DNA of 64,000 bases. It comes from Burkholderia diffusa. Lineage in GTDB: Bacteria > Pseudomonadota > Gammaproteobacteria > Burkholderiales > Burkholderiaceae. The notes beneath the pieces were generated by a model. It saw only the letters and a program-made list of their open reading frames with translations. It searched no databases and was not told the DNA's origin. Where the stretch lies: NCBI RefSeq assembly GCF_001718315.1, contig NZ_CP013363.1, positions 1,674,001-1,738,000 of the forward strand. Direction: 5' to 3'. Each line of letters opens with the position of its first letter. Position 1 is the stretch's first letter. Below, piece by piece: positions 1-64,000 of the stretch. Position numbers and translations under genes: made by a program.

Positions 1-162
1 GTCCTGCTCGTAGCAGTATTCTCCATATTCCCGTGGCGGATCGACCGACAGCAGCCGACAAAGGTCTTCAAAGTGAGGTTGTGCGCCTCCCTTCTCGCTC
101 AGGGAATTGTCCTTCCAAGTCTCGATGAACTTCTCTGGTGTCATTGTGCTCGACGAAGGCAT
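1..162 (-). CDS. N-terminal fragment of a class I SAM-dependent DNA methyltransferase (cut by window edge)
   Basis: An open frame reads leftward from ATG at 162 to the window edge and gives 54 residues. After a short leader it contains MTPEKFIETW, then LSEKGGAQPHFEDLC, then REYGEYCYEQ. This is the recognisable N-terminus of the large restriction-modification type DNA methyltransferases (MmeI-like or Eco57I-like, often about 900 residues or more). The ATG at 144 is an equally good start, because family members usually begin with MTP. No catalytic motif is visible because the gene runs off the left edge, so endonuclease activity and target site cannot be judged. It diverges from the PAAR operon to its right. 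Confidence 0.65.
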   Translation of the reverse strand, partial: MPSSSTMTPEKFIETWKDNSLSEKGGAQPHFEDLCRLLSVDPPREYGEYCYEQD

Positions 163-566
163 GGTTTTACGTGAGTTTCGTAGCGTGTGTTGCGGTGGTC
201 GGCAGTAGCGGCGCCGAATTAGCGATTGGCGTGTTGGGCCGATTCTACCCGAGGTGCTTGATGCGACCACGTCGTGGAACCAAATACACAGCTCCTAGCG
301 ACGACCGGTGGAACGCTTCGATGGCCGATGCGAACAACCGCTGGTATCCAAGAAGCAGCCGTTAAGTTAGTGCGGTGCCAACGGCGGGTGTGGGTCGATC
401 TGCGCCGGTCCCGCGTCGCAGGGCCGGCGGCCGGCCGCGATCGGCCATGAACCGCGCCATCTCCAGCTCGATTGACAATAGTTGACCGACTGCACAATCG
501 CCAGCGCGACGGCTGAGCTCCCGGAAATGGTAAATTCATACGAAAACCACACCTACGAGAGAACAT
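163..566. other. Intergenic region between methyltransferase and PAAR operon
   Basis: I see no convincing gene here; the short open frames have no family resemblance. The region must carry the divergent promoters of the methyltransferase and the T6SS effector operon. A TTGACA hexamer lies at 472-477, but I find no good matching -10, so no promoter is claimed. Confidence 0.4.
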
Positions 567-974
567 ATGGCCCGAGCCATGATCTGCGTCGGCGACACGA
601 CGACGCACGGCGGTCGCGTGCTGGAGGGCAGCGCGAACGCGACGATTGACGGAAAGCCCATTGCAGGCGTCGGCCACAAGGTACTTTGCCCGCAATGCAA
701 GGGCGTCTTCCCAATCCTGCCCGCCACCGGACGACGCTACCCGCATCAAATCGCAGGCCGGGAAACGGCGATCGAAGGCATGAAAACCGCATGCGGCGCA
801 ACGCTGATTGCCTCGCAGTCGTCTGCGACGCTCGACGACGTCGGAGCAGGCGAGGCATCGACCGGCAGCGCAGTGGCAACTGCCGCTTCCGCGTTGGCCC
901 CTTCGCCGACGCTCTGCCTCGAATGCCTGAAGTCGGCAGCCGAGAATGCCGCAACGATGATCGCTCGCGGGTAG
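567..974 (+). CDS. PAAR domain protein (T6SS spike tip)
   Basis: This 135-residue protein starts MARAMICVGDTTTHGG, continues with a VLEGSANATIDGKPIAGVGH segment and has a CPQC pair. That is the layout of PAAR proteins, which form the sharp cone on VgrG and carry effectors through the type VI secretion tube. Residues 1 to about 90 are the PAAR fold; the Ala/Ser-rich tail ends with another Cys pair (CLEC). It is the first gene of a five-gene effector operon and ends 4 bases before the DUF4123 gene. In the equivalent Pseudomonas locus the PAAR protein is the loading platform for the TseT nuclease. No core T6SS gene lies in the window, so the machine must be encoded elsewhere. Confidence 0.9.
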   Translation: MARAMICVGDTTTHGGRVLEGSANATIDGKPIAGVGHKVLCPQCKGVFPILPATGRRYPHQIAGRETAIEGMKTACGATLIASQSSATLDDVGAGEASTGSAVATAASALAPSPTLCLECLKSAAENAATMIARG

Positions 975-978
975 AACC

Positions 979-1482
979 ATGACCGGCAATTCGATCGAAG
1001 CGTTCTACTTAATGCGGCAACAACAGTTGACCATGCAGGCGCACTTGTACGCCCTCGTCGACGGCCTCCTGTTCGAGGACGCTGCCGGCGGATCGCCCCC
1101 CCAGCGATCGCAGGCAGCCGTAGCGCTATTCGACGGCACACCGGACGCATCGCTGGCCGATGCGGGTCCGTGGCTGCTCGACTACGAGCGTGCGACCGGC
1201 AACGTGCGACGCTCGCTATCCGTGATGGCGGGCGGCTCGGCGGGTGTGTCCTGGCTGATCAGCGCATATCCAATTGAATCGCTCGCCGACGAGCTGCGTG
1301 GCCGGCTCGACGCGCGCTTGCCTGATGGCCGAACAGCCCTCCTCCGGTTCTACGATGCCCGTGTCATGGCCGACATTGCATCGCTGATGGAGTTCACGCA
1401 GCGCATGCAGTTCTTTGTCCCGACATTCAATTGGCTTATCGAAGTGAATGGAAAACTGAAGGGAGTGCACCCGCATGCTTGA
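979..1482 (+). CDS. DUF4123 T6SS effector adaptor (TecT-like)
   Basis: The protein has 167 residues. The stretches LLDYERATGNVRRSLSV, VSWLISAYPIESLADELRGR and RTALLRFYDARVMADI are the typical body of DUF4123 (Tap/TEC) adaptors. These load specific effectors onto VgrG or PAAR and are not secreted themselves. The gene lies between a PAAR gene and a nuclease effector gene, and its stop overlaps the next start by 8 bases (ATGCTTGA), suggesting translational coupling. By position and family it corresponds to TecT, which delivers TseT to its PAAR protein in P. aeruginosa. The PAAR pairing is inferred from context. Confidence 0.85.
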   Translation: MTGNSIEAFYLMRQQQLTMQAHLYALVDGLLFEDAAGGSPPQRSQAAVALFDGTPDASLADAGPWLLDYERATGNVRRSLSVMAGGSAGVSWLISAYPIESLADELRGRLDARLPDGRTALLRFYDARVMADIASLMEFTQRMQFFVPTFNWLIEVNGKLKGVHPHA

Positions 1483-1954
1483 GTTGACAGGCGAACAGGT
1501 CGCCGGCCTTGCCGAGATCGATGCACGCGGATATGTCGAACGCACCCGGCTCGATCTCATCAAAGCGGATCCGAAGCTGGCCGATGACGGCACGCTGCCG
1601 ACGCGGCTTTGGAACGCGTACGTCGCCGCTCGGCGACTTGGCATCCAGTCCGACGAGAATGTCGCTGCGTTTCTTCGTATCGAGGCATACGCTCCGAACT
1701 TCTACGAGAAGCCCGCAACACGCACGTGGCTTACTCGGCCCGGCCGCTCGGCCGACGAACGTTTTCACGATTACCTTCGCGTCATCAAGTGGCGCATCGA
1801 ACATCCGCAATATAACGGGGGATCTCGAGATGGCGGGATTGGTGGTACCGATAATCGAAGCGGCGGCAGTGGAGCTTGGGCCGCTATTGGCGCGCGCTGG
1901 CGTAGCCTTGTTGGGCGGGGCGGCAGTAGCGGGAACGGGGAGTCTGTCGGGTGA
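1475..1954 (+). CDS. Small co-adaptor of the DUF4123 protein (co-TecT-like)
   Basis: The open frame gives 159 residues. Residues 1 to about 115 look like a folded helical domain (LTGEQVAGLAEIDARGYVER, RLEAYAPNFYEKPATR-like segment, FHDYLRVIKWRIEHPQYNGG). From about residue 117 it is Gly/Ser/Arg-rich and looks like read-through of non-coding frame. It sits between the DUF4123 gene and the Tox-REase-5 gene, exactly where co-TecT is encoded in the P. aeruginosa TseT locus; co-TecT acts with TecT. The frame overlaps the start of the next gene by 125 bases, unusually long, so a late frameshift may have removed an earlier stop. The function is inferred from gene order. Confidence 0.7.
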   Translation: MLELTGEQVAGLAEIDARGYVERTRLDLIKADPKLADDGTLPTRLWNAYVAARRLGIQSDENVAAFLRIEAYAPNFYEKPATRTWLTRPGRSADERFHDYLRVIKWRIEHPQYNGGSRDGGIGGTDNRSGGSGAWAAIGARWRSLVGRGGSSGNGESVG

Positions 1955-2441
1955 CACGCCGAAGGAAGAAAGCAAGGCAAAACCAGACGTCCGCGCGATT
2001 CCGCGCACGGGCGAGAGCTGTAAGAAGTGCCCGCCAGAGGAAAGTGGCCGGGCGGAAAATAAGACGCACCATATGTCCGACCACTCGCGCGAGTATCAAG
2101 GCCGCATCACGGGCCGGCCGTACAGTAACGCGGGAAAATGGAATGAGGAATGGGTGTGGCAAGGCATCGCATTCGACGGCTTCCTGCCGGCCGCGTGCAT
2201 GCTGCAAGAGGCAAAGTCCCGCTATGCGCAGTTCCTTCAGCGAGACGACGATGGCGAACTGGAACCAGTCTCTTGGTTCAAAGGCTTCCCCGGAATGGTC
2301 TCCGATATTGAGCGGCAAGGCGGCAAAGTGAAGCTGTTTCCCCCGGCACGTTTGACGTGGTACTTTGAAGAAGCGGAGGTGCGTGAGTACCTGCTCAAAG
2401 ATCTGCGACGCAATGCGGTTCTTTCCGTCGTACAACCGTAA
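1830..2441 (+). CDS. T6SS nuclease effector with Tox-REase-5 domain (TseT-like)
   Basis: The start is the ATG at 1830, preceded by GGGGGATCTCGAG; an upstream extension in this frame has no family resemblance. The 203-residue protein begins with a hydrophobic Ala/Gly-rich segment (residues 1-45), then a CKKC pair, then the toxin domain from about residue 80 (SREYQGRITGR, FDGFLPAACMLQEAKSRYAQF). The E-x-K of QEAK with the preceding Asp fits a restriction-endonuclease-fold active site, so the toxin is expected to cut DNA in a competitor cell. It lies between its adaptors and its immunity gene, which starts 12 bases after its stop. Confidence 0.85.
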   Translation: MAGLVVPIIEAAAVELGPLLARAGVALLGGAAVAGTGSLSGDTPKEESKAKPDVRAIPRTGESCKKCPPEESGRAENKTHHMSDHSREYQGRITGRPYSNAGKWNEEWVWQGIAFDGFLPAACMLQEAKSRYAQFLQRDDDGELEPVSWFKGFPGMVSDIERQGGKVKLFPPARLTWYFEEAEVREYLLKDLRRNAVLSVVQP

Positions 2442-2453
2442 ACCGAGAACAAG

Positions 2454-3164
2454 ATGGACTTCAGCCTTCAGTTCAGGGACGAGACACTTGCCCCTACAGA
2501 CTTCGAGAAGATACTGTCACGCATTCACATCGTCGTGTCGACGATGGGTGCAATCGATTCGACGCTAAGCACTTGGTTCGCTCAAGGTGACACCTTGGAC
2601 GAAGCGCTCCTGTACCCAGCGTTCGAAGATGGCCAGCCATCGACGGCACTACTCGCCGTCCTACAGCATCAGTTTTCGGACGATCCATCGCGATCCTACG
2701 TTGCACTGTGGAACGGGAATCAGAACAAGGGGGAAGGTGCGACGATCGTATGTCACGTAGGCGAAAACTCCGTCCCGCATTCCTTCGAGATCAAAATTTC
2801 GAGTTCGGCGGTGCTGGGGAACCTCGAATCAGTTCAACGAATTGTGAACGCGACCGTGACCGCATTTCGACCCGCCTACGTTACGGTCTCTCCACGGAGT
2901 TACGCGGCAAAGCAGGTATTCGACGACAAGCCCGGGGTTGGCTGGATGATTTACTTGCCAAAGGTGATCACGCAACAGCAGGTTCCGGAGGCGCGTGAGA
3001 TTGTGCCGATCCCGGATGCAGGAAAGGCACAGACCGGCACGATCGTCGTCAGCACAACCGACGCCCCTTTCTCGATGAAGAATCCCGAACACATCGAGAC
3101 GGCAAATCGCATCGAGATTAGGTTAGTCGACCAAGATCTCCTTCCCGCCTTCGCTGATCTATAG
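2454..3164 (+). CDS. Imm52-type immunity protein for the Tox-REase-5 toxin (TsiT-like)
   Basis: This 236-residue acidic soluble protein has no signal peptide. The segments FSLQFRDETLAPTDFEKIL, GVGWMIYLPKVI and IVVSTTDAPFSMKNPEHIETA fit the Imm52 family, which is typically encoded directly after Tox-REase-5 toxins. It should bind the nuclease in the cytoplasm and protect the producer and its kin. It is the last gene of the effector operon; the next gene, the phage methylase, is convergent and begins 39 bases further on. Specific pairing with this toxin is inferred from adjacency. Confidence 0.8.
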   Translation: MDFSLQFRDETLAPTDFEKILSRIHIVVSTMGAIDSTLSTWFAQGDTLDEALLYPAFEDGQPSTALLAVLQHQFSDDPSRSYVALWNGNQNKGEGATIVCHVGENSVPHSFEIKISSSAVLGNLESVQRIVNATVTAFRPAYVTVSPRSYAAKQVFDDKPGVGWMIYLPKVITQQQVPEAREIVPIPDAGKAQTGTIVVSTTDAPFSMKNPEHIETANRIEIRLVDQDLLPAFADL

Positions 3165-3202
3165 GCCCTATGCCGGCGCGTCACCGCGCCGGCAACGTCC
3201 GG

Positions 3203-3991
3203 TTAGAAAAGTCCGACAGGCTGCGCCGCATCATCCCAACTAAAGATGATCAGCTCGTTCCGCTCGACGCCCTTCCCGCCCCCGACCGTGTACTGGATCG
3301 GCACGGTCTCGATATGAAACCCGTCGAACGCACGCCGAATATCCGGATGATCATTCAGGCTGACGATCGCCCGGCCCTTCAGCGATCGCAGACGCTGCGC
3401 CATCTTCTCGTACTCGCCGAACGGGAATGCCACGCCGTACCCCTCCGTCTCGTAATACGGAGGATCGAGGTAGAAGAGCGTATGCGGCCGATCGTAACGA
3501 TCGATACATGCAGCCCAATCCAGCCGCTCCACGAACGTATTCGCGAGCCGAAGGTGGGCCGCCGACAGTTCCTCCTCGATCCGCAACAGATTCAGGCCGG
3601 GCGGCGTCGTCGTCGCCGTTCCGAACGTCTGCCCTTCCAGCTTCGCCCCAAAGCAACTTTTCTGCAGGTAGTAGAACCGAGCCGCCCGCTGGATATCAGT
3701 GAGCGTTTCCGGGACCGTCTGCTTCAACCATTCGAACACCTGCCGGCTCGTCAACGCCCATTTGAACTGCCGCACGAACTCCTCCAGGTGATGCTGCACA
3801 ACGCGATACAGGTTGATCAGTTCGCCGTTCACATCGTTGATGACCTCGACCTTGGCCGGCGGACGCAGGAAATACAGCGCCGCTCCACCCGCGAATACCT
3901 CGACATAGCAGTCGTGCGCAGGGAAACGCGGAATGATGTGGTCTGCCAGACGACGTTTGCCGCCGATCCAAGGAATGATGGGATTTGCCAT
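3203..3991 (-). CDS. Phage Dam-like DNA N6-adenine methyltransferase
   Basis: The start is the ATG at 3991 (MANPIIPWIGGKRRLADHI), giving 262 residues. The WIGGKR and VEVFAGGAAL motifs form the SAM site and DPPYYETEGYG is the catalytic DPPY motif of class D12 adenine methylases. The enzyme should methylate adenine in a short duplex target, perhaps to hide phage DNA from host restriction. It is the last leftward gene of the prophage and is separated from the lysis genes by a terminator, so it is probably a separately transcribed accessory gene. No clear Shine-Dalgarno is visible. One copy of the late-region palindrome lies inside it at 3649. Confidence 0.9.
   Translation of the reverse strand: MANPIIPWIGGKRRLADHIIPRFPAHDCYVEVFAGGAALYFLRPPAKVEVINDVNGELINLYRVVQHHLEEFVRQFKWALTSRQVFEWLKQTVPETLTDIQRAARFYYLQKSCFGAKLEGQTFGTATTTPPGLNLLRIEEELSAAHLRLANTFVERLDWAACIDRYDRPHTLFYLDPPYYETEGYGVAFPFGEYEKMAQRLRSLKGRAIVSLNDHPDIRRAFDGFHIETVPIQYTVGGGKGVERNELIIFSWDDAAQPVGLF
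3649..3661. repeat. Late-region palindrome copy 1 (CAAAGCAACTTTT)
   Basis: Exact match to the core AAAGYNRCTTT, located inside the methylase gene. Confidence 0.6.
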
Positions 3992-4084
3992 TGTGAAAGC
4001 CGTTTTTAAACTTGGTGTAGAATCCGGCCCGCCTACCGGTAGGTAGCAGGGCCTTGGCCGATTCACTGGCATGCTCAGTGGAAA

Positions 4085-4123
4085 GGCGACCGGGGGCGTG
4101 TTGCTGCACGCTTCCCGGTCGCC
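4085..4123 (-). terminator. Hairpin between lysis genes and methylase
   Basis: Ten-base arms GGCGACCGGG and CCCGGTCGCC enclose a 19-base loop; the leftward transcript then reads TTTCC. It probably ends transcription of the lysis operon. A perfect 12-base palindrome (CCTACCGGTAGG) lies further left at 4032-4043 and may belong to the methylase promoter. Confidence 0.55.
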
Positions 4124-4160
4124 CTGTTTCTTTCGAGACCGCCCGGCCTCGATCGCCGCG

Positions 4161-4655
4161 CTACTGCGGCAAATTGGATTGCGCGTCGCCGATCAACGCG
4201 TCGTAACTACGCTCGCACTGCTGGCCGGCGATGCCCCGCTCGTCAGCGATCTTCGCCAGCTCTCCCGCGCGCTCGTCAGCCCGGCCGAACAAGTCGGCAA
4301 GCAGATTGAGGGCGTCGCCGGTTGCCGGGCTTCCGGCCGCAGCGCCGGCACGTCGAGCGTCGGCAACGAGCGCGGCGACCTGCTTGCGCAGCCCATCAGC
4401 AACACCATCGGCAACAGCAGCATCAGCGCGTGCCTGATCACGTTCTTTTGCAGCATCGGTTGCAACCTCCTGTTGCGCCGCCAATCGGCGGCCATATTCA
4501 TCCCGTTCATCGCGGAGATGGTCGATCTGCCGTGCCTGATCGGCGACCGTCGTGGACTGATCCGCATCCCGGTGCCCTTTCGAATAGCCAGCAGCAGCGC
4601 CGACCACGACGGCCGCGATAAGCGCGAGCCAGAGTCGAGGATCGAACCACGTCAT
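4161..4655 (-). CDS. Rz-like inner-membrane spanin (i-spanin)
   Basis: The start is the ATG at 4655, which overlaps the lysozyme stop as ATGA; the frame is open further upstream without family resemblance. The protein has 164 residues: an N-terminal membrane anchor (WLALIAAVVVGAAAGYS), then a long charged coiled coil (QARQIDHLRDERDEYGRRLA onwards). This is the Rz/DUF2514 design. With Rz1 it fuses inner and outer membranes in the last step of lysis. It is the third gene of the holin-lysozyme-spanin operon and contains the Rz1 gene in another frame. Confidence 0.8.
   Translation of the reverse strand: MTWFDPRLWLALIAAVVVGAAAGYSKGHRDADQSTTVADQARQIDHLRDERDEYGRRLAAQQEVATDAAKERDQARADAAVADGVADGLRKQVAALVADARRAGAAAGSPATGDALNLLADLFGRADERAGELAKIADERGIAGQQCERSYDALIGDAQSNLPQ
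4193..4456 (-). CDS. Rz1-like outer-membrane spanin lipoprotein embedded in Rz
   Basis: A second reading frame inside the Rz gene starts at ATG 4456 and gives 87 residues: MLQKNVIRHALMLLLPMV then the lipobox LLMGC, followed by a Pro- and Ser-rich mature chain. A short lipoprotein nested in an Rz gene in another frame is the classic Rz1 arrangement. It should be lipidated at the Cys and sit in the outer membrane, binding Rz across the periplasm. An internal Met at 4423 is an alternative start closer to the lipobox. Confidence 0.75.
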   Translation of the reverse strand: MLQKNVIRHALMLLLPMVLLMGCASRSPRSLPTLDVPALRPEARQPATPSICLPTCSAGLTSARESWRRSLTSGASPASSASVVTTR

Positions 4656-5071
4656 GCGCCGCTCCGCATCATCGATGCGAGGCGCTTCGCGCGATCGCCG
4701 ACCTGTCGCGCCCACAGGCTGTCGAGCATCTCGGCTGCCGCTGCGTTCCAGTCGCCCCGCTGCGTCGCCGCGAGAAACTTGCGGAACCCGAGCAACTTGC
4801 CCTGCATGTTGAACGCCATATTCATCATCACGCGCTGACGCACTGGATCGAGCGACGACCACCACGACAGATGGCGATCGAGCCATGCCTCGGTTTCGGC
4901 GATGTCGTTCTGGTACATCAGGTCGATCTCGTTATCGCGAAACCCCTTGTCCGTCAGATTGCGGCCGATCCCGCCCGACACCTTGCCGACCGTGTCGGTA
5001 TAGATCCGATACCGCCGGTCCTCATCGTGCGTCAGTTCGGCCTTCAGCTTCAACCCGTCGTACTTAGCCAT
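4652..5071 (-). CDS. Phage lysozyme (T4-type endolysin, GH24-like)
   Basis: The start is the ATG at 5071 with a strong GGAGGAAG site upstream, giving 139 residues. The segment THDEDRRYRIYTDTVGKVSG aligns with the T4 lysozyme active site: Glu17 and Asp26 are nine residues apart as in T4, with Ser32 at the usual Thr position. It hydrolyses peptidoglycan after the holin opens the membrane. There is no signal peptide or N-terminal anchor, so it is a canonical holin-dependent endolysin. It overlaps the holin gene by 8 bases and the Rz gene by 4. Confidence 0.85.
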   Translation of the reverse strand: MAKYDGLKLKAELTHDEDRRYRIYTDTVGKVSGGIGRNLTDKGFRDNEIDLMYQNDIAETEAWLDRHLSWWSSLDPVRQRVMMNMAFNMQGKLLGFRKFLAATQRGDWNAAAAEMLDSLWARQVGDRAKRLASMMRSGA

Positions 5072-5357
5072 TCTTGCTTCCTCCAAAAAGTTGCTTTGCC
5101 TTCTTACGCAGCAGTACCTCCAGGTACTGCGATCCGACGATGCCGAGCGTGCTCCCGATTCCGAGCAGCGCAATCGGCGGGAGGTCCGGGATCTGCAACA
5201 GCGCGATGCCCGCGACCATCGACGTCGCCGATCCCAGCACGGCCCGGCCAGCGACGAGCCGAAACGTCAAATGCTCGCTACCCACCAACACCTTCGCGAT
5301 CCCGATCAATCCGCCCATAACGATCAGCTCCAGAATCGTCTTTTCATGCTCTTGCAT
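5064..5357 (-). CDS. Phage holin
   Basis: The start is the ATG at 5357, preceded by AAGGGGAACCG. The protein has 97 residues with an acidic N-terminus (MQEHEKTILEL), two or three hydrophobic segments (IVMGGLIGIAKVLV, AVLGSATSMVAGIALL, IALLGIGSTLGIVGSQ) and a basic tail (RKKAKQLFGGSKNG). Size, topology and position directly before the lysozyme support a holin that forms the timed membrane lesion. The exact holin class cannot be fixed by eye. A copy of the late-region palindrome overlaps its 3' end. Confidence 0.8.
   Translation of the reverse strand: MQEHEKTILELIVMGGLIGIAKVLVGSEHLTFRLVAGRAVLGSATSMVAGIALLQIPDLPPIALLGIGSTLGIVGSQYLEVLLRKKAKQLFGGSKNG
5086..5098. repeat. Late-region palindrome copy 2 (AAAAGTTGCTTTG)
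   Basis: Exact match to AAAGYNRCTTT near the 3' end of the holin gene. Confidence 0.6.
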
Positions 5358-5383
5358 CGGTTCCCCTTGTCCCGATAAAAAGA

Positions 5384-5414
5384 AAGGCCGCTCCGGTTGC
5401 CCGTGAGCGGCCTT
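5384..5414 (-). terminator. Hairpin between tail gene D and holin
   Basis: Arms AAGGCCGCTC and GAGCGGCCTT are followed in the leftward direction by CTTTTTATC. It probably ends tail-operon transcription, which would give the lysis genes their own control or a reduced level. Confidence 0.7.
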
Positions 5415-5433
5415 CAATACGATGCGCGACGTT

Positions 5434-6483
5434 CTACTTCGGCGCCGGCACCACCAGATCGATCTTCTTGCCCTTCTTCTTCCCATGCCCGACCTTCGCT
5501 TTCCCCTTGTTCCCTCCGTTCAAAGTGACCACCGTGATCCATCCGCGTGATGCGTATGTGTGCTCGACCGACTCAATCAGAAACTCACCGTCTACGCCGG
5601 CCTTGAAACCCTTGAGCGCGATTGTCTTCTCCGCCGACAGATCTGCCCGGCCGCGCATCGTGAGCCGGCTCGTCGACGTGTGCCGATTGAGCGTCGTCAG
5701 TCGCGACGTCGCACCCGCTTTCGCGGCCTCCGGACTCGCGAATGCATGCCGTTCCGTATGCACCGCGGACGCACCTGGCGGAGCATCCGGATTCGGAATC
5801 GTCAGGTCGATCTTCTTCCCGGTCTTGCGGTCGTGCACCTTCGTGCGCACGGCCGCAAAGCTCGCGCGATCCGGGAAATTGATGTCGTAATCGAGCAGAT
5901 CGCCCGGCGTGAGCGTGACGACCGGCAGCGGCTTGCCGCTCGCGCTCTTGCCGCCGCCACGCGGCAACACGATCAGCTTCCCTGCTTTGACCGTCGCCGT
6001 CGCACCATACTGGCGAGCCACGCGCGTGATGAAATGCAGGTCGCTTTCGCCGAACTGGTCGATACGCGGCACGACGACGTCGACGTCGCACGCGGCCGAC
6101 CATTTGTTGCGACGCGCGACGTCGCCGACGATGTCGGCCAGCTTCGCATTCGACCAACTGCCGTAGCGCTGCGTCTTCGACGTCGCACGCATGTTCGCTG
6201 GCTTCCCACGGATCACGACGCTGGCCGGCGGGCCGCGCACGCCGACCTCGTCGACGGCGTACTCGCCGAGCATCGATAGTCCCTGCTCGTCCCATCCGAT
6301 CGACACCTTCAACGTCGCGCCCTTCGGCGGAAATTCGATGCGGCCGTCGCGATCGTCGAGCGTGATCGTGCACTCGTCGGCGTCTAGACCGGGTTTGTCG
6401 ACCGCCCGGATCTCCAGCACGCGATCCTGTATCACCTTGGTCACGTCCGAGCCGTTCGCGACCACCTGAAAAATCGCTTCCAT
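5434..6483 (-). CDS. Tail hub protein gpD (P2 late control D family)
   Basis: This 349-residue protein resembles P2 gpD and T4 gp27 hub proteins: an N-terminal beta domain (VLEIRAVDKPGLDADECTI), a central region (SDLHFITRVARQYGATATVK) and a C-terminal domain (FLIESVEHTYASRGWITVV). It forms the ring joining the central spike to the tail tube. The Lys-rich C-terminus (GKKKGKKIDL) is unusual. It is the last structural gene of the tail operon, directly after gpX and gpU, as in P2. Confidence 0.85.
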   Translation of the reverse strand: MEAIFQVVANGSDVTKVIQDRVLEIRAVDKPGLDADECTITLDDRDGRIEFPPKGATLKVSIGWDEQGLSMLGEYAVDEVGVRGPPASVVIRGKPANMRATSKTQRYGSWSNAKLADIVGDVARRNKWSAACDVDVVVPRIDQFGESDLHFITRVARQYGATATVKAGKLIVLPRGGGKSASGKPLPVVTLTPGDLLDYDINFPDRASFAAVRTKVHDRKTGKKIDLTIPNPDAPPGASAVHTERHAFASPEAAKAGATSRLTTLNRHTSTSRLTMRGRADLSAEKTIALKGFKAGVDGEFLIESVEHTYASRGWITVVTLNGGNKGKAKVGHGKKKGKKIDLVVPAPK

Positions 6484-6492
6484 CGCACCTCG

Positions 6493-6699
6493 CTATGTCC
6501 AGAGCTGGACCGATTCAACACGCGGCGCATCGAGATCCGGCAGCAAGATCTCGACGCCGGCCGGGAACGGCTGCGGCCGAGCCGCCAGCCCCGGATTCGC
6601 GTCGTACACGGCCTCGACCGTGCCCTGCAACGTCCCGTAGTACCGAAAGCAGAGCGTGTCGAGCACGTCGCCGTCAGACGTTCTTAAAGTCTTCGCCAT
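6493..6699 (-). CDS. Tail protein gpX (LysM-like)
   Basis: The start is the ATG at 6699 (MAKTLRTSDGDVLDTLC), giving 68 residues. The small LysM-like fold with LCFRYYGTLQGTVEAVYDAN and PFPAGVEILLPDL is typical of gpX, a baseplate or tail-tip component of P2-like tails. It overlaps the end of gpU by 26 bases and lies 9 bases before gpD. Confidence 0.85.
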   Translation of the reverse strand: MAKTLRTSDGDVLDTLCFRYYGTLQGTVEAVYDANPGLAARPQPFPAGVEILLPDLDAPRVESVQLWT

Positions 6700-7552
6700 A
6701 GCGGCCGAACTCCACCGAGAATGTTTGCTTGCGCGGCAAGCCGTCCACGAGCAGCGCATCCTGCTCCTCCTCAATCGACTGCAGCAGCCACCGGCCGAGC
6801 ACGTCGCCGTCGCCCGTCGTGAGCTGCACGGGCTTCATGCGCCCGCCAATCTCGCGCAGGCGGTGGATCTGCTTCGTGCCGGCCCCGAGCGCCGGAAACA
6901 CGACGCCCGACAGCGTGATCGTCTCGCCGCCTTCGCTGACTGGCTGCAGCGCCTCCTGCCGATTCAGACGCTCCTGCGACGCAACGCGATAACGCGTCGC
7001 CCGCCGGAGCTTGTCGTATGCGGCCGTCGACAAGTTGAAGTGGAACGCATCACCCGCTTCGCTCGTCATCGACATCAGGTGCGGCGTGCTCGACGTCGCC
7101 CCGCCGACCAACCCGGACAGCATCGAACCGACGCCCGTCGACTGAATCACATTGAGCACCGCCGAGTCCTTGATACCGACCGCCGCGTTGAACTGATTCC
7201 ACGCCCCGCCGAGCGCCGACTTCACGCTGTCGGCGGCAGCCCGCACAAGGGGGAAATTCGACCCGTCGACGGCCTTCAGAATCGAGCCGATCGACGCCTG
7301 CGTCGCGTTGAAGCTGCGCAGCACCGTGCCGACCTGCGGAAACAGATCGCCGGCCAGCGAGATCGCACCGCTCGCGCCGGTCAGCAGCTCGGCCGCGCTG
7401 CTCAGATTGCCGGTCGCGAGTCGCTGCAGCGCGTCGACCGTCGACATGCTCGCCGCGCGATTCCGGTCGAAAATGCGGACCATCTGGCGCACGCGTTCGG
7501 TCGCAATCCCCGCCTGCGTCGCCGCGCCTGTGATCTGTCGAATCACATCCAT
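6674..7552 (-). CDS. Tail completion protein with C-terminal gpU domain
   Basis: The protein has 292 residues, whereas P2 gpU has about 160. The C-terminal 130 residues (ETITLSGVVFPALGAGTKQI, GDVLGRWLLQSIEEEQDALL, KQTFSVEFGRYG) match the gpU fold that caps or completes the tail tube. Residues 1 to about 155 form an extra helical Ala/Gly-rich region. It lies between the tape measure and gpX genes. I take the extension as genuine because the frame is open with consistent codon use and a start 11 bases from the tape-measure stop. Confidence 0.8.
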   Translation of the reverse strand: MDVIRQITGAATQAGIATERVRQMVRIFDRNRAASMSTVDALQRLATGNLSSAAELLTGASGAISLAGDLFPQVGTVLRSFNATQASIGSILKAVDGSNFPLVRAAADSVKSALGGAWNQFNAAVGIKDSAVLNVIQSTGVGSMLSGLVGGATSSTPHLMSMTSEAGDAFHFNLSTAAYDKLRRATRYRVASQERLNRQEALQPVSEGGETITLSGVVFPALGAGTKQIHRLREIGGRMKPVQLTTGDGDVLGRWLLQSIEEEQDALLVDGLPRKQTFSVEFGRYGEDFKNV

Positions 7553-7562
7553 TGCACCTCCC

Positions 7563-10001
7563 TTACATGTGTGGTGAATCGAACATGGCCGTTCGCGCGT
7601 TCGCCTTGCGTTGATGCTCGTCCATCATCCGGGTCAGCGCCGGACTGACCTGCGCGAGGAACTTGTTCGCCATGTCGGCATCGCTCGCTTCGATCTTCAC
7701 GTGAAAGACCGGCGCGAACGTGTTCTGCTGCTCGATGCGCGGCCCTGGTCGAGCGCCGACACCCGCGCCGTCGGACGCGATCGTCTTCGCTTTCACGAGC
7801 GCCGCGACGTTCGGCGGCGTCTCGTCCGTCTTGCGCCCCAATACCCTGCGCGATACAGCGCTGAACAGCTTGTCGCCTGCAAACGTACCGACAGCGCCAC
7901 CGATCACGCCCAGCACCGCAGCACCGATTGGCCCGACAAACGCACCAGCCATCGCGCCGAGCTTCGCTCCCGCCGCACCACCGGCAAGACTGCCCGCGAT
8001 GCCCGCAAAGCGGTTCGCTTTCTGCGTGTTCGTATCGGTACTCGACGCGACGGCATACGCGTCACGCGCCGCGAATCCGAGCTTCAGCACCGTGCCGGCC
8101 ACGGCGAGCTTGCCGGCATACGGGGCGACCCGACCGAACAGCGCCCTGCCGGCACTGAAGACTCGCCCGATCCGGCCTGCCCGCGCCGCGCCGCGAGCAG
8201 CACGACCGGCCCGCCCACCGCCGAGCAGATCGCCAAGGCCGCCCCCGCCCCCTGCCACTCCACCGCCGGGCAAGTTGACGACGAACACCCGCTGCACCCC
8301 GCCGGCAGCACCAGCAGCCCCGCCGAGTGCATCGAGCGCGCGGCCCACGATACCGCCGGCACCGGCAGCACGTCCCGCCGCAGCGCGACCGCCTCGCGCG
8401 AGCACCGTGCCGCGCGCGATATCGACTGCGCCCCGGCCGATATTCCAAAGTGCCTTTGCACCACGGAACGCAAGCGCCGCGCCTGCGATGCCAACGACGG
8501 CGGCTGTCGCCTTCGGTGCAGCATCCGCAACGGACTGGATACCCCTCCCGAGTCCCTTCGCGCCCTCGCCGACGCGATCCGTGATCGGACGCAGCGCGTC
8601 GCCGATGCTGCGCATCGCGTCGTCCCAGCGCTGCCCGACCTCGCTCCAGATCTGCTTGGACGTCTCGCGACGCGCCTCCAGATCCTTCTGGATCTCGCCG
8701 CTCGCCTGCGCCGCATTACGCTTCAACTGCGCATACAGCTCATCGTTCTGCATGTATGCCGTCAGCGCCGCCTTGACCTGCATGTCGTTGAACAGGTCGC
8801 CGGTCTTCATCGTCTCGGCGAACGCGGCCATCTGCGCCTGACGCTTGGCGGGGTCCATCTCCGAATTGAACTGCTTCGCCGCCGTTGCGAGCTGCTTCGC
8901 CTTGGCCGGATCGACGCGCTCGATATATGCCTTGGCGAGCACGAACGACGCTTCCAGCGGCGACCATCCCTTGTTGATCGCCTCGCGCATCTTCGCCTGA
9001 TAGTCGACGCCGGCCTTCGCGTAATTGCGCTCGGTCTCCCCGGAGCCGATCTTCGAAAACCAGTTCTTGAGGTTGTTCGCCGCTTCGTCGGAGCTGCCCG
9101 CCGTCTTCATCTGCACCTGGAGCATCGCGCCGAGCTGGTTCACCGAGTCCTGCCCCGTGATGCCGAGCTTCTTCATCTCGGCGAGCAACACCGGGAACCA
9201 TCGCGCCATGTCGACGGACTCGAACGACCCCTCCTTGCCAAGATACGCAATCGATTCGAGCGCCTTCCCCATCTCCTTCCGGTCGACGATATCCGCGTTC
9301 TGCTGCAGCGCCTGAATCATCTTCGCAGTCTCAACCGAGGTCGCGCCCTGTCCGATCGCGAACTGCGCAACCAGCGGAGCAAAATCCAGCGCCCGATTCA
9401 GATCCATCCCGCCCGCAACCATCTGGTTGACGGCGTCGGCCAGCTCATTGCGGCCGATGCCGTTCGCCGCAGCGTCGCGCCGGATACGCGAGCCCATCGC
9501 GGCCTCTTCCTGCGTGCGCGCGATGCCGGCCTTGATCGCGATGTCGCGAATGATCGCCTGATAGTTCGCAGCAATCGTCGCAGGCACCGCGACCGCCGCC
9601 GTCAGCTTCACTGCGTCACCGATCACGCCGCGCCCGGCCTCCTGACCGGCTGCCAGCCGCTCGTGTCCCGCGACCTTCAGATCCAGCCCCCGCGTCGTCC
9701 GGCCGAGCCGCGCATACGCGCGATCGAGCCGGTCGACCTCGATGCCGGCATCCCGCAGCGACTTCAGATTGCTATCGAGCTTGCGGCGGATGCCGTCCGC
9801 CGCGCTGTCGCCAGCCAGTTGCAGCCGGCGGAACTCATCCTGCAGGCGCATCGTCTCGCCGATCTGGCGCTGCCAGAGCCGCGAATCGTTCGCCCGCTTC
9901 TTCATCGCGTCGATCTTCGACGACGTGTCGGTGATCGCCTTGCCGAACGTCGCCGACACCGCCCCGCCGATCACGATGCCAAGTGCCAGGTCTTTCGCCA
10001 T
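7563..10001 (-). CDS. Tail tape measure protein
   Basis: The protein has 812 residues. An N-terminal coiled-coil region (residues 1-115, Lys/Arg/Asp-rich) is followed by the TP901-type core (SRIRRDAAANGIGRNELADA, MAEMKKLGITGQDSVNQLGA-like segments) and by a long Ala/Gly-rich hydrophobic stretch at about residues 480-740. It sets tail length and is ejected during DNA delivery. The hydrophobic part includes several Gly-rich runs such as AGGGGGLGDLLGGG. It directly follows the E/E' chaperone genes, the conserved order in tailed phages. Confidence 0.9.
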   Translation of the reverse strand: MAKDLALGIVIGGAVSATFGKAITDTSSKIDAMKKRANDSRLWQRQIGETMRLQDEFRRLQLAGDSAADGIRRKLDSNLKSLRDAGIEVDRLDRAYARLGRTTRGLDLKVAGHERLAAGQEAGRGVIGDAVKLTAAVAVPATIAANYQAIIRDIAIKAGIARTQEEAAMGSRIRRDAAANGIGRNELADAVNQMVAGGMDLNRALDFAPLVAQFAIGQGATSVETAKMIQALQQNADIVDRKEMGKALESIAYLGKEGSFESVDMARWFPVLLAEMKKLGITGQDSVNQLGAMLQVQMKTAGSSDEAANNLKNWFSKIGSGETERNYAKAGVDYQAKMREAINKGWSPLEASFVLAKAYIERVDPAKAKQLATAAKQFNSEMDPAKRQAQMAAFAETMKTGDLFNDMQVKAALTAYMQNDELYAQLKRNAAQASGEIQKDLEARRETSKQIWSEVGQRWDDAMRSIGDALRPITDRVGEGAKGLGRGIQSVADAAPKATAAVVGIAGAALAFRGAKALWNIGRGAVDIARGTVLARGGRAAAGRAAGAGGIVGRALDALGGAAGAAGGVQRVFVVNLPGGGVAGGGGGLGDLLGGGRAGRAARGAARAGRIGRVFSAGRALFGRVAPYAGKLAVAGTVLKLGFAARDAYAVASSTDTNTQKANRFAGIAGSLAGGAAGAKLGAMAGAFVGPIGAAVLGVIGGAVGTFAGDKLFSAVSRRVLGRKTDETPPNVAALVKAKTIASDGAGVGARPGPRIEQQNTFAPVFHVKIEASDADMANKFLAQVSPALTRMMDEHQRKANARTAMFDSPHM

Positions 10002-10020
10002 ATCGGCCCCTTCAGTCCCT

Positions 10021-10206
10021 TCAGTCGGTGAGCCACCAGAGCATGTCGTCGATCGTCATCTCGTCGATCGACGTCGGCGACATGCCGTATTCATGCACCA
10101 GCCGATTCGCCAGCGCCTTGAGGGTCTTTCGGTCCAGCTTTGCGTACGGATCGAAAGGAGTAGTAGGCGTCCTGCACGCGCTCGTAGTCAGCCATATCCA
10201 TCGCAT
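10021..10206 (-). CDS. E' extension of the tail assembly chaperone (made by frameshift)
   Basis: This frame overlaps the 3' part of gene E and has no convincing start or ribosome site of its own. The conserved part (DPYAKLDRKTLKALANRLVH, then DDMLWWL at the end) is the E' or gpT-like chaperone extension that is normally fused to E by programmed frameshifting. Relative to E it lies in the +1 (equivalently -2) frame, not the usual -1 frame. A plausible slip point is TCC TTT CGA at 10159-10151. The fusion should hold the tape measure while the tube assembles around it. Confidence 0.65.
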   Translation of the reverse strand: MRWIWLTTSACRTPTTPFDPYAKLDRKTLKALANRLVHEYGMSPTSIDEMTIDDMLWWLTD

Positions 10207-10393
10207 CGAGATCGCTCGGCGCGATCTCGGCGAGCGACGCGAACAGGATCAGCTCCTGTTCTTCGGCATCGTTCGGCGCGAGCTTCTGCGCGCCACGCAT
10301 GTCGCGCACCTTCGGCCGGCGCATCGTGAAGGTGTCGCATTCGACACCGTTGAGCTTGATCGGATAGTCGAGCTTGACCGTAACCTTGTCCAT
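10091..10393 (-). CDS. Tail assembly chaperone gpE
   Basis: The protein has 100 residues and starts MDKVTVKLDYPIKLNG. The segments CDTFTMRRPKVRDMRGAQKL and ILFASLAEIAPSDLDAMDM match the phage tail assembly chaperone E/41/14 family. It binds the tape measure before tube polymerisation and is absent from the virion. It follows the tube gene and precedes the tape measure gene. The last 36 codons overlap the E' frame, the usual position of the frameshift site. Confidence 0.85.
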   Translation of the reverse strand: MDKVTVKLDYPIKLNGVECDTFTMRRPKVRDMRGAQKLAPNDAEEQELILFASLAEIAPSDLDAMDMADYERVQDAYYSFRSVRKAGPKDPQGAGESAGA

Positions 10394-10412
10394 TGCGGTT
10401 CCTGAAATGAAA

Positions 10413-10437
10413 AATGGCGAGCCGCCGGCTCGCCATT
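10413..10437 (-). terminator. Hairpin between tube gene and gpE
   Basis: Arms AATGGCGAGCC and GGCTCGCCATT enclose a 3-base loop, followed leftward by TTTCATTTC. It probably attenuates transcription after the abundant tube protein. Confidence 0.65.
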
Positions 10438-10444
10438 GATTGAA

Positions 10445-10457
10445 TAAAGTAACTTTG
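10445..10457. repeat. Late-region palindrome copy 3 (TAAAGTAACTTTG)
   Basis: Exact match to AAAGYNRCTTT in the short intergenic region between the tube and gpE genes. Confidence 0.6.
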
Positions 10458-10491
10458 CTGCTTGATGTGCAACGTGAGCGTCGAATGACGG

Positions 10492-10998
10492 TTACGCCAT
10501 GCCGAGCTTCTTGCGAATGTCAGCGAGCTGATCCACGCCGTTGATCACGCGCTTGCACGCGAAGATGTCGATCTCGTGCACGATCGCGCCGTCGATCTCC
10601 AGCTTGTAGTAGTCGCACGATACGTTGAACTTCGCGTCGACCTTGTCGCCCGGCTTCCACTCGCCCGGATCGACTTCGTAGAGCATGCCGCGCAGATACA
10701 CAACGACACTCTTCGAGTTGCCGCTGCGATCCTTGAACACCGCGCGAAACACGCCGTTGAACGCGCCCTGATCCACCAGCCCGAAGAACTTCAGCACGTC
10801 GTACTCCATCGTCGCCATCGCGAACGACGCTTCGAGTGCTTCCATGCCTTGATCGACCTTGACCGCCGCATCCATGCCGGCCGCGCGGAAGTCGTCCGTC
10901 TTGAGTTTCAGCTTCGGCGGCGTCATGCTCGTCGCACGACCGGCATAGCTACGCCCGTCGACGAACGTATTGCAGTTGTACAGAGTTTCCGGAATCAT
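10492..10998 (-). CDS. Major tail tube protein (gpFII)
   Basis: The protein has 168 residues. The start MIPETLYNCNTFVDGRSYAG and the later VYLRGMLYEVDPGEWKPGDK and NVSCDYYKLEIDGAIVHEID are typical of P2 gpFII tube proteins. It polymerises into the inner tube of the contractile tail. It lies 9 bases after the sheath gene, the standard pair order, and is followed by a hairpin that may lower expression of the chaperone genes downstream. Confidence 0.9.
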   Translation of the reverse strand: MIPETLYNCNTFVDGRSYAGRATSMTPPKLKLKTDDFRAAGMDAAVKVDQGMEALEASFAMATMEYDVLKFFGLVDQGAFNGVFRAVFKDRSGNSKSVVVYLRGMLYEVDPGEWKPGDKVDAKFNVSCDYYKLEIDGAIVHEIDIFACKRVINGVDQLADIRKKLGMA

Positions 10999-11007
10999 CG
11001 CTCCCCC

Positions 11008-12177
11008 TTAGATCTGGTTATCGAGCACTTCGGTCAGCCACTGGTTCGTGACCTCGAAGCGGAAAATCGGGTTCTCGGCCGGCGGGACATCCGTGAATCG
11101 GATGTTCCAGTACACCTTGCCGTCTTCGAGCTGGCTCGCCGTGTTCAGCTGCGGGTCCGGGTAGACCTCGAAATTGATCACTGCGCCCTGACGTTTCAGG
11201 TCACGCATGAATGCCTGCAGACCCTCGGTCACGTCACTGACGTACGTCGCCGTGATGCCACGGTCGACCGCCCACTTGTGGCCGGCCTGCACCGCATCCA
11301 TGACGATGTCGAGCGTGCGCACGCGCGTGACGAACTTCCATTTCGGATCGGCCGACAGCGTGCGGTTGCCCCACAGGCGAAAGCCGCCGTCACGAATGAT
11401 CGTCGCGATGTTCGCGTTGTTGAGCAGGTTCGCGCGGCACGTCTCGTCGCCGTCGAGATATTCGATCGGCCGGCCCGTGCCCGTGATCTCGACGACCTCC
11501 TTGTTCGACGGCGACGCCCAGAAACCGATCTTCGCGTCGGTCTGGCAGAACAGCCCCGCTGCGTACGTCGACGCCGGCAGCGAGATCTCGCCGTTCGTCG
11601 CGTTGTCCCACGCCTTCGCGCCGGGGTCAACCATGTACAGGCGCTTGCTGCCGAAATTCTTCGCGTACGCAATCGCCGCAGCATCGTCGCTGTTCGGGCC
11701 ATCGATCACCGCGACCGCGCGCAGCTTGCCGGCCAGCGAATCAGCGGCTGTTGCGACCGGTTGCTTCGACGTATGACCCGGCGCGATCAGCAGACGCGGC
11801 TGCGTGTTGAAAAGCGACTTTGCGTCGAGCAGCGCTTGCATGCCGGTGCGGGCACCGCCAGCGGTGACACCGCCCACAATCGCGGACGTGAGCTGCGCCG
11901 CGTCGGTGACGGATGCGACGCCGACCGCAACGACGACCGCACTGCTCTGCGCGTAGATCGCACGCGCCGAGCGGGCGATCGCGCTCTTTTCGCCGAACGC
12001 CCGCACCGCGTCGCCGTAGCTCGTCAGTTGAACCGGCACATTCGGCTGCGCCAGACCCGCGCCAGGCGTGTAGGTGTCGGTCAGGCCGACGACCGACGAC
12101 GACGGCACCGCAATCGTGCGCGGGCCGCTGTCGACGATGGTCGTCGTGATACCGTGAAAAAACGAAGTCGCTGCCAT
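11008..12177 (-). CDS. Tail sheath protein (gpFI)
   Basis: The start is the ATG at 12177 (MAATSFFHGITTTIVDSGPR), giving 389 residues. The segments VVGLTDTYTPGAG, LLIAPGHTSKQPVATAADS and GFRLWGNRTLSADPKWKFV are hallmarks of contractile sheath subunits. It forms the outer contracting cylinder. Hairpins follow both flanking transcription units. A copy of the late-region palindrome lies in the gene at 11810. Confidence 0.92.
   Translation of the reverse strand: MAATSFFHGITTTIVDSGPRTIAVPSSSVVGLTDTYTPGAGLAQPNVPVQLTSYGDAVRAFGEKSAIARSARAIYAQSSAVVVAVGVASVTDAAQLTSAIVGGVTAGGARTGMQALLDAKSLFNTQPRLLIAPGHTSKQPVATAADSLAGKLRAVAVIDGPNSDDAAAIAYAKNFGSKRLYMVDPGAKAWDNATNGEISLPASTYAAGLFCQTDAKIGFWASPSNKEVVEITGTGRPIEYLDGDETCRANLLNNANIATIIRDGGFRLWGNRTLSADPKWKFVTRVRTLDIVMDAVQAGHKWAVDRGITATYVSDVTEGLQAFMRDLKRQGAVINFEVYPDPQLNTASQLEDGKVYWNIRFTDVPPAENPIFRFEVTNQWLTEVLDNQI
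11810..11822. repeat. Late-region palindrome copy 4 (AAAAGCGACTTTG)
   Basis: Exact match to AAAGYNRCTTT inside the sheath gene. Confidence 0.55.
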
Positions 12178-12198
12178 GCGGATCTCCAGAAATGAAAA

Positions 12199-12220
12199 AA
12201 GCCGCTCGAGTGAGCGGCTT
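12199..12220 (-). terminator. Hairpin between tail fibre chaperone and sheath gene
   Basis: Arms AAGCCGCTC and GAGCGGCTT enclose a 4-base loop and are followed leftward by TTTTCATTTC. It separates the fibre module from the sheath-tube module. Confidence 0.7.
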
Positions 12221-12250
12221 ACGAAACAGGACGGCGCACGCACGCGCCGG

Positions 12251-12263
12251 GAAAGTTACTTTG
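12251..12263. repeat. Late-region palindrome copy 5 (GAAAGTTACTTTG)
   Basis: Exact match to AAAGYNRCTTT. It overlaps the TAA stop of the tail fibre chaperone gene (read leftward as AAG TAA CTT). Confidence 0.6.
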
Positions 12264-13017
12264 CGTCGACCTCGGTGGGCGGCTCGCTATCGCTCGCGCT
12301 GTCACCGTCAGCGGGCACCGCGGATTCCGCCTCAGGAGGTGTCTCGCCCGCCTCATTGCGATGCGCGGCCTCCTCCTCGCGCCGAGCGGCTTCCTCGGCC
12401 TCACGTGCAGCCTTCTCCGCCCGCTGCGCCTCGACCTTGGCGAGCAACGCTGCAGGGTCCGGCTCGGCCGGCCATACAACGTCGTTCGGAAAAGTCGGCG
12501 AATCGACCACGCCGACAAGGGCCACCTGATACGCGGCCCACGCGTCGAACGTCGCCGACTCGAGATCCGACAGCAAACCCGTCACACGCGCGTCCGACTT
12601 CCCGAGATTCTGCTGACGCGCTTTTTCCATGCGCGCGTAGAAGTCCGCCATCGCTGCTTCACGTACGCGTTCCGCGACGACTTCCTCGTCGAGCACCCAA
12701 GCGCCATCTTTCCAGAAGTATTCGTCGGACGGACGCGGTACATCCGTCAATCCCGCGTCGTCGGGCGTAACACCCGCGACCGTGATCTCACCCGGCTCAC
12801 CCGTATCGGTTCGATACAGTCGGACACCGCGATAGTCCGGCTGCATCTTCCATTTGCCGTCCTGCCAGAACGGCCAGGAACGCGTCGGCACTTCCGGCAG
12901 AGGCGTGAGCGTGCAGAATGCCGGCACGAGATAGCGACTCGCGTCCATCGGGTCGCGTTCCGCGAGAAAGCTCGCGATGTAGCGCCCGGTTTGATTGTCG
13001 TATTGATTGCAAAGCAT
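12256..13017 (-). CDS. Tail fibre assembly chaperone-like protein
   Basis: The protein has 253 residues. The first part (YLVPAFCTLTPLPEVPTRSW, then FWQDGKWKMQPDYRGVRLYR and FWKDGAWVLDEE) resembles tail fibre assembly (Tfa-like) proteins with repeated W-x-DG-x-W units. From about residue 195 it becomes a charged Glu/Ala/Arg coiled coil (AEKAAREAEEAARREEEAAH) and an acidic disordered tail. It follows the fibre gene by 16 bases, the usual place for a fibre chaperone. The long acidic tail is not typical of short Tfa proteins. Confidence 0.65.
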   Translation of the reverse strand: MLCNQYDNQTGRYIASFLAERDPMDASRYLVPAFCTLTPLPEVPTRSWPFWQDGKWKMQPDYRGVRLYRTDTGEPGEITVAGVTPDDAGLTDVPRPSDEYFWKDGAWVLDEEVVAERVREAAMADFYARMEKARQQNLGKSDARVTGLLSDLESATFDAWAAYQVALVGVVDSPTFPNDVVWPAEPDPAALLAKVEAQRAEKAAREAEEAARREEEAAHRNEAGETPPEAESAVPADGDSASDSEPPTEVDAK

Positions 13018-13033
13018 GTTTGTCCTCGAATTC

Positions 13034-15088
13034 TTAGTAAGCCCGAATCATCGCGAGTAGCGCGATGTTGCGCGGACGGCTTTCGTTGCCACCGTCAGCC
13101 GCGACGCTGATCGTGTGCGAGTGGGCGCCGGCCCCGCCGATTCCGACGTTGTGGCCGTGCGCACCGGACCCTTCAATGCCAATCGCGATCGTCGCGCCAT
13201 CGGTGCCGAGATTGTTGGCGCGACCGTTATCCATCCCGTAGCCACGGCCGGTCGAGGTCGAATACGCTCCGTTCGATCCAAGACCGAAGCCGTGCGCGTG
13301 CGGCTGCTGACTGACGTTGTGACCGTGCCAACCCTGTGAATCGGTCCATGCGCTGTGGGAGTGATCGCCCACGGCGGCGGCAGATGCGCCGTGCGCATGC
13401 GAGCGGTTCAAGCTGTCCTGCCAGCTCCCGATCTGGCGCTGCGCATCGGCACCGCGCGCGTCATCCCAGCAGCGGATAAACTCGCCGCGAAGATCCGGCA
13501 GTCGGAACGTTGTATTGCCGTCTCCGGTTGAAAAGCAACCGTGCCGCCCCTTGCCCCAGTCCGCATCTGCGACGATTGCTCCGCTCGCCTGCGCGTACGC
13601 CCACAGCAGCGGGTAGTCCGTCCGCTTCAGCTCGGTGCCGTTCAGCTTCAGGAATCCCGCACGCGGCGCAGTTCGGGCCTCCCACACGATCTGCCCGATC
13701 TGGACATTGGCGACGGCCGCCGCAAACCACGCCGACGTGATCAGCTTGTCCGAGTTGTCGCCAGCGGGAGGTGCAGTCGCCGTCACCGTGCCACCGACCC
13801 GAAGCATCGACGAGCCGTCGTCAGCGACCTCACCGATCAGCAACCGCCCAGCCTGATTCAGCATCATCTTCGTCTTACCGAGGATGTTGAATCCGATCCC
13901 GAGTCGTCCGCCGGTCGGCGCGGTGTTATTCGCGTCGGTCGTCGAGTTCAAATACAAGATCTTGCCGGCCGCCGTCTGCGAGTACGCATCGATGTAGTTG
14001 TCGATCACGCCACCGGGTCCATCCGGTGCAGCGCCGATACCGATGTACTGAGCTGCATTTCCGGTTCGATACGCCACAACGGCGTAACCGGTCGCATCCG
14101 CGACCACCTGAAGCCGTCCCGTCTCCCGATCTGCCGCCGACGTGCCGACGATCATGTTCCCCGTTTGCCCGATCTGCGCTCGCGTGATGTCGAGAATCGT
14201 GAACCGAATACCGAGCGCACCGTTCGTCGGAGCCGTGTTTGCGGCGTCTGTCGACGCAGCAATGATCAGCGACTTGGCCGCCCCCGGATCGGAATAGCTC
14301 GCGAGCGTGTTGTCTTTCGGGTTGTTGCCGACACCCGCAGCCGCACCGAGCGCCAGATACTGCGCACCGATATCAGGCCGCCTCGCGGCGATGGCATAGC
14401 CTGTCGCGGGATTCTGGACGAGCATTGTGCTGGAACCGTCATCCGCCGCTTCGCCGATCAACCATCGCCCCTCCGCCGTGATGCGGCCGCGCTCGGTCTT
14501 GCCGGCGATGAACGACAGCCACCCGGCCGCGCCGAGCGTCAGATTGTTGGACAGCATCACGACGTACGGTACGCCCTGCGCACCGAGCTGCAGGTGTCCG
14601 TCTGCCGGCGAAAACATCCCCGTGTCGGGATCTCCGTCAAACGCGAAGCCTGCATTGTTGGTGTTGTGCGGTGTGATTGCACCGACCTTCCCGAGCAGCT
14701 TACCCTTCAGTGCATCGCCGGCCTTGGAAACCTTGTCGTTGCCGAGATCACCGATCTTCTTGTCAGCCGCATCAGCGCGCGTGCCGAGGTCTGCGACCTT
14801 CTTGTCGGCCACATCGGCGCGCGTCCCGAGATCGGCGACCTTCTTGTCCGTCGCATCCGCACGCGTCCCGAGGTCGGCGACCTTCCTGTCCGTCGCGTCC
14901 GCCCGCGTCCCAAGTCCCAAAGCAACTTTGTCGGCCGCATCCGCTCGGTCCTTGAGGTAGCGCGTGCGGTTTCCAAGCTGCCTGATTGCGATGTTGTCGA
15001 CCCCGTCCGGGCCACCCAGCACTTGATCCGACGTCTCGAACTGTCGAATTCCCGGCTCCCACTTACTCTCTTCCTTCAAATCGGCCAT
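13034..15088 (-). CDS. Tail fibre protein with collar domain
   Basis: The protein has 684 residues. The start MADLKEESKWEPGIRQFETS is the typical fibre N-terminus that docks to the baseplate. Residues 59-114 are four tandem 14-residue repeats. The middle has repeated modules containing GEVADDGSS or GEAADDGSS and TDA(A/N)NTAPT, probably beta-helical shaft. The segment FLKLNGTELKRTDYPLLWAY and the RLPDLRGEFIRCWDDARG motif form the collar domain; the His/Gly-rich C-terminus is the likely receptor-binding tip. It determines host range. It overlaps gpI by 13 bases. Confidence 0.88.
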   Translation of the reverse strand: MADLKEESKWEPGIRQFETSDQVLGGPDGVDNIAIRQLGNRTRYLKDRADAADKVALGLGTRADATDRKVADLGTRADATDKKVADLGTRADVADKKVADLGTRADAADKKIGDLGNDKVSKAGDALKGKLLGKVGAITPHNTNNAGFAFDGDPDTGMFSPADGHLQLGAQGVPYVVMLSNNLTLGAAGWLSFIAGKTERGRITAEGRWLIGEAADDGSSTMLVQNPATGYAIAARRPDIGAQYLALGAAAGVGNNPKDNTLASYSDPGAAKSLIIAASTDAANTAPTNGALGIRFTILDITRAQIGQTGNMIVGTSAADRETGRLQVVADATGYAVVAYRTGNAAQYIGIGAAPDGPGGVIDNYIDAYSQTAAGKILYLNSTTDANNTAPTGGRLGIGFNILGKTKMMLNQAGRLLIGEVADDGSSMLRVGGTVTATAPPAGDNSDKLITSAWFAAAVANVQIGQIVWEARTAPRAGFLKLNGTELKRTDYPLLWAYAQASGAIVADADWGKGRHGCFSTGDGNTTFRLPDLRGEFIRCWDDARGADAQRQIGSWQDSLNRSHAHGASAAAVGDHSHSAWTDSQGWHGHNVSQQPHAHGFGLGSNGAYSTSTGRGYGMDNGRANNLGTDGATIAIGIEGSGAHGHNVGIGGAGAHSHTISVAADGGNESRPRNIALLAMIRAY
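14747..14914 (-). repeat. Four tandem 42-base repeats in the tail fibre gene
   Basis: These encode four 14-residue units of the form LGTRADATDKKVAD (residues 59-114). The heptad-compatible pattern predicts a trimeric coiled-coil stalk. In-frame loss or gain of units would change stalk length without breaking the protein. Confidence 0.85.
14918..14930. repeat. Late-region palindrome copy 6 (CAAAGCAACTTTG)
   Basis: Perfect 13-base match apart from the centre, beside the 42-base repeats of the tail fibre gene. Confidence 0.6.
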
Positions 15089-15654
15089 GTTCCGATTACC
15101 CCTCGCGTATATTGACCGTTGCGCGTCGCGACGCCGTTGTGCCGGATCGCAACCTCAGAAAAATCGAGCCATGCGAGCAAGCTGCGCGCCGGCGCGTAGC
15201 GCTCAATCGCGCGCTTCAGGTTTTCGCCTTGATCGCGCGTCACCGGCTGCTTCAATGTGACGATGTATTCGGCCCAGGCGGCGGACCCGCCATACAGATA
15301 TCGACCATTGCGCTTCACCGATCCGTCGCGGCGCTTGACCTGCCGCCCCTCCTGAATATCGATCTCGCCGAAGCCGAGCCGCCGCACGATCTCGCGGATT
15401 GCCCACGGCGTGCCCTTCTTCTGGTAGATCGCCAGCGACGATTTGATCAGCGCTCGGCGTGCGTCTTCGGACTCGGCCAGTTCCCACCCGTCGACCGCGA
15501 GCGACCATGCGAGCCACGGCAGGAACGCAGCCGGGCAGCGATCCGCATCCCAGAGCGTCCTGATCACGTCCGGGTCGACGCTCGGGCGCATTACCTGCGC
15601 GAGCGCGGCTTCGAGACTCGTCTGGTTTGTTGGCAACAACGCTTCAATCGTCAT
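15076..15654 (-). CDS. Tail protein gpI (baseplate)
   Basis: The protein has 192 residues. CPAAFLPWLAWSLAVDGWEL, IYQKKGTPWAIREIVRRLGF and the conserved YAPARSLLAWLDF segment identify the P2 gpI family, a baseplate wedge component to which fibres attach. It overlaps gpJ by 11 bases and the fibre gene by 13, giving the standard J-I-fibre order. Confidence 0.88.
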   Translation of the reverse strand: MTIEALLPTNQTSLEAALAQVMRPSVDPDVIRTLWDADRCPAAFLPWLAWSLAVDGWELAESEDARRALIKSSLAIYQKKGTPWAIREIVRRLGFGEIDIQEGRQVKRRDGSVKRNGRYLYGGSAAWAEYIVTLKQPVTRDQGENLKRAIERYAPARSLLAWLDFSEVAIRHNGVATRNGQYTRGVIGTWPI

Positions 15655-16540
15655 CGGCCACCTTTGGATTGAGTACGATCGACGTGCAACGCGCGAACTG
15701 GTCGATCGCGCATACGACGTCGGCGGCAGGTGCCTTCAAATCGACGCGCACGACACCCGACGCTTTGGGATGCAGCGCTCCCGTCACCGCCGATCGGGGC
15801 ATGCCGACGCGCAACGCTTCGCCTGCGGCGACCGCGATATCCAGATCCTGCCGACGTGCGGCGATCACGACACCCGGATCCGGTCCCCGCCCGACATACA
15901 CGTCGGCGACGATCGAGTAATTGACGGGGCGGGCCGCGACGACCAGCAGCGTGTCGTTCAGCGGTCGACGGTCTTCCGGCGAGAGTGCGCGGCGCACCGT
16001 GTCGAGCAATGCCGCACTCGCCACGCCACCGTTCGAATACGATTTCACGACCACGCGCACCACACCGCCCTCAGGGCGATCGACGCGCACGTCGGCAACG
16101 TCCGGCGACGCGTCCATCGCGAGCGATCGATACGCGCCAAACGGGCCGGCCGTCGACGATCGCTCGATCCCCATCTGGGTGCGCAATCGCAGGCGATCGT
16201 CGCGCTCGCGCGTCGCTGGAACCGGCGGATGTGCTTCCGGGTCGCCGGGATCGATGACTTCGCGCTGCAAATTCCAGAGCACCGCGAGGTGTTCCAGATC
16301 AGCACCCGTTGCGTAGGCCAGCAACACCGCTCTACCGGCGTCATTCACGCGCGCCTGAAACCGCATTTCTTCGTACGCGGCCAATTCCAGCAGTTTCACG
16401 ACCGGATCGGATTCAAGCGCAGCCGACCAATCCGGATAGATGCGCTTGAAGTGCGCGAGCTTGCGCTGATACGCTTCCTCGAAATCCAGCGTTTCGACGA
16501 GATCAGGCGGATCAAGCGCCGACAGATCGATTACTGTCAT
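15644..16540 (-). CDS. Baseplate assembly protein gpJ
   Basis: The protein has 298 residues. It starts MTVIDLSALDPPDLVETLDF, and the segments ARVNDAGRAVLLAYATGADL and HLAVLWNLQREVIDPGDPEA are typical of the P2 gpJ/T4 gp6-like wedge family. It forms the baseplate ring around the hub. It overlaps the gpW stop by 4 bases. Confidence 0.9.
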   Translation of the reverse strand: MTVIDLSALDPPDLVETLDFEEAYQRKLAHFKRIYPDWSAALESDPVVKLLELAAYEEMRFQARVNDAGRAVLLAYATGADLEHLAVLWNLQREVIDPGDPEAHPPVPATRERDDRLRLRTQMGIERSSTAGPFGAYRSLAMDASPDVADVRVDRPEGGVVRVVVKSYSNGGVASAALLDTVRRALSPEDRRPLNDTLLVVAARPVNYSIVADVYVGRGPDPGVVIAARRQDLDIAVAAGEALRVGMPRSAVTGALHPKASGVVRVDLKAPAADVVCAIDQFARCTSIVLNPKVADDD

Positions 16541-16875
16541 GTCGTCACCTCGAATACAACGTCGTCGCCGTTGTACTGCCCGGCGATTCGAAAAGTTACT
16601 TTGCCGTCCACGACAGACAGCACGTTCACGCGATCCAGCTCGAGGCGCGGCTCCCAGCGGACGATTGCGCGCGCAGATTCAGCCTGCGCCGCCGAGATCC
16701 AGCCGCGCGTGATAGGCATGTCGACCATCGCCGGGAGATCCGAACCGTACTCGGGACGCTCGCGCCGCGTTCCTTTGCGCGTGCCGAGAATGTCCGCAAC
16801 GCTCTGCACAAGATGCTCGATGCCGCCGATCAATCGGCCTGTGCGGCGACACATACCGACCAGCGCGACCATCAC
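16537..16875 (-). CDS. Baseplate wedge protein gpW (gp25-like)
   Basis: The protein has 112 residues. The segments HLVQSVADILGTRKGTRRER and PEYGSDLPAMVDMPI followed by IVRWEPRLEL are the core of the GPW/gp25 lysozyme-fold family, an essential wedge component that nucleates sheath assembly. It overlaps the genes on both sides by 4 bases. A palindrome copy lies inside it at 16591. Confidence 0.9.
   Translation of the reverse strand: MMVALVGMCRRTGRLIGGIEHLVQSVADILGTRKGTRRERPEYGSDLPAMVDMPITRGWISAAQAESARAIVRWEPRLELDRVNVLSVVDGKVTFRIAGQYNGDDVVFEVTT
16591..16603. repeat. Late-region palindrome copy 7 (AAAAGTTACTTTG)
   Basis: Exact match to AAAGYNRCTTT inside the gpW gene. Confidence 0.6.
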
Positions 16876-17072
16876 TGCACCTGCACATCAACGCGCTTGA
16901 AGTCCGCGCGAGAGTCGAGATATTTGATGTGCTGCGGCTCCGTTACAGTTGCCTTGCCCGCCAGCACGGCGATGTGCGAACCATCGGGAAACACAACGAT
17001 TCGGCTGTGAAACTCGGTATCGATGAACGTCACGGGGACCGTGCCGCTACCTTGCCGTGCGTCTTTCGCCAT
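16872..17072 (-). CDS. Small phage protein of unknown function between gpV and gpW
   Basis: The start is the ATG at 17072 (MAKDARQGSGTVPVTFIDTE), giving 66 residues. The preceding CCACCTCC on the plus strand reads leftward as GGAGGTGG, a strong ribosome site. The composition suggests a compact beta-rich protein with a Lys/Arg C-terminus. The stop overlaps gpW by 4 bases, so it belongs to the baseplate operon. I do not recognise a named family. Confidence 0.7.
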   Translation of the reverse strand: MAKDARQGSGTVPVTFIDTEFHSRIVVFPDGSHIAVLAGKATVTEPQHIKYLDSRADFKRVDVQVQ

Positions 17073-17092
17073 AACCACCTCCACAAACGAAA

Positions 17093-17112
17093 GACCCCGC
17101 ACGCGCGGGGTC
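17093..17112 (-). terminator. Hairpin after the gpV gene
   Basis: Arms GACCCCGC and GCGGGGTC are followed leftward by TTTCGTTTG. It lies between gpV and the next small gene, next to a palindrome copy. Confidence 0.65.
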
Positions 17113-17125
17113 CAAAGTCACTTTG
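17113..17125. repeat. Late-region palindrome copy 8 (CAAAGTCACTTTG)
   Basis: Perfect dyad with a single central base, intergenic, directly next to the hairpin at 17093-17112. Confidence 0.6.
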
Positions 17126-17131
17126 AATTGA

Positions 17132-17812
17132 TCAAACCGGCGGCCCGACCAGCTCGCCGTCGCCTTGCTCGCGGTGCCGGTGTCTAATAAGCGACTTACC
17201 GTCCGCAACGACGTCGTCGGTATATTCAGCACCGCCCGCGATTTTCATCGCGACACCGCCGCCCTTACCCGGCCTGCCCTGCATGCCGCCGTTGAACGTC
17301 AACAGTTGCTCGGTCGTCGTGTTGCCGGTGAACGTCGAGTCCGGCACATCGGCGAGCAGCTTCGCGCTGCGCAGCATCGCGCCGTCCGCCTTCAGCTCGA
17401 ACTCGGTTTCGCCGATACGGAACACGATCCGGCCACCGGCCGGCACCGACAGCACGTATTCATGGCTCGCATGGTTGTACTGTTCGAATGCGCCATCAGG
17501 GAAGTCGGTTGCAGTCTCGTCGGGATTCGACCGGCCAGACCCGCCATGCTGCTCGGTGTAGTAACCGGGCGCGACGAATGCGCCCGCGAGATCACCGGAC
17601 GGTGCCCACAGCGCGACCTCTTCGTCGACGGACGGCGGACGCCACTGTCGAACCTTGCCAGCGGCACCCGCCTGCCATTTGAGCCAGTCGCTCACCCAAT
17701 CGCCGATGCGCACCTTCACGCGCGGCGGATCGTACGTGACCGCCTCGACGACCGCGGACTGCGTCAGGCAGGCCATGCGCCGATCCATCTCGCCAAGCTC
17801 GAAGGCGCTCAC
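17132..17812 (-). CDS. Baseplate spike protein gpV
   Basis: The protein has 226 residues. The N-terminal OB fold (VVEAVTYDPPRVKVRIGDWV, DEEVALWAPSGDLAGAFVAP) is followed by a beta-helical stalk (GRIVFRIGETEFELKADGAM) and a His-rich apex (IRHRHREQGDGE) that in P2 gpV binds metal at the needle tip. It pierces the outer membrane on contraction. It is the first gene of the baseplate group, 4 bases after the preceding gene. Confidence 0.9.
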   Translation of the reverse strand: MSAFELGEMDRRMACLTQSAVVEAVTYDPPRVKVRIGDWVSDWLKWQAGAAGKVRQWRPPSVDEEVALWAPSGDLAGAFVAPGYYTEQHGGSGRSNPDETATDFPDGAFEQYNHASHEYVLSVPAGGRIVFRIGETEFELKADGAMLRSAKLLADVPDSTFTGNTTTEQLLTFNGGMQGRPGKGGGVAMKIAGGAEYTDDVVADGKSLIRHRHREQGDGELVGPPV

Positions 17813-17815
17813 CGG

Positions 17816-18340
17816 TCACCTCGCATCCTGATGGGCCGCACTCCAGTACTGGTCTTCGTGTCCCGGACCCGTCTCCGGATCGAGACCCCACAGCACCGAG
17901 CGGCCTTTCGTCGGCGGCTCGAACACGTCGCCCAGGTCGAATTCGTGCACCCATTCAACGAGCCAGACGAGATACGTGTCCAGCTCCGGGCGAAACGGAT
18001 CAACGCCCGCCGACCCGACCTGCTTACCCGGCGTCACGGGCAGCCCCCACGTCGCCCCGTGCACCGTTTGCAGCACGCGAGCGGACAGCTCGCGCACCTG
18101 CAGCTCGGCATCAGGCACCAGAGGGTCGACGATCACGCGGGCCTGCATACGCGCGATTAGCGGCACGCGGCCCGTGCCGTCGTCGTGTCCCGGCTCCAGC
18201 TCCCCCAGCTCGATCGCGACGAACGGCGTTTCGATCGCCTTGCCGATCTTCGGATACGCATGAATGCGTTCGAGGTCCGGGAGGCGTTCCCGCAGCCCGG
18301 CCTCGATCCCGTCATGCAGTTGCTTCAGGTTATCGAGCAC
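17816..18340 (-). CDS. Putative tail terminator or completion protein
   Basis: The protein has 174 residues. It starts MLDNLKQLHDGIEAGLRERL, and the middle KAIETPFVAIELGELEPG is typical of small neck or tail-terminator proteins of the Mu gp37/lambda U type. It sits between a gpZ-like protein and the baseplate spike, where the head-tail junction proteins are encoded. The exact role is inferred from position and size. Confidence 0.55.
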   Translation of the reverse strand: MLDNLKQLHDGIEAGLRERLPDLERIHAYPKIGKAIETPFVAIELGELEPGHDDGTGRVPLIARMQARVIVDPLVPDAELQVRELSARVLQTVHGATWGLPVTPGKQVGSAGVDPFRPELDTYLVWLVEWVHEFDLGDVFEPPTKGRSVLWGLDPETGPGHEDQYWSAAHQDAR

Positions 18341-18860
18341 GATTCATCGCCTTCTGCAGTTCATAGTTGACCTCCTGCCGCAGCACCCTCATCAGCCGGG
18401 CCTCACATGCCTGCGCGGCCCGGCGAAACGCCGGATCGCCCGTCTGCGACCATTCGACCTTCACCACCTCGAACGGCGTCCGCTCTTTCCCGATACGTCG
18501 GTAGATCGGCCCGTCCGGATGTCGATTCGTTTTGCGCCACGCGCTCTCGAACAGCGATTTGCCGGCCCGCATGCCCTTCTTCGTGCGTCGCACCGAACCT
18601 AGGCGGTGCGCCTCGATCGGATTCAAACCGAGCCACACTTTCCCGGTATCGGCCGAGCGTAGGAAGAAGTACATCCGCTGCCGCAGCAGCTTCTGCTGGA
18701 TGCCCGTCGCATTACCGACCTCCTTCGCCGTCTGGCTCCGGATCCACGCGCCCGTCTTGCGAAGCGTGCGCCGCCATGCCGCCTGCATCGCGGCAGGCGG
18801 CAGGCCCGCGAGCGCTTCGAGCGCCCCCTTCACGTCGATCTCGACCTTCAGCAAATCCAT
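18330..18860 (-). CDS. Minor tail protein, lambda gpZ-like
   Basis: The start is the ATG at 18860 (MDLLKVEIDVKGALEALAGL), giving 176 residues. LPPAAMQAAWRRTLRKTGAW, QTAKEVGNATGIQQKLLRQR and GLNPIEAHRLGSVRRTKKGM resemble the prophage minor tail protein Z family, which completes the tail at the head-tail joint. It is basic, overlaps the next gene by 11 bases, and starts 3 bases after the preceding stop. Confidence 0.7.
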   Translation of the reverse strand: MDLLKVEIDVKGALEALAGLPPAAMQAAWRRTLRKTGAWIRSQTAKEVGNATGIQQKLLRQRMYFFLRSADTGKVWLGLNPIEAHRLGSVRRTKKGMRAGKSLFESAWRKTNRHPDGPIYRRIGKERTPFEVVKVEWSQTGDPAFRRAAQACEARLMRVLRQEVNYELQKAMNRAR

Positions 18861-18862
18861 CG

Positions 18863-19153
18863 TCACCTCAGAATCAGGATCGTCCAGCCCGTCCCATCGG
18901 GGTGCAGCTCGAACACGCGGTAACGCCCGCTCGGCGTCACGACGATGCTGCCCTCGGTCACGTCGACCGCATCGGCATCGGTGATATGCAGGACGGGCGC
19001 CACGAGCTGCGTGCGCTGCGTTCCGAGATCCGGACCGAGCCACGGCGACGTGAACATCCCGTCGACGGGCCGGCCGTCGATCGTGATGTCCGCGTCACCG
19101 AGATCGCGCAGCACTGCCGCATCGACGTCCGCGATCAGATCCCGGAACGCCAT
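18863..19153 (-). CDS. Head-tail joining protein, lambda gpFII-like
   Basis: The protein has 96 residues. It starts MAFRDLIADVDAAVLRDLGD and ends PSGRYRVFELHPDGTGWTIL. The length, the early Asp-rich helix and the beta-rich C-terminus fit the FII/phage attachment family that connects the filled head to the tail. It follows the capsid gene directly, as in lambda. Confidence 0.65.
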   Translation of the reverse strand: MAFRDLIADVDAAVLRDLGDADITIDGRPVDGMFTSPWLGPDLGTQRTQLVAPVLHITDADAVDVTEGSIVVTPSGRYRVFELHPDGTGWTILILR

Positions 19154-19154
19154 A

Positions 19155-20150
19155 TCACGCCTTCAGCTTGACGATCGCCTTCGGGCGCGTGCACAGGTGC
19201 ACCGGGTTCGATTGCGCCTCGAGGTCAACGCCCTTGCCGAACTGCGCCAGTTCCTGCTTCGCGTAGTACGGCAGGCCCGTCGTGTTCACTGCTTCGACGT
19301 AGTCAGCCGGCGCGAAGCGCGTAATGAACAGCTCCGGCACGCCTTCGGGCACCGCATACGCTTCGTCGTCCGCCACATAGCCGATGTCGCCGACGCGACC
19401 GCGATAGCGCTCGAACGTGCAACCGCCGAAGTCGAATGCATCGCGCGCGTCGCCCCGGAGAGACGCCGCCATCGCGGTCGCGAGATACGTCTCCTTCACT
19501 GTCTTCGCGACGATCAGCTTGTTCCAGAATGCCCGGCCGCAAAGCACGCGCACGCCCGTGTACGTCGTCGCGCCCAGCGCATCTTCGATCGCGTCCTGCA
19601 CGTCGACGCACTTCACGCGGATCTCCGTGTCAGCCTTGCCCAGCTCGAACGGAATCACGGTCTGCTCGATGCCGAAGTACTGCAGAAGATCGATCAGCAC
19701 CGTCTTGCCGTCTGCGTCGAGCACCGCGCCCTTGATCGCGCCGATGCGGTGAAACTCGTGCGTCGCGTCGAGCTGGCGACGCAGTTTCGCGAGCCGCCGG
19801 TTCACGACCGTCTGCAACGCTTCCAGCTCCGTTTCGGAGCCGAACGCGCGCAGGTTCTGGATCTCGTCGGCCTTCACGAATGCACGCTGCGGCAAGTGCA
19901 CCGTATTGAACGGAATCATGCTGCGCTTGCTGCCGACCACGATCGCCGACGGCGAGCCGCGCTCACCGGCCGAGACGAGGGACAGTGTGTCGCCGTCGCG
20001 CTCGATCTGGATCGTCGTCGTGGTGATGCCGTCCTCTTCGAACAGGCCGAGCGCACCGACGCGGCCCGGCACGTGCGGCTGGTCGTTGATCGCTGCGGTG
20101 AGCGACGACAGCGAGAACGCGTCATCTTGAAACAGGGCGATGTCCGCCAT
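19155..20150 (-). CDS. Major capsid protein, lambda gpE family
   Basis: The protein has 331 residues. FEEDGITTTTIQIERDGDTL, AFVKADEIQNLRAFGSETEL and PYYAKQELAQFGKGVDLEAQ are characteristic of the lambda gpE group of HK97-fold capsid proteins. It builds the icosahedral head. It follows the decoration protein gene and a hairpin, which should help set the high expression of both. Confidence 0.92.
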   Translation of the reverse strand: MADIALFQDDAFSLSSLTAAINDQPHVPGRVGALGLFEEDGITTTTIQIERDGDTLSLVSAGERGSPSAIVVGSKRSMIPFNTVHLPQRAFVKADEIQNLRAFGSETELEALQTVVNRRLAKLRRQLDATHEFHRIGAIKGAVLDADGKTVLIDLLQYFGIEQTVIPFELGKADTEIRVKCVDVQDAIEDALGATTYTGVRVLCGRAFWNKLIVAKTVKETYLATAMAASLRGDARDAFDFGGCTFERYRGRVGDIGYVADDEAYAVPEGVPELFITRFAPADYVEAVNTTGLPYYAKQELAQFGKGVDLEAQSNPVHLCTRPKAIVKLKA

Positions 20151-20180
20151 ACAACCTCCAACAGGGAAATGGATACAAAA

Positions 20181-20205
20181 AAGGCCACGCGCGATGCGTG
20201 GCCTT
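20181..20205 (-). terminator. Hairpin between decoration and capsid genes
   Basis: Arms AAGGCCACGC and GCGTGGCCTT are followed leftward by TTTTGTATCC. It lies between gpD-like and gpE-like genes and may act as an attenuator or RNA stabiliser. Confidence 0.65.
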
Positions 20206-20225
20206 CGGATTCGGTGTTGCTGCGA

Positions 20226-20570
20226 TCAGCGGACGATCACATGGCGTTCCGCGAGATCGGTGCGCGCTGCGGCATTCAGACCAGTCAGGCGTGCGGCGGC
20301 GACCTCGGCGAGTCGCACAATGCCGGTCGCCGAGCGCGGTGCCTCGGACGCTGCCAGCGGTGCATACAGCACCGCCGCAGCGACTTCGGCCCCGTCGTTC
20401 GCCGCGTTGTCGTACGGCGCATACTCGCCGGTGCTCGTCACCCCGAGCACCTGGCCGGCCGACAGCGCCGGCCCGGCCTTCACGATGATGTGCTCGCGCG
20501 AGATCTGCCCGTTGCCTTCCGACACCAGAAATTCCGCCGTCTGGCTGCCCTGTACCTTCACGTTCGACAT
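20226..20570 (-). CDS. Head decoration protein, lambda gpD family
   Basis: The protein has 114 residues. SREHIIVKAGPALSAGQVLG, then TGEYAPYDNAANDGAEVAAA, are typical of gpD-like trimers that stabilise the expanded capsid. Its position between the protease and major capsid protein matches the lambda gene order. Confidence 0.9.
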   Translation of the reverse strand: MSNVKVQGSQTAEFLVSEGNGQISREHIIVKAGPALSAGQVLGVTSTGEYAPYDNAANDGAEVAAAVLYAPLAASEAPRSATGIVRLAEVAAARLTGLNAAARTDLAERHVIVR

Positions 20571-20595
20571 GAGTTTTCCCCTCCTCGGGTATCGT

Positions 20596-20607
20596 CAAAG
20601 TTACTTG
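20596..20607. repeat. Late-region palindrome copy 9, imperfect (CAAAGTTACTTG)
   Basis: One base short of the AAAGYNRCTTT core. It overlaps the TAA stop of the head protease gene (read leftward as AAG TAA CTT), like copy 5. Confidence 0.45.
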
Positions 20608-21710
20608 CCGCTCTTGCGAGCCGCGTAGATGGACGCCGCGCGCGGCGCATTCGCCACCACCGGCGGCTCGTTTTGCACTACCGGCTGCGCACGCGGATTG
20701 ATGCGCGATTGCGACGCCGTCACGCGCTCGAACAGTCGCGCGCGTACGTGATCCGGCGTCAGACCGTCAGCGACGAATTGCGCGGTCAGCTCCGGCACGT
20801 TCGCCGCAAGGCAAATCCCGGCGATGTCGGCGGCTTGCCGGATCGCCGCATCGACCGTTGCCCGGTCCTTTAGGCCGGTCGCCGTCACGATCGCCTCCGC
20901 GCAGTGCGACAGGCGCGCGTCACGGCAGGCCGCGAATACGTGCGACGCCAGCGCCGAGACATCCGGGGCTGGCGGCACCAGCTGCGGGTCGGGTTTGGTT
21001 TCCGGTTCGGGATCGGGCCGCGGCTCGGGCGGTGTATCCGGTGGCGTGTCGGGCTGCGGCGGGTCGGTCGGCTCCGTTTCGTCGACCAGCGCCCGCACAA
21101 CGTCGGGTACCGCCGAGAAGCGCGCGAGCAGCGCCGTCGAGCTGGCCGACGCGGACAGCTTCACTGCTGCCTCGATCGTGTCGCAGAAACCCTTTTCCTT
21201 CGCCTGCGCGGCCGTCAGCCACGTCTCGGCGTCCATCAATGCCCGGATCTCGTCGACCGACTGGCCACTCTTCGCCGCGTACGCGGCGAGAATCCCGTCG
21301 CCTGCGTTGTCGAGCAAATCGGCAATGCGCCGCAGGTCTTTCGCCTCGCCCGCCGTCACCGTTTGCGCGTTGTGGATCATCAACATCGCGTTTTCCGGCA
21401 TCACGATCTCGTCGCCGGCCATCGCGATCAGCGATGCGGCCGATGCCGCAATGCCGTCGACCCGCACCTTCACCTTGCCCGCATGCCGACGCAACGCGTT
21501 GTAGATCGCGAACGCATCGAACACATCACCGCCCATCGAGTTGATCGCGACCACGATCGCCGATGCGTTGGCCGCTGCGGCATCGAGCTGCGTCACGAAC
21601 GTCTGTGCGTCGGTGCCCCAGAAGCCGATCTCGTTGTAGATCCGGATCTCGACCTCGCCGGCCGCGTTCGCCTGCGCCCGGATATCCCACCACTTACGAT
21701 TGCGTTTCAT
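20601..21710 (-). CDS. ClpP-like head maturation protease with scaffold-like C-terminus
   Basis: The start is the ATG at 21710 (MKRNRKWWDIRAQANAAGEV), giving 369 residues. The N-terminal 190 residues are a ClpP/SppA-type fold with INSMGGDVFDAFAIYN, the catalytic Ser in VDGIAASAASLIAM and the catalytic His in MLMIHNAQTV. A Pro/Asp-rich linker (about 210-250) leads to an Ala-rich helical C-terminus that probably acts as the scaffold, as in lambda C/Nu3. The enzyme should cleave itself and scaffold during head maturation. It begins 1 base after the portal stop. Confidence 0.88.
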   Translation of the reverse strand: MKRNRKWWDIRAQANAAGEVEIRIYNEIGFWGTDAQTFVTQLDAAAANASAIVVAINSMGGDVFDAFAIYNALRRHAGKVKVRVDGIAASAASLIAMAGDEIVMPENAMLMIHNAQTVTAGEAKDLRRIADLLDNAGDGILAAYAAKSGQSVDEIRALMDAETWLTAAQAKEKGFCDTIEAAVKLSASASSTALLARFSAVPDVVRALVDETEPTDPPQPDTPPDTPPEPRPDPEPETKPDPQLVPPAPDVSALASHVFAACRDARLSHCAEAIVTATGLKDRATVDAAIRQAADIAGICLAANVPELTAQFVADGLTPDHVRARLFERVTASQSRINPRAQPVVQNEPPVVANAPRAASIYAARKSGK

Positions 21711-21711
21711 C

Positions 21712-23199
21712 TCACTCCCCATTCGTGTGCGCGAGCGGATCGGTGTCGTCCGTCGCGTGCGTGTCGTACTGCAACCCGAGCCGTTGCGCGCGCTGCTGAT
21801 CGGCCGCGTTCTCGTCGTCGACCTGCTCCGGATCCTCGCCCTTCGCGAGAATCGCGCCGGTGCGACTGGTCAGCCCCGCCCGAATCTCCGCGCGCTTGGC
21901 CGACACGTCCTGCACCGGATGGATATACGGCCAGCCCTGCGGCACCCACCGCACGCGCACGTACTCGCGCCGGGCGCGGTGATAGTTCGGCATCGGCATC
22001 GCACCGGACAGCGCACAGGCGTCGACCCACCAGGACCAGATCCGCCGACAGAACTGATGGATGAACACGTTCTGCTGCAGCTGCTCGATCGAGCGCCGGA
22101 ACTCGTTCAGCAGTACGCGCAGGACACGGTCGCTGACATCGCGCAGATCGCCCGTCAGCACCTCATAGGGCATGCCGACCGACGCGGCTGCGGCCATCAG
22201 CTGCTGTCGCATGAACGGCGCGTAATCGGCTCCCGCGCCGGGCGGCGTTGCGAACTTCACGTCCTCACCGGGCGCCAGTTCCTGCATTGCGCCCGGTTCC
22301 AGCGACACCACCGGTGAGAACCCGTCGACGTCGAATTCGATCGTCGCCCCGGAGACCGGATCGCCGAGCGGGCCGACCTCCGCCTGCGGCTTCACGATGA
22401 AGCCGGCAAAAAGGTTGCTCACCTCCTGCCGGAACAGCACCGCGTCGTCGAAGTTGTCGAGCGAATGCAGCCGCAGCAGCACCGTCGACAGCTCCGGCAC
22501 GCCACGCACCTGACCGGGCCGCAGCGCGTGGAAGACGTGCGCGATCTCGTCGGCCGGCACGCGCACCGTCTGCACCGCATCGCCAGCGAACCGGTTGTAC
22601 TCACCCGGATGCCGGCGCAGCAGGTGATACGCGACGCGCTCGCCGTCTTCGTTGAACTCGACACCGTTGATGATCTCGCCGCCTGGAATCGGCTCGTTCT
22701 TCGTGACCGGCAGCATGTCGCCCTCGAAGAGCTGGATCTGCATCGGCACCGCCAGCCCGGTATGCAGCGGGAGTAGACGGCGACGCACCAGCACCTCGCC
22801 GTCGCTGAAGAACGCCCGCGCTGCGAGCGTCTGCAAGCCGTACAAATCATGGTCGCCGTTCGGGTCCAGCTCGCCCGAGCTGTCGTCCCAAAGTTGCTTT
22901 TGCGCGCGACGCACGTCCGCGTCTGGATGCTGCGGATGCGCCTGAATACCGGTACCGATGGTGTTCGACACCAGGCGCGCGATCGCCGTCTTCGCCCACG
23001 GGTCGTTACGGATCGCGTCCCGTGCACGGTGACGCATCAGCGGCAGGTTCTGCACGACCGAAGCGTTCGGCCCCGCGCTCGATGCCTGCCACGACTTTGC
23101 CCGCGCCCCGCGCGTGCCGGCCGATTCGTACGCCGCTGCTTTCAGCCGCGTGGGGACGACAAAGCCGCGCTGCGCGAGAACCGGATACGCGCGACTCAT
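21712..23199 (-). CDS. Portal protein, lambda gpB family
   Basis: The protein has 495 residues. RDAIRNDPWAKTAIARLVSN, FLFAGFIVKPQ-like segments, LEPGAMQELAPGEDVKFATP and MPYEVLTGDLRDVSDRVLRV are typical of lambda-type portals. Twelve copies form the DNA entry ring at one capsid vertex. It overlaps the gpW-like gene by 4 bases. Copy 10 of the palindrome lies in it. Confidence 0.92.
   Translation of the reverse strand: MSRAYPVLAQRGFVVPTRLKAAAYESAGTRGARAKSWQASSAGPNASVVQNLPLMRHRARDAIRNDPWAKTAIARLVSNTIGTGIQAHPQHPDADVRRAQKQLWDDSSGELDPNGDHDLYGLQTLAARAFFSDGEVLVRRRLLPLHTGLAVPMQIQLFEGDMLPVTKNEPIPGGEIINGVEFNEDGERVAYHLLRRHPGEYNRFAGDAVQTVRVPADEIAHVFHALRPGQVRGVPELSTVLLRLHSLDNFDDAVLFRQEVSNLFAGFIVKPQAEVGPLGDPVSGATIEFDVDGFSPVVSLEPGAMQELAPGEDVKFATPPGAGADYAPFMRQQLMAAAASVGMPYEVLTGDLRDVSDRVLRVLLNEFRRSIEQLQQNVFIHQFCRRIWSWWVDACALSGAMPMPNYHRARREYVRVRWVPQGWPYIHPVQDVSAKRAEIRAGLTSRTGAILAKGEDPEQVDDENAADQQRAQRLGLQYDTHATDDTDPLAHTNGE
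22889..22901. repeat. Late-region palindrome copy 10 (CAAAGTTGCTTTT)
   Basis: Exact match to AAAGYNRCTTT inside the portal gene. Confidence 0.6.
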
Positions 23200-23402
23200 C
23201 GCACCCCCTTGCCGGCGTGGCGCAGGCGAATGAGCCGCGAGCGGCCGGTCGCGCCGTCCAGCGCCCGGATGATCTCGGTTTGTGCATCGCGCAGCTCCGC
23301 AATCGACCGGTAACGCACCTTGCGATCTGCGTACTGGACCTCCAGCTCGCCCTTCGCGATCGCCGACTGGATGCGTTGCAGGTCCGCCATCGTGTATGCC
23401 AT
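23196..23402 (-). CDS. Head-tail joining protein, lambda gpW-like
   Basis: The protein has 68 residues: MAYTMADLQRIQSAIAKGEL, then VRYRSIAELRDAQTEIIRAL. This is the classic gpW fold and size. It lies between terminase and portal, as in lambda, and stabilises packaged DNA and prepares the head for tail joining. Confidence 0.9.
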   Translation of the reverse strand: MAYTMADLQRIQSAIAKGELEVQYADRKVRYRSIAELRDAQTEIIRALDGATGRSRLIRLRHAGKGVR

Positions 23403-23411
23403 GTGTTTCTC

Positions 23412-25523
23412 CTATCGGCGTTTCAGGTACGTCGAGCGACCGACACGCCGGCCCTGAATGCGCGAAACCCCGCTCGGTGGCGGGGTTTCGATTGGTTTCG
23501 GTGCCGTCGTGACGACCGAGGTCGGCTCGGCGGGCGATTCGTCCGGTGGATCCGGCGGCTGCTCGAACGGTCGTGCGAGCGGCAACGCCTCGATCACCGG
23601 TGCCGCGTCGAACAACGTCACCTGCGATATGCGGTGCTGTTCCAGCAACCAGTGCTGCTCGGTGAGGAGGTGCGTCTTGAGGCTACGCGCCGCATGCAGC
23701 GCGTACGCTTCGCAGTCGAGCGCTTCGTTACGTGCGCCGGCCTTCTTCTGCCAGACGCGCTTGCCGCCGACGCGCCCCGGCACCTTCACTTCGGCCGTGA
23801 CCTGCGTGAGGTAGTCGGAACGTACGCCGACGTACCAGTGCATCCGCCCCGGCCCGTCGCCGTCCAGCTTCAGCCGGTTGTCGAGAATCAGGTCTTTCGC
23901 CTTGCTGACACCAACCATGAATGGACGCAGGCCGTATTTCGCGGCCTTGCTGTTGTTGCGCGTCGAGTCGATCGACGCCTTCGGCACGCTGAAAATCTCC
24001 GCACCGACATCGGTACTGCCCTTGATCGCCATCACGTTCAGTCCGGCCCGCTGAGCGGCCCGCACATATTTGTACACGGCGTCCGACGTCGAGCCGTCCG
24101 ACGAGTCGATCGATGCCGCACGAATCCGGGCAAGCCCGCCGGATTCGTGTCGGTATGCCTGCGTCAGCAGTTCGGTCAGAGCGCCCCATACGCCGCCGGT
24201 CAGCGGATTCTCGCCCTGCTCCAGTACGTTGCCGTGCAACTCGTCCCACAACACCAGCCAGCTTTCCTCGCCCCGGCCCCACGCACGGATGACGACCGCG
24301 ATGCGATCGTGCTGGACGTCGACGCCGATCGTGAGCAGCAGGCCACGCGATGGCACGCTGAACGGCGCATACGGCAGCGCCCGCTCGGCCAGCAGGTCCA
24401 GCTCCGGCAGATCCGACTTGTACTTGTACGGTCGGCCCTGCGTGTTGTTCACGAACGAGCGCATCTTCGTGTCGTCACCCGCACGCAGCGCCCGCTCTGC
24501 GGTCAGCCACTTCTTGACCAGTTCGCCCATGCGCGATCCGGGAAACGGCGACACCAGCTCGTTCAGCCGGAAGCCGGCCACACCGTAGAACGGCGCGGTC
24601 GCGACCCACCGGCCGCGTCGCACTGCGCGAATACGGGCGTTGTCGTCCCATAGGCTGCCGCAGTGCGGACACGTGTAACGCGCGGTCTCGGGCTGCGCCC
24701 GGCCGAACACCTCGTGCTCGACCTCGGCCCCCTCCGACCAGGTCACGTTCTCCCACGCAAGCTCATGCTCTTCACCGCAGTCCGGACACGGCACCAGATA
24801 GACGCGCTGATCCGACGACTCGAACGCCTGCTGGATCCGCGAGAAGCCGTCGACTGTCGGCGTGCCGCCGAAAATCACCTTGCGGCGGCTGTCCGAATAA
24901 CTCTTGTTGCGCTCCTCGAGCAGCGTGATCGAATCGCCCTGATCGCGCACGTTGGTGTTCGCGTCGTCCGGCTCCTCGACCGCGACGACCGGGGCCGGTG
25001 TCGACTTCACATCGTCCGGCGCGTTCGACGTGATGAACTTCAGAAAGCCGCGTGGGAATGTCTTGTGATCCCACAGGTTGTTCTTGTCGCGGCCGGCGTG
25101 CACCGGCACCTTCGAAGCGAGGCGCGGTGTAACCTCGACCATCGGCTCGAACTTCTCCAGGTTGAACTTCTTCGCGGACTTCTCTTTCGCGAACATCACA
25201 ATCATCGGGCATGGATCGACGTCGATGCGCCGGCCGATGTAGTTCAACAGTACGCCGTCGGTCCACGCGACCTGCGCCGACTTCATGCAGACGACCTTCT
25301 GCACGCGAGGATCGTCGAGCGCAGCATGCATGCCGAACACCCACGGCGTGATGTTCGGGTTATAGCGGCCGGGACTCGCGGTCGCCTTCGCACTCATGCG
25401 CCGGTACTGACGCGCCCAATCCGTCGTGCCAATCCTCTCCGGCGGGCGCAGCAGCTGCGCGATCCGTCGGATCACCGCGTGGACGGTCTGGATCGTATTG
25501 AGATAGCTGCTCAAGGCATCCAT
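23412..25523 (-). CDS. Terminase large subunit, lambda gpA family
   Basis: The protein has 703 residues. The ATPase domain includes VQKVVCMKSAQVAWTDGVLL (Walker A region) and PAPVVAVEEPDDANTN (Walker B region); the nuclease domain includes IGVDVQHDRIAVVIRAWGRG. The whole matches the GpA group, which cuts concatemers at cos and drives packaging. A lambda-type terminase implies cohesive ends. The start overlaps the small subunit by 164 bases in another frame, so the true start may be slightly downstream. Confidence 0.92.
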   Translation of the reverse strand: MDALSSYLNTIQTVHAVIRRIAQLLRPPERIGTTDWARQYRRMSAKATASPGRYNPNITPWVFGMHAALDDPRVQKVVCMKSAQVAWTDGVLLNYIGRRIDVDPCPMIVMFAKEKSAKKFNLEKFEPMVEVTPRLASKVPVHAGRDKNNLWDHKTFPRGFLKFITSNAPDDVKSTPAPVVAVEEPDDANTNVRDQGDSITLLEERNKSYSDSRRKVIFGGTPTVDGFSRIQQAFESSDQRVYLVPCPDCGEEHELAWENVTWSEGAEVEHEVFGRAQPETARYTCPHCGSLWDDNARIRAVRRGRWVATAPFYGVAGFRLNELVSPFPGSRMGELVKKWLTAERALRAGDDTKMRSFVNNTQGRPYKYKSDLPELDLLAERALPYAPFSVPSRGLLLTIGVDVQHDRIAVVIRAWGRGEESWLVLWDELHGNVLEQGENPLTGGVWGALTELLTQAYRHESGGLARIRAASIDSSDGSTSDAVYKYVRAAQRAGLNVMAIKGSTDVGAEIFSVPKASIDSTRNNSKAAKYGLRPFMVGVSKAKDLILDNRLKLDGDGPGRMHWYVGVRSDYLTQVTAEVKVPGRVGGKRVWQKKAGARNEALDCEAYALHAARSLKTHLLTEQHWLLEQHRISQVTLFDAAPVIEALPLARPFEQPPDPPDESPAEPTSVVTTAPKPIETPPPSGVSRIQGRRVGRSTYLKRR

Positions 25524-25929
25524 ACATATGCTCGTTCAACCACTCGACGTCGACCTCGACGTCGTAGAGTGCGCGCAGCTCCTGCACCAGCTTGTCGGGC
25601 AGCGCCAGCAGTTCCGTTTGAAATGCGCCGACCATCTGGCCGAACGCCTGTTCCAGCTGCGCGACGTTCACGAGCTGGCCTTTCTTCTCGGCCAGCGTCA
25701 GCAGCTTGATCTCGCGCTCGACGATCTCGGTCTTCGCGCGTTCAGCAACCAGATCGATGCCGGTGCCGCTCGCGCGGCCCGCAGCCATCTCCCGCAGGTG
25801 CCGGATATACGCGATGCGGATCGCATCGAGCGTCGCCTCGCGATAGTCGAGCTGGACCTTGTCGACGAACCGCGAAACGGCCGACTGGTCGAGGTCGAGA
25901 TGCTCGGCGATCTGTTGTTGGGTCGGCAT
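25360..25929 (-). CDS. Terminase small subunit, Nu1/DUF1441-like
   Basis: The protein has 189 residues. MPTQQQIAEHLDLDQSAVSR is a winged-helix DNA-binding start; a long helix follows (AERAKTEIVEREIKLLTLAE) with the conserved KKGQLVNVAQLEQAFGQMV. It should recognise the packaging site and recruit the large subunit. The last 50 codons overlap the large subunit and are Arg/Pro-rich, so the natural C-terminus may be poorly conserved. Confidence 0.85.
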   Translation of the reverse strand: MPTQQQIAEHLDLDQSAVSRFVDKVQLDYREATLDAIRIAYIRHLREMAAGRASGTGIDLVAERAKTEIVEREIKLLTLAEKKGQLVNVAQLEQAFGQMVGAFQTELLALPDKLVQELRALYDVEVDVEWLNEHMYGCLEQLSQYDPDRPRGDPTDRAAAAPAGEDWHDGLGASVPAHECEGDRESRPL

Positions 25930-26019
25930 GAATATGACCCCCTATGGAGATTCGACAGTAGAGAAAAAGCGCGGGTCTGAGCCCCCGCATGTCGGGTCGC
26001 CTACAGGGTCCCCGTCTGC

Positions 26020-26214
26020 TCAAAAAATGGGCAGGCCCGCGCCCGTCGCGACATCCGCGATAGCCCTGTCACCGGCCCGGTCCATCGCCCACACGACACG
26101 GTCCATCGCATCGTCAAACACGAAGCACCGCGCGGTAACGCGCCCCATGCTTCGATCTTCATCCCACGTTGACCAGACTTCGCTCGGCCCAGCGCTCGTC
26201 GACTCGATTCGCAT
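26020..26214 (-). CDS. Small hypothetical phage protein upstream of the terminase
   Basis: The protein has 64 residues. MRIESTSAGPSEVWSTWDED and VTARCFVFDDAMDRVVWAMD look like a folded, acidic small protein. TTGAGGCG lies at good spacing before the ATG. It is the first leftward gene after the repeated hairpin at 26228 and precedes terminase. I recognise no family. Confidence 0.5.
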   Translation of the reverse strand: MRIESTSAGPSEVWSTWDEDRSMGRVTARCFVFDDAMDRVVWAMDRAGDRAIADVATGAGLPIF

Positions 26215-26227
26215 TTCAGCGCCTCAA

Positions 26228-26263
26228 AGCAAAAAGCCCCGAGGGCTTTCGCACTCAGGGCTT
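26228..26263. terminator. Terminator hairpin, left copy of a 36-base direct repeat
   Basis: Contains AAAGCCC-CGA-GGGCTTT and a second GGGCTT. It differs by one base from the copy at 26708-26743. The two copies flank the rightward moron gene. Confidence 0.75.
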
Positions 26264-26442
26264 TGGATTCGTACATAGACCGCGCCGGTGACCACGGTTG
26301 CCCGTGCCGACTGTCATATTGCGCGATGGAGGACGAACGGCATATTCGCGGTTCGTCGTCGCTCGATTAACTTGCTACTAGTCGGATACGCAATCGATGC
26401 GTATTCCGGCTTACTGATTCGCAACCAATTTAAGGAGCTGCT

Positions 26443-26697
26443 ATGCCACAGATCAAACTCGTTCTCGCGGGCGGCGATGACAAAGAGAACTTCAAATCAG
26501 CAACCGTCGCCACTCGCCGATGGGGTGACAACGGTGATGCACTTGGCACCGAACTGGACGTACCGGTCGGCACGCACACCATCACCATCACAAAATACCA
26601 AGGTGCATCGGCCACCGACACCATCGATATCGCGGCAACGGACTCCGTCATCGAACTCACGGTGGACAAGACTGGCTGTACTGTCGAAGTTTCGTGA
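26443..26697 (+). CDS. Moron-type small beta-rich protein
   Basis: The protein has 84 residues: MPQIKLVLAGGDDKENFKSA, then VPVGTHTITITKYQGASATD and DSVIELTVDKTGCTVEVS. The alternating pattern suggests a small beta sandwich. It has a clear ribosome site (AAGGAGCTGCT) and lies rightward within a leftward operon, flanked by near-identical hairpins. This is the layout of a moron, an added gene with its own promoter that can be expressed in the lysogen. No family is recognised; it has no signal peptide. Confidence 0.75.
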   Translation: MPQIKLVLAGGDDKENFKSATVATRRWGDNGDALGTELDVPVGTHTITITKYQGASATDTIDIAATDSVIELTVDKTGCTVEVS

Positions 26698-26707
26698 TTG
26701 TTCAGCA

Positions 26708-26743
26708 AGCAAAAAGCCCCGAGGGCTTTCGCGCTCAGGGCTT
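26708..26743. terminator. Terminator hairpin, right copy of a 36-base direct repeat
   Basis: 35 of 36 bases match the copy at 26228-26263. It begins 10 bases after the moron stop and should end its transcript. Confidence 0.75.
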
Positions 26744-26835
26744 CGTGATTCTTCCGGGCGAGCAGCGGTCCGGCAAAGGCCGCACGCACTCGGTAAAACT
26801 CACCGGATCAAATTGTGGAACGAAGTGTAGAGCAG

Positions 26836-27243
26836 CTATTTCGATTCCGCAATACCTTCCGCAATCGTATCGATGATCGTCTGAACGGAAACGTAGCGCG
26901 GAGGCGGCTGCACCAGCTTTTCCTCGACTGCACGTTTCGCATGAGCCAGAGCGAAATCGAAGATAGTCGTCGGCCGCACCTTGAGCCCGAGCCGCCGGCA
27001 GATCACGAACGGCGGCTTACGCCAGACGTAGTGCATCTGCAGCACCTTGCGGTCGAGCGGCATGAGCTTGCGCACCGCAGCCTCAACACGGTTCGCATCT
27101 TCGAGATCAATCGTCGTGTCCACCGAGCGGCCCGGTACCGTTGGAAAGTAGATGGTCGCGATGAGTGAATCCCGACCTCCGTCCCCACCCGCACCATTGC
27201 GCTGCGCCCGAGCCCAATTCTCCAATCTCTTTTCGATCGCCAT
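26836..27243 (-). CDS. Q-like late gene regulator (putative)
   Basis: The protein has 135 residues. The core VEAAVRKLMPLDRKVLQMHY then VWRKPPFVICRRLGLKVR resembles a sigma-70 region-4-like helix-turn-helix found in phage antitermination and late regulators. It is the last early gene before the terminase genes, the normal place for a late activator. It should switch on the long leftward late operon. The family assignment is by pattern only. Confidence 0.55.
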   Translation of the reverse strand: MAIEKRLENWARAQRNGAGGDGGRDSLIATIYFPTVPGRSVDTTIDLEDANRVEAAVRKLMPLDRKVLQMHYVWRKPPFVICRRLGLKVRPTTIFDFALAHAKRAVEEKLVQPPPRYVSVQTIIDTIAEGIAESK

Positions 27244-27255
27244 GGTTTCCCCGCC

Positions 27256-28230
27256 TCAATCTTCGTAGTAGCCGACGTGGTGCCGGCAATATCCTCGGCG
27301 TGCCGCGCCGATACCGAGAATCGTCGCGACATGAATGCAGCGACTGCCGTTCGCATCGACGTGTGCGCAAAGCCGATCATCAACTGCAGGCGTCGCAGAG
27401 CCGACGCTGGTCGTCGACGCAGTCTGCTCGAGCGCCGCGTTGCGACGTCGCCGCACCTCGGCCCAATGCTTGCGCAGCCGATGCGGCGACGTGATGATCC
27501 GCTTCCAAAACTTGTCCCGGAGCGCCCACGCAAACAACCGAACCATCGCCCGTTCGTCACGCCCGTCGTCCGCGCGCATGCGCTTAATCTCGCAGACCCA
27601 GCTGCGCAGGTTCGGCTCGTCGCACTCCGGATCGATCGCCTTCACGCGATCGCGCATCCAGGCAGCCAACTCTGCTGCATCGCTCTCCTGCAAATCCTCA
27701 CCTCTCTCGCTCGCTGCTCCCGGGTATACCTCCGAGGTATGAGAGAGAGATGTATCTTTTGTTTCTCCATTCATTGGGTTATTAGTTGGCGTCTCGTGCC
27801 AGTAACTTTCCGACTCGTCTCGGTACCCGCTTTCGGCCTGGACGCCGGCGCTTACATCGGCACCCGGTGCCGACGATGCCGGAACATCAGTGGCATTACG
27901 TGCCATCAACTCGTCCGCGTTGCCGTGCGATTCGCCAAGGCAATTCTCTGGCACCATCAGCCGATAATGGCTGTGTGCCCAACGCCGATCCGGCCGGCGA
28001 GACTTCCAGCTATCCAGCCAGCCTTCAAGCCGCGCGATTTGGAGGTGCTTGCTCGCGGTCCGAACCGCGATGCCGGCACGTTCGGCGATTGTGTCCAACG
28101 CTGGCCAGCACGCTTGGCCGAACTCGTTCGTGAAATCAGCCAGGGTGTGCAGCACAAGCTTGGTCAGGCCCGGCAATTCGCTTTTTGCCATTGCGCGGCG
28201 CCACTGGTACATCGTGACTGCTGTCGACAT
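27256..28230 (-). CDS. Replication protein with N-terminal winged helix (O-like or helicase-loader)
   Basis: The protein has 324 residues. The N-terminal 90 residues form a winged helix (LHTLADFTNEFGQACWPALD, IAERAGIAVRTASKHLQIAR) as in phage origin-binding proteins. A low-complexity linker follows, then a helical domain (RLFAWALRDKFWKRIITSPH) and a C-terminal Cys/His cluster (CAHVD, RCIHV, GYCRHH) that could bind zinc. It ends 3 bases from dnaB, so the pair probably initiates phage replication. I cannot tell origin binding from helicase loading. Confidence 0.7.
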   Translation of the reverse strand: MSTAVTMYQWRRAMAKSELPGLTKLVLHTLADFTNEFGQACWPALDTIAERAGIAVRTASKHLQIARLEGWLDSWKSRRPDRRWAHSHYRLMVPENCLGESHGNADELMARNATDVPASSAPGADVSAGVQAESGYRDESESYWHETPTNNPMNGETKDTSLSHTSEVYPGAASERGEDLQESDAAELAAWMRDRVKAIDPECDEPNLRSWVCEIKRMRADDGRDERAMVRLFAWALRDKFWKRIITSPHRLRKHWAEVRRRRNAALEQTASTTSVGSATPAVDDRLCAHVDANGSRCIHVATILGIGAARRGYCRHHVGYYED

Positions 28231-28232
28231 GA

Positions 28233-29594
28233 TTAATGCTCTGCAATGAAGTTTTCGAAGCGAGTCGCGCTCGCATTGAAAGTCAGTCGGATAGTGCCAA
28301 GCGGGCCGTTGCGCTGCTTCGCGATGATTGCCTCGGCCGTACCGCGATCTGCGGTGTCGGGGTTATAGACCTCATCGCGGTAGACAAACATGATCACGTC
28401 CGCGTCCTGCTCGATCGAGCCGGACTCGCGCAAATCGGCCATGACGGGGCGCTTGTTCGGACGGTTTTCGAGGCCTCGATTGAGCTGCGAGAGCGCGAGG
28501 ACAGGCACCTTAAAATCCGTCGCGATATTTTTCAGCGCTCGGGATATTTCGGCTACCTCAACGGCGCGCACTTCATTTCCAGCTCGGTCCGAGTACATCA
28601 ACTGAAGGTAATCGACCACTATCAAGCCAAACTCCCCACCGACCTCACGCTGCGCCCGCCGCAAATGCGTGCGCAAGGCACTCGGCGTGAGCATCGACTC
28701 CTCGAGCAAATAGATTGGCGTGCTCGACAGCTGCGTCACTGCATGGGTGACTCGCGGCCACTCTTCGTCCGAAATCTTTCCGACGCGGAAGCGATGCTGG
28801 TTCAATCGCCCCGTCGACGCGACCAGGCGGACGCCGAGTTGTTCGTTCGGCATTTCGAGCGAGACGACCATTGCAGGCTTCTCGGACAAACGTGCCGCAT
28901 TCTCCGCAATGTTCATCGCCAGCGAGGTTTTCCCCATCGACGGGCGTCCGCCGACAATCCACAGTTCACCAGGCTGCATTCCAGTCGTGCGCGCGTCGAG
29001 ATCCGTGAATCCGGTCGGGATTCCCGTGACTTCGGAGCTGTCCTCGCGTTGACTCAATTCGTCGACTCGCTCCATTACGCGAAACAGCACCGAATTTAGC
29101 GGAACAAACCCGGCATCGTTTCGCCTCGCGTTGTCCGACAGCGCGAGGATTGACTGCTGAGCTTCGTCGACCAGTGTCGCGATATCACGGCCACCGGTGT
29201 TATGGGCGAGATCGATCAGCTTGGCACCTACCCTCGACAATGCGCGTCGAATCGATCGGCCGCGCACAATCTCCGCGTACCGAGCTACGTTTGACGCGCC
29301 CGGCGTAGACTGCGCCAACTCGTTAAGGTATCGAAGCGGCTCTTTGATCTTCGCGCCAGCCGTCTGCAAATGATCGAAGACCGTAACGACGTCGACGGCA
29401 ATGCCTGCGGACAGCATCGCGCCGAACGCCTCGAAAATCAGACGGTTTTCGCGCGTCGTAAAATCATCCGGCGATATAATCGATGCCGCGATGTCATAGG
29501 CCTCGCTATCCAGCAGAATCGCGCCGAGCACGGATTGCTCGGCTTCGATCGAGCTGATTGAGGCAACGTTTTCGGAAGGAGTTTGATTACCCAT
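28233..29594 (-). CDS. dnaB: Replicative DNA helicase, DnaB type
   Basis: The protein has 453 residues from the ATG at 29594 (MGNQTPSENVASISSIEAEQ). The N-terminal domain has SVLGAILLDSEAYDIAASII. The RecA core has Walker A in GGRPSMGKTSLAMN, Walker B in FGLIVVDYLQLMYSD and the RADLRESGSIEQDAD-type segment. It unwinds phage DNA at the fork. The start codon overlaps, on the opposite strand, the start of the gene at 29593 in a shared CATG. An in-frame upstream start at 29633 is possible but lacks a ribosome site. Confidence 0.93.
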   Translation of the reverse strand: MGNQTPSENVASISSIEAEQSVLGAILLDSEAYDIAASIISPDDFTTRENRLIFEAFGAMLSAGIAVDVVTVFDHLQTAGAKIKEPLRYLNELAQSTPGASNVARYAEIVRGRSIRRALSRVGAKLIDLAHNTGGRDIATLVDEAQQSILALSDNARRNDAGFVPLNSVLFRVMERVDELSQREDSSEVTGIPTGFTDLDARTTGMQPGELWIVGGRPSMGKTSLAMNIAENAARLSEKPAMVVSLEMPNEQLGVRLVASTGRLNQHRFRVGKISDEEWPRVTHAVTQLSSTPIYLLEESMLTPSALRTHLRRAQREVGGEFGLIVVDYLQLMYSDRAGNEVRAVEVAEISRALKNIATDFKVPVLALSQLNRGLENRPNKRPVMADLRESGSIEQDADVIMFVYRDEVYNPDTADRGTAEAIIAKQRNGPLGTIRLTFNASATRFENFIAEH

Positions 29595-29940
29595 GTCTGA
29601 ATTCCGGGGAAAAAGCGAGCCCCTCACCGACATCGATTTCGATGTTGATGATGTTTTCTCTTCTCAAGATTTCGAGGAAAGGGATGGCGTCCCGGAGAAG
29701 TTGCGCGGTATTTGGGTAGTTGCGATTGACAACTTCAAATCTCGCGCGGAATTCACTATCTCCGTCGACCGTCTTTCGCGCACGATCGCATACACGCAGT
29801 CGGCGTTTGCAAACAACCGCCTCTTCGGGAACGGTCAAATACTCGGGGCATTCGATAACGAAGAAGAAGCCCGTCAATTTGCTCAGGCACTCGACGTGTA
29901 TCGAGCGCGCGCCCAAAGTGCAGGTGATGCAATCCAGTAA
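29593..29940 (+). CDS. Hypothetical phage protein divergent from dnaB
   Basis: The protein has 115 residues: acidic N-terminus (SEPLTDIDFDVDDVF), then KLRGIWVVAIDNFKSRAEFT and AFDNEEEARQFAQALDVYRA. GGAAGGAG at 29574-29581 is a strong ribosome site, and it lies inside the 5' coding region of dnaB on the opposite strand. The composition is protein-like and soluble. It is rightward between two leftward early genes. The function is unknown. Confidence 0.6.
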   Translation: MSEFRGKSEPLTDIDFDVDDVFSSQDFEERDGVPEKLRGIWVVAIDNFKSRAEFTISVDRLSRTIAYTQSAFANNRLFGNGQILGAFDNEEEARQFAQALDVYRARAQSAGDAIQ

Positions 29941-29979
29941 CGCGGCGGGCCGCGCGATCGAGCAATCAGGCGGCACTGA

Positions 29980-30501
29980 TCAGTCACGACGCCGCCTGGC
30001 GCGAAATTGGCCTGCCCGCCGCGCAATCTGAATCGTTTCTTCGATACGGCGCTGCGCTGCGCGCCCAACCTTTTCGATTGACTCCGCTTCTCGCCGCTCA
30101 ATCACGCCATCACTGACCGCGCGCCGGACCTCATCGGCCAGTCCGCCAGCCTTTGTATTTACGGAGAGCACCGATTCGACCAGTGCATTGATGCAGCTCG
30201 GCACTTCACCACGGTCTGCGCTCACCGCCACCAAACCGAACCGACCGTTAAATGCGTGGACAGCATCCATCGCGTGCGGCTGGTTCTTTTCGAGCATCCA
30301 TTCGACGAGCAGCTCGAACATTTCGCCCGACAGCCGTGCACCCTCGACTTCGCGCAATTTCAATCGGAGCGCCTCTCCCGTGATTCGCACACCACGCCGC
30401 TCGGTCAAGTACCGTGCGGCATCTTCGACCTTACCCGGCGTATTCAGCACCGATGTGTACAGCACGTCGATCCATGCGGTTTGACTGTATTGGTGAGCCA
30501 T
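29980..30501 (-). CDS. CII-like phage regulatory protein (putative)
   Basis: The protein has 173 residues. LNTPGKVEDAARYLTERRGV, TGEALRLKLREVEGARLSGE and FELLVEWMLEKNQPHAMDAV follow the pattern of the phage regulatory CII/YmfL family. These DNA-binding proteins sit between Cro and the replication genes and influence the lysis-lysogeny choice. Position supports this. The C-terminus is a basic helix (RRAGQFRARRRRD). Confidence 0.6.
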   Translation of the reverse strand: MAHQYSQTAWIDVLYTSVLNTPGKVEDAARYLTERRGVRITGEALRLKLREVEGARLSGEMFELLVEWMLEKNQPHAMDAVHAFNGRFGLVAVSADRGEVPSCINALVESVLSVNTKAGGLADEVRRAVSDGVIERREAESIEKVGRAAQRRIEETIQIARRAGQFRARRRRD

Positions 30502-30592
30502 TTTTTCCCTTGAATTTCACCGTTTTTCATGCTGTTAACCACACGACGGATCGAATACCATTCCCGTCACTCAATCAACGAAGTCGAAAATT

Positions 30593-30793
30593 ATGGAAAC
30601 GAACCACCCCTACGACTTCCGCTGCAAAAAATGCGGATTCGTGCGGCAGGAGACTATTGAAAGAGCGCTCAGCGGTCGCCTGGATCCTCCTGTTTGGTGC
30701 CCGGAGTGCCGTCGGCCGATGAAACTTGACTATTACGACGTCGATAAGCAAGCCAAGAAGGTGGGATTGCTACCTCTTGATGACGGGGATTAA
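30593..30793 (+). CDS. Small zinc-ribbon protein
   Basis: The protein has 66 residues. DFRCKKCGFVRQET and VWCPECRRPMKLDYY give two CxxC pairs, the pattern of a zinc ribbon. It is rightward, opposite to the early operon, and its 3' part overlaps the gene at 30669 on the other strand. The ribosome site is weak. It may bind nucleic acid or a protein partner; nothing further can be said. Confidence 0.6.
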   Translation: METNHPYDFRCKKCGFVRQETIERALSGRLDPPVWCPECRRPMKLDYYDVDKQAKKVGLLPLDDGD

Positions 30794-30965
30794 CGCGCCC
30801 GTCTGGACCGATTTCCCAGTCGGGTTCGCGGTCAGTGTGAACCAGCCGGCGCATGTACGCCTCTTGCAGCCAATCAACCCATCGCACGTTATGCCGGTAC
30901 GCCAGTCGCGCGATCGGGCTACGGCAATGCATGAGCACGTACCGAAGCAGAGACCATTTATTCAT
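30669..30965 (-). CDS. Small early phage protein after Cro
   Basis: The protein has 98 residues: MNKWSLLRYVLMHCRSPIAR, then YRHNVRWVDWLQEAYMRRLV and PDWEIGPDGRVNPRHQEV. It starts 4 bases after the Cro-like stop, so translation is probably coupled. The strongly basic, Trp-rich sequence suggests nucleic acid or membrane contact. It overlaps the zinc-ribbon gene by 125 bases on the other strand. No family is recognised. Confidence 0.55.
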   Translation of the reverse strand: MNKWSLLRYVLMHCRSPIARLAYRHNVRWVDWLQEAYMRRLVHTDREPDWEIGPDGRVNPRHQEVAIPPSWLAYRRRNSQVSSADGTPGTKQEDPGDR

Positions 30966-30969
30966 TTTT

Positions 30970-31218
30970 TCAACCGATTAATGTCACATCGGCCTGTTGA
31001 GCGAGCTCCGGCCAGATGTCGGGAATCACCTCCGCTGGGAACAGATCGACCCTCCGGACGAGTCCAGCGGTTTCTCGCTCAATCGGCCACCCAAAAGGAA
31101 TCGGCACCGGCCTCTTCTTGTTCGCCCACGCGCTGACGTCCGACGCATGTGCGTCAATGGCGGTGGCCAATTTGACGAGCCGGCCGCGCTCGGCATCGAG
31201 ATAGGTTCTGAGGTCCAT
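30970..31218 (-). CDS. Cro-like repressor of the YdaS family
   Basis: The protein has 82 residues. MDLRTYLDAERGRLVKLATA, then IDAHASDVSAWANKKRPVPI, form a helix-turn-helix of the Cro/YdaS type, followed by AGLVRRVDLFPAEVIPDIWP. It is the first gene of the leftward early operon, and its ATG lies 11 bases from the nearest operator. It should compete with the divergent repressor for the operators at 31229-31290. Confidence 0.85.
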   Translation of the reverse strand: MDLRTYLDAERGRLVKLATAIDAHASDVSAWANKKRPVPIPFGWPIERETAGLVRRVDLFPAEVIPDIWPELAQQADVTLIG

Positions 31219-31223
31219 GGCAT

Positions 31224-31290
31224 GACTTTAGCGAAACGCAAAAGACTTGTCTATAGCGTTTCGCGCATATACGCCTTTAGCGTTTTGCTA
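31224..31290. promoter_or_regulatory. Switch region: three repressor/Cro operators
   Basis: Three 13-base sites fit TAGCGNNNCGCTA with some drift: TAGCGAAACGCAA (31229-31241), TAGCGTTTCGCGC (31254-31266) and TAGCGTTTTGCTA (31278-31290). Centres are about 25 and 24 bases apart, the spacing of lambda operators. They fill the gap between Cro (leftward) and the repressor (rightward). Confidence 0.8.
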
Positions 31291-31303
31291 TTGAATTGAG
31301 CAC

Positions 31304-31702
31304 ATGAAGGACATAGACCAAATTCGCCGCGACAACCTGAAGCTCATCGAGGCTGAGCACGGTGGACCAGCTGCCGCCGCTGCCGCGATCGGCATGTCCC
31401 ACTCTCAATTCACCAACCTCCGAGACGGCGCCAAAGACTCGAAGACTGGCAAGGCTCGCGGCATGCGTGCGCAGACCGCGCGCAAAATCGAGAAAAACGT
31501 TGGAAAGCCGACTGGCTGGCTAGATACAGACCACGCGGCAACAGCATCAGCAAACTCGTCGACCGCGGCCCCTGCCGGATGGGATCAACTGAATCAGAGC
31601 CAGCGTACGCAGGTTGAGTCATTTATTGGATGGCTCCTGACGCAACCGGTTGCCGCCTCCGCCGTTCCCTCAGGCAACAAACGCTTCGGTAAGGGCGGAT
31701 AG
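31304..31702 (+). CDS. Phage repressor (CI-type function) without a cleavage domain
   Basis: The protein has 132 residues. KLIEAEHGGPAAAAAAIGMS then HSQFTNLRDGAKDSKTG give an N-terminal helix-turn-helix; VGKPTGWLDTDHA ends the domain. The C-terminal part (LNQSQRTQVESFIGWLLTQP) is a short helix, with no S24/LexA-type peptidase domain or Ala-Gly cleavage site. It diverges from Cro across the three operators, so it is the likely lysogeny repressor. Its last 33 bases overlap the convergent gene at 31670. Confidence 0.75.
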   Translation: MKDIDQIRRDNLKLIEAEHGGPAAAAAAIGMSHSQFTNLRDGAKDSKTGKARGMRAQTARKIEKNVGKPTGWLDTDHAATASANSSTAAPAGWDQLNQSQRTQVESFIGWLLTQPVAASAVPSGNKRFGKGG

Positions 31703-31957
31703 CGCCTCGCGCTGATATTTGGGCCGCGGCTCAAGGCAACAGTCGGGAAACAGCCAGTCACGGGTAAGAATCAAGCCAGCACCATCGTCGGCAAAACCAA
31801 TTACCGGCGCCCCCACGAGCTCGCACTCCCACCTCCCATCGCGATATAACCGCACCACCTCAACGATACGCCCGACCAAGGCCTCGTTCGGCGAGCGCAC
31901 GACTCGCGCCACATCCCCCGGCCTGCACCGCAGGCACTTCGTCGATTCGTCATTCAT
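31670..31957 (-). CDS. SOS-regulated small phage protein convergent with the repressor
   Basis: The protein has 95 residues. CLRCRPGDVARVVRSPNEAL, VGRIVEVVRLYRDGRWECEL and LTRDWLFPDCCLEPRP form a compact, Cys-containing beta-rich protein common in betaproteobacterial prophages. The ribosome site GAGGG lies 7 bases before the ATG. A LexA box lies 31-50 bases upstream and overlaps the predicted promoter. The gene points toward the repressor and overlaps its 3' end. A role as antirepressor or as a source of antisense RNA is possible but not shown. Confidence 0.75.
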   Translation of the reverse strand: MNDESTKCLRCRPGDVARVVRSPNEALVGRIVEVVRLYRDGRWECELVGAPVIGFADDGAGLILTRDWLFPDCCLEPRPKYQREALSALTEAFVA

Positions 31958-31987
31958 CAGCCGCCCTCATCTGCACCAGCATCGAAA

Positions 31988-32007
31988 TACTGTATGTTCA
32001 TACAGTA
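31988..32007 (-). promoter_or_regulatory. LexA (SOS) box over a leftward promoter
   Basis: TACTGTATGTTCATACAGTA has the CTGT-N8-ACAG arms and differs only in the centre from the enterobacterial consensus. On the minus strand TTGGCT (32017-32012), a 17-base spacer and TACAGT (31994-31989) form a plausible promoter for the gene at 31670-31957, with the box covering the -10. Confidence 0.8.
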
Positions 32008-32144
32008 GTTTAGCCAACAATACCGACGCCTTTCAACAACTGTCAGTTTTGTCAGGAACTCTCCAACGACGACGCACCCTTTTGCGTCGCCCCGAGGATT
32101 GACATGAAGCGGCGTCGAGCGCGTTACAAATTCGCCGCGAATTT

Positions 32145-32187
32145 TCGCGTTACGCTATAGACATTCATTTTGCGTTTCGCTAAAGTC
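32145..32187 (+). promoter_or_regulatory. Second operator block, inverted copy of the Cro-side operators
   Basis: Bases 32153-32187 match the reverse complement of 31224-31258 at 31 of 35 positions, including one whole 13-base operator (32170-32182). A further operator half-block (32145-32157, TCGCGTTACGCTA) is 25 bases away. CTATAGAC between them is also conserved. It precedes the rightward operon starting at 32242. Confidence 0.75.
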
Positions 32188-32241
32188 CATTCCATCGCAG
32201 TTGGATTGACTGCACCACCCGATGGATTTGCCGGAGGCGTT

Positions 32242-32403
32242 ATGCGCACTTATCGCTGCTACTACCTGATGAAAGGCGACGAACCGTCGCCTCTCGCGCC
32301 GTTCGTTCAACTCTTTGCAGCCAACGCTGCATCTGCTGCGCAACTTGCGCGGCACATCACCGGCTGCGCATGCGTCACAGACGTGCAGCGCGTCCAGGAC
32401 TGA
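32242..32403 (+). CDS. Small hypothetical protein, first gene of the rightward operon
   Basis: The protein has 53 residues: MRTYRCYYLMKGDEPSPLAP, then AASAAQLARHITGCACVTDV. CCGGAGG precedes the ATG at good spacing. It lies 55 bases after the second operator block, so it should be repressed in the lysogen. No family is recognised. Confidence 0.55.
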   Translation: MRTYRCYYLMKGDEPSPLAPFVQLFAANAASAAQLARHITGCACVTDVQRVQD

Positions 32404-32407
32404 CGCC

Positions 32408-32530
32408 ATGACGACGCTCACCGCTCTCGGTCAACGCATCCTGATCCACAAACGGGACTGGCACCCATTGGTTGCGCTCGCAGCGCTCTATCTGATAGCC
32501 AGCGCTATCGCCCCGGATTCCCGTCTTTGA
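32408..32530 (+). CDS. Tiny single-span membrane protein
   Basis: The protein has 40 residues: MTTLTALGQRILIHKRDWHP, then LVALAALYLIASAIAPDSRL. One hydrophobic segment with a basic N-terminal half predicts a small inner-membrane protein. It begins 4 bases after the previous stop. The function is unknown; very small membrane proteins of temperate phages often affect superinfection or lysis timing. Confidence 0.45.
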   Translation: MTTLTALGQRILIHKRDWHPLVALAALYLIASAIAPDSRL

Positions 32531-32537
32531 GGTGAGC

Positions 32538-32663
32538 ATGAATAACCCCATGCCCCTCTGGAAAATCGTGCTGCTCTGGCTCGCTGTCGGCATCGGTTGT
32601 GTTGCGTGGACCTACGCCGGCGAACCGACCGACGCACCGAGCACGGGCACCTATCAAACGTGA
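32538..32663 (+). CDS. Tiny single-span membrane protein (41 residues)
   Basis: MNNPMPLWKIVLLWLAVGIG, then CVAWTYAGEPTDAPSTGTYQ, gives one transmembrane segment and a polar tail, possibly periplasmic. GAGGTGAGC precedes the ATG. It lies 7 bases after the previous stop, in the same tightly packed operon. Confidence 0.45.
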   Translation: MNNPMPLWKIVLLWLAVGIGCVAWTYAGEPTDAPSTGTYQT

Positions 32664-32670
32664 GCCAATC

Positions 32671-32877
32671 ATGCGGAAAGCTCACCTGCCTGCGCACTTG
32701 CTCCGTGTCGAATGGCAATTGCTTCACATGCGCGGCGATTTCGACACCGCGATCCGACTCGAAAGCGTCCGCAAGATGCTGGAGTCGTCGGCGCGAGCCC
32801 GCGAGTCACGAGAGCAACGCCGCGCAGTTGCTCGCGTGGACATTAAGCGCCTGCGAGCCGGCGACGCTGAGGACTGA
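32671..32877 (+). CDS. Small basic helical protein
   Basis: The protein has 68 residues: MRKAHLPAHLLRVEWQLLHM, then RGDFDTAIRLESVRKMLESS and a basic Arg-rich helix. The pattern suggests a short helical bundle that may bind nucleic acid. It starts 7 bases after the previous stop. No family is recognised. Confidence 0.5.
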   Translation: MRKAHLPAHLLRVEWQLLHMRGDFDTAIRLESVRKMLESSARARESREQRRAVARVDIKRLRAGDAED

Positions 32878-32880
32878 TCG

Positions 32881-32985
32881 ATGCCCCACTGCCACGTCCT
32901 CTGCACGCATTGCGCGACATGCCAATGCCTACGGCGACACCCCGACCGTTACGAGCGCTTGCCTGGTCGTCGCGCGCGCGACTGA
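32881..32985 (+). CDS. Cys/His-rich mini-protein (34 residues)
   Basis: MPHCHVLCTHCATCQC is followed by a basic tail. Five Cys and two His in 16 residues could form a small metal site. It begins 3 bases after the preceding stop. It is supported only by the operon context and composition. Confidence 0.35.
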   Translation: MPHCHVLCTHCATCQCLRRHPDRYERLPGRRARD

Positions 32986-33131
32986 CGCCGATACCTCGTG
33001 AGCCACTAGATCAATCGCGGGAACACGACACTCATGCTCAGTGACTGCGCCGGCTACTGGTTCTCAATAGTCGCGGCAGCACCGGTCCCGAACACCACGA
33101 ATTCCACCAATCCTAGAATCGATAAATAACC

Positions 33132-33956
33132 ATGGCGAAAAATTCACTCGATGCCTATGGCGCTGCCGGCAAAACGAATCTGCTGTATTTCGATCCGGAA
33201 AACTTGGTACTGGTAACGGACAAGACGTCCCCGCTTTACGACGATCGAGTTCATCTGCCTGCCGACGAAATGATGGCGCACAACATCGATTATCAAGGCA
33301 TCACAACCCCGATCGAGATTTCGAAGAATCCCGAGACCGGCGAAGTTGAAGTCGTACTCGGCCGGCAGCGTGTCAAAGCCTGTCGACTCGCGAATACATG
33401 GCGCAAAGAGCGTGGCGCCCCGCCTCGCCAGGTTCCGGCGGTCGTTTTCAAAGGCAAGCGCGAGCATGCCCTCGATGCAATCGTCAGCGAAAACGAACAC
33501 CGCCGCGCAGACACGCCGCTCGGCCGCGCCGAGAAGATGCGGCAGCTGATGGCACTCGGCCGTGGTGAAGATCAGGTCGCGATGATTTTCAACTGCAAAG
33601 TTGCAACCGTGCGCTCGACACTCGCCTTACTCGAGTGCTGCGCGGACGTACAGAAAGCCGTCGATTGCGGCAAGGTTCCCGTGACGCACGCGGTCAAATT
33701 GGCGCGCCTCAAGCCGGATGCACAGCGAGAAAAGGTACGCGAGCTCGTCAACGTAGCCGACACGAAGAAGGGGCACGAAAAGTCTCGCGCTCAGCGCGAA
33801 TTGATGGGACACGAAGGGCCGCGAATGAAAACCCGCAAACAGATCAGTACCGAGCTGCAGAACAGTACCGGCGAACGTGCTGCCGCCCTTCGCTGGGTTC
33901 TTGGCATTGAAAGCGACCGCGAGGCGGCTGATCGCGTTATGCCGATACTTGACTGA
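33132..33956 (+). CDS. ParB/Spo0J-like DNA-binding protein
   Basis: The protein has 274 residues. The N-terminal ParB nuclease-like domain includes VVLGRQRVKACRLAN and IVSENEHRRADTPLGRAEKM; a helix-turn-helix follows (VAMIFNCKVATVRSTLALLE, then VTHAVKLARLKPD). This is the ParB/RepB layout. No ParA partner is encoded in the window, so it is more likely a regulator or DNA-binding accessory than a full partition system. It lies in the rightward operon between the tiny genes and AlpA. Confidence 0.8.
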   Translation: MAKNSLDAYGAAGKTNLLYFDPENLVLVTDKTSPLYDDRVHLPADEMMAHNIDYQGITTPIEISKNPETGEVEVVLGRQRVKACRLANTWRKERGAPPRQVPAVVFKGKREHALDAIVSENEHRRADTPLGRAEKMRQLMALGRGEDQVAMIFNCKVATVRSTLALLECCADVQKAVDCGKVPVTHAVKLARLKPDAQREKVRELVNVADTKKGHEKSRAQRELMGHEGPRMKTRKQISTELQNSTGERAAALRWVLGIESDREAADRVMPILD

Positions 33957-33980
33957 GCGGTGCACCAGCCAGGAGGATCA

Positions 33981-34220
33981 ATGAAACCGATTTATCTCGA
34001 CCTGCCTGCCGTTGCCACCGCAGTGTCGTTATCCGAAGCCACTATCCAGAAACTCGTGCGCGAGCACAAATTCCCAAAGCCGCGCCTCCTGTCCGATCGG
34101 CGCGTCGCGTGGTTGACGCGCGAGATCGAAACATGGGCGGAGGCGTGTCCGGTGTCAGATCTGCCACCTCCGCCCAATACCGGTCACGGCAACAGACGTC
34201 GCAAGATTTGCGTAAGCTAA
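33981..34220 (+). CDS. AlpA-like regulator or excisionase
   Basis: The protein has 79 residues from the ATG at 33981, which has AGGAGGATCA before it. YLDLPAVATAVSLSEATIQK, then FPKPRLLSDRRVAWLTREIE, are the AlpA/MerR-like winged helix with the wing LLSDRRVAW. AlpA proteins activate integrase or act as excisionase. Its place at the end of the rightward operon on the integrase side fits control of excision. Confidence 0.8.
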   Translation: MKPIYLDLPAVATAVSLSEATIQKLVREHKFPKPRLLSDRRVAWLTREIETWAEACPVSDLPPPPNTGHGNRRRKICVS

Positions 34221-34222
34221 GA

Positions 34223-34251
34223 CCTGATCTGTCAGCCAGCGTCAGATCAGG
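34223..34251 (+). terminator. Hairpin after the AlpA gene
   Basis: Arms CCTGATCTG and CAGATCAGG enclose 11 bases, 2 bases after the AlpA stop. There is no T-run. Confidence 0.55.
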
Positions 34252-34636
34252 CCTGAGGTGGCGTCACCGTCACTTTATCAAGGGCCGTCATCGAACTGCG
34301 GATTCAACCCGTCAACGCTACGAATTGTGATTCGAGAAGCGGTCGCTCAACGCTCAAAATTGGCAGCGCCGCGAGGCATCCGCTGGAATACAGGGTTAGT
34401 TAACTGGAGCGAAGCCGACGTCCGATTGTCGGACCTGCGGCTCAAGCGAATGTCGCTTGCTGGCCGCCAACCGCCGGGGGCGGCCGGCGGATGCCGACCC
34501 ACTACGGTCGATTGTCTACGACCTCACACGATGTCCGTTTCCAAGGGCACAGCAGTCGTTCGTATGTTAGTTTCGTCGGCGGACGTAGGTTATCGCGTCC
34601 GTTCCAAGGCGCAGTCTGACTTGCGTCGGTTAACCA
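34252..34636. other. Non-coding stretch between AlpA and the secreted protein gene
   Basis: The one open frame here lacks a ribosome site and family resemblance. I see no repeat or RNA gene. Confidence 0.4.
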
Positions 34637-35446
34637 TTATTGCCCAAGCGGGATCGATACGATAACCCCTGGGCCAGCGGGAGCCGCGCATCCACATATA
34701 GCATCCTGCTCATGGCCGCTCTCGCATTTGAACGGTGAGCAGAAACCGTGCTGCCCAGCGGGACAATTGGTTTTGCAGTAGGCCTTCCTGTCGGTCACCC
34801 AGGCCCCCCCCAGATCACAGGCACCGGTCAAGCCGGGCGTTCCAACTTGACAATTGTTGTTGACCACACCATTGCTTGGGTTGGCCTTTTGTGGAGGTGG
34901 AGGTGGAGGTGGAGGTGGAGGCGGCCGGCAAGTGCTGCAATCCGCGAGAAAGACCTCAAAGTGGATAGCTCCGCGATTGTCGTCGACGTTGTTGTCATTT
35001 ACTTGAAAGGTGATATTCCCGGGCCCTGGCACAACCATCTGGAAGATCGGTGGTTTCTCCCATGGGTGACGGGAGACTGAATCAGCGAGCTGGTCCTTTG
35101 CAGTAGGACACCCGAAGTTTTTGCTATCCACACGCACAATAACGCAGCCCTCAGCAGCGTGAGGAGCAGGCCAGTCGCCTGCCGCCGGCACGCCGATCTG
35201 ACCGCCAGCACCGCTCGGACGATTATCGCTAGGGCCGTAGATGTACCACACCCCAAAGAAACGAATAACAGCTGATTTATAGTTAGGAATTCTCGCCTGA
35301 ACGCTCCAGATGCCATGCGTAGTGGCATTGATGTCACCGCCCGATATTGAGGGGAGGTTAGATACGTCCTGCGCGAAGGTCGGCTGCAACTCCAAAAAGA
35401 CCAATGCGGCAATGCAGCATCTGAGAAGTTTTGACGGAGAGATCAC
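34637..35446 (-). CDS. Secreted Cys-rich protein with polyproline linker (cargo)
   Basis: The start is a GTG at 35446 with GAGGAGGCGAAT before it, giving 269 residues. The signal peptide (LLRCCIAALVFLELQPTFAQ) is followed by a beta-rich domain (HGIWSVQARIPNYKSAVIRF, then VIVRVDSKNFGCPTAKDQLA), a run of 11 prolines, and a Cys-rich domain with about ten Cys (YCKTNCPAGQHGFCSPFKCE). It should be exported. It is outside the phage gene order and looks like lysogenic cargo. The function is unknown. Confidence 0.7.
   Translation of the reverse strand: MISPSKLLRCCIAALVFLELQPTFAQDVSNLPSISGGDINATTHGIWSVQARIPNYKSAVIRFFGVWYIYGPSDNRPSGAGGQIGVPAAGDWPAPHAAEGCVIVRVDSKNFGCPTAKDQLADSVSRHPWEKPPIFQMVVPGPGNITFQVNDNNVDDNRGAIHFEVFLADCSTCRPPPPPPPPPPPQKANPSNGVVNNNCQVGTPGLTGACDLGGAWVTDRKAYCKTNCPAGQHGFCSPFKCESGHEQDAICGCAAPAGPGVIVSIPLGQ
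34891..34923. repeat. GGTGGA hexamer repeat encoding the polyproline linker
   Basis: About five tandem GGTGGA units, read leftward as Pro-Pro pairs. Hexamer slippage would change linker length in frame. Confidence 0.75.
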
Positions 35447-35628
35447 ATTCGCCTCCTCTTTTCTGGCTCTTTGGCCAAGTGAATGCGATTTTCCACCAAG
35501 TTTCAAGGTCATACGTGTACCAGGCCGCACTCCGTATTTCTCTGAACGATTAAAGAAGTGACGATCGCCTAAGCTAGGTCATAGGTGCCACTCCAGCCGC
35601 CACAACTCATGATATGGAGGAAATCGCC

Positions 35629-35817
35629 ATGTTTGCACTACTACCGGAGAGTAAAACGAACGATACGATTTACGACGATGAGAAGGCTGAGGAAGAGACG
35701 CGTCTGGGAGCGCATCCATGCACGCAATGCAACTGCCAAGATTTCTGTGCCTCGAGTTGGAACGACACCGTGTGCACTTGCACGCACGTCATGCAGGATC
35801 ACGTCGGAATGCCTTGA
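35629..35817 (+). CDS. Cys-rich acidic mini-protein (cargo)
   Basis: The protein has 62 residues. MFALLPESKTNDTIYDDEKA is followed by HPCTQCNCQDFCASSW and VCTCTHVMQDHVG. Seven Cys and several His suggest a metal-binding fold. ATATGGAGGAAATCGCC gives a strong ribosome site. It diverges from the secreted protein gene. No family is recognised. Confidence 0.6.
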   Translation: MFALLPESKTNDTIYDDEKAEEETRLGAHPCTQCNCQDFCASSWNDTVCTCTHVMQDHVGMP

Positions 35818-36059
35818 TACCGCCTGCGTGACTAGCCTCCGCCCTGAGTAGATAGCTTTCAGCCCGAAAGTCCGCAGTTTGATGCGTGGCCGCCACCGGA
35901 CTGACAATGTGAGCGCGATGTCGAGCTATCGTTTCTGGCCGAACGCGGCCGGCCGCCGCCCTGCGACGCGCGACCGGCGTAGATCGACGGTGGATTCAAC
36001 CGGTCGATGCAACAGCCACTCGGGCGAGCTTTTCTTTTGCACGACGGTGCGAAGTGGCG

Positions 36060-36788
36060 CTATCTGTAAGGCGAGTGCTTAGGTGTGTAGGCGAATTTCC
36101 CGCACCTCTCGAGCAGCGGATCAAGTAGCGCTAGCGCGTCGTCGGTGTGTAATATCAATGTTGCCGAAAGCTGTTCGAGATGCTTCAGATATTCTTGTTC
36201 GATTTCCGAACCCTTGGCTCCGTCCGGGCTGTCGATGAGATCAATAACGCTTTTGAGCGGCACAGCGTCGCCGCTGCATATTTTCAGTTGCAACGACAGT
36301 AGATGCAGTCGTTCGGCGAAATTTTGTTCGATTGGTGCAAGCATCACCAGATCATCGAACGGTACGTCGAGTTGCAAAGCCGCGAGGCGGTGGATCACCG
36401 TACCGTCGCTTACTCTATCAACGACGAGCCGTAGGCCCGCACACTTGGTTGCGGCCCAAGTCTTAAAGAAGATCAGCTCAGACTTGACCTCGACAAGTTT
36501 TCCAATATAACGCAGCGCGGTCATTCGGCCGCGCAGATAGTCCTTGCTATCTGCCTTTCGGTCAGAGCGCCTGGCAAGGTACAGCGAGACAACGACGGCC
36601 ATTAACGTGCCAACGCCGGCGAACCATGTGCCTATGGCCTCAATTGCGCTCCAGCTCCACGCATCTCTGTTGCCAGTCTCAGCGAGAACCTTGAGCGCCC
36701 ACGCCACGAATAGCACCGACACCGAAAACATCGCGAAAGCACCGACCAAATCCGCAACGCTTACTCTCCGCATCTTGGAATCTCTCAT
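36060..36788 (-). CDS. Two-span membrane protein with cytoplasmic helical domain, gene 2 of a pair
   Basis: The protein has 242 residues. Two transmembrane segments lie near the N-terminus (VGAFAMFSVSVLFVAWALKV, then WFAGVGTLMAVVVSLYLARR). A long helical cytoplasmic part follows (LVMLAPIEQNFAERLHLLSL, then EIEQEYLKHLEQLSATLILH). It starts 3 bases after the previous stop, so the two genes form an operon. It resembles no phage structural or regulatory protein I know. Sensor-effector membrane proteins of this shape occur in defence systems, but this is inference. Confidence 0.6.
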   Translation of the reverse strand: MRDSKMRRVSVADLVGAFAMFSVSVLFVAWALKVLAETGNRDAWSWSAIEAIGTWFAGVGTLMAVVVSLYLARRSDRKADSKDYLRGRMTALRYIGKLVEVKSELIFFKTWAATKCAGLRLVVDRVSDGTVIHRLAALQLDVPFDDLVMLAPIEQNFAERLHLLSLQLKICSGDAVPLKSVIDLIDSPDGAKGSEIEQEYLKHLEQLSATLILHTDDALALLDPLLERCGKFAYTPKHSPYR

Positions 36789-36791
36789 GTT

Positions 36792-37535
36792 CTAAGCTTG
36801 CTGCTGGTGTGTGCCAAGAAAGTTTCGACGGTTGAGCAGGCTGATTTCTTGGTCAAGAACCTGAAACTCCAGTTGGATGCGGTCAATATGTGTCTCAACA
36901 TTCTTCCGCAACACGGCGCGTTTAGTTGAGATCAGATCGTCGCTGTACTTTTCGTCGTAGGCGTACTTCTTCAGTTCCGCAATCTTCTTGTTGATCTCGT
37001 CTGTGTACGGGCCGGCCAGATATTCGGCCATTGCGCCTTTCAAGAATGTGAACTGGCCGCTGTAGATGACAAACGCAGAAATCGCTCGCTCAGAGCCGAG
37101 TGTGTGAATCGGGAGCCTCGACAGTAGCTCGATCATCGAGTCAATGATCGAGGGGTGGTAAATCGAGTACATCTTGATGTTGAACTCGTCGCTTAACGCC
37201 TCTTTGATTTGCACGGTGTGGGTGTGCGCCGCAAGAATTACCGCATACATTCCTTGTCGCCGTTCGCGTTCTTCTAACGCCTCCACTGCTTGCCGAGTCT
37301 CTTCGGCAAGCTGGTGTGCCTTCTGCGTTGCAGCCAGCGAGGCTTTCGCCTGGCGCTCCCCGATGAAGTAGGAGCCGACGATCGCGGCGATTGAGCCCAC
37401 CGCCTGCACCCACGAAGCAACATTCCCCGAATTCCAACCCCAAGCATGGATGGTCACGACCACGACGGCAAGCGTAACGAGAAATGTCGCGGTGACGAAA
37501 AAAGATCCCTCGGCAATCGTGCGAAATGATTTCAT
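36792..37535 (-). CDS. Two-span membrane protein with coiled coil, gene 1 of a pair
   Basis: The start is the ATG at 37535 (MKSFRTIAEGSFFVTATFLV) with AGAGGACAAG before it, giving 247 residues. Two transmembrane segments (FLVTLAVVVVTIHAWGW, then VQAVGSIAAIVGSYFIGER) lead into a coiled coil (ATQKAHQLAEETRQAVEALE) and a helical domain. The design is parallel to its downstream neighbour, suggesting that the two products act together. It diverges from the HEPN gene at 37734. Confidence 0.6.
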   Translation of the reverse strand: MKSFRTIAEGSFFVTATFLVTLAVVVVTIHAWGWNSGNVASWVQAVGSIAAIVGSYFIGERQAKASLAATQKAHQLAEETRQAVEALEERERRQGMYAVILAAHTHTVQIKEALSDEFNIKMYSIYHPSIIDSMIELLSRLPIHTLGSERAISAFVIYSGQFTFLKGAMAEYLAGPYTDEINKKIAELKKYAYDEKYSDDLISTKRAVLRKNVETHIDRIQLEFQVLDQEISLLNRRNFLGTHQQQA

Positions 37536-37733
37536 CTTGTCCTCTGATCCGGGTGGATCGTAGCACGATGGAGTGCCAGCATGCCCGGCTGCAAGGGAGC
37601 GGTGGGTTGGGAACATCCAGATCTGAAGCAACAGTATTCAACACTTGAGTCCGTACTTCCATGTTCACTCTATGCAAGCGTCCCCGATTGTTGCGATCAT
37701 CTACGTGTTCCTTTGTACTTTCCTCGCAACCCA

Positions 37734-38456
37734 ATGCCAACGCAGATTGAAAAATTACAAGCCTACGCTGCCCACTTGCTCGACGCCTTCATTGGTCTAA
37801 AAGAGCGGTATGCAATGCTCGAACCTATGCTGTTCGATCATGGCACGATCGAGCTTCGCGGCACACGAGAACGCGGGCGCGGGTTCCTTATCCTTCGACA
37901 CTCGCTGTTTTTGTCGTGCGCGCAGGACATTGCAAAGCTCACTTTGGACAACGACCAACGCACGCCAAGCATACGAAACATCGTGGCAAAACTCGAAGAC
38001 GAGTATTTGCGAAAAAAGCTCGAGGACCAGTATTCGATATGGGTACTCCCGTTGGTTGAGGAGGAGACCGACCCCGAGATTGTCGCCGCACTGAGGCGCA
38101 TGGAAAAACAAGAGCGGTTGGAGCGGCGGGACCAGTTCTCCGAACATTACACGGAACTGCGATCTGGATGGACCACGCTTTCGACCAGTGAATCGATGAA
38201 TGGCTTTCTTACCGTGCGCGACAAATTGTCGGCTCACACCGAAGTGCGTTGTGTCGCAGACAAATACCAGCTTCTCGACATCTCGGCTTTAGGAATAAAA
38301 TGGGGACAGCTGCGCGAAACAATCGAAAGCATGCAAAGACTTGTTGAGCTCATCGGTTTTATCGTTCGCAATGCTGGCTTCGCATGGGATTCGCTCGATC
38401 ATCAACTATCACAGGCAGCCGAAAATTTTTGGAGTGCCGCGAGCAAGCAGAAATAA
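37734..38456 (+). CDS. HEPN-domain protein, AbiU2-like (putative abortive infection)
   Basis: The protein has 240 residues from ATG 37734 (MPTQIEKLQAYAAHLLDAFI). It is all helical. LILRHSLFLSCAQDIAKLTL and the motif VRDKLSAHTE fit the HEPN fold; Arg162 and His168 match the R-x4-6-H ribonuclease motif. The overall pattern is like AbiU2 HEPN proteins of abortive infection systems. There is no strong ribosome site, so the start is uncertain. It diverges from the membrane protein pair and lies next to the integrase. Confidence 0.6.
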   Translation: MPTQIEKLQAYAAHLLDAFIGLKERYAMLEPMLFDHGTIELRGTRERGRGFLILRHSLFLSCAQDIAKLTLDNDQRTPSIRNIVAKLEDEYLRKKLEDQYSIWVLPLVEEETDPEIVAALRRMEKQERLERRDQFSEHYTELRSGWTTLSTSESMNGFLTVRDKLSAHTEVRCVADKYQLLDISALGIKWGQLRETIESMQRLVELIGFIVRNAGFAWDSLDHQLSQAAENFWSAASKQK

Positions 38457-38612
38457 GTCAGGCGAGAACAATTGCTGGCAGGAGACCGCTTTCTCGGCGA
38501 AGAGGTCAGCTGAATGACACGGTTTCGGTGGGAGCGAACGTCGGCTCCTGGCCGAATTGAGTCAGTTCATCTGACGCGTTCTGTTTGGTCTAGTTTCGCC
38601 TTATACGCAAGA

Positions 38613-39887
38613 TTACTTCGCCGGATATCGGAGCGCGAGTTCTTCAAGAAACTGGGACAGACGCGAGAGCCACTCTCGGCGCTCGCGATCATAGTGGTGC
38701 CGGTTATACACGCCGGCGACACCGGGTTGAATATGGCCAAGTACCGCCTCCGCGACATCATGCGGGCACCCAAGTGCGGCAAGCATAGTTCGGGCGGTCC
38801 TCCGCAAATCGTGAGGCGACCAGTGCGTGACAGGTAGCCGCGGCCGATTATGGTTCGGCGCCTGCTTACAGTACGGCTGATGATAGTAAATGCCGTGCGA
38901 AATGACGGTCTGCTTCATCATCTCGCCGGTCGACGTCGGGAACAGAAAGCCGTTCACGGCTTGATCCTTGCGTCGACGGACAACGGCTTCGGCTCGACCG
39001 ACGAGCGGCACCCGCAAATCCCCTGCCTTCGCTCGCCACGAGTTCTTGGTTTTTTCCTTCGGCACGGTCCACCATAGGCCGTCCGCCTCGTCGGCGATTT
39101 CGTGCGACTCCATCGAAATGATTTCGCCGCCGCGGGCGCCCGTCCACAGGTACAACGTGATCGCGTCCGAAACCGTTAGGCTCATATTCGGCAGCCAGCG
39201 GAGCAGCGTGCCGACCTCATCCTCGCTCAATACCCGCTTTTTTGTGCCCATGGTGACGCCGTCGATCGTGCGCCCCTTGCTGCGAAGCTTGCCGCGCAGG
39301 ATCATTCGCCACCAGTTCGGCGTGCCATCAGGCAGTCTCCCAGCGTCCATCGCATAGTCCCACGCTCCGCCCAGCTCCATGCGGAGGCGCGCAGCGAGCG
39401 CTGGTGTGGGACGATAGGAATTCAAGAATTCGAACGCCTGCGCACGGGTTATCGACGCGGCCGGAATGTTCTCGATCGGGCCGAGCATCGCCTTGAACAT
39501 CCGCCTAACCTCGATCACGCCCTTGTCCTTGCGGTTCGGCTCCAGATAGCCGCCCATATAGTCGAAGCACACCTGCTTGACGGTGTATGCGTCGACGGCG
39601 CGCGAACAGGCAACCGCAGCGCGCTTCTCGCGCTTTGCAGCAGCAGGATCGGCCCCAGCATCACGCTCCGCTCGCTTTTGCTCCCATTCGGAAATCGCCG
39701 CGGGGAACCCCATGGCCGGCCATTCGCCGAGCTTCACCTGGCGCATTCGGTCATCAATGGGGGATTTGTATCGGTAGATCCAGGAACGACGGCTCTCGCT
39801 GGCCTGGAAGCGGAGCCCCGGGAATCCGTCAAAGGTCATGTGCTGGCCCGCAGGCAGCTTGCTCGCGGTTCGTGCGTCGAATCTCAT
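38613..39887 (-). CDS. int: Tyrosine recombinase integrase (P4-type)
   Basis: The protein has 424 residues. The N-terminal DUF4102-like arm-binding domain (WIYRYKSPIDDRMRQVKLGE) precedes a SAM-like domain and the catalytic domain with Arg252 in WTGARGGEI, HDLRR at 359-363, His385 in GHIQPGV and the nucleophile Tyr394 in VYNRHHY. All catalytic residues are present, so it should be active. It is transcribed into the prophage; the attachment site is expected in the 220 bases between its start and ribA. Confidence 0.93.
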   Translation of the reverse strand: MRFDARTASKLPAGQHMTFDGFPGLRFQASESRRSWIYRYKSPIDDRMRQVKLGEWPAMGFPAAISEWEQKRAERDAGADPAAAKREKRAAVACSRAVDAYTVKQVCFDYMGGYLEPNRKDKGVIEVRRMFKAMLGPIENIPAASITRAQAFEFLNSYRPTPALAARLRMELGGAWDYAMDAGRLPDGTPNWWRMILRGKLRSKGRTIDGVTMGTKKRVLSEDEVGTLLRWLPNMSLTVSDAITLYLWTGARGGEIISMESHEIADEADGLWWTVPKEKTKNSWRAKAGDLRVPLVGRAEAVVRRRKDQAVNGFLFPTSTGEMMKQTVISHGIYYHQPYCKQAPNHNRPRLPVTHWSPHDLRRTARTMLAALGCPHDVAEAVLGHIQPGVAGVYNRHHYDRERREWLSRLSQFLEELALRYPAK

Positions 39888-39941
39888 CAGCGGTCGGCGT
39901 AGGTTTTTGTTGGAGGCCGAGACCGCAGCGTAGCTTTTCGG

Positions 39942-39968
39942 TCTGGCGTAGGAAAATGTTACGCCAGA
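39942..39968. repeat. Inverted repeat upstream of the integrase
   Basis: TCTGGCGTA and TACGCCAGA, 9-base perfect arms with a 9-base spacer. It may be an integrase or AlpA binding site, or part of the attachment region. Confidence 0.55.
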
Positions 39969-40079
39969 GTGCCAAGTTTTCGCCTATTTCGTCAAGTGCA
40001 GACAAGCCACCTGACAAACGCAACTTTCGGCTCAAACCCTTTGCCAGAAAGGCTCTGGTGTGCAAGAGCCAGATGGAGC

Positions 40080-40101
40080 AAGGGGCTCCGCAGAGCCCCT
40101 T
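40080..40101 (-). terminator. Hairpin after ribA
   Basis: Arms AAGGGGCT and AGCCCCTT lie 8 bases past the ribA stop. There is no long T-run. This is probably chromosomal, so the prophage junction should lie to the left of it. Confidence 0.6.
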
Positions 40102-40108
40102 GGTTTCG

Positions 40109-40759
40109 TTACTCGTTTTCCTCGAAGTAATGCCCGAACTTCGCCTGCTTGGTCCGGATGTAACGTTCGTTTTCCTCGCGTACAGGCACCGCAAGCGCCA
40201 CGCGTTCGCAGACGGGAATGCCGTGTTTCACGAGCGTGTCGAACTTCTTCGGATTGTTGCTCATCAGTCGCACCGACGTCACGCCAAGGATCCGAAGGAT
40301 GGCTGCGGCCGAGTCGTATTCGCGGGCGTCATCGGGCAAGCCGAGGTCGAGATTCGCCTCGACGGTGTCGCGCCCCTGCTCCTGCAACGCATATGCACGA
40401 ATCTTGTTGCTCAGGCCGATGCCGCGCCCTTCGTGACCGCGCAGATACAGCAGCACGCCGCGGTCTTCCGCCGCGATGTAACGCAGCGCGAGATCGAGTT
40501 GCTCTCCGCAATCGCAGCGGTAGGAGCCGAACACGTCGCCGGTCAGGCATTCGGAATGAAGCCGCGTCAACACGGACTGCTCGCCAGTGACGTCACCCAT
40601 CACGAGCGCGAGATGTTCGGCATCGCTGCCCGATACGCGGAACGCGTATGACGTGAACGTACCGTAGCGCGTGGGCAGCGACGCGGTGGCGACGAGTGTC
40701 ACGCACTCGTCGGCCTGGCCATTGCCCTGCGTGGGCGATTGGGGACGCGAAGACATCAT
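40109..40759 (-). CDS. ribA: GTP cyclohydrolase II (riboflavin synthesis)
   Basis: The protein has 216 residues. [20 protein letters not shown] contains the zinc-binding Cys set (C-x10-C-x-C), and [20 protein letters not shown] is the GTP-binding signature. It converts GTP to the first riboflavin intermediate. It is a stand-alone RibA, not fused to RibB. The prophage integrase lies just beyond its 3' end, so ribA marks the chromosomal flank. Confidence 0.95.
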
Positions 40760-40936
40760 GAATTCAATCGAAACGATCAGGAATGTAGGAGTTGTGTGGA
40801 TAGTGCGTGACCGGAGTTTACCGCTAATCTGGAAACGTCACGCGACTGCCGCAGCAGGCCCGGCTATACTGGGCCCGTCGGGTGCCGCGCATCACGCCCT
40901 GCCTTCCCTGCATCGTCTTGCACACGGAGAAAGCAA

Positions 40937-41398
40937 ATGAGCACGACTGTCGCGCAAATTCTCAAAGCCAAGCCGGATTCCGGCCGCACGATCTACACCG
41001 TCACGAAAGCCGATTTCGTCTATGACGCCATCAAGCTGATGGCGGAAAAGGGAATCGGCGCATTGCTGGTCATGGATGGCGACGACATCGCGGGCATCGT
41101 TACCGAGCGCGACTACGCGCGCAAGGTCGTGCTGCAGGACCGTTCGTCGAAAGCCACCCGCGTTGAGGAAATCATGACGGCAAAGGTGCGCTACGTAGAA
41201 CCGTCGCAATCCACCGACGAGTGCATGGCGCTGATGACCGAACACCGGATGCGCCACCTGCCCGTCCTCCAGGACGGCAAGCTCATCGGCCTGATCTCGA
41301 TCGGCGACCTCGTCAAGAGTGTGATCGCCGACCAGCAATTCACGATCAGCCAGCTCGAACACTATATCCACGGCACCCCGACGGTCACGTCCGCCTGA
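40937..41398 (+). CDS. CBS domain protein
   Basis: The protein has 153 residues with two CBS motifs: LMAEKGIGALLVMDGDDIAG followed by IVTERDYARKVVL, and MTEHRMRHLPVLQDGKLIGL followed by ISIGDLVKSVI. The pair forms a Bateman module that binds adenosyl nucleotides and senses energy state. It diverges from ribA, a common Burkholderia arrangement. The partner protein is unknown. Confidence 0.92.
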   Translation: MSTTVAQILKAKPDSGRTIYTVTKADFVYDAIKLMAEKGIGALLVMDGDDIAGIVTERDYARKVVLQDRSSKATRVEEIMTAKVRYVEPSQSTDECMALMTEHRMRHLPVLQDGKLIGLISIGDLVKSVIADQQFTISQLEHYIHGTPTVTSA

Positions 41399-41416
41399 CC
41401 CGTCTCAGCAAAAAAG

Positions 41417-41440
41417 GCCCAAACGCGCGAGCGTCTGGGC
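41417..41440 (-). terminator. Terminator of the DUF4148 gene
   Basis: Arms GCCCAAACGC and GCGTCTGGGC, followed leftward by a run of six T. Rightward it may also serve the CBS gene. Confidence 0.7.
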
Positions 41441-41551
41441 GGAAAAGCCGCCGGAATGCGGCGACGGAGGTTCTGCTCGGCTGACGCAGACGCGCGCGAC
41501 TAGCGCGCGTCCGGTCGGTCACATGCTGTGCTCGGGCAGACCCGGGAATGT

Positions 41552-41881
41552 TCAGTTGCCGAAGTAGACGGAGTTCACGGGGTTCGGCGCTTCACGCGTC
41601 ATGCGGCGGCCCGACTGGCCTGCGCCCGTCGCCACCGCACCATAGCCGCTCGTGTCGGCTTGGGCGAGCATCGGCTGGTTCGGCTGGATCCGTTGTTCTG
41701 CGGCCTGGATGTTCTGCGGATATTGCGCATCGCTTGCGAGCGGCTTGTAGCCGTTCTGTTCGAGTTGCACGAGTTCGGCCCGTACCTGATCGCGGGTCAA
41801 GCCCTGCTCGGACTGCGCGAACGATGCGATCGGGGCGGCAAGGACGGATGCAGCGATCGCTGCGTAGATGATCGACTTCAT
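41552..41881 (-). CDS. DUF4148 periplasmic protein
   Basis: The start is the ATG at 41881 (MKSIIYAAIAASVLAAPIAS), giving 109 residues. A signal peptide ends at about SFAQS. The mature part has LTRDQVRAELVQLEQNGYKP and YPQNIQAAEQRI, the DUF4148 signature common in Burkholderia. The function is unknown; such small periplasmic proteins often occur in many paralogues. Confidence 0.9.
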   Translation of the reverse strand: MKSIIYAAIAASVLAAPIASFAQSEQGLTRDQVRAELVQLEQNGYKPLASDAQYPQNIQAAEQRIQPNQPMLAQADTSGYGAVATGAGQSGRRMTREAPNPVNSVYFGN

Positions 41882-42394
41882 GATGGACCTCCGAAATATG
41901 TTCTCTTTTGGCGTCGCTTCCGGCGGGACTGTCTGAAGCGATGGATCAAGTGTAGTGCTCGCAATACCAAGGGGAAACCCTTGGTTTGAACATACAGCGT
42001 TGCATTTTCGGAAAAAATTGGCCACTACCATCATGCAGGATCACTATTACTTAAATCATTTCCACAACAATACCTGACGAAAGGCCGACACCCCGATCAC
42101 CGATCCGGAAGGTTGTGTTGTAAAATCGTAAGGTTTTATTCGCCTGTCGATACCCTGTCCACCATGCACGCGCCCACGCCTCCCTCGGTTTCGCCGTCCG
42201 GCCCCGCCGGCGTGCGCGCGCGCGCCGGCCATCCGGCGCACCCCCGCCTTCGACGCACGGCCCAGGCTCCGCTCGCCCCTGCCCGGCGCCTGATCTGACG
42301 GCACGGCCTCCTTCCGGAGCCAGGTCAGACAGGCTCCGGGCGATCCCCATAGGCACGCCACGCCTGCCCCTTGCCGATCATTTGGAGAACTGCC

Positions 42395-42793
42395 ATGAAA
42401 CAACGCCTTTACCAGTTGACCGAACTCGACGTCGCTCGTCTCGAGAAGCACGCCGAACACAACCCGCGTTTCCAGACGATGCTCGACACGCTGCTCGAGC
42501 GCGCAGATATCGTGCGGCCCGACGCCATCAAGGCGAACGTCGTCACGATGAACTCGCAGATCACGCTGCTCGACGAAGCGTCCCAGGAACAGACCACCTG
42601 GACGATTGTTTATCCGGATGCCGCCAATCTGGAACTCGGACGCCTGAATGTGTTTTCGCCCGTCGGTATGGCGCTACTGGGCACGCAACGCGGTCAATTG
42701 GTGAAGGTGCTGCAGCCGAGTGGCGCCGAAAAACTGATGAAGGTCGCGGCGATCGTGTTCCAGCCGGAAGCCAACGGCGAATATACGCGCTGA
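42395..42793 (+). CDS. rnk: Nucleoside diphosphate kinase regulator Rnk
   Basis: The protein has 132 residues from the ATG at 42395. YQLTELDVARLEKHAEHNPR is the N-terminal coiled coil; ITLLDEASQEQTTWTIVYPD and LNVFSPVGMALLGTQRGQLV form the GreA/GreB-like C-terminal domain. Rnk binds RNA polymerase and influences nucleoside diphosphate kinase levels. A strong terminator follows. Confidence 0.88.
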   Translation: MKQRLYQLTELDVARLEKHAEHNPRFQTMLDTLLERADIVRPDAIKANVVTMNSQITLLDEASQEQTTWTIVYPDAANLELGRLNVFSPVGMALLGTQRGQLVKVLQPSGAEKLMKVAAIVFQPEANGEYTR

Positions 42794-42824
42794 CCCATCG
42801 GGCAGCCGCAATCTGCGCGGAAAG

Positions 42825-42855
42825 CAAAAAAGCGAGGTCTGTGCCTCGCTTTTTT
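42825..42855 (+). terminator. Rho-independent terminator of rnk
   Basis: AGCGAGG, loop TCTGTG, CCTCGCT, flanked by A-runs and T-runs, so it may work in both directions. Confidence 0.9.
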
Positions 42856-42900
42856 ATCGCAACCATCCGGATGGTCGTCATCGCATTTCACGGAGTCGAA

Positions 42901-42925
42901 AAAAAGGCGCCCGAAGGCGCCTTTT
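42901..42925 (-). terminator. Terminator of the porin gene
   Basis: AAAAAGGCGCC and GGCGCCTTTTT arms with a short loop, 36 bases beyond the porin stop. Confidence 0.9.
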
Positions 42926-42960
42926 TCGATGCTGCGAAGCTGGTTACCCAGCCGTCACGC

Positions 42961-44043
42961 TTAGAAGCGGTGACGCAGACCAACCGTTGCTGCGGTTTGG
43001 TTGATCGACGAGCTTGCCGGCGTCGTGTTGTCGCCGTTGTAGATCGACGTGCCGATCGCGTTGCCCTTCGCACCACGCTGGTACACAGCTTGTGCGTACA
43101 CGTCCGTGCGCTTCGACAGCGAGTAGTCAGCTTGCACGCCGAACTGGTTCCAGTGCGAGCTGCCACCGTCGACCTTCGTGTTCGTGTACGTGTAAGCTGC
43201 GCCCAGGCCGAGAGCCGGCGTCAGGTTGTACTTTGCGTTGACTTCGTAGTTGTCCGTGCGGAACGCGCCGGTCAGACCCGGGACGTTATCGATACGCGAT
43301 TGCGTCCATGCAGCACCGACTTGTGCCGGGCCGAATGCGTAGCCAGCACCTGCACCGTACGTGCGGATACGGCCTTGCGAAGCGATGTTCGTCGCGCCAT
43401 TGGCGTTGGTACCGTCACCGAGGTTTGCTTGCGAGTACGCTGCACCCAGCTTCAGGCCTTGGAACTGATACGACAGACCGCCGCTGTAAGCGCGGTTGTT
43501 GCCGAAGTTCTGGTTGTTCGAGAACGAGTACGTGCCGCCGAACTGCAGGCCAGCGTAGTTAGCGCTCGTGAACTTGACCGAGTTGTTCAGTGCGACGTCG
43601 CCGTTCGTGCTCAGGCGGTCGTTGTTGCCCGGGTGCGCGAAGTACGTGCCGCCCCACGTGCCCGTTGCCGTCAGCGGCGCGAGGTAGTCTTGCGTTGCGT
43701 CGTACTGCTTGCCCAGCGTGACCGTGCCGTACTGGCTCGACAGGCCAACGAATGCTTGACGGTTGAACATGCCGCCGTTGTTGCCCAGCTTGCCGTTACC
43801 GATGCCGAAGCCGCTTTCCAACGTGAAGATTGCCTTCAGGCCGCCACCGAGGTCTTCCGAACCACGCAGGCCGAAACGGCTCTGGTCGATACCCGAGCCC
43901 ATCGACCACAGCGACTTGCCGGCGACGTTGCTTTGGTAGGTGATGCCTGCGTCCAGCACGCCGTACAGCGTGACGCTGCTTTGCGCGTGAGCGACGGTAG
44001 CGAACGATGCTGCAGCTGCTGCAACGATCAGAGTCTTGTTCAT
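42961..44043 (-). CDS. Outer membrane general porin (Burkholderia Omp type)
   Basis: The protein has 360 residues. The signal peptide (MNKTLIVAAAAASFATVAHA) is followed by QSSVTLYGVLDAGITYQSNV, the usual porin start, and SRFGLRGSEDLGGGLKAIFT, with the C-terminal RHRF ending in Phe needed for BAM recognition. It is a 16-strand trimeric porin of the Gram-negative porin_4 family. Codon use is highly biased, in keeping with strong expression. Confidence 0.95.
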   Translation of the reverse strand: MNKTLIVAAAAASFATVAHAQSSVTLYGVLDAGITYQSNVAGKSLWSMGSGIDQSRFGLRGSEDLGGGLKAIFTLESGFGIGNGKLGNNGGMFNRQAFVGLSSQYGTVTLGKQYDATQDYLAPLTATGTWGGTYFAHPGNNDRLSTNGDVALNNSVKFTSANYAGLQFGGTYSFSNNQNFGNNRAYSGGLSYQFQGLKLGAAYSQANLGDGTNANGATNIASQGRIRTYGAGAGYAFGPAQVGAAWTQSRIDNVPGLTGAFRTDNYEVNAKYNLTPALGLGAAYTYTNTKVDGGSSHWNQFGVQADYSLSKRTDVYAQAVYQRGAKGNAIGTSIYNGDNTTPASSSINQTAATVGLRHRF

Positions 44044-44661
44044 TCGTGGAGCTCCCTTCTAAAAAGAGGCAGGTCTCGCGACCTTGTTCATAAACGGTCT
44101 GCAACCGCCCGGGAACGCCATCGGTCCTTCTGGCCGCGCCCGGATAGTTGCCCGTTTGGGAACCGTGAGTTTAGGGGTGTACCCTAGGGGCGCGATCTGC
44201 AAATAAAGAAATAAGCTTTTCCAGAACTAGAAATAATGAAAGTGGTGATTCGTTATAAGTATTTGTTTTAACGTGTTTTTTTGACCGATTGACGGATGCT
44301 TTTTGGTGCCTTTCATCCCACCATTCTTTCGTGTCATCGTCTTGACGGTTGCATAGAAACAACAAGCGGAATCGATGGAACCACGCAAAAACGGCAATTT
44401 TTACTCAAATCGATCTCAAATATTGGGCCTGCTGACCTAAAACGCTGCGATCGAGCTGTAAACACTTGGGGCGGGCGGCCGTAGCCGACCCTATTGGCCC
44501 GGCAGCGACTGCAGCGTGGGACCGGTGTGGGCGCCCCGGCTGCCAGGGGAGCAGGTCGTCGTGACATGCAGTAACAGCCTTAACGGCCCGCGTAACCCGG
44601 CAGCGGAATCAGCAAGCTAATGTAAGGCAGCCCCGATTACAGATCAGATAGAGGACCTGCC
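44044..44661. other. Intergenic region upstream of the porin
   Basis: It is AT-richer than the flanks at 44200-44440, as expected for a strong porin promoter region. I see no convincing gene. Confidence 0.45.
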
Positions 44662-45036
44662 ATGCATCGACGCTCGCTGCTGCACGCCATCGGACTGGCC
44701 GTCGCCCTCGCCGCCGCCGGCGGTTGGCTGCGCACCGCCTCGGCCCAATCCGCACCGCCCGGATACCGCCCTCCCGGACCGCCGCCGGACCCCGGCAGGC
44801 CGCCTTATTCGGATCGCCCGCGCTTCGCGCCGCCTGCACTGCGGCATGATCGCCGGCCACCGCCGCCGCGGCCGCACGGCTATGTTTGGACCGACGGCTA
44901 CTGGCGTTGGCAGCGCGGCCGCTATATATGGGTGCCTGGACGCTGGGTTGCCCGCCGCCCCGGGCATGGATGGGTGCCCGGATACTGGCGGCGCCAGGGG
45001 CAAGTGTGGGTCTACGTCGACGGTACCTGGCGATGA
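44662..45036 (+). CDS. YXWGXW repeat-containing exported protein
   Basis: The protein has 124 residues. The signal peptide ends near TASAQ; a Pro-rich stretch follows, then repeated aromatic units (GYVWTDGYWRWQ, RYIWVPGRWVAR, GWVPGYWRRQ, VWVYVDGTWR). These are typical of the YXWGXW/BcpO-related family in Burkholderia. It is periplasmic or outer-membrane associated; the role is unknown. Confidence 0.88.
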   Translation: MHRRSLLHAIGLAVALAAAGGWLRTASAQSAPPGYRPPGPPPDPGRPPYSDRPRFAPPALRHDRRPPPPRPHGYVWTDGYWRWQRGRYIWVPGRWVARRPGHGWVPGYWRRQGQVWVYVDGTWR

Positions 45037-45615
45037 GTCGCCCCGCGCCGGCCGCCGGTCGGCGCGGAGCCGTCGCTTCCAAGCCCTTGTCACTCGACAC
45101 GCCGCCCCGTCCGGCACATGAACTGGCCGGCCGGGTGAATACGGATTGCGCCGGCCGCAGCCGCGACAGTTCATGTTCTTCAAACGCCGATTGCCGCGCG
45201 TGTGTCACGCCCTTCTTCGCGACGCCGCACACGTAAGCAACGCGCTCAAAACGTTTGGATAACGAAATCGTTCGATGCTGCCGCAACACGCGCACACAGT
45301 TGCGGATCGCCACACGCCCGCACGACGCACTCCGCTCAAGGCCCGCTGCTCTCCAGCCCGCGCGCACGGCGACGTGCGGCGCATATCGCACGATGATGTG
45401 CGTCGGCCGAGCCGATAATCGCGCCCATCGGCGTCGGGAACGAACACGTGAGATCCGTCAACGCTTAATCGACGCGCGGCGGCACCTCGGCATACAGCGT
45501 GCGGCTGACAAAGCCGTGGCGGACTCGCCATCACGTGCCGCATCGCACGCGGGCATCGCGCCGGTCGCCCCACGCCAACCCGAGCTCGAGCGATGCTCGA
45601 ACCCGGGCGCGCGTA
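45037..45615. other. Stretch without a convincing gene
   Basis: Several open frames exist on both strands because the GC content is high, but none has a ribosome site with a family-like sequence. Confidence 0.4.
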
Positions 45616-46227
45616 TCAGGCGACGTCGAGCGCGAGCACCTGCTCGGTCGTCAGCACGTCGCCGAACGTGTCCGACAGCGCGCCGAGCGTGGCGCGATGG
45701 AGGTCGCGGTGCGGCACCGTGCCGCCGTCCGCGACATCGAGGTCGCGTGTTGCACACGCGTCGTCGACAACGATCACCGCGTAGCCCAGCGGCACGGCAT
45801 CGCGGGCCGCGCCGGCGACGCACGCATGCGTCATCAGCCCGGTGACGATCAGCGTGTCGACGCCGGCCTCCCGCAGGCGCGCGTCGATGTCCGTCGTCGG
45901 GAACACGCTCACCGACGTCTTCTTCACGACCGCGTGATGCGGCGCAGGCTGCAGGTCCGGGTGAAAGCGGAAGCCGTCGCTGCCATCTGCAAAGAGCGGG
46001 CCGTCGGCCGCGCCCACGTGCTGGATGTGGAATACCGGGATGCCCGCGCGATCGGCGAACGCAATCACACGCTGCGCATTGCCGAGCGCGCGCGGCCCGT
46101 CGGGAATCGGCAGGCGGCCGCTGAAATATTCATTCTGGAAATCGATCACCAGCAGCGCGGTGCGGCCGACGTCGATCGACGTCGGCGCGCTCGCGCCGGC
46201 CAGGGTACGGATGGTCGGATGTTGCAT
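45616..46227 (-). CDS. Isochorismatase-like cysteine hydrolase
   Basis: The start is the ATG at 46227 (MQHPTIRTLAGASAPTSIDV), giving 203 residues. The Asp of TALLVIDFQNEYF, the Lys of HHAVVKKTSVSVF and the Cys of VTGLMTHACVAG form the D-K-C triad of the family. Members hydrolyse small amides or vinyl ethers; the substrate cannot be told. It diverges from the SDR gene at 46736. Confidence 0.9.
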   Translation of the reverse strand: MQHPTIRTLAGASAPTSIDVGRTALLVIDFQNEYFSGRLPIPDGPRALGNAQRVIAFADRAGIPVFHIQHVGAADGPLFADGSDGFRFHPDLQPAPHHAVVKKTSVSVFPTTDIDARLREAGVDTLIVTGLMTHACVAGAARDAVPLGYAVIVVDDACATRDLDVADGGTVPHRDLHRATLGALSDTFGDVLTTEQVLALDVA

Positions 46228-46735
46228 AGGTCGCTCTCTGCTCCAGGTTGGCACATCGAACGGAACGGCGCCCAGCAGGCCGGCGCTGCCGCATGCGGCC
46301 CGCTGGGCGTTGGATCCTGCCTTGACCGCGAGGCGTCAGTGTCGGGCCATGCGACCCCGCGCGACAGCGGCCCGCAGGACAACGTCCGACAGGATCGGGC
46401 CAACCTGCATCAGAAAGCACACCACTGCCGGCAACGCGATGTTGCGCCGGCGCGCGGCGTCCCGAATGGCGGCCAAGCGGCCGGACGCGCCCACTCGCGT
46501 CTCGTCCATCGCGCCGGGCCCGCCGCTAGTCCGTTTGGATGGCACGAAGCGCCAGGTTTATTGCCATCATGGCCATCATTCGCCGCATGCCCTATCGAAC
46601 GGCGCAGCGCACGCTCGCGCATGCCATTGCCGAAACACGCGCATGGGATCGCGCCGATCCGGTCCGCATCGTCGACGCGTCGGCCACCGCACGAGCGAGC
46701 TCGTGCGTCCCTTTCACTCCATTGGAGCAAACACG
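46228..46735. other. Divergent intergenic region between the hydrolase and an SDR
   Basis: I see no convincing gene. GGAGC before the SDR start at 46736 is its ribosome site. Confidence 0.4.
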
Positions 46736-47491
46736 ATGAAACGACTCGAAGGCAAAGTGGCGCTGATCACGGGCGGTGCTCGCGGCCAGGGCGAGGCGGA
46801 GGCGCGCCGGTTCGTCGCCGAAGGCGCACGCGTGGTGATTGCCGACGTGCTGGACGACGCCGGCCAACGCGTCGCCGCCGAACTCGGCAGCGCCGCGCGC
46901 TACCAGCATCTCGACGTGACGAGCGAAGACGACTGGCACACCGCCGTTCATGCCACGCTCGCACACTTCGGCCGGCTGGACATCCTCGTGAACAACGCAG
47001 CGATCCTGAAACTCGTGCCGATCGAGTCCTGCTCGCTCGACGACTATCGCAAGGTAATCGACGTCAACCAGGTCGGCTGCTGGCTCGGCATGAAGTCTGC
47101 ACTGGCCGCGCTGAAGGACGCGGGCGGCGGCTCGATCGTCAACGTGTCGTCGACGGCCGGAATGGAAGGCGTGGCCGGCGGCACCGCGTATGTGTCGAGC
47201 AAGTTCGCGGTGCGCGGGATGACGAAGGCCGCCGCGCTCGAATTCGGCCGCCATGGAATCCGCGTGAACTCGGTTCATCCCGGCGGCATCGACACCGTGA
47301 TGGCACGCCCGCCGGAATACGCCGATTTCGACCCATCGTCGATCTACAGCGGGCTGCCGATCGCGCGCATCGGCAAACCCGACGAAGTGGCGAGCCTAGT
47401 GCTGTTTCTCGCGTCCGACGAATCCGCGTATTGCACGGGCTCGGAATTCATCGTCGACGGCGGGATGCTCGCGGGCAGCACGTTCCACTGA
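46736..47491 (+). CDS. Short-chain dehydrogenase/reductase
   Basis: The protein has 251 residues. The cofactor motif is GGARGQGEAEARRF. The structural motif is LVNNAAIL. The catalytic Ser lies in VNVSSTAGMEG and the YxxxK in AYVSSKFAVRG. The C-terminus has RIGKPDEVASLVLFLASDES and FIVDGGM. It is a classical NAD(P)-dependent SDR, similar to hydroxysteroid or ketoacyl reductases; the substrate is unknown. Confidence 0.9.
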   Translation: MKRLEGKVALITGGARGQGEAEARRFVAEGARVVIADVLDDAGQRVAAELGSAARYQHLDVTSEDDWHTAVHATLAHFGRLDILVNNAAILKLVPIESCSLDDYRKVIDVNQVGCWLGMKSALAALKDAGGGSIVNVSSTAGMEGVAGGTAYVSSKFAVRGMTKAAALEFGRHGIRVNSVHPGGIDTVMARPPEYADFDPSSIYSGLPIARIGKPDEVASLVLFLASDESAYCTGSEFIVDGGMLAGSTFH

Positions 47492-47629
47492 TCCGCAGCG
47501 GCATCAACGAACTGGTCCGGCCTCTCATCCGCCCCCGTCATCACGCATCCGGGAACGATCATGCCGCCGCCGGCATTCCCTCGCAGCGGCACGATGGCTT
47601 CCGAACGGAAGCGGCAAGCGATGCGACGC

Positions 47630-49147
47630 TCAATACCCCTTCGGCTGGATAGCCGGCGCGCCGACACCGCGCGCCGCCTGCCTGCAGCCGCGCACGAGGA
47701 AGCGGCCGTGCGGGCCGTACACACCTTCCGCTTCCGGATGCACCATCAGCAAGACTAAATACAGCAATCCGCCAACCAGCAGCGACACCGGCACGCTGAG
47801 ATCGAGCCCGCCCGCCAGATTGCCGAGCGGCCCGACGAACTGGCCCGGCAGGTTCACGAACGACAGCCCGATGAACGCCGCCGGCAACCACGCGCCCATC
47901 GCGCGCAGGTTCCAGCCGTGCGTGAACCAGTAGTGGCCGCCGCGCAGCCCGCGGTTGAACACCTGCAGGTCGTCGGCGAGATAGAAGCCGCGGCGCGTCA
48001 CGTAGCCGATCACCATGATCGCCATCCACGGGCAGCTGAACGTGTCGATCAGCGTCGAGAACGTCGCGACGCTTTCGACGAGGTTGAACCAGAAACGGCC
48101 GACGAAGATGAACGCGATCGCGATCGTGCCGATCAGCAGCGTCGCACGCACGCGGTTCAGGACGTGCGGAAACATGCTCGACACGTCGAGGCCCGTGCCG
48201 TATAGCGCGGTCGTGCCGGTCGACATCCCGCCGATGATCGCGATCAGGCACATCGGCAGCAGGAACCAGCGCGGCGACACGGCGAGCAGCCCGCCGACGT
48301 AGTCGTTCGACGCGATGAACGCGGGCGCCTTCGACGCGATGATCGTCGCGGTCGCCAGGCCGAAGAAGAACGGCACGAAGGTCGCGATCTGCGCGGCGAA
48401 CACGGCGCCCATCACGCGCCGCTTCGGCGTCTGTTGCGGGATGTAGCGCGCCCAGTCGCCGAGCGTCGACGCGAACGACACCGGGTTGCTCAACGCGACC
48501 AGCACCGCGCCGACGAACGCGGCCCAGAAACCGGCACTGCCCCGGCTCAGCGTGCCCGCATAGTTCATGTCGAACATCCCCGCGAACGCAAGCAGGCCGG
48601 CGACGAACAACAAGCTCGCCGCCCACACGGCTATCTTGTTGACCCACAACATGAAGCGGAAACCGTAGATGCAGACGATCAGCACGAGCACCGCGAACAC
48701 CATGTACGCGGCGCCGAGCGTGAAGCCGTTGACCGGCACGCCGACCATGTTGTGCGCGCCGCCGACGAGCGCATCGCCGGAACTCCACACCGCGAGCGAG
48801 AAGAACGCGATCGACGTGAGCAGCGCGAGGAAGGAACCGACGATCCGGCCGTGGATGCCGAAATGCGCGCCGGACGACACGGGGTCGCTCGTACCATTGC
48901 GCGGACCGAACAGGCTCATCGGCGCGAGGATGCAGGTGCCGGCGAGCACGCCGAGCACGATCGCGCACACCCCCGCCTTGAACGACAGCCCGACCAGCAC
49001 GGGGAAGCTGCCGAGCACCGACGTGGAAAATGTATTGCAGCCGCCGAACAGCAACCGAAACAGATCGATCGGACGCGCATAGCGCGATGCGTCTGGAATC
49101 CGCTCGAAACCGAACGATTCAACTTGCGTAATCCTGCCTTCAGCCAT
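47630..49147 (-). CDS. NCS1-family purine/cytosine permease-like transporter
   Basis: The start is the ATG at 49147 (MAEGRITQVESFGFERIPDA), giving 505 residues. About twelve transmembrane segments are visible. The N-terminal motif LFGGCNTFSTSVLGSFPVLV, SNPVSFASTLGDWARYIPQQ and the later FSTLIDTFSCPWMAIMVIGY fit the nucleobase:cation symporter-1 family. The likely cargo is a nucleobase, thiamine precursor or hydantoin. The neighbouring genes give no pathway. Confidence 0.88.
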   Translation of the reverse strand: MAEGRITQVESFGFERIPDASRYARPIDLFRLLFGGCNTFSTSVLGSFPVLVGLSFKAGVCAIVLGVLAGTCILAPMSLFGPRNGTSDPVSSGAHFGIHGRIVGSFLALLTSIAFFSLAVWSSGDALVGGAHNMVGVPVNGFTLGAAYMVFAVLVLIVCIYGFRFMLWVNKIAVWAASLLFVAGLLAFAGMFDMNYAGTLSRGSAGFWAAFVGAVLVALSNPVSFASTLGDWARYIPQQTPKRRVMGAVFAAQIATFVPFFFGLATATIIASKAPAFIASNDYVGGLLAVSPRWFLLPMCLIAIIGGMSTGTTALYGTGLDVSSMFPHVLNRVRATLLIGTIAIAFIFVGRFWFNLVESVATFSTLIDTFSCPWMAIMVIGYVTRRGFYLADDLQVFNRGLRGGHYWFTHGWNLRAMGAWLPAAFIGLSFVNLPGQFVGPLGNLAGGLDLSVPVSLLVGGLLYLVLLMVHPEAEGVYGPHGRFLVRGCRQAARGVGAPAIQPKGY

Positions 49148-49499
49148 TTGTCTCCGACTCCTCTGGTGCATCGGTACGGCACGCGACTTCGGCCATACGA
49201 CACATCGTCATCAATTTGCGGCCACTCTAACCCTGATCGGGCGGCGCAAATATCACGCATTCGAGACGTTTACGACGAAGGGGAACAATGTTTCGCAGCG
49301 GGGAATCGGCCGGTTGCCGCACCGCGCATGCGGTGCGGGCAATGCAAGGCAAGTGCGATGGCGAAGCGTGGAACTGCAGCCGGCGGACCTCGGTTCGGTG
49401 CTCGGCAATGCGCTGGCCGCGCCCAAATGCAACTTCCGGCGCGGGGATGAGAACAGCATGATGCCTTGCGACGGGTTAAACTGCCGCGCAGCATAAAAG
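49148..49499. other. Divergent intergenic region between the permease and soxR
   Basis: I see no convincing gene. It must carry the permease promoter on the left strand; the soxR operator follows at 49500. Confidence 0.4.
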
Positions 49500-49515
49500 T
49501 TGAAGTTAACTTCAA
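49500..49515 (+). promoter_or_regulatory. SoxR operator (palindrome in the soxR promoter)
   Basis: TTGAAGTTAACTTCAA is a perfect 16-base dyad, close to known SoxR boxes, 24 bases before the soxR start. It suggests autoregulation. Confidence 0.75.
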
Positions 49516-49538
49516 ATCAAGCATTCCCGGAGGGCGTC

Positions 49539-50018
49539 ATGGGTACCGACGAAACGCCGCAATGGCCGCTGATGTCGATCCGCGAAGTGGCCGCGCGCAG
49601 CGGCGTGCCGGCATCGACGTTGCGCTTCTACGAGAAGCGCGGGCTCATCAGGTCGCATCGCAACGGCTCGAGCCATCGCCACTATTCGCGTGCGGTGCTG
49701 CGACTGATTGCGTTCATCGTGTTCGCGCAGAAGATCGGCTATTCGCTCGACGAGATCGCCGAACAACTCGCGAGCCTGCCGGAAGACACAGCGCCGACCA
49801 ACAAGGACTGGCAGCGGCTATCGCGCGGCTGGAAGCAGCGCGTCGCGAACCGGATCGAGGAATTGCAGCGGCTTTACATCAACCTCGACGAGTGCATCGG
49901 TTGCGGCTGCCTGTCGCTGAAGCGCTGCAAACTGGCCAATCCCGATGACCGCGCGGGCCGCAACGGGCCAGGCGCACGGCGCTGGCTCGGTGATAAACCG
50001 CTCACGGACCGCAAATGA
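49539..50018 (+). CDS. soxR: Redox-sensing MerR-type activator SoxR
   Basis: The protein has 159 residues from the ATG at 49539, with GGAGGG before it. MSIREVAARSGVPASTLRFY and EKRGLIRSHRNGSSHRHYSR form the MerR DNA-binding domain. CIGCGCLSLKRC supplies the four Cys of the [2Fe-2S] cluster, diagnostic of SoxR. It responds to redox-cycling compounds. No SoxS lies nearby; outside enterics SoxR usually controls efflux or reductase genes directly. Confidence 0.95.
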   Translation: MGTDETPQWPLMSIREVAARSGVPASTLRFYEKRGLIRSHRNGSSHRHYSRAVLRLIAFIVFAQKIGYSLDEIAEQLASLPEDTAPTNKDWQRLSRGWKQRVANRIEELQRLYINLDECIGCGCLSLKRCKLANPDDRAGRNGPGARRWLGDKPLTDRK

Positions 50019-50084
50019 CGCGCGGCACGCAGTGAGCGAACTGGAGCGGGTTGCCGCGAAGCCGTCGCGCGTTGCACGCGGCAC

Positions 50085-50738
50085 TCAGTCGCCGACGAGA
50101 TTGAACACGACGTCGACCACGGCCCGCCGGAACGCGTCCCGCTGCGTGGGCAGCGACGTGAACGCCAGCATCATGTGACTGTACGACACCGTCATGCCGA
50201 TCGCGCTTGCGATCATGAAGAACAGCACGTTCGGATCGACCGCGCGGATCGCGCCGGCCTCGACGGCGTCGGACAGCAGCGGGAACATCACATCGTGATA
50301 CGGCCGCACGAGGCGCTCCTGAAGCCGGTCGAGCCGCGCTCCCTCCTCGGTCGCCGCGGTCGAGAAGAACATGCCCATGTCGGGCTCGTCGAACTCGTGA
50401 TCGACGCACAGCTCGATCGCACGCCGCACGCGCTCGCGATGCGGCAATGACGACGTACGCAGCGCGCGCAATGCGTCGAACATCGGCTCCGCGAGATCAA
50501 CGATCTGCTCGACGACGGCCAGCCACAGCGTTTCCTTCGTGCCGAAATGATGGGCGATCAGCGCCGCGTCGATGCCCAGCTCGCGCGCGACCTCGCGCAC
50601 GCTCGTCGCATCGTAGCCGCGCTTCGCGAACGTGCGGCGCGCGGCACGCAATATCACGTCCGGACCGACGGACGCCTCCGCCAGCGGCCGCCCGCGCGTA
50701 CGCCGCTTCGACGGCGCGCGCTCAGTGACTTCAGCCAC
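50085..50738 (-). CDS. TetR-family regulator
   Basis: The likely start is a GTG at 50738 preceded by GGGAGCAGGAAAAC, giving 217 residues. ILRAARRTFAKRGYDATSVR, EVARELGIDAALIAHHFGTK and ETLWLAVVEQIV form the TetR DNA-binding domain; the C-terminal helices are a ligand and dimer domain. It diverges from ndh, and a perfect dyad lies in between, so it probably controls ndh. Confidence 0.9.
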   Translation of the reverse strand: MAEVTERAPSKRRTRGRPLAEASVGPDVILRAARRTFAKRGYDATSVREVARELGIDAALIAHHFGTKETLWLAVVEQIVDLAEPMFDALRALRTSSLPHRERVRRAIELCVDHEFDEPDMGMFFSTAATEEGARLDRLQERLVRPYHDVMFPLLSDAVEAGAIRAVDPNVLFFMIASAIGMTVSYSHMMLAFTSLPTQRDAFRRAVVDVVFNLVGD

Positions 50739-50863
50739 GTTTTCCTGCTCCCGTTGAATGAATCGAATGCCCGTGTTCCGGCCCCGCTTCCACATCGCCG
50801 AACCGGGCTGCCTGCCCGCTCCGTTGACACGCGAAGCCGGGAAGCGCTAGGATCATACCTTAT

Positions 50864-50877
50864 TCATCACGTGATGA
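50864..50877. promoter_or_regulatory. Candidate TetR-family operator before ndh
   Basis: TCATCACGTGATGA is a perfect 14-base palindrome ending 7 bases before the ndh start. A partial copy (TCATCACGTA) lies at 52192-52201, before the DUF3331 gene. Confidence 0.65.
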
Positions 50878-50884
50878 TTTATCC

Positions 50885-52177
50885 ATGACAACCCGTACTC
50901 GCATCGTGATCGTCGGCGGCGGCATCGCCGGGTTGCAGCTCGCGACCCGCCTTGGCGAGCGTCTCGGCCGCACCGGGCACGCCCAGGTCACCGTCGTCGA
51001 CCGCAGCCCGACCCATGTCTGGAAGCCGATGCTGCACACGCTCGCGGCCGGTACCCGCGACGTGCAGCAACAGCAGGTGATCTTCCTTGCCCATGCGCGC
51101 GATCACGGCTACACGTACCAGCCTGGCGAATTGAAAGGGCTCGATCGCGCTCGCCGTCGCGTGCAGCTCGGCGAGATTCGCTCGCAGAGCGGCGAACGGG
51201 TGATCGACGCGCGCGAACTCGAATACGACGTGCTGATCCTCGCGCTCGGCAGCCAGGCCAACGATTTCGGCGTGCCGGGCGTGCGCGAGCACTGCTACTT
51301 CATCGACAGCCAGCAACAGGCCGAGACCTTCAACGAAGCATTGCGGATGCGCGTGTTTCGCAGCGTCGCGCACGACGAGCCGTTTCGCGTCGCGATCGTC
51401 GGTGCGGGCGCAACGGGCGTGGAGCTCGCAGCGGAATTGAGCCGGCTGCTGGAAGTGGCGCAGGCGTACGGCGACGAGACGGTGCGTGAACGGCTGCAGC
51501 TCACGCTGCTCGAAAGCGGCCCGCGCATCCTCGCCGCGTTTCCGCCGAGGATTTCCGCGTCGGCGCAGCGGCGGCTCGAGCAGATCGGCTTTCGCGTACT
51601 GACGTCGACGCGCGTGACGGCGGCCGATGCGAACGGGTTTCACTATGGCGACGGCTCGTTCGCGGAAGCAGATCTGATGGTATGGGCGGCCGGCGTGAAG
51701 GCGCCGGATTTCATGCAGGCACTGGGCGGGCTCGACACGAACCGCGCGAACCAGATCCTGGTCGGGCCCACATTGCAGGCCACGGCCGACGAGCACGTGT
51801 TCGCGATCGGCGATTGCGCGAGCCTGCAGCCCGACGGCCACGAGCGGCCGCTGCCGCCCACCGGGCAGGTCGCGGCCCAGCAGGCCGAGCATCTCGCGAA
51901 GCACTTGCCTGCATGGCTCGACGGCAAACCGCTGCCGCCGTTCGCGTTCCACGATTTCGGCGCACTCGTGTCGATCAGCGACTACGACGCGTTCGGCACG
52001 CTCGGGCAATTCGGCTTCTTTCGCGGCGGCTTCATTCAGGGGCGTTTCGCACAATTCAGCCACCTGATGCTGTACCGGCGCCACCAGCAGGCGCTGCACG
52101 GATTTTCCAAGGCGACGCTGCTGTGGATCGCCGAACGGATCAACGGCTGCGTGCAGCCGCGCATCCGCTTGTCGTGA
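50885..52177 (+). CDS. ndh: Type II NADH dehydrogenase (NDH-2)
   Basis: The protein has 430 residues. The FAD motif is IVIVGGGIAGLQLATRLG and the NADH motif is VAIVGAGATGVELAAELSRL. EHVFAIGDCASLQPDG is the second FAD contact, and PPTGQVAAQQAEHLAKHL and the amphipathic C-terminus (LMLYRRHQQALHGFSKATLL) are typical of membrane-bound NDH-2. It passes electrons from NADH to quinone without pumping protons. Confidence 0.92.
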   Translation: MTTRTRIVIVGGGIAGLQLATRLGERLGRTGHAQVTVVDRSPTHVWKPMLHTLAAGTRDVQQQQVIFLAHARDHGYTYQPGELKGLDRARRRVQLGEIRSQSGERVIDARELEYDVLILALGSQANDFGVPGVREHCYFIDSQQQAETFNEALRMRVFRSVAHDEPFRVAIVGAGATGVELAAELSRLLEVAQAYGDETVRERLQLTLLESGPRILAAFPPRISASAQRRLEQIGFRVLTSTRVTAADANGFHYGDGSFAEADLMVWAAGVKAPDFMQALGGLDTNRANQILVGPTLQATADEHVFAIGDCASLQPDGHERPLPPTGQVAAQQAEHLAKHLPAWLDGKPLPPFAFHDFGALVSISDYDAFGTLGQFGFFRGGFIQGRFAQFSHLMLYRRHQQALHGFSKATLLWIAERINGCVQPRIRLS

Positions 52178-52221
52178 TGCCGCATGTCGCGTCATCACGT
52201 AACGTTTCGAGGGAAATAAGG

Positions 52222-52611
52222 ATGAGCAACAGTGCAATTGCCTGGCTCAAGACGGTCGCCGCGATCGGCAGCTTCGACATGCCGTCTGTTTCATTGGCCG
52301 CGCCGCGTCGGCGTACCGTCACACGCGATCGCCTGCCGTCGTGGGACGCGACGAGCCAGCCGACGATCAGCGTGCTCGAGCGCCCCACGGCCGACACCGT
52401 GATGATTTCGTGGTGCGACGCATGCACCGGCCACTATGGTTACCAGAAGTGGCGGCTGTTCACGACGCGCAAGCGCGGCGTCTGTGCGCTGTCGGGGCAG
52501 CCGATCGCGCCAGGCGACAGCGTGTATGCGCCGCAATTGCTGGGCTCGGCGCCGGGCAACGCCGCCGCGATGGTGCTGGCGGCGTCCATCGACGAGGCGT
52601 GTGCCGCTTAA
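52222..52611 (+). CDS. DUF3331 protein
   Basis: The protein has 129 residues from the ATG at 52222 (AATAAGG before it). SWCDACTGHYGYQKWRLFTT, then KRGVCALSGQPIAPGDSVYA, contain the two CxxC-like pairs of DUF3331, a Burkholderia-type family of unknown role. It follows ndh by 44 bases and shares its candidate operator. Its 3' end overlaps the convergent pseudogene by 4 bases. Confidence 0.85.
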   Translation: MSNSAIAWLKTVAAIGSFDMPSVSLAAPRRRTVTRDRLPSWDATSQPTISVLERPTADTVMISWCDACTGHYGYQKWRLFTTRKRGVCALSGQPIAPGDSVYAPQLLGSAPGNAAAMVLAASIDEACAA

Positions 52612-53498
52612 GCGGACGTCGCCTGACCGGCACCATAGGCCGGATCGCAGTTCTGCCGATCCAGTTCCGCGTCGAGATGCGCGGCATGCGCGAGCGCTTC
52701 GGACTCCGACATCAGTTCGCCCTCCCACTTCGCGACCACTGCGCTCGCAATCGAATTGCCCACCGCATTGGTGGCCGAGCGGCCCATGTCGAGGAACGTG
52801 TCGACGCCGAGGATCAGCAACAGCCCCGCTTCCGGGATATCGAACTGGTGCAGCGTCGCCGCGATCACGACGAGCGATGCGCGCGGCACGCCGGCCATCC
52901 CCTTCGACGTCAGCATCAGCACCAGCAGCATCGTGATCTGCGTGCCGAGCGACAGGTGGATGTTGTACGCCTGCGCGATGAACAGCGACGCGAACGTGCA
53001 GTACATCATCGAGCCGTCGAGGTTGAACGAATAACCCATCGGCATCACGAAGCTCGAGATCTTGCGCCGCACGCCGAACCGGTCGAGCGCGTCGAGGATC
53101 TTCGGGTACGCGGCTTCCGAGCTGGCCGTCGCGAACGACAGCATGAACGCTTCCTTGATCAGCACCAGCAGCTTGAATACGCGCCGGCCGAGGAACAGCA
53201 GGCCGGCGAGCACGAGCGTGCTCCACAACAGGAACAGGCTCACGTAGAAGTCGCCCATGAACACCGCGAACTTCAGCAACACCGACAGCCCGTTAACCGC
53301 GACGGTCGCGGCCATCGCCGCCAGCACCGCGAGCGGCGCGAGCTTCATCACGTAGCCGGTGATCTTCAGCATCACGTGCGCCAGCTGGTCGATTGCGGCG
53401 ACGAGGATCTTGCCGCGCTCGCCGAGCGCGGCGAGCGCCACGCCGAAGAACATCGAGAACACGACGATCTGCAGGATCTCGTTGTTCGCCGGAAACAC
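52608..53498 (-). pseudogene. 5'-truncated dicarboxylate/amino acid:cation symporter (DctA/GltP family)
   Basis: The open frame covers 296 residues from a GTG at 53498, whereas the family has about 430. It contains ANNEILQIVVFSMFFGVALA, FATASSEAAYPKILDALDRF and GYSFNLDGSMMYCTFASLFI, all from the C-terminal two thirds. The first transmembrane helices are absent, and the frame closes with TGA 15 bases upstream of the GTG. Homology stops abruptly at the ANNEIL segment, so a deletion or insertion has removed the 5' end. It is unlikely to transport. Confidence 0.85.
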
Positions 53499-54077
53499 TC
53501 GCCAACGCCGAAATCAACGCTGCCGAGGTTTCTCGATTCTTCACTGGTTAGCGGCGTGATGGTTGGTCTTTCACGCCGGAATTTATCGAAACACCTACGC
53601 GCACAGTATCCGAAACTGAAGTATTACGGAAAATTTCTTAACTATTGTCACGACGATTTCAGGCCATCACTCAACTGAAATCGGCAAATCAAACAGTCCA
53701 CTCAATATCTCGCGCTCAAACAGCCGGAGCGATTGACACTTTGAATACATCTTCAAAAGAATAATCGTGGCGTCGGCAACGATATTCCCGTTTCTTTCGC
53801 CGCCTCTGCCTCGCACCTTCCAGAAGCGGCAATTGACATTTCACTTCACCATCGATTCTCGATTTGCCTCGCAACCGCTGCGCCCGTCCATCTCAAAAAT
53901 GGCGTGTCCAATTTGCAACATCGCATCGACGTCAGGTTGCGATTCAGAGAAACGAGAACCATGGATTTCTGAAAAAAGCAGGGACGGACGCGCTGCAAAT
54001 GTCCCGGCTTCCTGCTTCGAACCGTGGCACGCGTCCGAACCGGAACCGGACGCATGCCCCAATCGTCTGCATCCGAA
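53499..54077. other. AT-richer junction region beside the truncated symporter
   Basis: This stretch has visibly lower GC than its neighbours at 53560-53960 and no convincing gene. It begins exactly where the symporter homology ends. It may be what is left of an insertion or a deletion scar. Confidence 0.5.
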
Positions 54078-55424
54078 TCAGTTCTCGACGTCCTCGAGGC
54101 TGAACACTTCCGTCTTGTCGTTGTACGAAAAGACTTCGCCGTAACGCCCCCAGTCGATCACCGCGTCGAGCGTTTCCTCGGCTGCCTCGTCCGACAGGAA
54201 ATCCTCGAGTTCCTGCTCGAAGCGCACGCGCGGCGCGCGATGGCCGGGGCGCTCGTTCAGCACCTTCCTGATTCGCGCCGCGAGCGGCACGTGCTTCAAC
54301 AGATGATCCGCGAACATCAGCTTGCGCTCCTGCGTGCCGAATTCCGCAAACACGCGCGCGGGCGGCGTGAGAAACACGTCACCTTCGCGCACGTCGGCAA
54401 AGCCGAGGTACTGCAGCACTTCGGCGATCGGGAACAGTTCGTCCACTTCCAGATGCAGCGTACGCGCGATTTCCGGCATGTCGGCGCGGCCGTGATACGG
54501 TGCCATCGCGAGCGTCTCGATCAGGCCGGCCATCAGGTTGGTCGACACGCGCGGCATCCAGCTGCCGAGCTCGAGCCCCTTCTTCGTCGCCTCGCCGGTC
54601 TGGCGTGCGGTCATCTTCGCGTAGATGTCGTCGACGAGCTTGCGGAAATCCGGATCCAGCCGGTTGCGCGGATGCTTGAACGGCACCTTGATCTCGGCGA
54701 TCACGCGGCCCGGATTCGACGACAGCACCAGAATGCGGTCACACATGAACACCGCTTCCTCGATGTTGTGCGTGACGATCAGCACCGACTTGATCGGCAT
54801 GCGGCCTTGCGTCCAAAGGTCGAGCAGGTCGGTGCGCAGCGTTTCGGCCGTCAGCACGTCGAGCGCCGAGAACGGCTCGTCCATCAGCAGGATCGTCGGG
54901 TCGACGACGAGCGCGCGCGCAAAGCCCACGCGCTGGCGCATGCCGCCCGACAGCTCGCGCGGATACGCGTTCTCGAAGCCGTCCAGACCGATCAGGTCGA
55001 TCGCGGCGAGCGCGCGCTCGCGACGCTCGCGCGCACCGACGCCGAGCGCTTCCAGACCGGCTTCCACGTTCTGCAGCACGGTCAGCCACGGGAACAGCGC
55101 GAAGGTCTGGAACACCATCGCGACGCCTTCGGCCGGCCCGGTCAGCGGCTTGCCGAGGTAGGTCACTTCACCGCCGGTCGGTTCGATCAGCCCGGCGATG
55201 ATTCGCAGCAGCGTGGATTTGCCCGAGCCCGAACGGCCGAGCAGCCCGACGATCTCGCCTTCGCGCAGCGACAGGTTCGCGTCGTCGAGCACCAGCAGTT
55301 CGCCCTGCGACTTGTTGAAGCCGCGGCAGACGTGATCGACGCGCAGGATCTCCTCGCCGAGTCGCGGCGGATGAAGCGGCTGGGACGTCTGGGCGGGGGC
55401 GTTGATTACGGTCGAATTTTGCAT
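54078..55424 (-). CDS. ABC transporter ATPase with AAA-associated C-terminal domain
   Basis: The start is the ATG at 55424 (MQNSTVINAPAQTSQPLHPP), giving 448 residues. Walker A is GLLGRSGSGKSTLL, the signature is ELSGGMRQRVGFARAL and Walker B is PTILLMDEPFSALD. The C-terminal 170 residues (ELGSWMPRVSTNLMAGLIET onwards) are the AAA-associated domain often found in nitrate/sulfonate/taurine-like importers of this group. It follows the permease by 11 bases. No binding protein gene is visible, so the substrate is unknown. Confidence 0.9.
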   Translation of the reverse strand: MQNSTVINAPAQTSQPLHPPRLGEEILRVDHVCRGFNKSQGELLVLDDANLSLREGEIVGLLGRSGSGKSTLLRIIAGLIEPTGGEVTYLGKPLTGPAEGVAMVFQTFALFPWLTVLQNVEAGLEALGVGARERRERALAAIDLIGLDGFENAYPRELSGGMRQRVGFARALVVDPTILLMDEPFSALDVLTAETLRTDLLDLWTQGRMPIKSVLIVTHNIEEAVFMCDRILVLSSNPGRVIAEIKVPFKHPRNRLDPDFRKLVDDIYAKMTARQTGEATKKGLELGSWMPRVSTNLMAGLIETLAMAPYHGRADMPEIARTLHLEVDELFPIAEVLQYLGFADVREGDVFLTPPARVFAEFGTQERKLMFADHLLKHVPLAARIRKVLNERPGHRAPRVRFEQELEDFLSDEAAEETLDAVIDWGRYGEVFSYNDKTEVFSLEDVEN

Positions 55425-55435
55425 CGCGCTTACTC

Positions 55436-57190
55436 TCAATCGAGACGGAGCCGGGATTCCGCATAGGCGTACATCGGACGCCACAGCAGACGGTTGAACA
55501 AGGTAACGAACAAGGACATCACGGCGATGCCCAGGATGATCTTCGGAAAGTCGCCGGCGGCCGTCGTCTGTGCAATATACGAGCCGAGACCATGCGCGAC
55601 GACCTTCGTGTCGCCCCACTGCACGAACTCGGACACGATGCTCGCGTTCCACGCGCCACCCGACGCGGTGATCGCACCGGTCACGTAATACGGGAAGATG
55701 CCGGGCAGCATCGCCTGCCGCCACCACTGCCAGCCGCGAATGCGGAAATTCTTCGTCGCTTCCTTGTAGTCGTTCGGATAGGACATCGCGCCGGCGATCA
55801 CGTTGAACAGGATGTACCACTGCGTGCCGAGCACGATCAGCGGCGACAGCCAGATGTCGGCATTCAGATGGAAGTGGACGATCACGATCACGAACACCGG
55901 GAACAGCAGGTTCGCCGGGAACGCGGCGAGGAACTGCGCGAGCGGCTGGATCTTCTCGGCCAGCGCGGGGCGCAGCCCGATCAGTACGCCGAGCGGCACC
56001 CACACCACCGACGCGATCGCGATCAGCACGATCACGCGCAGCAGCGTGATCAGCCCGAGCGTCAGCACGTGGCCGACCTCGCTCATCGTCACGCCGGTCG
56101 CGACGAAACTGACGACGCGCCACGCAACGTACACGGTCAGCAGGATCACGAACGCGCCCCATACGATGTCGCCGATCCGCGACGGGCGGCGGCTCGATAC
56201 GCCGCGGACGCCGACACCGCCGAACGACGGCACGCGCAGCGGAATCCGCGCGGCCTGCGACAGCAGCCAGCCGGCCGGCACCAGCAACTGATGGATCAGG
56301 TGCGTGCGGCGCAGCATGTCGAGCAGCCAGGATTGCGGCGCGTCGCCTGACGCGGTGTTCTCCATCCGGAACTTGTCGGCCCATGCGACGAGCGGACGGA
56401 ACAGGAACTGGTCGTACGCAAGGATCACGACCGACATCGCGACGATCACCCAGCCCACCGCGCCGAGGTTCTTGTCGGCGATCGCCTGCGCGAGATACGC
56501 GCCGATGCCGGGCAGCGTGATGGTCTGGTTGCCGACGGTGATGGCCTCCGACGCGACGACGAAGAACCAGCCGCCCGACATCGACATCATCATGTTCCAG
56601 ATCAGCCCCGGCATCGAGAACGGCACCTCGAGCTTCCAGAAGCGCTGCCACGACGTCAGGTGAAAGCCGCGCGACACTTCGCTCAGATCGCGCGGCACCG
56701 TGCGCAGCGACTGGTAGAAGCTGAACGTCATGTTCCACGCCTGGCTCGTGAAGATCGCGAAGATCGCGGCCAGTTCAGCGCCGAGCACGCGGCCCGGAAA
56801 CAGTGCAAGGAAGAACGTGACCGTAAACGAGATATAGCCGAGCACCGGCACCGACTGCAGGATGTCGAGGATCGGGATCAGCACCATGCCGGCGCGACGG
56901 CTCTTCGCGGCGAGCGTGCCGTAGACGAGCGTGAACGCGAGCGACGCGACCATCGCGGCGAGCATTCGCAGCGTGGTGCGCAATGCGTATTCGGGCAGGT
57001 TCGACGGATCGAGCGAGATCTTCTGCGTCTGCAGGGTGGCGATCGGCGCCATCGTCTCGTGGAAGCCGACGATCGCCATCGCGAGTATGCCGATGATCAG
57101 CGGAAACGCGACCGCATCCCAGCGGTTGGGGAGCACGCGCCACGCGGACGCGTTGGCGGTGCGATTCGGATCGAAGAAACTGATATCCAT
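55436..57190 (-). CDS. ABC transporter permease with two fused membrane domains
   Basis: The protein has 584 residues. Two binding-protein-dependent permease modules lie in tandem; the EAA-like segments are SEVSRGFHLTSWQRFWKLEV in the first half and NDYKEATKNFRIRGWQWWRQ in the second. The duplicated design, together with the ATPase, is known from nitrate/sulfonate-type systems. It is the first gene of the two-gene operon. Confidence 0.9.
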   Translation of the reverse strand: MDISFFDPNRTANASAWRVLPNRWDAVAFPLIIGILAMAIVGFHETMAPIATLQTQKISLDPSNLPEYALRTTLRMLAAMVASLAFTLVYGTLAAKSRRAGMVLIPILDILQSVPVLGYISFTVTFFLALFPGRVLGAELAAIFAIFTSQAWNMTFSFYQSLRTVPRDLSEVSRGFHLTSWQRFWKLEVPFSMPGLIWNMMMSMSGGWFFVVASEAITVGNQTITLPGIGAYLAQAIADKNLGAVGWVIVAMSVVILAYDQFLFRPLVAWADKFRMENTASGDAPQSWLLDMLRRTHLIHQLLVPAGWLLSQAARIPLRVPSFGGVGVRGVSSRRPSRIGDIVWGAFVILLTVYVAWRVVSFVATGVTMSEVGHVLTLGLITLLRVIVLIAIASVVWVPLGVLIGLRPALAEKIQPLAQFLAAFPANLLFPVFVIVIVHFHLNADIWLSPLIVLGTQWYILFNVIAGAMSYPNDYKEATKNFRIRGWQWWRQAMLPGIFPYYVTGAITASGGAWNASIVSEFVQWGDTKVVAHGLGSYIAQTTAAGDFPKIILGIAVMSLFVTLFNRLLWRPMYAYAESRLRLD

Positions 57191-57270
57191 CGGTAGCGTC
57201 TTGGTCGAATTGAAAATCGATGGGGCCGGCCGCGTGCCGCGCGACCGCGTATGACATCGGCCGGCGCGGC

Positions 57271-57495
57271 TCAGAACAGCGTGTGCAGCGCCCGATACCG
57301 TGCCGCCGACGGCGCGACGGCGAGCAGCACGAACGGCAGGACCAAGCTTGCCCGGACCGAACCGTGATCCACGCTCGGCTGAGCGCCGACGTGGACGATG
57401 CCGCTGGCAACGATCAGAAAGAACAACGCGAGGCTGAGGGTGCGCGTGCTTCGACCGCCCGCACGACTGATTTCCGTTGCCGCGAGATTCGGCAT
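57271..57495 (-). CDS. Small two-span membrane protein
   Basis: The protein has 74 residues. The hydrophobic segments LSLALFFLIVASGIVHVG and ASLVLPFVLLAVAPSAAR are joined by a short loop. GGAG lies 9 bases before the ATG. It lies just upstream of the ABC operon, in the same direction. No family is recognised. Confidence 0.5.
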   Translation of the reverse strand: MPNLAATEISRAGGRSTRTLSLALFFLIVASGIVHVGAQPSVDHGSVRASLVLPFVLLAVAPSAARYRALHTLF

Positions 57496-57746
57496 GAGGG
57501 GCTCCGGAGAAGTGATTCGGTGTCGCAGGCTATCGGGCGGACATGACGCAAACGTGACGTGTCACTTACAGGACATTGACAAGTCATCCGCGAACGATCC
57601 GTCATTGCTCGCAAGACTCGAACGGCCGCCTTCCGCGCAAGCAAGCGGGAATAAACCCGTCACCGCATCGGTATGGCATGCGAAAGCGCCGGCTAATTCC
57701 AGGACGATCCGGCCGTCCGGTTCCGTCATACGAATGCGAGGCTCAC

Positions 57747-58691
57747 ATGTCTTCATCGACTCCCACCCGCCCGTCGCGCCGCAAGGCCCTGCAATGCATG
57801 GCATTCGGCGGCCTCGGCACGCTGTTTACGCTGTCGGGCGGCATCCTCACGCCGTTCGATCTCGCGCTGGCGCAAAGCGGCGCCGCACTCCCCGCGAACG
57901 CGGGCCGGCCGCTGTTCGTGCAGATCAGCGACACGCACATCGGCTTCAACAAGGACGCGAATCCCGACGTCGCGGCCACGTTGCGGCAGACGATCGATCT
58001 GGTCAACGGGATGCCTGCCGCGCCCGCGCTCGCGATTCACACCGGCGACATCACACACCTGTCCAAGGCGGAAGAATTCGACCACGCGTCGCAACTGCTG
58101 TCCGCGCTGCGCGTGCCCGAGCTGCATACGGTGCCCGGCGAACACGACGTGACCGACGGCTCGGGCGCGGAATATTTCAGCCGATTCGGCAAGGCGTCCG
58201 ACAACCGCGGCTACTACAGCTTCGATCATGCGGGCGTGCATTTCGTCGCGCTCGTCAACGTGATGCATTTCAAGCCCAACGGGCTCGGCAGCTTCGGCGA
58301 CGAGCAACTCGCGTGGCTCGCGCAGGATCTGAAGGGGCAATCGTCGAGCACGCCGATCGTCGTGTTCTCGCACATGCCGATGTGGACTATCTACGAGCCG
58401 TGGGGCTGGGGCACCGGCGACGCGCCGCAAACGATGGCGCTGCTGCGCCGCTTCGGCTCCGTCACCGTGCTGAACGGGCACATCCACCAGATCGTGTCGA
58501 AGGTCGAGGGCAACGTGACGTTCCACACCGCGCGCTCCACCGCGTTCCCGCAGCCGACCGCCGGCAACGGCCCGGGTCCGGTGCCGCTCACGGTGCCGCA
58601 CGACCGGCTGCCCGCGATGCTCGGCGTGACGACCGTCGATTTCGCCGGCCATCCCGTCGCCGCGTCGCTGCACGACACGACGCTCGCCTGA
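57747..58691 (+). CDS. Tat-exported metallophosphoesterase
   Basis: The protein has 314 residues from the ATG at 57747. A twin-arginine signal (PSRRKALQCMAFGGLGTLFT) is followed by the metallophosphatase motifs FVQISDTHIG, HTGDITHL, VPGEHDV, VFSHMPMW and LNGHIHQI. These form a two-metal site. The Tat signal suggests a folded metal-loaded periplasmic enzyme. The cupredoxin gene follows by 23 bases, so the two are co-transcribed. Confidence 0.92.
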   Translation: MSSSTPTRPSRRKALQCMAFGGLGTLFTLSGGILTPFDLALAQSGAALPANAGRPLFVQISDTHIGFNKDANPDVAATLRQTIDLVNGMPAAPALAIHTGDITHLSKAEEFDHASQLLSALRVPELHTVPGEHDVTDGSGAEYFSRFGKASDNRGYYSFDHAGVHFVALVNVMHFKPNGLGSFGDEQLAWLAQDLKGQSSSTPIVVFSHMPMWTIYEPWGWGTGDAPQTMALLRRFGSVTVLNGHIHQIVSKVEGNVTFHTARSTAFPQPTAGNGPGPVPLTVPHDRLPAMLGVTTVDFAGHPVAASLHDTTLA

Positions 58692-58714
58692 TCCTGATAC
58701 GCAAGGAGACCGAC

Positions 58715-59053
58715 ATGACCATCCTCAAGCGCTCGACGCTGGCCGCCGCGCTCCTGTGCGCGGCCGCGGCCGGCACGCCGCTCGCCGCCCTCGCGCAAAC
58801 CCCGGCCGGCCCGCTCGTGACGATTCGCAATTTCATGTTTTCGCCGATGTCGACCACGATCAAGGCCGGCACGACGGTCACGTGGAAAAACCTCGACGCC
58901 GAACCGCATACCGTCGTCAACGACGCGGGCATCTTCCACTCGAAAGCGCTCGACCAGGACGAGACCTACTCGTTTCGTTTCGACAAGCCGGGCGTCTACA
59001 AGGTGTTCTGCGGGATTCATCCGTACATGAAGGAGACCATCACCGTGGAATGA
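58715..59053 (+). CDS. Exported cupredoxin (plastocyanin/azurin-like)
   Basis: The protein has 112 residues. The signal peptide ends at about AALAQ. The copper ligands are His in EPHTVVND and Cys, His and Met in VFCGIHPYM, a type 1 copper site. It should shuttle electrons in the periplasm. GCAAGGAGACCGAC is a strong ribosome site. It is paired with the metallophosphoesterase, as in related Burkholderia loci. Confidence 0.92.
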   Translation: MTILKRSTLAAALLCAAAAGTPLAALAQTPAGPLVTIRNFMFSPMSTTIKAGTTVTWKNLDAEPHTVVNDAGIFHSKALDQDETYSFRFDKPGVYKVFCGIHPYMKETITVE

Positions 59054-59169
59054 CGCGGCGCGCCGCATGGCCCGCGAACGTCCAACCGCGCGGACGCCGC
59101 CCGACGATCGCCTACACTGGTTCCATCCGGCCGGCCCCCCGCCGGCCGTCACCGACCACGAGGCAAGCG

Positions 59170-60309
59170 ATGACGGCAAGTCAACCCGCACATCCGGCAC
59201 TGCCGGGCCAGGTCGTGCTCGTGCTCCAGGGCGGCGGCGCGCTGGGCGCATACCAGCTCGGCGTATTCGAGGCGATGGACGCGGCGGGCATTCAGCCCGA
59301 CTGGGTCATCGGCACGTCGATCGGCGCGATCAACGCGGCGCTGATCGCCGGCAACGCGCCTGGACACCGCGCGCAACGGATGGGCGAATTCTGGCGTCAC
59401 GTCACCGAACGGCCCGCCGTGAACGTGCCGGGCTTTCCCACGAGCTGGGACAAGATCGGCTCGGAACTCGCGGTCATCGGCGCGGGCCTGCCGGGATTCT
59501 TCCGGCCGAATCCCGCTGCATGGCTCGGGCCGCTCGCGCGGGTCGGCGTCGAGCGCGCGTCTTACTACGTGGTCGAGCCGCTGCGCGACACGCTTGCGTC
59601 GCTCGTCGACCTTGACCTGATGAACGCGGGCCGGCCACGACTGACCGTCGGCGCGGTCAACGCGTGCACGGGCACGATGCGCTATTTCGATTCGCGCGAG
59701 CGGCCGCTCGGCATCGAGCACGTGATGAGTTCGGGCGCGCTGCCGCCCGCGTTCCCCGCCGTGCGGGTCGACGGCACGCCCTACTGGGACGGCGGCATCT
59801 ACTCGAATACGCCGGTCGAGGTCGTTCTGGACGACGCCCCGCGTCGCAGCTCGGTGATTTTCTCGGTGCAGATGTGGAATCCGGTCGGGCCGGAGCCGCA
59901 AAGCATCTGGCAGGTGTCGGAGCGGCAGAAGGACATCCAGTATGCGAGCCGCACGGACAGCAACATCGCGCGGCAGCAGCAGATTCACCGGCTGCGCCAC
60001 GTGATCCGTGAACTGGTGATGCGGCTGCCGGAGGCGGAGCGCACGACGGCCGATGTGAAAGCACTCGCCGCGTGGGGATGCCAGACCACGATGCACGTGA
60101 TCAAGCTCGCGGCGCCGCGACTCGACGGCGACGATCAGTGGAAGGACATCGATTTCACACCCGCCGGTATCGCGGCGCGCCGGCAGGCCGGGTTCGACGC
60201 GACCATGCAGGCGATCGCCGCGCGGCCCTGGGATCTGCCGATGGACCCGACGGAAGGGCTCAGCGTCTGGAGTCCGGAAGAAAACCGGATCGGCGAGCGG
60301 CATAACTGA
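59170..60309 (+). CDS. Patatin-like phospholipase
   Basis: The protein has 379 residues. LQGGGALGAYQLGVFEAMDA is the oxyanion hole, GTSIGAIN is the nucleophile elbow and WDGGIYSNTP carries the catalytic Asp. A C-terminal DUF3734-like part follows (SERQKDIQYASRTDSNIARQ). There is no signal peptide, so it is a cytoplasmic lipid hydrolase, possibly in membrane or polyhydroxyalkanoate metabolism. Confidence 0.9.
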   Translation: MTASQPAHPALPGQVVLVLQGGGALGAYQLGVFEAMDAAGIQPDWVIGTSIGAINAALIAGNAPGHRAQRMGEFWRHVTERPAVNVPGFPTSWDKIGSELAVIGAGLPGFFRPNPAAWLGPLARVGVERASYYVVEPLRDTLASLVDLDLMNAGRPRLTVGAVNACTGTMRYFDSRERPLGIEHVMSSGALPPAFPAVRVDGTPYWDGGIYSNTPVEVVLDDAPRRSSVIFSVQMWNPVGPEPQSIWQVSERQKDIQYASRTDSNIARQQQIHRLRHVIRELVMRLPEAERTTADVKALAAWGCQTTMHVIKLAAPRLDGDDQWKDIDFTPAGIAARRQAGFDATMQAIAARPWDLPMDPTEGLSVWSPEENRIGERHN

Positions 60310-60338
60310 CGCCGCGGGCGCCGTGCCGCGCGTTGCGC

Positions 60339-61043
60339 TTACAGTGCGCGCACGATCCCGCCGTCGACCCGAATGTTCTGGCCGGTGATGTAGCCGGCGC
60401 CTTCCGACAGCAGAAACGTCACCGTCTGCGCGATCTCCTGCGTTCTGCCGAAGCGGCCGACCGGAATGCGCGCGACGATCTCGGGCGTCTCCGGCCAGCT
60501 GTCGATGAAGCCGGGCAGCACCGAATTGATGCGGATGTTGTCCTTCGCATATCGATCGGCGTACAGGCGCGTGACGGAACTCAGCGCCGCGCGCAGCGCG
60601 GACGACACCGGCATCGCCTGCTCGGGTGCATCGGCCGCGAAGCTCGAGATGTTGACCACCGCGCCGCCGCCCTGCTTCAGGAAGACGGGCGTCACCCGGC
60701 GCAGCACGCGAACGACGTTGAGCACGATCAGGTCGAGCCCCGCGTGCCATTTGTCGTCCTCGATCGCGAGCAGGTCGCCCTTTGGCGGATGCCCGGTGTT
60801 GTTGACGACCGCGTCGATGCGGCCGTACTTCGCGAGCGTCCCGTTCACGAAACGCTCGATGTCGGCATCTTCCGTGACGGAGCCAGCCATGCCGAAACCG
60901 CCGAGTTCCCCGGCAAGCTCTACCGCGCTGCCGGACGGCGACATCAGCGCCACGCGATAACCGCTGCTCGCAAGATCCCGCGCGATTGCAGCGCCCATGC
61001 CCTTGCCCGCCGCCGTCACCAATGCCACTTTCTCTACAGTCAT
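60339..61043 (-). CDS. Atypical SDR lacking the YxxxK pair
   Basis: The start is the ATG at 61043 (MTVEKVALVTAAGKGMGAAI), giving 234 residues. The TAAGKGMG cofactor motif and VVNNTG are normal. At the catalytic position, where Y-x-x-x-K is expected, the sequence is AMPVSSALRAAL, so both Tyr and Lys are replaced. The C-terminus (PGFIDSWPE, GYITGQNIRVDGGI) is family-typical. It may bind cofactor but use another mechanism. It is divergent from the LysR gene, a common regulator-target pair. Confidence 0.88.
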   Translation of the reverse strand: MTVEKVALVTAAGKGMGAAIARDLASSGYRVALMSPSGSAVELAGELGGFGMAGSVTEDADIERFVNGTLAKYGRIDAVVNNTGHPPKGDLLAIEDDKWHAGLDLIVLNVVRVLRRVTPVFLKQGGGAVVNISSFAADAPEQAMPVSSALRAALSSVTRLYADRYAKDNIRINSVLPGFIDSWPETPEIVARIPVGRFGRTQEIAQTVTFLLSEGAGYITGQNIRVDGGIVRAL

Positions 61044-61164
61044 GCTGTTCTCCCGGATAGGTCGGCTCAGCGCCGCGATGTTCGTCATGAAGCGCTACTC
61101 TAGGACTCTATAATCGCCCTGTCGAACGATGATTTCTCCACACACACTGTAGATTTTCTACTGC

Positions 61165-62064
61165 ATGAAGGTTCTGTCGCGTACCCGTCGGTTCCCGCCG
61201 CTCAATGCACTTCGCGCGTTCGAGGCCGCCGCGCGTCACCTCAATTTCCGGCTGGCCGCCGACGAACTCGGCGTGACCCAGGGCGCGGTGGCGCAGCAGG
61301 TCAGGCATCTGGAGGACGTCGTGGAGATTCAGCTGTTCCGGCGGCTGCCCAGGGGGCTGGCGCTGACGCGCGAAGGGCTCGAGTACTTTTCGTCGGTCCA
61401 GCGCGCGCTTCAGATCATCGCCGATGCGACGGACGCCCTGGGCCAGCGTCCCATGGTCCTGACGGTCAGCACGACGCCATCGTTCGCGTCGAAGTGGCTG
61501 ATCCCGCGCCTGTCGGACTTCGGCCGCCTGCACCCCGACATCGAGGTTCGCGTCATCGCCGACGAACGCCTTGCGTCGTTCCGGGCCGACGGCGTCGACA
61601 TCGCGATCCGGCTCGGCAAGCCGCCGTTCCCGGCCAGCCTCGTCGCGCAATTGCTGTTTCCGCTCGACATCTTCGCCGTCGCCAGCCCGACACTGCTGGA
61701 CAGCGCCCCGCCGATCCGAACACCCGTTGATTTGTCGAAGCATGCGCTGTTGCACGACGCGCACGACCTGTGGCCGGAGTTCATCGAGAAGCTCGGCGGA
61801 AAGGGGCAGACCGATCCGACGAAAGGGCCGCGGTTCAGCCAGTCGCTGCTCGCCATCGACGCCGCCATCGCGGGTCAAGGCATCGCGCTGACCAGCGAGC
61901 CGCTCGTCGAACGCGATATCGCGGAAGGCCGGCTGCGCCGCGTGTTCGATTTTTCGTTTCCGATGTCGCTCGGGTTTTACGTCGTCTTTCCGCAGGCCAG
62001 CGCCCATTCGGAAGCGCTCGAGGCCATGCGCCGCTGGCTGTTCGCGCAATACGCGGACGCGTGA
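61165..62064 (+). CDS. LysR-family regulator (GcvA-like)
   Basis: The protein has 299 residues. FPPLNALRAFEAAARHLNFR, LAADELGVTQGAVAQQVRHL and the RRLPRGLALTREG segment form the winged helix of the GcvA-like subgroup; the C-terminal two thirds are the ligand domain. It is divergent from the SDR gene at 60339 and probably regulates it. Confidence 0.92.
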   Translation: MKVLSRTRRFPPLNALRAFEAAARHLNFRLAADELGVTQGAVAQQVRHLEDVVEIQLFRRLPRGLALTREGLEYFSSVQRALQIIADATDALGQRPMVLTVSTTPSFASKWLIPRLSDFGRLHPDIEVRVIADERLASFRADGVDIAIRLGKPPFPASLVAQLLFPLDIFAVASPTLLDSAPPIRTPVDLSKHALLHDAHDLWPEFIEKLGGKGQTDPTKGPRFSQSLLAIDAAIAGQGIALTSEPLVERDIAEGRLRRVFDFSFPMSLGFYVVFPQASAHSEALEAMRRWLFAQYADA

Positions 62065-62117
62065 CGCGCTGATGCCCCGACCGATCAACAACCCCACTCG
62101 CGTCAGTGCCTTCGCGC

Positions 62118-62137
62118 ATATCGCATTTTTCCGATAT
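62118..62137. promoter_or_regulatory. Candidate ArsR-type operator
   Basis: ATATCG, 8 bases, CGATAT is a perfect interrupted dyad, 71 bases before the ArsR gene start. It suggests autoregulation. Confidence 0.55.
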
Positions 62138-62208
62138 ATGATTCGCCCATCGACGATACCCGTTTGCACCGGTTTTCCAGCAGAACGCCCCGAACGCCAT
62201 ACCCTTCC

Positions 62209-62517
62209 ATGCCGACCGAACTCGACATCGACGCGATCCTGAAAGCGCTTTCGAACCCCGTGCGCCGGGAAATCCTCGTCTGGCTGAAAACGCCGGGCGC
62301 GCATTTCCCGGAGCAGACGCTGCCGTACGACCACGGCGTCTGTGCCGGACAGATCGACGCGCGCTGCGGGCTGTCGCAGTCGACCGTCTCCGCGCATCTG
62401 GCGACGCTGCAGCGCGCCGGGCTCGTGACGTCGACGCGGATCGGCCAGTGGGCGTTCTTCAAGCGCAACGAGGCCGTCATCGACGCATTTCTCGACGCTC
62501 TGCGCCGCGAACTCTGA
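62209..62517 (+). CDS. ArsR-family repressor
   Basis: The protein has 102 residues from the ATG at 62209. LKALSNPVRREILVWLKTPG and QSTVSAHLATLQRAGLVTST are the ArsR winged helix. A single Cys lies in GVCAGQIDARCGLSQ. The next gene, an ene-reductase, starts 71 bases downstream and is the likely target. Related pairs sense electrophiles through cysteine. Confidence 0.88.
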   Translation: MPTELDIDAILKALSNPVRREILVWLKTPGAHFPEQTLPYDHGVCAGQIDARCGLSQSTVSAHLATLQRAGLVTSTRIGQWAFFKRNEAVIDAFLDALRREL

Positions 62518-62588
62518 CCCAGGCCATGCGGGCCGCACGCCGCGCACGACGCGGCGGTCATCCCGCCTTTCTGAAGAGGTTATCTGCC

Positions 62589-63650
62589 ATGCCCACCCTG
62601 TTCGATCCCGTTACCCTCGGCGACCTGACCCTGCCGAACCGCGTCGTGATGGCGCCGCTCACCCGTGCCCGCGCCGGCAGCGCGCGCGTGCCCAACGACC
62701 TGATGGCCCGCTATTACGCCGAGCGCGCGTCGGCCGGCCTGATCATCAGCGAAGCGACCTCGGTCACGCCGCAAGGCGTCGGATACGCGGACACGCCGGG
62801 CATCTGGTCCGACGAGCAGGTGGAAGGCTGGAAGCGCGTGACGCAGGCCGTGCACGCGGCCGGCGGCCGCATCGTGCTGCAGCTCTGGCACGTCGGCCGG
62901 ATTTCCGACCCGATGTTCCTGAACGGCGACCTGCCGGTCGCGCCGAGCGCGATCGCCGCCGGCGGCCATGTGAGCCTCGTGCGGCCGCCGCGCCCGTTCG
63001 TGACCCCGCGCGCGCTCGAACTTGATGAAATTCCGGGCATCGTCGCCGCGTACCGCAACGGTGCCGAGAATGCGAAGAAGGCCGGGTTCGACGGCGTCGA
63101 GATCCACGGCGCGAACGGCTACCTGCTCGACCAGTTCCTGCAGGACAGCACCAACCACCGCACGGACGCATACGGCGGCCCGATCGAGAACCGCGCGCGC
63201 CTGCTGCTCGAGGTGGTCGACGCGGCGATCGACGTGTGGGGCGCGGGCCGGGTCGGCGTGCATCTCGCGCCGCGCGGCGACGCGCATACGATGGGCGATT
63301 CCGATCCGGCCGCGACGTTCGGTTACGTCGCGCGCGAACTCGGCCGCCGCAAGATCGCGTTCATCTTCACGCGCGAATCGTATTCGGGCGACCAGTTGAG
63401 CCCGCGTCTGAAGGAAGCGTTCGGCGGCCCGCTGATCGCGAACGAGCAGTTCACGCTCGACTCGGCGCAGGAAACGCTCGCGAGCGGCCAAGCCGACGCG
63501 ATCGCGTGGGGCAAGCTGTTCATCGCGAACCCGGACCTGCCGCGTCGCCTCGAGCTCGGCGCGCCGCTGAACAAGCCGGTGCCGGAGACGTTCTACGCCG
63601 AAGGCGAAACGGGTTACACCGACTACCCGGCGCTCAGCGACGCGGCCTGA
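62589..63650 (+). CDS. Old Yellow Enzyme family ene-reductase (NemA-like)
   Basis: The protein has 353 residues. [20 protein letters not shown] is the FMN-binding start. [16 protein letters not shown] holds the His-x-x-Asn that binds substrate; NHRTDAYGG is the family signature. It reduces activated C=C bonds, such as maleimides or nitro-olefins, using NAD(P)H. GAGGTTATCTGCC precedes the ATG. It is probably controlled by the ArsR protein just upstream, as in nemRA-like loci. Confidence 0.93.
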
Positions 63651-63665
63651 CGGCCGGCGACACGT

Positions 63666-64000
63666 TCATGCGCGCACGTCCGCGCGCATGAACACGCGCT
63701 GCGTCTCGTCGAGCCCGCGTGCAACGTGATGCGCGCGAATGGCGCGCAGCGTGTCGTCGAGCGACGCGTCATCGATGATGTCGAAGCCGAGGCGCACGTA
63801 GTACGGCGCATTCCAAGGCGCGGCGCGGAACGTCGACAGCACGACTTCGGCGATGCCGTCTTGCGCGGCGCGCGTCATGACCCGTTCGATCAGGCGCGCG
63901 CCGATCCGCTGCCCGGCGTGCGACGGCGCGACATCCACCTCCTCCAGATAAAGCCGCCGCGCATCGAGCAGCCGGTAGAACGCAAAGCCCACGCACGCCC
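63666..64000 (-). CDS. GNAT-family acetyltransferase (C-terminal part; cut by window edge)
   Basis: The frame is open from the window edge to the stop at 63666, giving 110 visible residues. VGFAFYRLLDARRLYLEEVD, then VAPSHAGQRIGARLIERVMT, contain the acetyl-CoA motif (Q-x-I-G-x-R), and APYYVRLGFDIID is motif B. The N-terminus lies outside the window. The substrate is unknown. Confidence 0.88.
   Translation of the reverse strand, partial: ACVGFAFYRLLDARRLYLEEVDVAPSHAGQRIGARLIERVMTRAAQDGIAEVVLSTFRAAPWNAPYYVRLGFDIIDDASLDDTLRAIRAHHVARGLDETQRVFMRADVRA

Follow-up and report, generated by a model that had tools for sequence, protein, structure and literature searches.

The dispersed palindrome AAAGYNRCTTT, whose full consensus form is the 13-bp palindrome cAAAGTNACTTTg, is probably the loading site of ParBlong, an orphan ParB-type protein of phages that would act as a clamp coating the phage genome; the sites in the window (the whole stretch of 64 kb analysed here) would be an orphan set. 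This explanation rests on the motif, the conservation of its core, its tie to ParBlong, its even spacing, the predicted fold of ParBlong and the palindromes of distant relatives. From these observations we infer that ParBlong binds the sites, forms a clamp and coats the genome, and the position of the operators suggests that it does so in lytic growth.

Copies of the motif and their conservation

We scanned the whole window and found nine exact copies of AAAGYNRCTTT, at 3650, 5087, 10446, 11811, 12252, 14919, 16592, 17114 and 22890, and a near copy, AAAGTTACTTG, at 20597. No further exact copy was present in the window beyond 3650-22900. These results confirmed the nine exact copies and one near copy reported in the first-pass annotation, with each coordinate one base to the right of its numbers, and also its statement that exact copies are absent from the other regions. 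In 100 dinucleotide-preserving shuffles of the window, the mean count per 64 kb was 0.09 and the largest was 2. The whole genome (6.86 Mb) contained 16 copies, nine of them in this prophage window and seven in the remaining ~6.8 Mb, and the pattern read backwards occurred 32 times genome-wide. A similar density elsewhere in the genome, which would have counted against a prophage signal, was thus not found, and a genome-wide host motif was rejected on the seven copies in ~6.8 Mb outside the window set.

We then assessed the conservation of each site in distinct homologous stretches, with identical stretches counted once, and compared changes in the scored core with those in the flanks:

3650-3660, AAAGCAACTTT, inside the DNA methyltransferase gene; intact in 12/12, core changes 0/120 versus 219/1653 in the flanks
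5087-5097, AAAGTTGCTTT, in the lysis region; intact in 4/7, core kept no better than the flanks
10446-10456, AAAGTAACTTT, intergenic, adjoining a terminator-like hairpin; intact in 8/9
11811-11821, AAAGCGACTTT, inside the tail sheath gene; intact in 1/17
12252-12262, AAAGTTACTTT, over the stop of the tail fibre assembly gene; intact in 11/11, core changes 0/110
14919-14929, AAAGCAACTTT, inside the tail fibre gene; intact in 0/16
16592-16602, AAAGTTACTTT, inside a small baseplate gene (ORF 16537-16875); intact in 33/74
17114-17124, AAAGTCACTTT, intergenic, adjoining a terminator-like hairpin; intact in 16/16, core changes 2/160
20597-20607, variant AAAGTTACTTG, over the stop of the head protease gene; 48 stretches, core changes 3/480 versus 747/6305 in the flanks
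22890-22900, AAAGTTGCTTT, inside the portal gene; intact in 71/81, codons nearly fixed

The core was conserved at five to six sites, at five of them within diverged flanks. Sites 5087, 11811 and 14919 showed no core conservation in homologous stretches, and 16592 showed little. Almost all homologous stretches lack sites 11811 and 14919, which therefore appear to have been gained in this lineage. By sequence comparison, the near copy at 20597 does not result from decay, because its core is held across homologues and related phages are enriched for its variant class (4.92 versus 0.81 per 100 kb). It had been proposed that free variation at synonymous positions in related prophages would speak against a functional motif, and this test did not refute it: variation is constrained in the codons at the portal site, though those at 16592 do vary, 33 of the 74 stretches keeping the motif.

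Seven of the ten window sites lie in genes or over stops. Five are well inside listed genes, and each of the other two takes in the stop codon of a minus-strand ORF (12252-12262 for ORF 12256-13017, 20597-20607 for ORF 20601-21722), as had been noted earlier. Recombination linkers, another role suggested in the first-pass annotation, would be expected at module borders, where these seven sites do not lie. Together with the even spacing of sites in relatives and the five cores held within diverged flanks, this argues against linkers.

The motif tracks ParBlong in related prophages

In related prophages, the motif tracked another early module, which encodes a 476-aa ParB-like protein, ParBlong (phrog_1033). 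Among the matches listed, all 100 distinct ParBlong genes had 2-8 motif copies nearby; these genes came from two scans of at most 80 loci each (one covering 80 of 113), with alignments of at least 150 residues and the middle 300 bases compared. The 21 ParBlong records contained 207 motif copies in 854 kb, compared with 1 in 246 kb of seven controls; some of the records include host flanks, nine (G006, G007, G008, G014, G035, G038, G039, G040 and G044) were read to base 40,000, and control G012 was read to base 20,000. ParBlong and the motif also occurred together where the neighbouring late modules (G037-G040) or the repressor types were unrelated, and phages without ParBlong carried 0-2 copies. 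The sites in the ParBlong records were unusually even in spacing, with a median of 2.8 kb. Spacing was even at P < 0.05 in 16 of the 21 records and not clearly even in five; nor was it clearly even in BcepNazgul, KA2-1 and ECOO78.

The window encodes a shorter ParB-like protein beside its repressor and operator-like sites:

31229-31290, three repressor-operator-like palindromes (OR), unlike the motif in sequence
31304-31702, plus strand, transcriptional repressor gene (phrog_12107, E 3e-52)
32145-32182, two repressor-operator-like palindromes (OL)
33132-33956, plus strand, 274-aa ParB-like gene, short type (phrog_1033, E 6e-53)

This 274-aa protein is probably not the reader of the motif, because the phages of its relatives hold only 0-2 copies: the seven records with close relatives contained 0, 0, 1, 2, 0, 1 and 0 (seven of eight loci, the fragment L409 being left out). 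KS9 and five further phages that carry relatives of the protein showed nothing comparable. The earlier suggestion that the motif serves the ParB-like protein of this phage therefore had the right family and the wrong member, since the motif tracks the 476-aa protein.

Probable orphan sites in this prophage

We found no ParBlong in this genome, and the prophage seems to have lost it and kept the sites. The best reading is that the prophage is a mosaic, in which a late module of the ParBlong group adjoins an early region of KS9 type that lacks ParBlong, leaving the ten window sites as an orphan set. No site erosion in the absence of ParBlong was seen in this prophage. Fewer sites were expected in relatives without ParBlong, and this decay test gave no support: G031-G034 had no ParB match, yet each carried four late sites (G033 one more upstream), matching the ParBlong-bearing G035. 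For G032 and G034, another contig that has ParBlong (L340 and L339, respectively) carries the same source number, and ParBlong could act there in trans if a shared source number means one genome.

Alternative readers of the sites

The scattered copies resemble the L5 stoperators and the SPBRE sites of SPbeta, systems in which one short site occurs in many copies across a temperate phage genome and its reader is the immunity repressor or master repressor, as the consulted parts of PMC9283540 and PMC10516654 describe. The first-pass annotation had accordingly suggested repressor stoperators like those of mycobacteriophage L5. However, the repressor-operator-like sites in the window are of the TAGCGnnnCGCnA type (31229, 31254, 31278, 32145 and 32170), and operators were palindromes other than the motif in 15 of 21 loci by our reading of the listing. 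In relatives, the operator palindromes switched with the repressor type, while the motif remained constant as repressor types were exchanged. The motif is not the repressor operator of this phage, and a role as stoperators, or as operators that the immunity repressor binds across the genome, is extremely improbable. A host DNA-binding protein exploited by the phages would account for the persistence of sites where ParBlong was not found, in the window and in G031-G034; it is highly unlikely, as elsewhere in the genome the motif shows no enrichment (seven copies in ~6.8 Mb) and phages without ParBlong carry 0-2 copies.

Three other products of the early module, the CII-like activator, the phrog_9889 protein and the VapE-type primase (for which the sites might, for example, serve in priming or assembly), nearly always accompany ParBlong in the temperate group, and even spacing could suit replication. 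The CII-like protein was the one clean gene cluster present in 26/26 motif records. But it is also present in KS9 and BgVeeders33, which have 0 or 1 motif copies, and locus L250 (on the same contig as L372) has ParBlong and three motif copies with no CII match. Phages U5 and PS3 have related primases, no annotated ParB and no motif, and the phrog_9889 protein matched no isolate, though several isolates carry palindromes. A reader among these products is thus very unlikely. It is somewhat less unlikely, although still doubtful, that ParBlong binds the same sites locally without spreading, as dispersed operators tuning early and late transcription. G021 has one site 29 bases ahead of the primase start and another in the leader of the ParBlong operon, window sites 10446 and 17114 adjoin terminator-like hairpins, and KorB represses promoters (PMC11790492, in part). 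Against such operators, seven of the ten window sites fall within genes or on stop codons, and even spacing is unexpected for operators bound at promoters.

Proposed mechanism and comparison with known systems

As a loading site, the motif would work as follows. ParBlong would be made from the repressor-controlled early PL operon in a large group of Burkholderiaceae temperate phages, and each half-site would be bound by one of two subunits through its helix-turn-helix. By analogy with ParB and KorB, binding would be followed by closure of ParBlong into a nucleotide-dependent clamp, which would slide away from the site, and ~8-14 sites about 2-3 kb apart could allow the whole phage chromosome to be coated in lytic growth.

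The modelled fold of ParBlong is that of ParB, KorB and Noc, with a ParB N-terminal part and a helix-turn-helix, and the predicted fold spans residues 30-244. In this it resembles chromosomal ParB-parS and Noc-NBS, and its putative sites lie on the same replicon in 100/100 cases among the matches listed; the window differs in having sites without ParBlong. In contrast to the chromosomal systems, no ParA was seen in the annotations examined, two of which list 'ATPase' beside parB, and the phage sites are many and dispersed rather than clustered near an origin. Chromosomal parS is 16 bp, whereas the ParBlong-linked site is 13 bp and odd-centred. KorB-OB of plasmid RK2 is similar in its ParB-family fold, as modelled for ParBlong, and in its dispersed, odd-centred palindromic sites (OB core TTTAGCGGCTAAA), and the KorB sliding clamp acts up to 1.5 kb away (both from the part of PMC11790492 consulted). 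It differs in site sequence and in belonging to a plasmid, whereas the motif sits in phage genomes; for ParBlong no KorA-like partner was identified, and its sites are spread at even intervals over the entire genome.

Many phages encode orphan ParB-like proteins (PMC12704722, in part). Should the sites load clamps, the phage chromosome would be organised by evenly spaced parS-like sites, an arrangement of which we found no description in our literature searches. For one family of these proteins, a predicted site with measured spacing, together with the naturally occurring exchanges of repressors and late genes, makes the role directly testable. The material available comprises the motif, variants of it from several lineages of phages, and a recombinant prophage that carries orphan sites.

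Palindromes in phages with distant ParBlong relatives

We investigated phage isolates with distant ParBlong relatives using a restricted 9-bp palindrome test, corrected over 256 words per phage, with isolates read in 29-50 kb stretches. A dispersed palindrome of their own, with an inner T-N-A, was present in 8/12 isolates and 0/9 controls, and six of the eight remained significant after further correction for the 21 phages tested. BcepNazgul and R16L carried 18 and 23 copies of GAAGTNACTTC, and weaker palindromes were found in AH2 (5 copies), PPpW-3 (4), pIS4-A (8) and ECOO78 (7). We relied on the restricted test because an open-ended palindrome scan gave a strong match in a control (G030, CCGG-8-CCGG, P 1e-11).

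The remaining four isolates, Eta, STGO-35-1, Mano and 8P, showed no such palindrome in the restricted scan. Serratia phage Eta, like the ParBlong phages, has a ParB-like protein without ParA, and the part of PMC3918226 consulted reports no parS; the prediction that Eta would carry such a palindrome failed, and in this it differs. It is conceivable, though we hold this tentatively, that several unrelated phage families share a way of marking their genomes, with an orphan ParB-type clamp and a lineage-specific array of short, odd-centred palindromes with inner T-N-A, placed every 2-3 kb along the whole phage chromosome. If true, every replicated copy might be coated and organised, or distinguished from host DNA, which would assign a function to many of the phage ParB-like proteins that have neither ParA nor a known parS. 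In the restricted test, R16L also contained a GC-rich palindrome, CGCC-N-GGCG, at 2.5e-4.

Occurrence and conservation of the motif

A pattern search of the window confirmed the repeated AAAGYNRCTTT that the first-pass annotation had reported in the prophage late region. All nine exact copies lay within 3650-22900, against 0.09 expected from shuffles, and the near copy at 20597 was also found. A count over the 6.86 Mb genome, which that annotation had proposed as a check, returned 16 exact copies, nine of them the prophage late-region ones. Of the seven copies outside the prophage, one (contig C3:749867-749877) has a ParB-like gene (C3:750699-751121) some 0.8 kb away, probably by chance. Intergenic sites in window 10400-10456 and 17090-17124 directly adjoined GC-rich terminator-like hairpins, as did several intergenic sites of related prophages.

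Core changes numbered 0/120 at site 3650, 0/110 at 12252, 2/160 at 17114, 3/480 at 20597 and 34/810 at 22890, compared with 12-24% in the flanks; judged by this difference, several motif cores are under selection. Site 10446 was intact in 8 of 9 homologous stretches. Other sites speak against selection: 5087 was intact in 4 of 7, 11811 in 1 of 17 and 14919 in 0 of 16. The last two look like gains when homologous sequences are compared, in keeping with the motif having importance and not being retained by chance. Free synonymous variation, which the first-pass annotation had regarded as evidence against the motif, was absent at the portal-gene site, where the codons were nearly fixed (CAA 78/85, AAG 84/85, CAA 71/82, CTT 77/86) whereas 59 of 302 other conserved-residue codons had one codon at >=90%; however, site 16592 was intact in 33 of 74 stretches.

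Association of the motif with a long ParB-like protein

The window prophage is mosaic, with an early half similar to that of Burkholderia phage KS9 (identity 89% for the ParB-like protein, 78% repressor, 62% CII-like, 57% DnaB) and a late half that encodes a contractile-tail virion and is common to many Burkholderiaceae prophages. Such relatives suggest a Burkholderia host. The motif occurred at matching places in related prophages, and also in their early half, which is unlike that of the window. Among 30 records searched, 11 contained 10-13 copies, 5 contained 3-8, three contained one and 11 none. KS9 had no copy and BgVeeders33 had one. In 21 records that carry this different early module, 207 exact copies were counted over 854 kb, and the consensus extended to the 13-bp cAAAGTNACTTTg; seven control records totalling 246 kb had a single copy. 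Late genes were not decisive, since four records with other late modules (G037-G040; TerL 28-30% identical, none detected in G039) kept 10-11 copies across the record.

The motif-rich phages encode a 476-aa ParB-like protein (ParBlong; phrog_1033, E 4e-72), a 124-aa phrog_9889 protein, a CII-like protein and a VapE-type primase. Stretches of up to 10 kb fetched on each side of 100 distinct ParBlong genes contained 2-8 motif copies in all 100 cases. When genes of 26 motif records and 13 others were clustered, the only clean cluster present in 26/26 was the CII-like protein, which KS9 and BgVeeders33 have too; the other was not clean, being 568 ORFs merged into one cluster. ParB-family members were found in 22/26 motif records and, as the short type, in six of the 13 others. 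Locus L250, on a contig shared with L372, carried ParBlong, phrog_9889, VapE and 3 motif copies with no CII match. In G021, one site (L124:516-526) falls within ParBlong's own coding sequence; the family strongly conserves the K-Q-L-L residues encoded there, and the DNA site may be the reason.

Among 50,697 isolate records, 232 had ParBlong matches at E <=1e-5, none covering 80% of the protein. We examined 11 of these and Serratia phage Eta, picked from a paper, for every one of the 256 possible nine-base palindromes whose central base is free. With significance corrected for the 256 words, 8 of the 12 isolates had a significant dispersed palindrome, compared with 0 of 9 control phages, six of which carry the short ParB type.

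Significant nine-base palindromes in phages with distant ParBlong relatives
AAGTNACTT: BcepNazgul, R16L and Vibrio phage 1.070.O
CAATNATTG: KA2-1 and ECOO78, which are related phages
AACTNAGTT: AH2
TTATNATAA: pIS4-A
AAATNATTT: PPpW-3

An inner T-N-A, as in the window motif, is common to the palindromes of all eight phages; ECOO78 and pIS4-A lose significance once 21 phages are corrected for too. The full BcepNazgul genome contained 18 copies of GAAGTNACTTC, two of which flank parB (141 bases ahead of the gene and immediately behind it), and R16L contained 23 in 50 kb. STGO-35-1, Mano, 8P and Eta had no significant nine-base palindrome. The primase relatives U5 and PS3, with no ParB annotated, had no motif, and the phrog_9889 protein had no match among isolates; ParB is thus left as the best common factor on sequence comparison. 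These palindromes offer the strongest support for ParB as the predicted reader.

AH2 also has five GACAC-9-GTGTC palindromes (L414 at 5954, 6647, 8416, 10994 and 12976), most in TTTGACAC context, which resemble operator or promoter sites belonging to a different regulator. Record G030 contained CCGG-8-CCGG 20 times versus 2.7 expected.

Spacing and possible function of the sites

Counting the exact motif and its outer-C variant, gap variation was under the random mean in 21/21 ParBlong records, 16 of them with P < 0.05; these records are related to one another, so a joint P is not valid. Over 228 gaps the median was 2832 bases, with 8 below 600. Spacing was also even in Vibrio phage 1.070.O (P = 0.004) and R16L (P = 0.016), and not clearly so in BcepNazgul (0.13), KA2-1 (0.085) and ECOO78 (0.235). 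Gaps of this order, roughly double the distance that a clamp like KorB, the ParB-family sliding clamp of plasmid RK2, can reach, would be needed to coat a whole chromosome. The even spacing and the intragenic sites favour a role in coating, organising or protecting phage DNA; the sites immediately ahead of the primase gene and within the ParBlong leader would also allow regulation.

One paper describes phage ParB-like proteins as common orphans (PMC12704722) and another reports one phage ParB without parS or ParA (PMC3918226); a word search of the AH2/BcepNazgul comparison (PMC3483164) gave no word starting with repeat, palindrom or ParB. The literature searched, with subscription papers mostly beyond its reach, held no account of such site arrays.

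Other candidate readers and the probable origin of the window sites

The first-pass annotation had offered repressor stoperators as one role. Our reading of 21 loci did not bear this out: 15 showed a type-specific palindrome, read as the repressor operator, close to cI-cro and a second time 0.3-1.4 kb upstream of phrog_9889 (such as TTAGGCTTTCCTAA, AGTCATATTTGGCT and ATCCATTAATGGAT), the remaining six being unclear, and none of those in the 15 was the dispersed motif. The window has the same layout, with TAGCGnnnCGCnA. Because Repressor and Cro vary among unrelated types while the motif stays constant, and the operators are other palindromes, the stoperator role is rejected for the motif. OL-like sites of this kind stand ahead of the ParBlong operon, and in G021 a promoter-like sequence overlaps them (two such matches versus 0.9 in shuffles). 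In phage lambda the N operon is placed behind OL, a likeness that suggests early lytic expression of the ParBlong operon.

The prophage's own 274-aa ParB-like protein, also proposed earlier, is probably not the reader either: seven records with its close relatives had 0-2 motif copies, its recognition helix differs, and nothing comparable turned up in KS9 or in five other phages, enteric or of Stenotrophomonas, that encode its relatives. In the genome, phrog_1033 matched this protein and one further frame per contig on the three contigs, four matches in all, with open frames of 276, 318, 369 and 356 aa. A direct search of the genome, which alone proves little, found no ParBlong. With ParBlong not found and the 274-aa protein probably not the reader, the window sites are probably an orphan set imported with the late module. 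Four more such combinations, G031-G034, which are the motif records that lack the ParB family, each keep four sites in the late half without any ParB match. The contigs behind L200/L340 and L216/L339, which pair ParB-less motif phages with ParBlong phages, bear the same source number, which suggests double lysogens.
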